Positions 1 through 27,215 of a stretch of 27,215 bases of DNA are shown in pieces. This DNA comes from a virus, in IMG/VR virus record IMGVR_UViG_3300010883_000338, positions 1 to 27,215 of that record. One strand, written 5' to 3'. Each line of letters starts with the position of its first letter. Within the stretch, counting starts at the first letter, position 1. A model generated the notes under the pieces. The model did no database searches and was not told the origin of the DNA. It saw only the letters and a list, made by a program, of their open reading frames with translations. Both the position numbers and the translations under genes were made by a program.

Positions 1-201
1 GCTACAAGAATATTGCCATCTTTTCTGCAAGGTGTTGATGTTGTTTATAACGCAACAGGAATGGCGTTTCATAAAGATGGTAACTTTCAAGAAACTGATA
101 TATCACTAAACTTTGTTGAAGAAAGACCTTTGACTAAGAGAGATATTATAGAAGAAGCCGCCGCACTTGGTGAAGACTATACGTTTGGGACGGGATTTTA
201 A
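1..201 (+). CDS. C-terminal end of baseplate tail-tube cap/initiator protein (gp48/gp54-like), partial
   Basis: The reading frame is open from base 1 and ends with TAA at 199-201, so the gene begins upstream of the window. The visible 66 residues contain 'NATGMAFHKDGNFQETDISL' followed by a Glu-rich 'NFVEERPLTKRDI' ending. A Gly, then a short His/Asp/Gly stretch, then a strand with an acidic end is what I expect at the C terminus of T4-type gp48 or gp54, proteins that cap the baseplate hub and start the tail tube. Its position directly before gp53 favours gp48 as in marine T4-like phages, but gp54 cannot be excluded from this fragment. One base separates its stop from the next ATG. Confidence 0.5.
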   Translation, partial: ATRILPSFLQGVDVVYNATGMAFHKDGNFQETDISLNFVEERPLTKRDIIEEAAALGEDYTFGTGF

Positions 202-202
202 C

Positions 203-1261
203 ATGGCATTTTTTAGAAACTTTCCAGTTGTTAATTATAATTTTGGAACAGAGACTTCTGATACAGCATTTCAAAACTTAACTGCTTACATAGATCTTGT
301 TGATCAGATAGCAGATGACGCAACATTCTACGAAGAGTATTATATCGATGATGCATCAAGACCTGATATTCTTTCATATGAGTTATATGGCAATGTCGAT
401 TTGTATTGGACTTTCTTTTTGTTAAATGAAAAGTTGCGTATACAAGGTTGGCCTCAGGACAATTATAAAATAAATGATCTTGCTAAAGTATATTATCCTA
501 ATAGAATATTAAAATCTACAGCGGCAATGCATGGAGAGTTTTATATTGGAGATCTTGTTGCGGATCGTGTTAACTCTGATGAGTTTGGTACAGTGTTCAA
601 AGGTAAGATTTTAGAGAAGAACTATGATCTTGGACAGATAACAGTGAAGCCTATTATTGATGTTAGGTCAATATCTCTGACTAATGGTGGCACTGGTTAC
701 ACCTCACCGCCTACTATAACCCTCGCTGGGGGTGGTGGAACAGGTGCAACTGGGCAAGCAGTTATGACCTATTTGGATGGTAGTGAAGTCAAAGTCTCAC
801 AGACAATACAATCTATAGCAGTCACAACAGGTGGTGAAGGATATACGAGTGCTCCCAGAGTTATTATATCAGAACCTAATATTGCAAATGGAACACAGGC
901 TACAGCAACCTCAGTACTTTCAAGCTTCAGTCTTCCTAACAGCACAACCATTTACTCTCAACGTAATCAACCAAATGTGTTGCTATGGGACGATGACCTA
1001 GTTCGAAGTTTAATAATACATAGTAATGTTAATCAGTATAATGCTCCTCATCACTATAATAATGCAAGTGGTGAAGAATCTGATTTAACTATAGTTGCTG
1101 GTGGTGGTGTAGAAAACAGAACATCGTTTGTAAGTCATACTCCAGTTACACATTTGGATCGTCTCATCGAATCTAATGATACCTTGCGTAGAATAAACAT
1201 ATTTAAACCTAATGTTGTATCTCAAGTAAACAGCGAATTTCAGAAACTATTAAGAAGTTAA
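203..1261 (+). CDS. gp53: Baseplate wedge protein gp53
   Basis: Product of 352 residues starting MAFFRNFP. The frame opens upstream at a TTG at 167, but the ATG at 203 directly follows the upstream stop and begins the conserved part. The N-terminal 100 residues (YNFGT near the start, an acidic 'YIDLVDQI' helix, 'RPDILSYELYGNVDLYW', then 'NDLAKVYYP') match the gp53 wedge family, where the Tyr-Trp 'DLYWTFFLLN' segment is typical. T4 gp53 is about 196 residues, so this one carries an extra C-terminal part. That part contains two Gly-rich beta repeats of the form NGGTGYTSPP and TGGEGYTSAP (about residues 165-225). The protein would help join the wedges around the hub. The family call is firm; the function of the extension is unknown. 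Confidence 0.85.
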   Translation: MAFFRNFPVVNYNFGTETSDTAFQNLTAYIDLVDQIADDATFYEEYYIDDASRPDILSYELYGNVDLYWTFFLLNEKLRIQGWPQDNYKINDLAKVYYPNRILKSTAAMHGEFYIGDLVADRVNSDEFGTVFKGKILEKNYDLGQITVKPIIDVRSISLTNGGTGYTSPPTITLAGGGGTGATGQAVMTYLDGSEVKVSQTIQSIAVTTGGEGYTSAPRVIISEPNIANGTQATATSVLSSFSLPNSTTIYSQRNQPNVLLWDDDLVRSLIIHSNVNQYNAPHHYNNASGEESDLTIVAGGGVENRTSFVSHTPVTHLDRLIESNDTLRRINIFKPNVVSQVNSEFQKLLRS

Positions 1262-1262
1262 T

Positions 1263-2618
1263 ATGTCAGATATAGTATCAGCGGAACAACTAAAAATAAT
1301 TAGTATTAGAATGGAGTCTGAACGATTCAGTGAGCCATTAATATTCTCTAATGCATCCGACTCTGGCATTGTTATTGAATTCAATATATACGAAAACTTA
1401 ACACTTGGATATTTGACAGGAGATATTATTCTTCAAGATGATCAAGACATTTATACACAAGCAGATATTAATGGAACTGAAAGAATAGTATTAGAGTTTG
1501 TAGTTCCTGATCAAACTACGAAATCAATAATTAAAACTTTTGTTGTAGAAGAAATTACTGATAGTATAAAATCTAACGATTACTCCTCAATAGTATCGCT
1601 ATCTTTGGTTGAAGATATAAAGTTCTATAACGACTTAAACAAGTTTAGTAAAGCATACACAGGAACTGGTGAGCAAATAATAAAAAACATTGTAAAAGAT
1701 AAACTTGGTAGAGAACTTATTATTGAAAGCAAAAAAGAAGCCGCACAAGCATCCTTTAGATACATTGTTCCTTATCAAGATCCACTAACTGCTATTAAAA
1801 CTATATTGACTAAAATGTCTACAGCTAATGGCTATCCATTTTTCTTTTACTCATCTATAGTAGATGATAACTTTTACTTGACTGATCTTGAAACTATTAT
1901 TAATACTCAATCCTTTAATCATATGAAACCATTCGTATACGATCAGGAAAACGTCAATAAGAATGATATAGAATCTCAAGCTACGAACATAACACATTTC
2001 GAATCAGGTCTTGCAGAGAATACTTTAGACCTAGCATTAGCGGGGGGAATGGGGTCTCAGTACGAATCTATTAATGCAACTACGGGAATAAACTTTATAT
2101 ATCATCAGGATATGAACAGGTATTTCAGTAAGTTAATAGAAGCAGAATTACTTCCAAAAGATCAAAACTTCATTGCCTTTGATAGTAAGTTTATATCAGA
2201 TCCTAAAAAAATAGATCAATCCAAAATAACTGATTTTAATTCAAAGATACATACTAGAGTAGTCACCAATCCCTATGATGATGCTAATGGATTTGATCAA
2301 GAATACAACGAAGTAAATGAAACTTTTAAATTGACTAAAAGAAGTATTATAGCACATTTGCTAAAAAACAAATATAACATAAATGTCCCCGGAATACTAT
2401 TTTCAATGAACAACATAGAAACTTGTGTCGGGCATCAGATATCTATGATAATATATAAAAATGATATAAGTCATGTTGTTGGGGGAAGAATTGATGAGAA
2501 GAGATCTGGAAGATTTGTGATACTTGCTAAACGCCATTGTTTAGATGTTGCGGGTGGGAAACATAATGTTTCTCTAGATCTATGTAAACTTGCTAGTCGG
2601 AGTATTTCTAATGAATGA
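1263..2618 (+). CDS. Baseplate hub protein, gp27-like (VrlC-like candidate)
   Basis: Product of 451 residues. The layout resembles T4 gp27, the torus-shaped hub subunit that binds gp5. An N-terminal half has a 'GYLTGDIILQDDQDIYTQ' segment followed by 'NGTERIVLEFVV', comparable to the EGMLQFYDSKN...MDGNEIIQI region of gp27. A middle part has 'DPLTAIKTILTKM' then a Phe-rich strand and 'FYLTDLETIINTQ', comparable to the 'SYVREVAL...FVFVW' region. No transmembrane or catalytic motif is seen. It sits one base after gp53 and overlaps the gp5-type gene (ATG at 2611, stop at 2616-2618), which fits a hub partner. Marine phage annotations often call a protein in this position VrlC; I cannot decide between the names without a profile search. 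Confidence 0.6.
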   Translation: MSDIVSAEQLKIISIRMESERFSEPLIFSNASDSGIVIEFNIYENLTLGYLTGDIILQDDQDIYTQADINGTERIVLEFVVPDQTTKSIIKTFVVEEITDSIKSNDYSSIVSLSLVEDIKFYNDLNKFSKAYTGTGEQIIKNIVKDKLGRELIIESKKEAAQASFRYIVPYQDPLTAIKTILTKMSTANGYPFFFYSSIVDDNFYLTDLETIINTQSFNHMKPFVYDQENVNKNDIESQATNITHFESGLAENTLDLALAGGMGSQYESINATTGINFIYHQDMNRYFSKLIEAELLPKDQNFIAFDSKFISDPKKIDQSKITDFNSKIHTRVVTNPYDDANGFDQEYNEVNETFKLTKRSIIAHLLKNKYNINVPGILFSMNNIETCVGHQISMIIYKNDISHVVGGRIDEKRSGRFVILAKRHCLDVAGGKHNVSLDLCKLASRSISNE

Positions 2619-3549
2619 ATACTATGGCGATAATAATAGGTGGTTTGTTGCGAGAGTTATTAATGGTAATGATCCTCAACAGGCTGGTAGATTTCAAGTA
2701 AGAATATTTGGTGTACACTCTCAAGAAGTTGAAGATAAGTTTCTACCTTGGGCTGAAACAGTCATGCCGACTACAGAGGGTGGAGTATCTGGTGTAGGTA
2801 GAATACCACAATTGAAGAATAATGCTTTAGTATTTGGGATCTTCTTGGACGGTAAAGCTTCTCAAAATCCTATGATAATTGGTTCTATGAGTCATATAGA
2901 ACAGCCCTCTTCTTCTCAAGTAAAAGCGGCGGCTGAATCTGGAAGAGTAAATCTTCTTGATTCTAAAAACATTGGTAAAGAAGGTGTTACAGTATCTGAA
3001 CAACAACGTCAGATGTATGAAAATGGTAGTGCTGAAATAAGACAGTTAAGAGTTTTGGTCATGGACTTTTTAATTAGTAATGGCCTTCCGATAAAATCAG
3101 CGGCTGGTGTTTGTGGTAACCTAGAAATAGAAAGCAACTTTGATCCTAAAGCTGTGTCGGCTGGCTCAGAAGACTCTAGAGGTATTGCTCAATGGAACTC
3201 AGGAGTGGGTAGATGGCAAAGAGTTGAGGCATATGCTTCTGACTTAAACGAAGATCCCTACGATCTTTTCCTACAGTTAAAGTTTTTAATATATGATATG
3301 AAGACAGGCGTACCACATGATTGTTGGAATCATTTAAGTAATGAGATGAATATAACTAACTTTGATGGAGATAAGGATGATACAAATTCCACATTTCATT
3401 TCTTTCACATATTTGAAAGAGCAGATCCAGCAAACTATAATAACAATAGTGGTAGATCAAGACCATTAGCGGCTAGAGCGGCTTATGATGAATACAAGGC
3501 AACTTTGATAGCTTCTGTATCCTCTAACTTATCATCAGGAGCTAGATAA
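2611..3549 (+). CDS. gp5: Baseplate hub OB-fold protein with tail lysozyme domain (gp5-type)
   Basis: Product of 312 residues; the ATG at 2611 was chosen over the upstream TTG at 2590 because it begins the conserved 'NEYYGDNNRWFVARV' strand and gives an ATGAATGA overlap with the hub gene. Residues 1-95 look like the gp5 N-terminal OB domain: 'GRFQVRIFGVHS', 'LPWAETVMP' and 'GIFLDGKASQNPMIIGSM'. Residues about 140-290 look like a phage tail lysozyme domain of the Phage_lysozyme2 type: 'AAGVCGNLEIESNFDPKA' with candidate catalytic Glu172 or Glu174, then 'GIAQWNSGVGRW' (residues 191-202). T4 gp5 instead carries a T4-lysozyme fold. The beta-helical needle of T4 gp5 is missing here and lies two genes downstream. 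The protein should cut peptidoglycan during tail penetration. Confidence 0.8.
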   Translation: MNEYYGDNNRWFVARVINGNDPQQAGRFQVRIFGVHSQEVEDKFLPWAETVMPTTEGGVSGVGRIPQLKNNALVFGIFLDGKASQNPMIIGSMSHIEQPSSSQVKAAAESGRVNLLDSKNIGKEGVTVSEQQRQMYENGSAEIRQLRVLVMDFLISNGLPIKSAAGVCGNLEIESNFDPKAVSAGSEDSRGIAQWNSGVGRWQRVEAYASDLNEDPYDLFLQLKFLIYDMKTGVPHDCWNHLSNEMNITNFDGDKDDTNSTFHFFHIFERADPANYNNNSGRSRPLAARAAYDEYKATLIASVSSNLSSGAR

Positions 3550-5042
3550 TGTCCTCTAAAGATTTATTACAAGATGGTATGAATGCTTTAAGTAAACTAT
3601 TAGGTCAGCAATCTTCTAGTAGTGCTACAAGAGAACTGAGAGAAGTTTATGATACTTCTGTTAGTTTTAAGTATAAACCTGATAATACAACCTCTGGTGG
3701 ATTTCAATCTTTAGCCAGTGCCGATAGAGATATTGTGTCTAGTGTCGAAGGCTCTGTGCCAGATCAGATACAAAAGTCTTTAGGTGTTGTCAAGTTAGAT
3801 CCAAGTGCTAAATCGGCTGATCTAATAAAAGATGTGGGGAGTGATGCGGCAGACTTGACTACGATCACAGGAGATAGTCGATTGTCTTCGGATGGTTTTC
3901 TTGACGTGGCTGTTAGTGCTCCGTTCCCAGAAGCCTTGGCTGAAGTTGTTAAATCCACAACAACCTCTTCATCTAGTGAGGTAAAAACTATTGTTGGTAA
4001 TAATGTATCAACAGAACTTGCCAGAGATGATATTTTGGACAACGTATTGGGTGATGTATTAAATACTAAAAAAGGCACAAGTAATAAAGTAATCAATGCC
4101 ATTTCAAATCAAAACAACTCTAGATCTAAAGTACTGAATAACTCTTCTTCTGGATTTAATGGCACAATAGAAAACTTGGTAGAGACAACTTTCCAATCAA
4201 CTGAAGTTCTTTTAAACTCAGTAGCAAAAAAGGGTGACGTTACATATAACGTTCCACCTGAAGATGTAAAAGATATTGTCACATCAAAAAATAATGGTGA
4301 TATTGATAATGCTGTTAAGATATTAAAAAAATATTCTGATAAGTCTGATGCTGATTTAAAAAATGTTATATTGAAAATAGATAACAGAGCATCCACAGTT
4401 TTAGAACCAGCCGCAGTCTCAGTGCATATACCAAGTAAAAGAACCGATGACTACAACAATGTGTGGCGTGAAGCAACTACAGATATTAACTCAAAGATAT
4501 TTGATCCTATAGCAGACATAACTGAACTAGAAACTGAACTTGCTAATATGACCAGAGAAGTTACTGAAGTTATAGTAGAAGCCTTTGCCACAGTCGATGG
4601 TAGCACAACGACAGTTGAAGAATGGCATCAGTTATACGTTGATAAATATGATCAAGGGTTCGAGCCACACTATTACATCAACTATGCTGGTGTGCTTTTT
4701 AGAGGAAGACCAGTAGATATAAAAGGAACAGGATTTTACTACAGTGGTGTGCCAGATCATTCAGAGAGAAGTATATTGATTGCTCTTGAAGAACCAAACT
4801 ATATGGCTAGTACTGCACAGATGAATACTATTCGAAAGATGTTTCAGAGCATATTTAATGTCAAGCCGGGGGTTCAGGTATTTGGGATTCATGATATTAT
4901 AAGATCCACTGAATCTCCTTGGTGGAACGTATCTCTTAATGTAAAGAATGTATTCGGTAAAGAAAATATAAAAGATTATAATCCCAATACGACTGCACCT
5001 TTGACACAGAAACAACTAGTAGATGGATATGTAGGAAACTAA
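3549..5042 (+). CDS. Hub-region structural protein with a degenerate amidase/PGRP-like C-terminal domain
   Basis: Product of 497 residues; its ATG overlaps the preceding stop (TAATG). Residues 1-330 are Ser-, Asp- and Asn-rich and of low complexity, with no motif I recognise. Residues about 338-455 follow the layout of type 2 amidases (PGRP fold): 'VIVEAFATVDG', a 'TTVEEWHQLYVD' helix, 'HYYINYAGVLFRGRP' (374-388), 'SERSILIALEEPN' and 'VFGIHDI' with His448. In active enzymes the first strand ends in a zinc-binding His pair; here those positions are Glu344 and Ala345. The third ligand is also not evident. I infer a peptidoglycan-binding or purely structural role within the hub or spike, between the lysozyme gene and the spike gene. 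The fold assignment is by pattern only. Confidence 0.6.
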   Translation: MSSKDLLQDGMNALSKLLGQQSSSSATRELREVYDTSVSFKYKPDNTTSGGFQSLASADRDIVSSVEGSVPDQIQKSLGVVKLDPSAKSADLIKDVGSDAADLTTITGDSRLSSDGFLDVAVSAPFPEALAEVVKSTTTSSSSEVKTIVGNNVSTELARDDILDNVLGDVLNTKKGTSNKVINAISNQNNSRSKVLNNSSSGFNGTIENLVETTFQSTEVLLNSVAKKGDVTYNVPPEDVKDIVTSKNNGDIDNAVKILKKYSDKSDADLKNVILKIDNRASTVLEPAAVSVHIPSKRTDDYNNVWREATTDINSKIFDPIADITELETELANMTREVTEVIVEAFATVDGSTTTVEEWHQLYVDKYDQGFEPHYYINYAGVLFRGRPVDIKGTGFYYSGVPDHSERSILIALEEPNYMASTAQMNTIRKMFQSIFNVKPGVQVFGIHDIIRSTESPWWNVSLNVKNVFGKENIKDYNPNTTAPLTQKQLVDGYVGN

Positions 5043-5043
5043 T

Positions 5044-7503
5044 ATGGCGTATGGTAAATATCCAAATAACCTTTCAGGAATTCCTCAGGAAATTATAGAT
5101 GCTAGAGTTTCTAGCAAGTCTAAAAATCGTCCAGAAGATCCTACTGGTCAGTATCCAGAGACAGACTACTTCTTTTCAAGCAATATTTCCAAGGAAGCAA
5201 GAGGCGTTGCCAGAAATGACCTAGAGTTTTTCGCTCAGTATGATGACGTTGAGTTGGAAACGGGTAATAAAGTTTCTTCTGTTTATGGTAAGAACCAAGT
5301 ATCTAAATCAGAAAAGGGTCATGTATGGGAAGTAGATGACACTGATGGTAATGAACGTATCCTTATCAAGCATATAGAAGGTAGTGGTATTGAACTTACT
5401 CCTGATGGAAGTATTATTATTAGCACTAAGAAAAGAAAAGTGGAAGTCATTGGTGGCTCTAATGAAGTTATCGTTGAGGGAGACGCACAGCTAGTCTATA
5501 AGGGCAACCTAAACATTAAAGTTGTTGGAGAGTTCAATGTTGATTGCCTAGACTATAATGTTAAAGTGAACGGTAATAAGGTTGAAACTATAAGAGGGTC
5601 TGAAGAAAAGCACGTAGGTAATGGATCACAGTCATCTGTAACAGGACCAATAACAACATACTCTACTGGATTGGTTACGGATGTATTCTTGGGCGGTCAT
5701 CAACACAACGTCAAAGGTAATCTAGATTATAACATCAATGGCAATGTTGGTTTGTTTTCAAGTGGAACGATGGACGTTACATCAGAAGATTATCTTAATA
5801 TGTCTGCCGATAACTTCACTGCCTCTGCTAACAACATGACACTACAAGGCGGCACAGGGGTTATAGGCGGCACTGCAATGGACTTTGTGGGTAATGGTGC
5901 TATCTTTGATCAAGGTGTTAAGGCTCCTACATTTCATGGAGATTTAAAAGGAACTGCTACTACAGCAACTGTGGCACAATCCCAAAACTATGCTGATCCC
6001 AATGGTGGTGGTGGTGTTGGTACGGCTGGCACTATTACAGACACAGCAACTCCTTCTATCACAGCGCCAACCTCAACTAAGGTTCTTACATATTTGTTAA
6101 AGGCCGCTGGCGGTATTCGTAAGGTAATCATTGACAAGGGTGACTACATTAAGAACTTCATTGATAAGTCCAATGACTATAGTGGCGTGTCTAATGGTTA
6201 TATGACAACAGGACAGGCCAGATCAAAGTTAAGAGATGTTGTTAACTCTGGTAATGCTCAGTTTGTGGGGCAACTATTAAAAGAAAATCTTATTTGTTCT
6301 GATTATAACAACCCCCTACCAGAGAGAACTGGTAGAACGGTAAGACAGGAATCTACTCCTGTGTTAAGTACTATGCCAGCAAACATTTACTCACCACAGA
6401 TTTCCGCAACATTTATAACCAAAAGATCCGCTCTAAGTATTGTACCTGAAGAGAAGTATAATCCTTTAAGACAAGATGATATTACAATCAAGACTAAGTT
6501 GTCTGACAATATTACTATAGCCAAGTTCTTAGGGTCTGATGACTCTACAAACCTTAAGTTTATAAAGTCTCTTTCAGTAAAAAGAGATATTGCTAAGAAC
6601 TTATATGCTCATTCACTTATACTTAAAAAAATACAGAATAACAATGAAAGATTTAGAGGTGTTAATCTCGTAGTATCTGAGGGCGTCTACAGACCAAGTG
6701 CTTCGGAAATAATAACACCCAATAGTATAAATGATCTAAAGGCTAAAGGAAAGGCCGTAGTCTATAAAGCAATCAATAGAAAAGGTAAGCCAAATAACCT
6801 AGACTTATTCGATATCGCAGAATACTTAAAGGACGTTAGTTTCTTCGATGAGATGATCTTATCTTATGACACTTTAGAGTGTGTGGGTGATCAGGTTGTA
6901 TTGAGTTCAAGACTAATCATAGTCATGCCAGACATTGATGATCAGTGGACAGGCACATTCAGAAGAAAAATATCTACTGAATATAATAGACAGTTGTTAT
7001 CTGAAGGTGAGTTTATCGAATGTCTATTAGAAACCACAGAGACTTTAGAGGAACGTGTGCGGAATAAATCTGCCACACCGCCAACTGACAATGTTGTTAC
7101 TCACACTAGAGGGAATGATAGAATACACTGGCCTGATCAAAGAATAGTAGACTCCATTGCTGAAGCAGTGAGAGAGCTTGGTGAAGGTTACACAGCACAG
7201 ATCACATCAGATGGTGGTAGAGCGAAAAGAGATAGTGGGACTAATAATCATCCTGTTGGTGAAGCGGCAGATCACTTCTTACTGCTTGATGGGGTTCGTA
7301 TCAATCCTTCACAGAATAAGATCTTGTATCAACGTTATATTAGGATACTAGTCAGAAACGCAAAGGCACGTGGTGTTCGCCCCGGTATTGGTGGCTATTC
7401 AACATTTATTCACTATGATGAGAGTGAATGGAGACAAGCGGGTGCAGATGATGCTGGAACTTGGAGTAATGGTTTTAATGTTTCCTTCGCAAAAATCGTA
7501 TAA
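5044..7503 (+). CDS. Baseplate spike: beta-helical gp5-C-like region with C-terminal M15-type peptidase domain
   Basis: Product of 819 residues, starting one base after the previous stop. Residues about 92-300 are short alternating strands ('GSGIELTPDGSIIIS', 'VEVIGGSNEVIVEGDAQLVY', 'GNLNIKVVGEFNVD', 'GGHQHNVKGNLDYNINGNV') like the trimeric beta-helix of gp5/VgrG needles. Residues about 400-690 are a mixed region I do not recognise. Residues about 700-815 look like an M15 D,D-carboxypeptidase/endopeptidase: 'NNHPVGEAADH' gives His736 and Asp743, and 'GGYSTFIHYDESEW' gives His790, the usual zinc triad spacing. The protein would form the membrane-puncturing needle and cut peptide cross-links. 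The gene's stop codon is part of the late promoter of the next gene. Confidence 0.75.
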   Translation: MAYGKYPNNLSGIPQEIIDARVSSKSKNRPEDPTGQYPETDYFFSSNISKEARGVARNDLEFFAQYDDVELETGNKVSSVYGKNQVSKSEKGHVWEVDDTDGNERILIKHIEGSGIELTPDGSIIISTKKRKVEVIGGSNEVIVEGDAQLVYKGNLNIKVVGEFNVDCLDYNVKVNGNKVETIRGSEEKHVGNGSQSSVTGPITTYSTGLVTDVFLGGHQHNVKGNLDYNINGNVGLFSSGTMDVTSEDYLNMSADNFTASANNMTLQGGTGVIGGTAMDFVGNGAIFDQGVKAPTFHGDLKGTATTATVAQSQNYADPNGGGGVGTAGTITDTATPSITAPTSTKVLTYLLKAAGGIRKVIIDKGDYIKNFIDKSNDYSGVSNGYMTTGQARSKLRDVVNSGNAQFVGQLLKENLICSDYNNPLPERTGRTVRQESTPVLSTMPANIYSPQISATFITKRSALSIVPEEKYNPLRQDDITIKTKLSDNITIAKFLGSDDSTNLKFIKSLSVKRDIAKNLYAHSLILKKIQNNNERFRGVNLVVSEGVYRPSASEIITPNSINDLKAKGKAVVYKAINRKGKPNNLDLFDIAEYLKDVSFFDEMILSYDTLECVGDQVVLSSRLIIVMPDIDDQWTGTFRRKISTEYNRQLLSEGEFIECLLETTETLEERVRNKSATPPTDNVVTHTRGNDRIHWPDQRIVDSIAEAVRELGEGYTAQITSDGGRAKRDSGTNNHPVGEAADHFLLLDGVRINPSQNKILYQRYIRILVRNAKARGVRPGIGGYSTFIHYDESEWRQAGADDAGTWSNGFNVSFAKIV

Positions 7504-7506
7504 ATA
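7499..7506 (+). promoter_or_regulatory. T4-type late promoter core upstream of gp25
   Basis: TATAAATA, the exact core of T4 late promoters, 22 bases before the gp25 ATG at 7529. The TAA at 7501-7503 inside the core is the stop codon of the spike gene. The 16-mer TATAAATAAAGGTAAA here recurs exactly at 27101-27116 before another gene, which supports a functional site. It would start transcription of the gp25-gp6-gp7 wedge group. Confidence 0.75.
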
Positions 7507-7528
7507 AAGGTAAAATAGAGAAGAACTT

Positions 7529-7975
7529 ATGGCAACCAATAGAGTATTATCAAAAGAGGATGGCAATCTTAGTAAGTCTGCTTTAATAGTAAGTAGGAAG
7601 ACTGAGTATAAAGATATTGATTTATCCTTTACTGCTAAACCTAATGGTGAAATATTCACTAAGAAAGAAGCGGCGGCTGTTAAGCAATCAGTAAAAAATC
7701 TTGTTATGACTAACTTCTTTGAGAAGCCATTCGAGCCTTTCTTTGGTGGAAATATAAGAGCACTACTATTCGAATTAGCCGATGACGATATTGAAGATGA
7801 TGCACGTGAAAATATAGTCAGAGCTATAAATGCTTATGAACCAAGAGCAATTATTAGGGCTATTGATGTAAATTATCAAGAAGAAAGAAACTCTATATCA
7901 ATAACAATAGAGTTTCAAATTGTAAACACAGAAGAAGTTGTGACGTTCACGACTTCCCTATCAAGGTTAAGATAA
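7529..7975 (+). CDS. gp25: Baseplate wedge protein gp25
   Basis: Product of 148 residues, close to the usual gp25 length. The family features are clear: 'EYKDIDLSFTAKPNGEIF' near the N terminus, 'KEAAAVKQSVKNLVMTNFFE', then 'KPFEPFFGGNIRALLFEL' and a C-terminal 'EPRAIIRAIDVNYQ' strand. gp25 sits at the junction of the inner wedge with the hub and primes sheath assembly. The start at 7529 is preceded by a purine-rich 'GAGAAG' and by the late promoter at 7499. The next gene begins one base after its stop, so translation is likely coupled with gp6. Confidence 0.95.
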   Translation: MATNRVLSKEDGNLSKSALIVSRKTEYKDIDLSFTAKPNGEIFTKKEAAAVKQSVKNLVMTNFFEKPFEPFFGGNIRALLFELADDDIEDDARENIVRAINAYEPRAIIRAIDVNYQEERNSISITIEFQIVNTEEVVTFTTSLSRLR

Positions 7976-7976
7976 C

Positions 7977-9983
7977 ATGGCAACAACGATTAAATCATCA
8001 GCCTTAGACTTTAACAATATCAAGAGTAATCTAAAAGATTATCTTGCTAATAAAGATGAGTTTAAAGATTATAACTTTGAGGCATCAGGTCTTTCAAACA
8101 TCCTTGATGTTCTAGCCTACAACACACATCTCAATGCTCTTATAGCAAACTTCGCTCTTAATGAATCATACCTTCCGACTGCACAGTTAAGAAGTTCGGT
8201 TGTTTCCCTATCAGAAGGTATAGGGTATGTACCAGACACTGATACATCATCTCAGGCAAAGGTTAGACTTACTTTGAACTCAACCGCTGTTGCCCGTGAG
8301 CAAACTATTATTCTACCAGCATACACCAAATTCACTTCAAGTGTAGATGATGCGACATACAGCTTCCAGAATGTAGAAAACTTTTCTGCTACAGATGATG
8401 GCACAGGTTTCTATGAGTTTAAAACAAATGCTGGATCAAATCGCATTCCAATCTTTGAAGGTACACTGAAAACAAAAACATTCCTAGTTGGAGAATACGA
8501 AGATAACCCTGTTTATGTTATTCCAGATGGAACGGCTGATGCGGATACTGTTACGATAAAAGTATTTACGAGTGCTACGTCAACAGACTTTGTAACATAT
8601 CAGAACATTAAAAGTGCCACCACTCTTAGCGCCAACTCAACAATCTATATTCTAAAAGAATCTCCTAATGGATACTTCGAACTATCTTTTGGTGATGGTG
8701 TAACATTCGGTATTGCTCCTAGTGCTGGTAATCGTATTGAAGTTGAATACCTATCAGTAAAAGGTGCTGTTGCTAATGGTGCTAGTGTGTTTGTTCCTTC
8801 AGCACAGTTCACATCAGGAAACATAACTTCTGATATTAATGTTGTGACATATGTGAACTCTATTGGTGGTGAAGAGAAAGAAAGCATAGAATCTATTCGT
8901 AAGAATGCGCCTTTCAGATATGCTACTCAAAACCGTATGGTCACGGCAGAAGATTACTCATCACTTATACTTCAGAGTTATTCTACTCTCATACAAGACA
9001 TTGCTTCATGGGGTGGAGAAGTTGCGGTAGATCCTGAGTTTGGTGCTGTATACATATCAATATTGTTTGAGAGTGATGTTACTACAGAAACTATTGCCAC
9101 AACAAAACAGGCAATACGAGATCTAGCCACACAACTGTCTATTGTATCTTTCAATATTAGATTTATAGATCCTATTCAAACATTTGTTGAAATGGATACG
9201 TTCTTTCAGTTCAACCCAAAACTTACAGACTTAACTTTAAATGCTGTACAAGATTCTATTAATACTATTATTTCTGGATACTTTACTACAAATACTGGTA
9301 ACTTTAAACAGGCATTCAGAAGATCGAATGTCCTATCTCTTGTAGATGAATCTTCTCCCGCTGTTCTCTCATCAAGATCGAATGTTAGACTGCAACAAAG
9401 ATTTACGCCTACAGCACCGACTTTGATCAGTGTTATAAACAAGTTGCTTTCAAATCCTCTTACAACATCTGCTACTAACCTTAATAAAATAGTTGACTTT
9501 GTTGTCAGTCAAAGATATAATGATGCGGCAAACTATATGGTGTTAAACGATCTTAGTGGTGAAAACACTACATACATTAAGTCAAAACTATCAGCCGCCA
9601 AAGTTTCTATTAATCAACAGTTACAGTTTCCAGTATCGATTGCGGCACCTGATGATAACGAATATATTATTACAAGTAATGAATTTACATTCCAAAGTCA
9701 AACGTGTATGCTTAGAAATAAACTAAGTTCAAATATTATTCAGATTGTAGCCATTGCTGGCGGGGCAATACTAGTAGATAATGTAGGAAACTATATCGCC
9801 GCAACAGGTGTAGTTACGATTAACTATTTTAATCCTACAAGTATATCCGCTGGATTAACATTTATTAAACTAGCGGCAGTTCCTTCTAATCAAAGTGCTC
9901 TAGCGCCAACACGAAACGAGATATTAAACTTCGATACAGATAGATCGACAACAACCGCTGTAACAGTAAGTGCAATTAACTAA
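7977..9983 (+). CDS. gp6: Baseplate wedge protein gp6
   Basis: Product of 668 residues, similar in size to T4 gp6 (660). The N terminus has 'FNNIKSNLKDYLANKDEFKDYNFEASGLSNILDVLAYNTHLNA', the typical gp6/gpJ-like opening. Further features are 'PNGYFELSFGDGVTFG' (about residues 227-242) and 'GGEEKESIESIRKNAPFRY..QNRMVTAEDYSSL' (about 298-330), the baseplate_J-type core. gp6 dimers clamp gp25 and gp7 to form the inner ring that triggers contraction. It lies directly after gp25 and its stop overlaps the next ATG (TAATG at 9981-9985). Confidence 0.92.
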   Translation: MATTIKSSALDFNNIKSNLKDYLANKDEFKDYNFEASGLSNILDVLAYNTHLNALIANFALNESYLPTAQLRSSVVSLSEGIGYVPDTDTSSQAKVRLTLNSTAVAREQTIILPAYTKFTSSVDDATYSFQNVENFSATDDGTGFYEFKTNAGSNRIPIFEGTLKTKTFLVGEYEDNPVYVIPDGTADADTVTIKVFTSATSTDFVTYQNIKSATTLSANSTIYILKESPNGYFELSFGDGVTFGIAPSAGNRIEVEYLSVKGAVANGASVFVPSAQFTSGNITSDINVVTYVNSIGGEEKESIESIRKNAPFRYATQNRMVTAEDYSSLILQSYSTLIQDIASWGGEVAVDPEFGAVYISILFESDVTTETIATTKQAIRDLATQLSIVSFNIRFIDPIQTFVEMDTFFQFNPKLTDLTLNAVQDSINTIISGYFTTNTGNFKQAFRRSNVLSLVDESSPAVLSSRSNVRLQQRFTPTAPTLISVINKLLSNPLTTSATNLNKIVDFVVSQRYNDAANYMVLNDLSGENTTYIKSKLSAAKVSINQQLQFPVSIAAPDDNEYIITSNEFTFQSQTCMLRNKLSSNIIQIVAIAGGAILVDNVGNYIAATGVVTINYFNPTSISAGLTFIKLAAVPSNQSALAPTRNEILNFDTDRSTTTAVTVSAIN

Positions 9984-11047
9984 TGGCTAAAAGAGATCAA
10001 ACATTACTGGATAATAATCGTACTAATATAAATCTCTTAAATAGTGAGATCGATAAAGTATTACCAGAATACTTTCAAGAAGATTTTCCTAAACTAAAAA
10101 GTTTGTTTGAAGCCTACTACGAGTTTATGGATTCTGCCGATAATCCTTCTGGGCAGATTAAAAGGTTATCTTCTTCCAGAGATGCTACACAGGTTCCAGA
10201 AAGTTTACTACAATACCTTGAAGATGAACTTCTTTTAGGTCAGGCATACTTTGGTGGGTTCCTTAATAAAAGAGAAGCCATTAAGTTTTCAAATACTCTT
10301 TATAGATCTAAAGGTACTAAGTATAGTATCGAACAATTCTTTAGAGGGTTCTTTGCACAAGATCCTCAAATCATATATCCTAAAAACGATATATTCAAAG
10401 TCGGTCCTTCGATTGATTATGAACAAGATAGTATTAATACGGGTAGTCAACAAATAAAAGAACCAGCATCAGTCATTGGTCCTGAGTCACGTAAGTTCAT
10501 TACAGATGATAAACTATATCAAGTTATGTCAGTTCTTATTAGAATAGGTCTGCCTCTTAACGAATGGATTGATACCTACAAGTTATTTGTGCATCCAGCG
10601 GGTGTGTATCTTGGTGCGGAACTTTTACTTGAACTTGTAAACACTGTTGGTCTTTCTATTGCTCAAGATGAGATTGGTGATCCGATAGCAGAGGCGGTAA
10701 GTTCAGAGACATTTGCTACTATGTCGATAGGTGCTGAAACCTCTCAGACACTTCTTCTACAAGATAGTGCTTTGGGCATCAGACGTTTCGCAACTGGCAA
10801 TGAGTTTAGAGATATCGGAACTCGCACATTAGATTCATCTATGCCTGAGAGAAGCACTTATGATATTCTTGGTCTTTCAGGAACGTTCATGAGTGACTCA
10901 GGTCTTGCATCAGGGTCTCCAACTATGGATATGGATTCAGATGGCGTTATTACAATACAATCAACTATGGATATGGGCAAGTTCTCAACACTATTTGACT
11001 CAGATAATAGTGCAGATTCAGCACATTACCCCTTTAATCACGTATAA
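9983..11047 (+). CDS. Baseplate wedge protein, short gp7 / P2 gpI-like
   Basis: Product of 354 residues. The N-terminal part has 'LPEYFQEDFPKLKSLFEAYYEFMD', then 'QVPESLLQYLEDELL' and 'NKREAIKFSNTLYRSKGTKYSIEQFF' with Lys110-Gly111-Thr112. The KGT element followed by a helix is the hallmark of P2 gpI-type tail proteins, which correspond to part of gp7 in the T4 wedge. A 'KLFVHPAGVYLGAEL' stretch follows near residue 200; the C-terminal third is Ser- and Asp-rich. T4 gp7 is about 1030 residues, so this would be a stripped-down version. Its place after gp6 supports a wedge role. Its stop codon lies inside the next late promoter. Confidence 0.65.
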   Translation: MAKRDQTLLDNNRTNINLLNSEIDKVLPEYFQEDFPKLKSLFEAYYEFMDSADNPSGQIKRLSSSRDATQVPESLLQYLEDELLLGQAYFGGFLNKREAIKFSNTLYRSKGTKYSIEQFFRGFFAQDPQIIYPKNDIFKVGPSIDYEQDSINTGSQQIKEPASVIGPESRKFITDDKLYQVMSVLIRIGLPLNEWIDTYKLFVHPAGVYLGAELLLELVNTVGLSIAQDEIGDPIAEAVSSETFATMSIGAETSQTLLLQDSALGIRRFATGNEFRDIGTRTLDSSMPERSTYDILGLSGTFMSDSGLASGSPTMDMDSDGVITIQSTMDMGKFSTLFDSDNSADSAHYPFNHV

Positions 11048-11050
11048 ATA
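11043..11050 (+). promoter_or_regulatory. T4-type late promoter core upstream of the 11076 gene
   Basis: TATAAATA, 25 bases before the ATG at 11076. The TAA at 11045-11047 is the stop of the gp7-like gene. A 'GGTAGAGAG' purine stretch at 11061-11069 could serve as ribosome binding site for the downstream ATG. A TATAAT also overlaps (11049-11054), but with no matching -35 box 17 bases upstream. Confidence 0.7.
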
Positions 11051-11075
11051 TAATAAACTAGGTAGAGAGTAAGTT

Positions 11076-12077
11076 ATGGCAAAACAGACAATCAATACGG
11101 GTACATCTGCAAATGACAGGACGGGTGATACATTACGTGGTGCTGGTACAAAGATTAATGCCAACTTCACAGAACTGTATAATTTTTTAGGTGGATCTAC
11201 CATTAGTGCTGGCACATCACAACTTACTGATAGTGGAATGGACATTATAAGTGCTGGTGGACGTACTAAGCTTGGAGCCGTTAACCCTGCCTCTGAAATC
11301 AATATAGATTTCGGAGATTCTTCTGGTATAGTATTGGTTGACACCGCTATACAAACTATGAGTAATAAGACACTAACTAACCCACAACTCAATAATCCAT
11401 CACTACATGATATGAGATTGTGGGATGCAGACTCTAGTCACAGATATACTTTTGTTGCTGGAGCATTGAGTGCAAATCGTAATATAACATTACCAGCACT
11501 ATCTGCAAGTGATACTATGGTTATGAATAATACATCAGCAACATTAACAAATAAAACGTTGACAGATCCTGTTGTGCAAAGACCTAAAGTTCATGAGTAC
11601 TTAACCGATTCTGCTAGTAATGCAGTCATATCCTTTACGAACACTTTTACACCTTCTAGAAATAATGTTAAAGTGTCTTCTAAAGCGGCTGGAACATCAC
11701 CTGTTATAGAAGCTATAGGTTCAGATGCTAATCTAAACTTAGATCTAACTTCTAAAGGAACTGGATCTGTTAAGATAAGTAAAGCGGCTGTTAGTTATGC
11801 TACAGCGGCAAATAGTGCGGCGGCTTCAGTAAGTGCTGGATTTATATCTCTAACAGGATCTTCTTCAGGCACAGTTACATTAGCTGATGGCACACTCAAT
11901 GGTGAAATGAAGACATTTGCAAGACGTGGGGGTGGTTCAGGTACAGTATCAGTAACACCAGCAACCTTTGCTCAAGGAACAAGTATTAACTTTGATCCAC
12001 TAGATACAGCACAACTCATTTGGGACGGAACCAACGGTTGGAATATTATCGGTGGTTATGGATATGCAGTCGTATAG
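11076..12077 (+). CDS. Fibre-like virion structural protein
   Basis: Product of 333 residues. The N terminus reads 'INTGTSANDRTGDTLRGAGT' followed by 'KINANFTELYNFL', a start found on many marine T4-like phage virion and fibre proteins and thought to be an attachment module. The middle carries repeated 'NKTLTNPQLNNP' / 'NKTLTDPVVQRP' elements (about residues 92-172), typical of trimeric fibres. The C terminus is beta-rich with a 'RRGGGSGTVSVTP' loop and ends 'WNIIGGYGYAVV'. It follows a late promoter and precedes the gp8-like gene. A short fibre or baseplate decoration role is likely; the exact T4 counterpart is not identifiable. Confidence 0.6.
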   Translation: MAKQTINTGTSANDRTGDTLRGAGTKINANFTELYNFLGGSTISAGTSQLTDSGMDIISAGGRTKLGAVNPASEINIDFGDSSGIVLVDTAIQTMSNKTLTNPQLNNPSLHDMRLWDADSSHRYTFVAGALSANRNITLPALSASDTMVMNNTSATLTNKTLTDPVVQRPKVHEYLTDSASNAVISFTNTFTPSRNNVKVSSKAAGTSPVIEAIGSDANLNLDLTSKGTGSVKISKAAVSYATAANSAAASVSAGFISLTGSSSGTVTLADGTLNGEMKTFARRGGGSGTVSVTPATFAQGTSINFDPLDTAQLIWDGTNGWNIIGGYGYAVV

Positions 12078-12087
12078 GAAATAGACA

Positions 12088-13494
12088 ATGCCAGCAATTA
12101 TTACAGACAGATTAAAAAGACAGTTTGCACAGCAAATATTTGATGAGAACCAAGGTACAAATCGTGGTGACTCTGATAACTATTTCTACATTGGGATTGG
12201 TCACTCTCAGATCTGGCAACCATCTGCTAATACTGATACTACAGTGTCTCCAAGCAATACTGAAAGAGATCGTAAACAGTTTAGATACAATCTTCAATCA
12301 GTAAAAGCAGTCGAAGCATTTTCCTTTGTAGTACCTTTGACTGATTGGACAACTAATACAGTTTATCCAGCCTTCAATGATAACATTGTTGGACAACCAA
12401 CTCCTTCATACTATGTAAGAACCTCTGACAATAACATATATGTTTGTATTCGTCAAGGTAAAAATAGTTTTGGAGCGGCTGTAGTATCACAGTTCGTGCC
12501 AGATCATACTAATACATCTCTTCCAATAGAAAGTGATGGGTATGTCTGGAAATATATGTACACAATTACTACTGCCGATTCAAATAGGTTCTTGACTTCT
12601 AACTTTATGCCTGTTAAGTTTGTTGACTCAGCGGCGGCAACTGATCCTAACTTCGCACAAAAGTCTGTACAAAATGCGGCTGTTGATGGTCAGGTAATAG
12701 GATATCGTGTAGCACCTAACACTGGAGTGTATTCAGCGGCACCGATACTCACTGTTGTTGGTGATGGTAGTGGCGCAAAAGCCCATGGTATTCTTGATGC
12801 CACAGGTAAGTTGGCGGCAGTTGAAGTAGGTGATAGTGCTGGCGTAGGTAGTGTTGGTGGAACACCATTCATCCCTGCTTTAGGCACTGGCTACAATCAA
12901 GCCTCTGTTAGAGTTGCGGCAACAAGTTTGACCTCAGGAGTTACAGCGGAAGTATTCCCAATATTTGCCAACCCCGGTGGTATGGGCGCAGATGCACGTT
13001 CAGACTTGAGATCGACTAACATGATGTTTAACATTAAGCCTGAAGGTAATGTTAGTGGAACATTCATTGTTAACAACGAATATCGTCAAGTTGGTCTACT
13101 TAAAAATCTAAAAGATTCTGCTAGTGGAACTAAGTTCCAACTATCACAAGGAAGAGCCGTTAAGCAACTTGTATTGACTTCTGCTATCGCAGGGGGTCTA
13201 TCTTGGGCTGATGATGTTACAATCAATGGTGATAGTAATGCCAAAGCATGGATTGACTACTTTGATGACTCTGCAACACTATGGTATCATCAAGATGAGA
13301 CCACAGGATTTACTCCATTCAGAGATGCTGAGACCGTAACAATCTCAGGCAAATCAGGATCTTTCACTGTTGGTAGCAGAGTTGCTAGGCAGATAGACAT
13401 ACACTCTGGTGAATTATTGTTCCTAAATAATCAAGCAAAGATTGCTAGAGACGCTAATCAAACTGAAGATATTAAAATCGTTATTAAACTTTAA
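12088..13494 (+). CDS. gp8: Baseplate wedge protein gp8-like
   Basis: Product of 468 residues. The first 200 residues look like gp8: 'FAQQIFDE', 'YFYIGIGHSQIW', a 'RDRKQFRYNLQSVKAVEAFSFVVPLTDW' segment, then 'YVCIRQG' and 'SDGYVWKYMYTITTADSNRFLTSNFMPV'. T4 gp8 is 334 residues; the extra length is in the centre and C terminus, where Gly-rich beta repeats ('GDGSGAKAHGILDATGK', 'GTGYNQASVRV') resemble those in gp53. gp8 dimers sit in the outer wedge and bind gp7 and gp10. An AGG lies shortly upstream of the ATG at 12088. Confidence 0.75.
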   Translation: MPAIITDRLKRQFAQQIFDENQGTNRGDSDNYFYIGIGHSQIWQPSANTDTTVSPSNTERDRKQFRYNLQSVKAVEAFSFVVPLTDWTTNTVYPAFNDNIVGQPTPSYYVRTSDNNIYVCIRQGKNSFGAAVVSQFVPDHTNTSLPIESDGYVWKYMYTITTADSNRFLTSNFMPVKFVDSAAATDPNFAQKSVQNAAVDGQVIGYRVAPNTGVYSAAPILTVVGDGSGAKAHGILDATGKLAAVEVGDSAGVGSVGGTPFIPALGTGYNQASVRVAATSLTSGVTAEVFPIFANPGGMGADARSDLRSTNMMFNIKPEGNVSGTFIVNNEYRQVGLLKNLKDSASGTKFQLSQGRAVKQLVLTSAIAGGLSWADDVTINGDSNAKAWIDYFDDSATLWYHQDETTGFTPFRDAETVTISGKSGSFTVGSRVARQIDIHSGELLFLNNQAKIARDANQTEDIKIVIKL

Positions 13495-13503
13495 GGGTAA
13501 ACC

Positions 13504-16458
13504 ATGGCTACTAATCTTACTAGTACAACATTTTTAAGCGAGTACAATGATGACTATAGAGATAGTGATCATTACCATCGTATATTGTTTAATAACGGCA
13601 GAGCACTACAAGCACGTGAACTAACCCAATCTCAAACCATAGTTCAGCAAGAGCTTAGTAGACTTGCGAAGTTCATCGTCAACGAAGGTGCTATTTTCAA
13701 CAACAGTGGTAATCTGGCTTCTGGTGTCAATGCATTTTCATACACATACTTAAAAGTTAGTTCTCTTCCATCAGGATTTGCACAGTTAAAAGGCACAGAA
13801 ATAAACGATGGCGATTTGTTTGCTGTTGTTAAAGAAGTAGTAGCGGCAACTGGTTCTGATCCCGCAACACTATTTGTAAAAATGACTAAAGGTAAAGCTG
13901 GAGGTTCTTCTACAGCAACCAATACTTCAGTATCAAAACCATTCAGTTCAGGCTCAACTCTTACTACGACTTTAGGTAATGTGACTATCCTAGCGGCAAA
14001 CGATGCTGTGGGCAAGTCTTCTATTGTAGAGATACCACAGTTCGATACATTTGCTGGACAACATTTAGTTATGGTCGAAGCACAGACTTTAGTTCTTTCA
14101 AAGTATAGTGCCGTATTTTCAGGAACTGTTGGATTTAAAGTAGTAGAAGAGATTGTAACTACCGCTGATAATGTAGCACTCTTTGACAACTCAGGATCAA
14201 CACCCAACCTAACATCCCCCGGTGCGGATCGTCTACGAATAACTTTGACTTTGACTACTAAGGCTGATATTACATCAAGTGATACTTTCTACGAAGTATA
14301 CAAGGTTCGTAATGGTGCTGTATCTTTAACAAGAACTCCTGATAAGATCCTATCTAAAATAGGTAGCATTATTGATGCTAGAACATATTCTCAATCAGGA
14401 GATTTTATTGAACAAAGAGTAACAGGTGAGTTTGATTTAAATATCATAAAAGATAGCGACAACGATTTCTTACAGTTTAAAGTCTCTAGTGGCACAGCAT
14501 TTGTCAATGGTTCTCGTATTGAAAGAGATTTTAATCTACCACTTAGAGTGCAAAAGCCCAGAAGTCTTACTAATGATTTGCTGACTAGAACTACTGAGAA
14601 AGTGGGAACTAACTTAGGTAACTTTGTTCAGGCTGATAGTGCTTTCGGTCTAGTAGGTTACGTTGAAGACTTTACAGAAGTTAACCTATACAGTGCGGTC
14701 AATAGAGGTGGCACTAACTTCGGAACTGCACGTGTGCGTGGCATACAACTTATACAAACAAACTTCCGTATTAATATATTTGATATCAAGATAACTAATA
14801 CAGCATTTAGCACAGGTGATATCAGAAGTATTGGTGTCGATGCGAACAACTATGCGAACTTAAAATCCATTCAAAATAGATTTGATGTTTATAATAGAGA
14901 ACAAAATGATCTGTTATTTGAGTTACCTAGTTCAAGAGTACAAGAGATAAGCACTGTGACCGCTGTTATAGGCACTGTATATACAGTCAATAAGACAGGA
15001 AGCACTGTAGTTATTAATGCTGGAACTGATACGTTTACAGAAACAGCCGATTGGTTATATCAAGTAAATACTGGTGGAGCATTATCTACACCCACAGTAT
15101 CTTTAAATAGTGGTAACACTCAGGCCACAATTTCTGGACCAGCAACTGGTAATGGTCATGTCATTGCTTATCAGAATAAAACTCTGACACGTAAGAATAA
15201 ATCTCTAAAGCCAAGCACTGCCGCATCATCTTGGGAATCAGAAACCATATCATTAAGTAGTGGAGTATTTACACTCGCCAAAGCAGATATCTTTAGGTTC
15301 TATAAAGTAACAGACGCAACAACTAGTGAAGACATAACCTATAAGTTTGTTTTAGATAATGGTCAAAGAGATAACTACTATGGCCCCGGATCAGGTAAAC
15401 TAAAGTCTGGTGTTTCAGCACCCGCTGGAAATGTTACAGTTCAATACAAATACTTTCAGCATGACACACCATCAGCAACAGGCTACTTTGGTGGAGCCGC
15501 TTCTTATAGCGATGTTACCTTTAGCGAGATACCAAAATATACTACAACTCAGGGTGAAACACATCACCTAGCAGATGTAATAGATATGAGATCTTTACAA
15601 AATCCTGCAAACTCAACTTTCTCAGGTGGTATTGCTCGTATAGAAGATCTTCCTAAAAGTCAATCTACTATTAATGTAGGAACTGTTAAGTATTGGTTGC
15701 CTAGAAGAGACATATTAACACTGTCTCCTTCAGGGACATTAAACTATCATAAGGGGAAACCCTCTTATAGTATGAATGAACCTACGGGTATAAACTCAAG
15801 AGATATGCGCCTCTATGATATAGCATTAAATCCTTTTACTTTTAACGAAGAAGACTTAAGCGCATCTCGTTACGATAATCGTGGATTTAAAATGCAAGAT
15901 CTACGTCAAATGGAAAACAGACTTAACAACGTTGAAAGACTTTCTGCTTTAACATTAATGGAAGCAGAGCTTGCTTCATTAGAAGTCTACGATCCAACCA
16001 ATGCTACATTTATTAGACAGACAGAAGGTATCACAGGAGATAACTTCAGTGATGTGCGTCAAACTGCATGGTATGATGACGATTATAGGGCAACCATTCA
16101 CAATGATGCTAATGAACTTATGCCACTATTTTTCAATAAGTCTGTTAGTCTATCATATGACTCAGATTTATCTTTAGATACTTGTGTAATAAAAGGCAAT
16201 AACATTTGGCCTAAATATACAGAGGTTGTATCAGACTTTGGACAAACAGAAGCTACTGGTGTGATATCAGTCAATCAGTTTGATCTTCCACAGAGTGTGG
16301 GTACAGCCGAATTAACTCCAGATGGAGATCATTGGACAAACAAAAGAATAGTGGATAAATCATATGCTTCACAATCCAACTCTTCACTATTGCCAGATGG
16401 CACAACAGAAATAAGTTCACAAGGTACTACTACAATAAGTACTGGCTCATATAGTTAA
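13504..16458 (+). CDS. Large virion protein with DUF4815-type N terminus (baseplate/tail fibre)
   Basis: Product of 984 residues. The N terminus 'STTFLSEYNDDYRDSDHYHRILFNNGRALQARELTQSQTIVQQE' is the signature of the DUF4815 family, found in large tail or baseplate proteins of marine myoviruses. The remainder is mostly beta-rich and Ser/Thr-rich. A helical, coiled-coil-like stretch near residues 790-835 ('MQDLRQMENRLNNVERLSALTLMEAELASLEVYDP') probably trimerises. It comes directly after the gp8-like gene, where T4 has gp9/gp10, so it may replace gp10 as the link between wedge and fibres. That equivalence is inference from position. An 'AAGGG' sits ten bases before the ATG. Confidence 0.65.
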   Translation: MATNLTSTTFLSEYNDDYRDSDHYHRILFNNGRALQARELTQSQTIVQQELSRLAKFIVNEGAIFNNSGNLASGVNAFSYTYLKVSSLPSGFAQLKGTEINDGDLFAVVKEVVAATGSDPATLFVKMTKGKAGGSSTATNTSVSKPFSSGSTLTTTLGNVTILAANDAVGKSSIVEIPQFDTFAGQHLVMVEAQTLVLSKYSAVFSGTVGFKVVEEIVTTADNVALFDNSGSTPNLTSPGADRLRITLTLTTKADITSSDTFYEVYKVRNGAVSLTRTPDKILSKIGSIIDARTYSQSGDFIEQRVTGEFDLNIIKDSDNDFLQFKVSSGTAFVNGSRIERDFNLPLRVQKPRSLTNDLLTRTTEKVGTNLGNFVQADSAFGLVGYVEDFTEVNLYSAVNRGGTNFGTARVRGIQLIQTNFRINIFDIKITNTAFSTGDIRSIGVDANNYANLKSIQNRFDVYNREQNDLLFELPSSRVQEISTVTAVIGTVYTVNKTGSTVVINAGTDTFTETADWLYQVNTGGALSTPTVSLNSGNTQATISGPATGNGHVIAYQNKTLTRKNKSLKPSTAASSWESETISLSSGVFTLAKADIFRFYKVTDATTSEDITYKFVLDNGQRDNYYGPGSGKLKSGVSAPAGNVTVQYKYFQHDTPSATGYFGGAASYSDVTFSEIPKYTTTQGETHHLADVIDMRSLQNPANSTFSGGIARIEDLPKSQSTINVGTVKYWLPRRDILTLSPSGTLNYHKGKPSYSMNEPTGINSRDMRLYDIALNPFTFNEEDLSASRYDNRGFKMQDLRQMENRLNNVERLSALTLMEAELASLEVYDPTNATFIRQTEGITGDNFSDVRQTAWYDDDYRATIHNDANELMPLFFNKSVSLSYDSDLSLDTCVIKGNNIWPKYTEVVSDFGQTEATGVISVNQFDLPQSVGTAELTPDGDHWTNKRIVDKSYASQSNSSLLPDGTTEISSQGTTTISTGSYS

Positions 16459-16474
16459 ATATTAAGGTAAAGAT

Positions 16475-17293
16475 ATGCCATACAGAACAGTAAATAAAAC
16501 AGGAACTAGAAATGTTACACAGTCGAGAGATGTTGTGAAGCAAGATAGACTTGGCTATACTGAGATTGAAGTACATAGACCTAAGATTATGTTTTTCGAA
16601 TTTCAAGGATTAAGACCCAATACACCTCATTGGATTTTCTTTGGTGATAAACAGATTACCAAATACTGTAACACTTCTTATAGTTTAACTGACTACACTT
16701 CTGCCGCAAGAGATTCTAACATAAAAGAAACAGGAGATGCTTATGTGGCATCAACTTCTTTTCCAACCGCTCTTGGTGGCGCAACAAATGGTGGAGCAAA
16801 TAATCCTTTAATAAGTGGTTCTGATGGATCATTAAAAGGATTATTCTATCTACAATCTAATGCCGCCTTGAACTGGAATACTAAAACAGATGGCACAAAC
16901 TTTAGTGCGCTTGATGTTTCAGTTATGTCTAGAAATGAAGCACTATCCTATGCGGCAACTAAGTTTTTTGCTAATGGTCAATATGAAGATTGGTATCAGT
17001 ATAGTGTTAGTGAGTCTAAATCATTCTCAGAAACATATAGTTATACTGAGCAAGAGTTTTATAATGATCCCCCTTCTCCACCAGCAAATGATGATCCGGG
17101 AAGAAACGATAATCACACAGCACCTGTGATATCATATAAAACAACTCACACAGGTAAAACAGTATATCATAACTACTATGATAAAAAAAGTTATGTGAAT
17201 GATTTCAAAAAGTCTGGTGGCACAGGTAGTGGTGCTGATAATACCTTTGCTGTTGCTACTGGAACATACAAAAGATCAATGGGTGGCTTCTAA
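16475..17293 (+). CDS. Tail structural protein, N-terminal half of a usually longer protein
   Basis: Product of 272 residues beginning MPYRTVNKTGTRN. The recognisable segment is 'HRPKIMFFEFQGLRPNTPHW' followed by 'IFFGDKQITKYC' (about residues 34-65), a domain seen in large cyanophage-type tail proteins. 'SLKGLFYLQSN' follows. The protein ends 'YKRSMGGF'. The next gene begins in an overlapping TAATG and carries the 'AQTFVVDE' domain that in my memory follows this one in a single polypeptide, so the pair may form one functional unit. A 'TTAAGGTAAAG' stretch before the ATG supplies the ribosome binding site. Confidence 0.55.
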   Translation: MPYRTVNKTGTRNVTQSRDVVKQDRLGYTEIEVHRPKIMFFEFQGLRPNTPHWIFFGDKQITKYCNTSYSLTDYTSAARDSNIKETGDAYVASTSFPTALGGATNGGANNPLISGSDGSLKGLFYLQSNAALNWNTKTDGTNFSALDVSVMSRNEALSYAATKFFANGQYEDWYQYSVSESKSFSETYSYTEQEFYNDPPSPPANDDPGRNDNHTAPVISYKTTHTGKTVYHNYYDKKSYVNDFKKSGGTGSGADNTFAVATGTYKRSMGGF

Positions 17294-18963
17294 TGACTGG
17301 TATTTTACAACTAACAGAACAGAAAAGTCCTACGGCACAAACCTTTGTGGTTGATGAGGCTAGTGTTCTAACAGGCATTGGTATTTTCTTCTATTCGGCA
17401 GATACTACTTTACCAATCACTTTGGAACTTAGGCCAACTACTGAGGGTGGACAACCTTCTGGAAAACGATACGTCCCCGGAAGTAGAGTAGTAGCAACGG
17501 CGGCGGCTGTTGGTGCTAAAGCGGCTACAACATTTTCTGCGGCAACAGAATATAAGTTCGAGTTCACGTCTCCTATATACGTTCCTAGTAATACATTATT
17601 ATCAGTGTGCATTTATTCTTCTGCATCAGGTGATACATACAAAACTTACTTTGCAAAGAATGGAGATTTTAACTTTGGGACTACTACAGCAAGGTATAAC
17701 TCTACAGTCAATACTTCTAACGGAGCACTGTATGCGTCATCTAATGGCACTACTTGGGAAGGTGATAATAATAAAGACCTGACCTTCAAAGTATATAGAG
17801 CACAGTTTGATACTTCACTTGCGGCAACTGCTAAACTCAAAACTAATATCCCACCTGTGAAAAAACTTACAGAGAGTTTGATACAAAATCAACTAGGCGA
17901 TTATGTTTTTGATCCCCTAAGGTTCACCGCTGGTGATTCAGATCTTTCTGTCTTACACCCCGCACATGGATTTAGAGTTGGTGATGTGGTTACTCTATCT
18001 ACAGATGCTAGTGGTTTTGATTCAGCGGGAACAGTAAATGGTGTAAAGGGTAGTAGTATTCTTGGTCAAAGAACTATCACTAAGGCTGATCCTTTTGGAT
18101 ATACATTCAAGATGGATTCAGCAAGTGCGACAGCATCAATAAGGGCTGGCGGCACAGGACTATATGCTACAGAACAGCATGAGATAGATGAGATGATGTT
18201 GAAACTCCCATTCATGGCTCCACCAAGTACGAATGTTACAGCCTCAGGAAACTTCACTTCATTAGGTGCTTGGCAAGATACTGCCACTGGATATAACGCT
18301 GTAACTAATGTAACTCTTAATCTAGACAGACCCCAACTACTTAGCACACCTTCAGTTATTTCCGCTAAAAAGCAAGAAGCCTTGAAGCTAAGTGGTGCGG
18401 CATCTACTAATATTACAGTTAACATGAATACAAGTAACGCAAACGTAGCACCATATTTTAATATCAACACTGCCTCTCTTGAAACAGTTTCTTTCTTTAT
18501 TGACCATCAGCAAGATAGCACTGGAACTCTTACTAATAGAAACAAGATCTCTACTGTTGCATATACGGCTGAAACAAATGCTGTTGGTGGAACAAACGCA
18601 AGTAAACACATAACCACGCCTTATGTTCTTTCAAACTCTTCAACATCTATTGTAGCACTTGTTGATGCGGTAAGACCTATCGGGGCAGACTTTGACGTTT
18701 GGTTTAGAACTAGTTTAAACTCTACTGGTGCAAAACTTTCTGAAAAAGATTGGACAGTATTTTCTAAAGATAGTAGGACAACTAAGGGTAATAACTACAT
18801 TGATATTCCACCTTCTGATAACCTAAGTCTGTTCTCAGAGTATGAGTTCAATGTATTTGATCTTGCGGCTTTCGATGAATACCAAATAAAAATAACAATG
18901 AACGCTGAGAAATCCACAAGAATTCCACGTTTCGCAAACTTGAGAACAATAGCAACATCATAA
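17293..18963 (+). CDS. Tail structural protein, C-terminal half partner
   Basis: Product of 556 residues; ATG overlaps the previous stop. The N terminus has 'SPTAQTFVVDEASVLTGIGI' followed by 'FFYSADTTLPITLELRPTTEGG' (residues about 12-55), a beta-sandwich-like domain found in marine T4-like tail proteins. Residues near 215-250 contain 'HPAHGFRVGDVVTLSTD', an H-x-HG-F-x-x-GD motif seen in phage tail beta domains. The C terminus 'FDEYQIKITMNAEKSTRIPRFANLRTIATS' is also typical of these proteins. No enzyme motif is present. It is probably an outer baseplate or fibre-connector component. Confidence 0.55.
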   Translation: MTGILQLTEQKSPTAQTFVVDEASVLTGIGIFFYSADTTLPITLELRPTTEGGQPSGKRYVPGSRVVATAAAVGAKAATTFSAATEYKFEFTSPIYVPSNTLLSVCIYSSASGDTYKTYFAKNGDFNFGTTTARYNSTVNTSNGALYASSNGTTWEGDNNKDLTFKVYRAQFDTSLAATAKLKTNIPPVKKLTESLIQNQLGDYVFDPLRFTAGDSDLSVLHPAHGFRVGDVVTLSTDASGFDSAGTVNGVKGSSILGQRTITKADPFGYTFKMDSASATASIRAGGTGLYATEQHEIDEMMLKLPFMAPPSTNVTASGNFTSLGAWQDTATGYNAVTNVTLNLDRPQLLSTPSVISAKKQEALKLSGAASTNITVNMNTSNANVAPYFNINTASLETVSFFIDHQQDSTGTLTNRNKISTVAYTAETNAVGGTNASKHITTPYVLSNSSTSIVALVDAVRPIGADFDVWFRTSLNSTGAKLSEKDWTVFSKDSRTTKGNNYIDIPPSDNLSLFSEYEFNVFDLAAFDEYQIKITMNAEKSTRIPRFANLRTIATS

Positions 18964-19178
18964 TGACTGATTATATACCTGTGAAAGATTACCCTGATTT
19001 AGTCAGAGATCCCAATACTAATATGATTTTGAATATAAATAAGAGTAAAAGTAGACACAAGAGAATAGTTGAAGAGGCTAAGAAGCAAGAACGTGCTGAA
19101 ATAGATCAACTAAAATCTGATGTAAGTGATATAAAAATGATGTTGCAAAAACTATTAGAGAACGGTACAAATGGCTAA
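18963..19178 (+). CDS. Small virion-region protein with C-terminal coiled coil
   Basis: Product of 71 residues; ATG overlaps the preceding stop (TAATG at 18961-18965) and its own stop lies within the next gene, so it is tightly coupled to both. The N terminus has 'DYPDLVRDPNTNMILNINKS', a phrase I associate with small proteins in T4-like marine phages. Residues 28-66 are a charged heptad-like helix ('ERAEIDQLKSDVSDIKMMLQ'). It may assist assembly or attachment of the following tail fibre. Function is unknown. Confidence 0.6.
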   Translation: MTDYIPVKDYPDLVRDPNTNMILNINKSKSRHKRIVEEAKKQERAEIDQLKSDVSDIKMMLQKLLENGTNG

Positions 19179-21372
19179 TTCAAAGATACCCACAGTCCAG
19201 TTAACGGATACATTCAATACTCAACGTAATAGGTTTAACTCCCTTGTTGACTCAGTTGGTGACGTTTCAACTTTAACTACAACTTCTAAAGAAGTCACTG
19301 GGGCTATAAAAGAACTTGATGCCGAATTAGGAACCATTACAGCGGGTGCCATGGGTACTACCGCAACCACAGTTTCGACTGCAATAGGTGAAATAGATGG
19401 CCGCCTAGACTCAATCAATACTACACAGTTACTATCACCAAGGATGACACTAAGCGATAGTTCAGCAAACAATATTATTCGTGGTAAACTTCAGATTGAT
19501 GGGGGAATAACTTCTTTATCAGCAAGTAATCTTACTTTAGATAGTGATCTTACTGTACACGGTATAGCCAATCTAGATTCTACTAATGTTGTTGGGCAAC
19601 TTGATGTTACTGGAAGTATTACAGCCACAAACTTTACAGTAAGTGGGGCTTTTACCACAGCGGGTGCTACTAGAAATGCGGCTTCTTTTGTTGTAACAAA
19701 CGATGGTGCCACAGTTACTAATACTAACAGGGCTGGCCTAGCAGTTGACAGACCATCTTTGGATAGTGCTGTTATACAATGGAATGAACTAGGAGACTTT
19801 TGGGAGATAGGAACTAACCAGACTGATGGTGGTGCTTCATCTGATTTAAAACGAGTCGCTAGACAGAACGATAGTGCGGTATTCACAAACCTAATGCAAA
19901 GTGGCACTGGTGCCACTAGAATACCAGCGGGTACGACAGCACAAAGACCTTCATCTGAACAGGGTCAGATACGTTACAATACTACTAATGCTTCATTCGA
20001 AGGCTATAGCGGATCTGCTTGGTCAGGTCTAGGTGGACTTATTGATGTTGATGGTGATACTAAAGTTCTTGCTGAGAGATCGGCGGGTAATGATAGTGAT
20101 ACCTTAACCTTCTTCACTGGTGGCGTAGAACGTCTCAGAATGAATGATAGTGGATCAACCTTTGCTACCAATATTAGTGGCGCTGGACTCACACTATCTG
20201 GTAACATAACTATGGTTGGTGGTAGAACAGTAGATGGATATGACGTATCCTCATTGGGATCAAAACTAGCAGGGATAGAAACAGGGGCAACGGCAGATCA
20301 GACAGCCGCTCAGATTAAAACTGCATATGAGGGTAATGCTAATACAGAAGCATTTACTACTGCGCTACAAAGTAAACTAAATGGTATTGCGAATAGTGCT
20401 AATAACTTCACCTACACGTTGCCTACAGCGGCGGCTGGCACTAAAGGTGGTGTAAAAGTTGGTAGTGGATTAAGTATTAGTAGTGAAGTTCTTAGTCACA
20501 CAGATACTTCTTCACAAGCATCTTCTAATAATAGTGGTAGAACATACATCCAAGATATTACACTTGATACTTATGGTCACGTCACTGGCCTTGCCACAGC
20601 ATCTGAATCAGTTGTTAATACTGATACGAATACAACTTATACTGGTGGTACAAATATTAGCCTTAGTGGGACACAATTTAACTTAGATGCTGATCTTAGT
20701 GGTATTTCTACTATTTCTAGTACGGGGGATATGTTCCTGAGAGCCACTGGTGATGATATTCATATGCAAGGCACATCGTCTTCTGAAGAGATTCGGTTTG
20801 GTCTAGAGAACTCAACGCAAGAAATTCACGCTTCCGATGCGTTGACTGTGATGGCAAACACTACTGCATACATAAAATCTGGCTTCGCTATTCAACTTGG
20901 TGCTGGAAATGGGCTAATCGATCTAGGACAATATGCTGATGGAGCCGACCCCTTGTCTTTTGATCAAGATATAAGATTTGACGTTGCAACAACAGATACA
21001 CTAAAAATATATACTGGCACTTCAACTCTAAACTCTACATTCTCTGGTGATGACCTAACAGTTCAGGGTGATGTAAATTCTCTATCTGATGTTCGCACAA
21101 AAGAAAACATTGTAACAGTTGAGAGTGGCTTAGATCTAGTATCACAACTACGTGGCGTGTGGTATAATAAGATTGGCTCTATCAATATACTGGATGGTAA
21201 ACCAGAGGGCCGTAAAGTCGGTGTGATTGCCCAAGAAGTAGAAAAAGTTCTTCCAGAAGTTGTTAGCACTGATGGAGATGGTATGAAAGCTGTTGACTAC
21301 GGTAAAATGGTTGGTGTTCTTATTGAAGCGATTAAAGAATTGAAGCAAGAAATAGAAGAATTAAAGGGTTAA
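19171..21372 (+). CDS. Long tail fibre with C-terminal S74 intramolecular chaperone
   Basis: Product of 733 residues. The N terminus ('IPTVQLTDTFNTQRNRFNSL', then 'LTTTSKEVTGAIKELDAELG') is the attachment module of many marine phage fibres. The middle is repetitive beta structure with 'SGSITATNF'-like and 'QTAAQIKTAYEGNANTEAF' elements. The C terminus is an S74 chaperone: 'SDVRTKENI' with the Ser639-Lys644 pair expected for self-cleavage, then 'RKVGVIAQEVEKVLPEVV', 'VDYGKMVGVLIEAIKELKQE'. Cleavage before Ser639 would release about 95 residues after trimer folding. It is the best candidate in the window for a host-recognition fibre; the next gene may supply the tip. Confidence 0.85.
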   Translation: MANSKIPTVQLTDTFNTQRNRFNSLVDSVGDVSTLTTTSKEVTGAIKELDAELGTITAGAMGTTATTVSTAIGEIDGRLDSINTTQLLSPRMTLSDSSANNIIRGKLQIDGGITSLSASNLTLDSDLTVHGIANLDSTNVVGQLDVTGSITATNFTVSGAFTTAGATRNAASFVVTNDGATVTNTNRAGLAVDRPSLDSAVIQWNELGDFWEIGTNQTDGGASSDLKRVARQNDSAVFTNLMQSGTGATRIPAGTTAQRPSSEQGQIRYNTTNASFEGYSGSAWSGLGGLIDVDGDTKVLAERSAGNDSDTLTFFTGGVERLRMNDSGSTFATNISGAGLTLSGNITMVGGRTVDGYDVSSLGSKLAGIETGATADQTAAQIKTAYEGNANTEAFTTALQSKLNGIANSANNFTYTLPTAAAGTKGGVKVGSGLSISSEVLSHTDTSSQASSNNSGRTYIQDITLDTYGHVTGLATASESVVNTDTNTTYTGGTNISLSGTQFNLDADLSGISTISSTGDMFLRATGDDIHMQGTSSSEEIRFGLENSTQEIHASDALTVMANTTAYIKSGFAIQLGAGNGLIDLGQYADGADPLSFDQDIRFDVATTDTLKIYTGTSTLNSTFSGDDLTVQGDVNSLSDVRTKENIVTVESGLDLVSQLRGVWYNKIGSINILDGKPEGRKVGVIAQEVEKVLPEVVSTDGDGMKAVDYGKMVGVLIEAIKELKQEIEELKG

Positions 21373-21376
21373 TTAA

Positions 21377-22198
21377 ATGGCGTTTTTATCAAACGGAGTT
21401 CCTATAGTTGGCGGTGGCGAACCAAGATACAGTATTCCAGCAAACACAACTAGTGGTGGATGGTGGACTTACAACTCCAGTTGGCTGACATATCAACATA
21501 GCACATATTCACAGGGCGGCACAAGTGCTAGTGGGTTCGCTATTCCTAATGGTGTAAGGAAGATTTTTGTTGATATCGATGATTTCAGATTTCATGAAAA
21601 CGTATCAGGTTCTGATGGGGGTCAGGGAAGAATAAGTTTTCAATTACAGAACTCCAGTGGCGTTGGTCTTGGTGGAGATGTGATTAATGCTGGAGAAGGA
21701 TCTTACGAAGGACAGTTCGCCTTAGAGTCTCAACGTCCTCCAGATGGTATTGGGGGCTACCAGCCAAAACAATTTGGTAATGGCGAGCTTTCCTCTCAAA
21801 GTCGTGATGGAGCGGCGATACCGATGTATTTTGGTGGAAAGTATTATGACAACGGCAGTGGCGTTAGTGTTTTGAGTGAGGCGGTTTATCATCATTATAG
21901 AATTGAATTAACAAGATTGACTACAAGAACAAATGGTACTTTTAACAATACGTCTAATGCTCGTTGGCATATTAAAACGTCTAGTCGTGTTGGTCATGGT
22001 GGTGCAACTCAATCCAACACCTATGGAGGCAAGACATATACTAGCATCCAAAGACCCTCTACCTCTTACTATGATCAAATGGGTGATGCATACTGCCACT
22101 CATTTCCGGGAGGTCACGTTGGCGGTATTAATTTCAGAGGCGTGTATAACAAAGCTTTTCGTTTCGAGATGAATATCGAAGTAAGTTGGGATTACTGA
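21377..22198 (+). CDS. Putative tail-fibre tip or adhesin protein, unrecognised
   Basis: Product of 273 residues starting four bases after the fibre stop. It is rich in Gly, Ser, Tyr and aromatic residues, with an N-terminal 'SNGVPIVGGGEPRYSIP' and 'GGWWTYNSSWLTYQHSTYSQGG', several His and Tyr clusters ('YHHYRIEL', 'STSYYDQMGDAYCHSFPGGHVGG') and a C-terminal 'FRFEMNIEVSWDY'. There is no signal peptide, transmembrane helix or catalytic motif. A compact beta-rich receptor-binding domain or a fibre-tip adhesin, comparable in position to T4 gp38, fits the composition and place. That role is inference; I do not recognise the family. Confidence 0.55.
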   Translation: MAFLSNGVPIVGGGEPRYSIPANTTSGGWWTYNSSWLTYQHSTYSQGGTSASGFAIPNGVRKIFVDIDDFRFHENVSGSDGGQGRISFQLQNSSGVGLGGDVINAGEGSYEGQFALESQRPPDGIGGYQPKQFGNGELSSQSRDGAAIPMYFGGKYYDNGSGVSVLSEAVYHHYRIELTRLTTRTNGTFNNTSNARWHIKTSSRVGHGGATQSNTYGGKTYTSIQRPSTSYYDQMGDAYCHSFPGGHVGGINFRGVYNKAFRFEMNIEVSWDY

Positions 22199-22211
22199 AT
22201 TAAAAAACTTG

Positions 22212-22219
22212 TATAAATA
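22212..22219 (+). promoter_or_regulatory. T4-type late promoter core upstream of the Tyr-rich protein gene
   Basis: TATAAATA in the 58-base gap between the stop at 22198 and the ATG at 22257, the longest non-coding gap in the window. Unlike the other three late cores, this one does not contain the upstream stop codon. It would yield a leader of about 25-30 bases. Confidence 0.7.
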
Positions 22220-22222
22220 CCC

Positions 22223-22251
22223 TTGACAGATTAGTAATGTATAGGTATAAT
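22223..22251 (+). promoter_or_regulatory. Consensus sigma70-type promoter overlapping the leader of the late promoter
   Basis: TTGACA at 22223-22228 and TATAAT at 22246-22251 are both perfect consensus hexamers, separated by exactly 17 bases. A start site about 6-8 bases after the -10 box would fall at or within a base or two of the ATG at 22257, so the transcript would be leaderless or nearly so. Function is inferred from sequence alone. Confidence 0.6.
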
Positions 22252-22256
22252 AAACT

Positions 22257-24458
22257 ATGGCAACACCTCTTAAGTTAAAAGATGCTAATGGTAATATTCA
22301 AGAGTTAACGACTACTGAAGAGAACTATATTGCGTATCAAGTAGGACTACACTTGAGCACCGCTGATTCAGCGGAAGTAGGATCTTTGAACAGAGCCACA
22401 ACTGGTGATACTGTAGGAACATATTCTAATACATTTTTTAATCAGGCTGTAGGAACACATCCCTCTACAAGCATTACCACAGGTACAACTAATACTGTAA
22501 TCTATCAGACAAACGGTACGGCGGCAGAAACTGATGCCAATGTGTTTAGACCTATTATGTGGGTGGACTCAGCATCTGAAACTGGCATGAAGATGATGCC
22601 AGACATAGATCTAAATGAGGCTGTTGATAGATACTTAAGTAAAATATTTACTAACGAATACCCCGGATCATACCGACTATCCACATCAGCACCAAGTGGT
22701 GATTGGACAGAACAGCAAACGGCATTTATAGATACTAGAACTGATGGGGCTTCTATAGCACATAAGTTATGGAAAAGAACTGGTGGAACTGCACCAACGG
22801 CTGTTAAACCTATGCGTCTAAAGAACGAAGCATCCTTTGCTGGTATTCAGGAAATGTCTGATGCTGAAATTAAGTTCTCATTTGGACAAAGAGCAAAGAC
22901 ACGTATAGCGGCATCTAAGATAGGTTCATATCAACTCAGGAACTCTTCGCAGGGTGCTCCTACTGATACTGGAACGTGGGTTGCCAAAGGTACTGCGACT
23001 GACACTAAGAACACCACCGCTGATGCCAATTTTACAAGAGATAGTACAGTAAACTTTCAATCTAGTTACACCGCATCAGCAACAGTGGCCTATACAACAA
23101 ACTATACTTCTATAACTGATCTTGCTTATATATCTGTTAGTACTGCACAATTTAGCGTAGATTATTCTAGAGATTTTGGTGGAACATTTGCCGCCACCTA
23201 TACTGGTAGTTATGAAGGTGGATATGTAACAACTTATGCAAGAAATTTTGCGGCTAACTATGTATCTAACTATGCTAGTACTCAAGATGTTGGCTATTTG
23301 ACTCAGTATACTAGGAACTTTACTGGAAACTTTACCAATACGTTTGCAAGTGGATACCAGAGAAACTTTACTGGAAACTTTACTGGAGCGGGACCAACTA
23401 TTGCTTATACCAGAAATGTTGATGCCGGATACGAAGCTATTCGACATGATTACTATGCCGGACCCGGTGGAAATTATGAACGCCAAACCCAGTTTGGTAT
23501 GTATGTTCGGGAAACTTTCAATACTTATCTCAGAACAGTGATAGAATACTATGTGGGGCCATCGGTATACGTAGGCCCATCAATACAATATAGTGGCCCA
23601 GTGATATATAGTGGCCCATCACCTGACCCAAATTACCAAACCACCGCTTTTACTCCTTTCCAAGCATATGTTTCAAATGTTGTTAACCCAGTGGCACAAT
23701 ACACGGCGGGTTATTATCTTGGTGAAAGTCGATTTGGACCGAATTACATAGGTCCGGCTGTCGGCGGCTACTTTTATCAAGGTTCAGGCCGCACGGCGGC
23801 TTATTTAAGGGCGACAGTGCCAGAGCAGAATTTCATAGTTAACCCCGGCAATCCTCAGGTCTATGAAAGTGGCGGCACTTTTTCAGGTACTTATACCTCC
23901 CCTCAGACAACTGGCGGGGTAAGCTACGCTAAGGTAATATCGCAGATTCAGTATTTGGCGTATAGACAGGTCGTATACGATGTATACACCAGAGCCTTCG
24001 CAAGTAATTTTTCTGGAGCGGGACCAACTGTTGCTTATACTAGAAATGTCGATCCAACTTACACCAGAAACTTTACTGGAAACTTTACTAATACATTTGC
24101 AAACCAGTTTTCTGCCACCTATACCACAACATACACTGGCGATTATCAAAAAGAGTTTGCGAACAGTTATGTAAGAGATTTTAGTGCGACATATTCTAGG
24201 AACTTTGAAGGTTCGGGCTATGTAACTCAATATGAATCTATATACACTGGAGAGTATACAACACAATATACTTTAGATTACGAAGGGAACTACGTTAATA
24301 CATATGAAGGTAACTACGCAACTGAATATAGTAAAGATTTTGAAACCTCATATATAACAGACTACCTTGGAAACTTTACTGGAAACTTCGCTGGCGAGAC
24401 GATACAATCTGCTAACGAAACAAACGAAACTTATACATTATACGTAAGAATATCATAG
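22257..24458 (+). CDS. Tyr/Asn/Thr-rich repeat virion protein (YTRNFTGNF-type repeats)
   Basis: Product of 733 residues. Residues 1-235 form an ordinary N-terminal domain ('LKLKDANGNIQELTTTEENYIAYQVGLHL', 'FRPIMWVDSAS', 'FAGIQEMSDAEIKF'). From about residue 255 to 715 it consists of degenerate short repeats built on Y-x-R-N-F-x-G-N-F and T-x-Y-x-x-x-Y. The unit TRNFTGNFTNTFA occurs exactly twice (residues 352-364 and 603-615), and FTGAGPTIAYTRNVD occurs twice with two changes (375-389, 585-599). Between the latter copies lies a Pro/Gly-rich part with a run of Y-x-G-P units. Such proteins occur in marine T4-like phages, probably as fibrous or adhesive virion parts. Role unknown; it leads a cassette with two glycosyltransferases. 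Confidence 0.65.
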   Translation: MATPLKLKDANGNIQELTTTEENYIAYQVGLHLSTADSAEVGSLNRATTGDTVGTYSNTFFNQAVGTHPSTSITTGTTNTVIYQTNGTAAETDANVFRPIMWVDSASETGMKMMPDIDLNEAVDRYLSKIFTNEYPGSYRLSTSAPSGDWTEQQTAFIDTRTDGASIAHKLWKRTGGTAPTAVKPMRLKNEASFAGIQEMSDAEIKFSFGQRAKTRIAASKIGSYQLRNSSQGAPTDTGTWVAKGTATDTKNTTADANFTRDSTVNFQSSYTASATVAYTTNYTSITDLAYISVSTAQFSVDYSRDFGGTFAATYTGSYEGGYVTTYARNFAANYVSNYASTQDVGYLTQYTRNFTGNFTNTFASGYQRNFTGNFTGAGPTIAYTRNVDAGYEAIRHDYYAGPGGNYERQTQFGMYVRETFNTYLRTVIEYYVGPSVYVGPSIQYSGPVIYSGPSPDPNYQTTAFTPFQAYVSNVVNPVAQYTAGYYLGESRFGPNYIGPAVGGYFYQGSGRTAAYLRATVPEQNFIVNPGNPQVYESGGTFSGTYTSPQTTGGVSYAKVISQIQYLAYRQVVYDVYTRAFASNFSGAGPTVAYTRNVDPTYTRNFTGNFTNTFANQFSATYTTTYTGDYQKEFANSYVRDFSATYSRNFEGSGYVTQYESIYTGEYTTQYTLDYEGNYVNTYEGNYATEYSKDFETSYITDYLGNFTGNFAGETIQSANETNETYTLYVRIS
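23310..24101 (+). repeat. Dispersed in-frame coding repeats flanking a divergent insert
   Basis: Unit A (TRNFTGNFTNTFA) lies at 23310-23348 and 24063-24101; unit B (F[TS]GAGPT[IV]AYTRNVD) lies at 23379-23423 and 24009-24053. The order is A-B, insert, B-A. The 18-mer AACTTTACTGGAAACTTT recurs in four places (near 23315, 23363, 24068 and 24369). The segment between the B copies (about 23424-24008) uses more GGC, CCC and CGC codons than its flanks. Confidence 0.7.
23588..23618 (+). repeat. Short tandem-like direct repeat ATATAGTGGCCCA x2
   Basis: ATATAGTGGCCCA occurs at 23588-23600 and again at 23606-23618, 18 bases apart and in frame. It encodes part of a series of Y-x-G-P units between about residues 431 and 453 of the Tyr-rich protein, which suggests slippage or local duplication within the insert. 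Confidence 0.7.
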
Positions 24459-24461
24459 GAG
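24457..24461 (+). promoter_or_regulatory. Strong Shine-Dalgarno site for the 24471 gene
   Basis: AGGAG overlapping the upstream stop codon (TAG at 24456-24458), nine bases before the ATG at 24471. It is stronger than most sites in this window, where ribosome binding sites are weak or replaced by stop-start overlap. Confidence 0.55.
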
Positions 24462-24470
24462 ATTAATATA

Positions 24471-24923
24471 ATGAAAAAAGAATGGGTACATCCATTTTGG
24501 GAAAACGCCGCAAAAGACAGGTTAACTGTTAGATTGAATATTACACATGATGATGGTTCTTATTCAACAAGTGTTGCTAAAGTTTCCAAGTATGATATTG
24601 ATGGAAAAATAACTTCAGACTATGAAGAAGTTGTAGAACAAAATACTATGGCTAAAATTAATGAGTTTACTCAAGACCGTTTAGATCGTCATAAAACAGA
24701 ACGTGAAAGTAAAATTAAAAAACAAAAAGAAGTCAATGAATCTAAAAGACTTGAAGATTTATTTAATTATAAACTACAGACTTTTGAAATCCCTCAGGTA
24801 AAAGAATCTACTAATCGCACACTGAAATCTAAAATCAGAAAAGCTAAAAATGCTATTGAAATGCAAGCATATGCTACTATATTATTAATGGAGATTATGA
24901 ATGAAGAAGAAAAATCCGACTAA
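24471..24923 (+). CDS. Conserved-looking coiled-coil protein of unknown function
   Basis: Product of 150 residues starting MKKEWVHPFWENAAKDRLTV. Residues 1-55 look like a small beta domain ('RLTVRLNITHDDGSYSTSVAKV'). Residues 60-100 are strongly charged and helical ('QDRLDRHKTERESKIKKQKE') and would form a coiled coil. The C terminus is another helix ending 'MEIMNEEEKSD'. No signal peptide or catalytic motif. It follows the Tyr-rich protein after 12 bases with a good ribosome binding site and overlaps the glycosyltransferase gene by 23 bases. It could be a chaperone or adaptor for the Tyr-rich protein, but this rests only on position. Confidence 0.6.
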   Translation: MKKEWVHPFWENAAKDRLTVRLNITHDDGSYSTSVAKVSKYDIDGKITSDYEEVVEQNTMAKINEFTQDRLDRHKTERESKIKKQKEVNESKRLEDLFNYKLQTFEIPQVKESTNRTLKSKIRKAKNAIEMQAYATILLMEIMNEEEKSD

Positions 24924-25752
24924 AGGATTTTTAACTGTAGCGACTAAACGTAAACAGTTTTTGATGAGTGCCGACAATCTAAAAGAATCCCTTCTAGATC
25001 ATTATCCAGAAGCAAAAATCACTCTCTTTACAGAACAACGTTTTATAGATGATCCTAGTTGTCAAAATTATTTTAGAGATTTCGATCAAGTGTTGCCTAC
25101 TCCTAGTAATACTAATAGAGAAAAAATGTGGGGCATGGCTAACTCTCCTTATGATTTAACTTTCTATATGGATGCTGACATAGAGATTGTTCACAAAGAT
25201 ATCTCTAATGTGTTTGATCATCTTGAAGATGGTAAGTATGATATGGCTTATGTTAATCTCACAAAAGAAGGTGGCTATGGATATTTTGCTGAATGGGATT
25301 GGGGGCCAAATCTTTATGATGATGGTTGGAAAGGTGCTCCAGATCATCTTGCTCATTGTGGTGGTGTTGCATTATATGATACCAGAAATCCATTAATAAA
25401 AGAGTTTATGCTGGATTGGTATAACTTGTTTTTTAAACAAAGGGATGGTGAATGGAACCCTATAGAGTTTGATAACATTAAAGTAGGAAACTTTAGACAA
25501 TGGGATCAACTTACTTTGTGGTGGCTGATTTATCATTCGCCTAAATATGAATTTCTTAAGTGGAAGTTCTTTGATGATAACTATCGTTGGAACTACTTTA
25601 CGGCTTTTGGCTTGCCTAACCAGATAGGGAATGATGGTTATAACTGTCATGTGGTAGATCCTAGTAGAGATTATTGGAAGACAGATCCAGACCCCATAGT
25701 GATACACTATTCGAATTGGATGGACAAATATGGAGAAAAAGGGTTTTTATAA
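24901..25752 (+). CDS. GT-A fold glycosyltransferase
   Basis: Product of 283 residues beginning MKKKNPTKGFLTVATKRKQF. The signature is 'LTFYMDADIEIVHKDI' with Asp91-x-Asp93 after a hydrophobic strand, the metal- and sugar-nucleotide-binding DxD of GT-A enzymes. Supporting elements are 'HCGGVALYDTRNPLIKEFMLDWYNLF', 'WDQLTLWWLIY' and the C-terminal 'DPIVIHYSNWMDKYGE' with a His placed as in GT8-like enzymes. It lacks a membrane segment, so it should act in the host cytoplasm. The acceptor may be a virion protein or host surface precursor; the sequence does not say. The start overlaps the preceding gene and its stop overlaps the next ATG. Confidence 0.72.
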   Translation: MKKKNPTKGFLTVATKRKQFLMSADNLKESLLDHYPEAKITLFTEQRFIDDPSCQNYFRDFDQVLPTPSNTNREKMWGMANSPYDLTFYMDADIEIVHKDISNVFDHLEDGKYDMAYVNLTKEGGYGYFAEWDWGPNLYDDGWKGAPDHLAHCGGVALYDTRNPLIKEFMLDWYNLFFKQRDGEWNPIEFDNIKVGNFRQWDQLTLWWLIYHSPKYEFLKWKFFDDNYRWNYFTAFGLPNQIGNDGYNCHVVDPSRDYWKTDPDPIVIHYSNWMDKYGEKGFL

Positions 25753-26435
25753 TGAACATTAAACACAACTATGTGAGAGATATTGATCTAAAAAATAAAG
25801 AGTTTTTAGATATATTAGATGAATATAAAGATGTATTGCTTAAGAGAGATCAGCCTGATGATGATCCACTAATTGCAAAAGAACTTTACATCACTAACAA
25901 AGACGATAAAGCAGAAGACTATGTTTCAGATCAGTATCTGAAAGAGATTATGTTTATGGGTGATAGGCACGATGGATTTCCAGTAGTGTTAAAAGGATTT
26001 ACTGGACTTAAGCATACTGATGGACAACATAAAGATGGAAAGATTATTAAAGAAGCTACGTCAAATTTGAACTCAAAACTTATTGAGTTTCTTTCTTGTA
26101 GAAATAATGCCCTTAATGCTTGCTATCCACCGGGTGGGTTTATCTCTTGGCACAATAATGCTAATGCTTCAGGGTTTAACATCATTATAACCTATTCAGA
26201 AACGGGTGAAGGATGGTTCGACTATTGGGATACTGAAAAGAAAGAACGTATTAGAGTTCAAGATAAGAAAGGCTGGCAAGCAAAGATGAGTTACTTTGGT
26301 GAGTATCATACTCCAGATAGCCTATGCTATCATGCCGCTTATACAGACTGTTATCGTATCACTGTATCATTTGTTTTTGCAGAGGCTGATGCATTTTGGG
26401 AAGAGGTGATTGAGGATCTTGAAACAGAAAGTTAA
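25752..26435 (+). CDS. 2-oxoglutarate/Fe(II) oxygenase-like protein with variant metal triad
   Basis: Product of 227 residues from the ATG at 25752 (TAATG overlap); the frame opens 78 bases earlier but that part would lie inside the glycosyltransferase gene. The C-terminal half resembles the double-stranded beta-helix of 2OG oxygenases: 'CYPPGGFISWHNNANASGF' with His134, 'GWFDYWD', and 'CYHAAYTDCYRITVSFVF' with His194 and Arg202 spaced as the distal His and 2OG-binding Arg. The usual HxD is His134-Asn135-Asn136, so the acidic ligand appears to be Asn. The enzyme could hydroxylate a protein or sugar, or be altered in activity. Its place between two glycosyltransferases suggests a shared substrate, which is inference. 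Confidence 0.62.
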   Translation: MNIKHNYVRDIDLKNKEFLDILDEYKDVLLKRDQPDDDPLIAKELYITNKDDKAEDYVSDQYLKEIMFMGDRHDGFPVVLKGFTGLKHTDGQHKDGKIIKEATSNLNSKLIEFLSCRNNALNACYPPGGFISWHNNANASGFNIIITYSETGEGWFDYWDTEKKERIRVQDKKGWQAKMSYFGEYHTPDSLCYHAAYTDCYRITVSFVFAEADAFWEEVIEDLETES

Positions 26436-27105
26436 TATAGTATGCGTCTGTGTAGGCACAAAGTACTCTAAAGAACACGTCAATAGATTACATAGAATGG
26501 TAGAGCGTAACTGTACTCTACCATTTTCTTTTTATTGTATATCGGATGTTCAGCAAGAAGTCAATACTATTTTTATCGATAAGAGTCTAGACTTAGAAAC
26601 TTATTGGTGGAAAATAGAACTTTTTAATCTTGACTTTGATGACCCAACGTTGTATCTTGACTTAGATGTTGTGATACAAAACAACATAGATTATATGTTT
26701 GATGACATTGATGACACGCTGAGAATTATCAATGGTGAAGATATTGGTGAGGATTATCTTTATGATGGAACACCTGATAACATTTTAACCATCCCCACAA
26801 CTAGCATAAATACATCTATAATGTTGTTATATACCAAACAGCATAAAGAAATATACGATAAGTTTATAGAAAATATTGATTATAATATCATACACTACTA
26901 TGGATTAGACAGGTTCATTACTCATGAATACAGCAACCTGTCTTGTTTTGATTTCAAACGTGACTACTATCATAGGGCGAAAGGTTGGTTATCTGACGAT
27001 AAGTTAGATGATGGCCTATTGAACTACGATCCTGATAGAACAATATGTATTTTATCTCAGTGTGAAGACCAACATTATAAAAGTTTAGAGAAATATTTCT
27101 TATAA
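26419..27105 (+). CDS. GT-A fold glycosyltransferase, second copy type
   Basis: Product of about 228 residues. No ATG is available near the start; TTG at 26419 gives MKQKVNIVCVCVGTKY, a natural first strand, with GAGGTGA nine bases upstream. TTG at 26410 would add three residues. 'HVNRLHRMVERNC' follows, then 'FDDPTLYLDLDVVIQNNIDYMFD' with the DxD motif (Asp81 and Asp83), 'ITHEYSNLSCFDFKRDYYH' and a C-terminal 'KSLEKYFL'. The beginning resembles GT8-like or LPS-type transferases. It overlaps the oxygenase gene by 17 bases. A terminator-like hairpin lies early in the coding region, and the stop codon is embedded in a late promoter. Confidence 0.68.
   Translation: MKQKVNIVCVCVGTKYSKEHVNRLHRMVERNCTLPFSFYCISDVQQEVNTIFIDKSLDLETYWWKIELFNLDFDDPTLYLDLDVVIQNNIDYMFDDIDDTLRIINGEDIGEDYLYDGTPDNILTIPTTSINTSIMLLYTKQHKEIYDKFIENIDYNIIHYYGLDRFITHEYSNLSCFDFKRDYYHRAKGWLSDDKLDDGLLNYDPDRTICILSQCEDQHYKSLEKYFL
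26496..26533 (+). terminator. Terminator-like hairpin with T-run inside the second glycosyltransferase gene
   Basis: AATGGTAGAG (26496-26505) and its exact reverse complement CTCTACCATT (26516-26525) form a perfect 10-base-pair stem with a 10-base loop, followed by TTCTTTTT (26526-26533). That is the shape of a rho-independent terminator. It begins 77 bases after the proposed TTG start, so it would stop part of the transcription before most of this gene. Activity is inferred. Confidence 0.5.
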
Positions 27106-27108
27106 ATA
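27101..27108 (+). promoter_or_regulatory. T4-type late promoter core upstream of the 27143 gene
   Basis: TATAAATA, with the stop TAA of the glycosyltransferase gene at 27103-27105 inside it. The 16-mer starting here, TATAAATAAAGGTAAA, is identical to the one at 7499. The leader to the ATG at 27143 is about 35 bases including AAGAG shortly before the start. Confidence 0.75.
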
Positions 27109-27142
27109 AAGGTAAAGTTGAAAATAAATAAGAGATTTACAT

Positions 27143-27215
27143 ATGTCGCAGTACGAAGATTTCACACTAAATCAAGGCGCAGACTTTAGTATACAACTAG
27201 AGCTAGTCGATAAAA
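27143..27215 (+). CDS. Start of a small virion-type protein, partial
   Basis: ATG at 27143 opens MSQYEDFTLNQGADFSIQLE and runs off the window. The 'YEDFTLNQGADFSIQLEL' opening is like that of short marine T4-like phage virion proteins that begin with an 'x-QG-x-x-F' strand. It follows a late promoter and an AAGAG site. Only 24 residues are visible, so the product remains tentative. Confidence 0.5.
   Translation, partial: MSQYEDFTLNQGADFSIQLELVDK

Follow-up and report, generated by a model that had tools for sequence, protein, structure and literature searches.

The 27,215-nucleotide stretch of viral DNA analysed here (the window, which is the IMG/VR record in full; 37.6% GC) raises the question of why one short word, GCWGC, should be missing from a genome in which GCGGC and GCCGC are common. 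The window is coding nearly throughout, with 97% of its bases within codons, and carries T4-like baseplate and tail genes (Table 1). Its nearest named relatives are remote, the closest being Phage C48C1 (Kyanoviridae) at 37% protein identity, followed by Pelagibacter phage HTVC008M and Methylophilales phage Melnitz. The window belongs to a marine T4-like (Kyanoviridae-like) phage lineage that is probably lytic, to judge from its T4-like baseplate and DNA metabolism genes.

Table 1. Coordinates of the features discussed in the window
Feature	Position	Strand	Basis or remark
Stretch without GCWGC, CCWGG, CGCG, CAGCTG, CTGCAG and CGWCG	1..27215		exact counts, shuffles
ORF, baseplate wedge-like N-terminus	167..1261	+	phrog_232
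ORF, tail protein	1263..2618	+	phrog_350
Ala-run spelled GCGGCGGC, two overlapping GCGGC	2926..2933	+	example of replacement codon choice
ORF, baseplate hub / tail lysozyme-like	5044..7503	+	phrog_430
Ala-run, two overlapping GCGGC	7670..7677	+	
ORF, baseplate wedge (gp6/J-like)	7977..9983	+	served as query for relatives
ORF, baseplate wedge tail-fibre connector-like	11076..12077	+	phrog_677
Two overlapping GCGGC	12631..12638	+	
Two overlapping GCGGC	17500..17507	+	
Two overlapping GCGGC	20428..20435	+	
ORF, phage glycosyltransferase-like	26410..27105	+	phrog_1962

Words missing from the window and its lineage

The original prediction held that GCAGC and GCTGC are wholly absent from the window while GCGGC and GCCGC are frequent, and exact counting bears this out (0 and 0 versus 49 and 17, respectively). 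For GCAGC and GCTGC, base composition leads one to expect 11.2 and 9.8 occurrences, and a third-order Markov model 7.4 and 13.5. Dinucleotide shuffles yield 26.6 GCWGC sites (sd 4.9), and shuffles of synonymous codons that keep the protein yield 45.1, with a minimum of 34 in 300 shuffles. The prediction of 15 to 20 expected sites was conservative. GCWGC is the target of TseI (PMC6329791).

Five further words are absent from the window: CCWGG (19 expected), CGCG (17.5), CGWCG (10.6), CAGCTG (11.6) and CTGCAG (11.6). Of these, CCWGG (EcoRII), CAGCTG (PvuII), CTGCAG (PstI) and CGCG correspond to known Type II specificities. The absence of CCWGG and CGCG had gone unremarked in the original prediction. 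When site elimination is defined as an observed/expected ratio below 0.1 with an expectation above 15, GCWGC (0/45), CCWGG (0/19) and CGCG (0/17.5) are eliminated from the window, as is GCWGC from the wider lineage (0/136).

This lineage includes a 43.8-kb record (G001) that contains the window sequence at 99.9% identity, and GCWGC is absent from its contigs of 43.8 kb (G001), 36.1 kb (G024) and 10.3 kb. A sample of about 90 kb, composed of G001, G024 (which covers another part of the genome) and L480, has observed/expected counts of 0/136 for GCWGC, 0/56 for CCWGG and 0/55 for CGCG. Within the same sample GATC, TTAA, CATG, CTAG, TATA and ACGT occur at normal counts; AATT, AGCT and GTAC are only partially depleted in the lineage. 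More divergent members (G002/L011, L186/L195 and L106) retain one GCWGC each, so that the purge is near-complete across the lineage rather than absolute.

GCWGC is one of roughly a dozen words purged in the window lineage. Those nearly absent from 57.7 kb of it include GCAGC, CCAGG, CGCG, CGACG, CAGCAG, TACAGG, ACCTGC, CAGCTG, CAGCTC, CTGCAG and CAATTG. The procedure that finds these words flags none in a 70.7-kb relative (G008), a result that shows the null model to be sound. GGAGG is depleted too, most strongly on the sense strand, and its depletion may have a different cause.

How the sites were lost

The route by which the sites vanished can be followed by comparison with a sister phage (G005) at 75% nucleotide identity. 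None of the 52 GCWGC sites of the sister that align to the window lineage is retained there, compared with 28 of 63 ACWGT sites (Fisher p=1.4e-9) and 29 of 73 TCWGA sites (p=1e-8) used as controls. Thirty-three of the losses are single-base changes, and 29 of these fall at the central W, mainly as A>C or T>C on the G001 strand, A>C being the most frequent (16). GCSGC has risen in step with the loss of GCWGC: it numbers 112 in G001 where 34 are expected, a gain equal to the GCWGC lost, which leaves the GCNGC total unchanged.

Two explanations that invoke DNA modification can be set against these counts. In the first, an enzyme of the host or the phage would have methylated cytosine in GCWGC, and deamination would then have produced TpG or CpA forms. 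CCWGG and GCWGC are typical targets of cytosine methylation, and an m4C methylase acting on GCWGC is known from a lake Chloroflexi (PMC6329791); however, C>T accounts for only 2 of the 33 single-base losses and G>A for none, and GCSGC has gained as many sites as GCWGC has lost. Methylcytosine decay is refuted by the substitution spectrum, short of some unknown process aimed at the central base, and we regard it as extremely unlikely. In the second, a BisI-like modification-dependent nuclease cutting GCNGC would have driven the loss. Homologues of BisI are described as recognizing methylated GCNGC (PMC4926085, PMC8281217), but GCSGC, which would be an equal target when modified, is in threefold excess rather than depleted along with the other GCNGC words. 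This explanation would require that GCWGC alone be modified and appears very improbable.

The codons show the same pattern. In the lineage, an Ala codon preceding a GC- codon is GCG (114) or GCC (50) and never GCA or GCT (0 of 164), whereas in other contexts 1414 of the 1778 Ala codons are GCA or GCT; the contention that Ala-Ala pairs are written with GCG or GCC despite free use of GCA and GCT is thereby upheld. In-frame Ala-Ala pairs contribute most of the expected sites, and a codon-pair or tRNA effect that favours GCG or GCC in the first position for the sake of translation has to be weighed for that reason. A codon-pair model predicting near-zero occurrence, which the original prediction had set as its own refuting test, nevertheless fails, as 13.4 off-frame GCWGC sites are expected in the roughly 90 kb of lineage sequence and none is found. 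CCWGG and CGCG are likewise absent from each of the three frames (with 35.9 third-frame CGCG expected), and the sister at 75% nucleotide identity freely uses GCA or GCT before GC- codons (94 of 115). The off-frame counts and the other purged words refute a codon-pair bias, which we hold to be most unlikely as the cause. The word has been purged in all reading frames and in all genome regions sampled, mainly by way of synonymous W>S changes.

The record being a metagenome assembly, it could be argued that GCWGC-bearing sequence was lost during library preparation. Within a single metagenome (3300024346), two contigs of the window lineage have no GCWGC (22 and 15 expected), but other phage contigs have 28 (25.6 expected) and 14 (11.8 expected). 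The coding sequence, moreover, is unbroken, with codons swapped and no gaps. Such an artefact is refuted by the control contigs from the same library and is left with next to no probability.

Probable host restriction and the turnover of missing words

The window lineage has very probably purged these sites under selection by several Type II restriction-modification systems of its hosts. The hosts would carry, or would have carried, several such systems, one recognizing GCWGC or GCAGC and others recognizing CCWGG, CGCG, CAGCTG, CTGCAG and related words. Phage genomes with any such site would be cut at entry, and mutants that had lost sites would be favoured. Sites would be removed chiefly through synonymous change, above all where the leading codon of an Ala-Ala pair shifted from GCA or GCT to GCG or GCC, and in the end hardly any would be left. 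Selection against a restriction target, as originally proposed, is supported by a purge that extends to all frames, by normal counts in sister phages and in other phages from the same metagenome, and by the concurrent loss of other words, mostly classical Type II sites. In dsDNA phages, and more often in those that are not temperate, elimination this strong is characteristic of orthodox Type II sites (Rusinov et al. 2018, PMC6286503). Methylation has been reported at CGCG and CCWGG in marine viral genomes (PMC9516812) and at CCWGG in a Polaribacter from sea ice (PMC12570018).

The type of nuclease involved is less certain, as TseI/ApeKI-type (GCWGC) and BbvI-type (GCAGC) targets are indistinguishable here, GCAGC reading as GCTGC on the opposite strand. 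An enzyme of Type IIS or Type III (BbvI-like on GCAGC or EcoP15I-like on CAGCAG), or a broader one acting on all CAG/CTG-containing words, is a possible but distinctly less likely selecting agent. GCAGC together with its reverse complement makes up GCWGC, and the near-absence in the lineage of CAGCAG (1/48 observed/expected), ACCTGC (1/28) and the CWGCWG class taken together (1/93) would suit such an enzyme. Against this, CCWGG, CGCG, CAGCTG and CTGCAG all count among the classical palindromic targets of Type II enzymes, the normal counts of ACWGT and TCWGA in the lineage speak against a general CWG effect, and phages rarely eliminate Type I, IIG or III sites (PMC6286503).

Several host Type II systems thus remain the preferred explanation. 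Points against it are CAGCAG and TACAGG (0/40 in the lineage), which are not known to be Type II palindromes, the partial depletion of AATT, AGCT and GTAC, and the GGAGG depletion with its possibly separate cause. MAG association yielded no credible host: the MAGs with related phage contigs fall in Sphingobacteriales, Thiotrichaceae, Opitutia, Euryarchaeota and others, and such unrelated phyla suggest misbinning. Shine-Dalgarno use was also discarded as a clue, SD-like motifs being found upstream of genes in every lineage.

In relatives with 70-75% nucleotide identity, GCWGC occurs at normal counts. Among loci of 4.5 kb or longer that carry gp32 or are linked to tail-fibre genes, strong depletion of GCWGC is confined to the window lineage, and almost all other gp32-bearing relatives are normal. 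Other words have been lost elsewhere, each avoider lineage having its own set: L176/L177 are without CATG, CCGG, CGCG and GGWCC, L179-L181 without CGCG and GGWCC, and L113/L114 have AATT at 3/59 and 10/138 (observed/expected). In a Sphingobacteriales MAG, one contig of 142 kb has CCGG at 1/132, GGWCC at 0/91 and CGWCG at 0/140. One further relative (G027) has GATC at 1/80, AGCT at 0/59 and GCWGC at 5/32, and its GCWGC depletion looks like a second, independent loss. In the gp32 tree the window lineage (L105) adjoins sister-type loci that avoid AATT, and non-avoiding lineages surround them. The missing words, most of them classical Type II sites, thus change from lineage to lineage, a pattern that fits changing host restriction and is hard to obtain otherwise.

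dCMP hydroxymethylase and methyltransferase genes

T4-like coliphages with a dCMP hydroxymethylase hardly avoid restriction sites, whereas relatives without it do (2.4% versus 55.8% of sites; PMC6286503), and the relatives of the window resemble this published contrast, here in an uncultured marine group. Two of them, G031 and G028, encode a T4 gp42-family dCMP hydroxymethylase, and G028 belongs to the type that does not purge; the G031 protein matches PDB 1b49 (E=3e-74) and the G028 protein has 51% identity to phage gp42. Of 65 gp42 loci with a length of 8 kb or more, none is missing two or more words, and the single-word depletions among them number ten (GATC in nine, GCGC in one). No gp42 was found on the 142-kb avoider contig, the sole match in its MAG being weak (E=1.4e-7) and on a different contig. 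Many loci without gp42 are likewise unpurged. The enzyme is a likely reason that some relatives keep their sites, the association being a correlation across related phages that is uncorrected for phylogeny.

Gene order around the locus differs accordingly between the two kinds of phage. The usual order in gp42 lineages is gp41, ThyX, Na/Pi transporter, gp42, dCMP deaminase and SleB, and that of the avoiders L427/L428 is gp41, ThyX, D12 methyltransferase, SleB, Na/Pi transporter and a porin-like gene. Two avoider types (L427/L428 and L414/L417) have a D12 adenine methyltransferase after ThyX and no gp42 there, and L427 and L417 also have an N6/N4 methyltransferase upstream. In the window lineage, the Na/Pi transporter of L480 precedes the porin-like gene, an arrangement shared with the avoiders, and L480 ends short of the ThyX-SleB stretch. 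The lineage records G001, G002, G024 and G025, which sample other parts of the genome, gave no match to a dCMP hydroxymethylase.

We infer that the agent of the purge is host restriction and that the DNA of the lineage contains ordinary, non-hydroxymethylated cytosine. More tentatively, a single locus may set how these phages survive restriction. Where gp42 and dCMP deaminase lie beside ThyX, the DNA would contain hydroxymethylcytosine and sites would be kept; where gp42 is lacking, methyltransferases would be accompanied by the purge of each cytosine-containing site that hosts cut, giving a barcode of host nucleases that changes among closely related phages.

M.AbaBS3I of a lake Chloroflexi (PMC6329791) and a GCDGC methylase (PMC8936443) show that DNA methylation systems do target GCWGC in nature. 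Unlike in those systems, no such gene was found in or linked to the window phage or its host: the phage records searched for a GCWGC-type methylase gave no match to PF00145 or PF01555, and the methylases of the avoiders (PF01555, D12) sit in a part of the genome outside those records.

In losing nearly all copies of short Type II words, this T4-like dsDNA phage resembles the cases of Rusinov et al. 2018 (PMC6286503). It differs from them in that several words are lost together and the sets differ between sisters with about 75% DNA identity. Such a strategy is already known and is seen here with unusual clarity; what is informative is how broad the purge is and how it changes among closely related phages. 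If the interpretation is true, absent words report the nucleases that a host population uses against phage, in a readout that shifts between phages of about 75% DNA identity, and uncultured phage contigs could be sorted by host defence with no need of the host. These phages would also provide natural matched sets, with and without gp42, for testing whether hypermodification lifts the pressure to purge, an effect that the literature consulted shows for only a handful of coliphages.

Non-palindromic words and GGAGG in the window lineage

Several of the words lost from the window lineage (57.7 kb of pooled sequence) are non-palindromic, among them TACAGG/CCTGTA (0 observed against 40 expected), CAGCAG (1/48) and ACCTGC (1/28). 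We know of no specificity that matches TACAGG/CCTGTA. On the sense strand of genes, GGAGG is almost gone from the lineage (4/40 in the containing record, G001) and from its sister record G005 (2/44), and the relative G009 is grouped with these two as GGAGG-poor on that strand. GGAGG occurs at a normal level in G008, a relative without any depleted word; despite this contrast, upstream Shine-Dalgarno-like motifs are found in all four records alike.

Word loss and accessory genes in relatives

A second group with depleted GCWGC consists of G027 (L221; GCWGC 5/32), L260 and L262, in which GATC (1/80 in G027) and AGCT (0/59 in G027) are depleted as well. In L082 (JAAXIF010000028.1, 142 kb), a big contig of related phage binned in a Sphingobacteriales MAG, CCGG, GGWCC, CGWCG and TTCGAA are heavily depleted. 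Methyltransferases of avoiders, lineages purged of several short words, are tabulated below. The 733-residue ORF of the window, which matched no PHROGs family, is probably a piece of a tail fibre or adhesin.

Coordinates of genes in the window and its relatives
Feature	Location	Remarks
Cytosine/purine/uracil permease	L286:2090-3481 (G028)	PF02133, E=5.5e-79
D12 adenine methyltransferase	L427:15203-16099	avoider relative
D12 adenine methyltransferase	L417:13788-14678	avoider relative
N6/N4 methyltransferase	L427:2429-3772	avoider relative
N6/N4 methyltransferase	L417:1774-2961	avoider relative
ORF, 733 aa	window 22257-24458	repeated Tyr/Asn/Thr-rich motifs (YTRNFTGNF-like)

Phages carrying dCMP hydroxymethylase

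In G028, the phage-borne permease gene, an uncommon kind of phage auxiliary gene, lies immediately 3′ of the gene for dCMP hydroxymethylase (gp42). In some gp42-bearing phages (L363, L365, L366, L370, L371, L373-L375 and L377), GATC is the sole depleted palindrome (for example, 0/51), and therefore hydroxymethylation may fail to protect against a GATC system.
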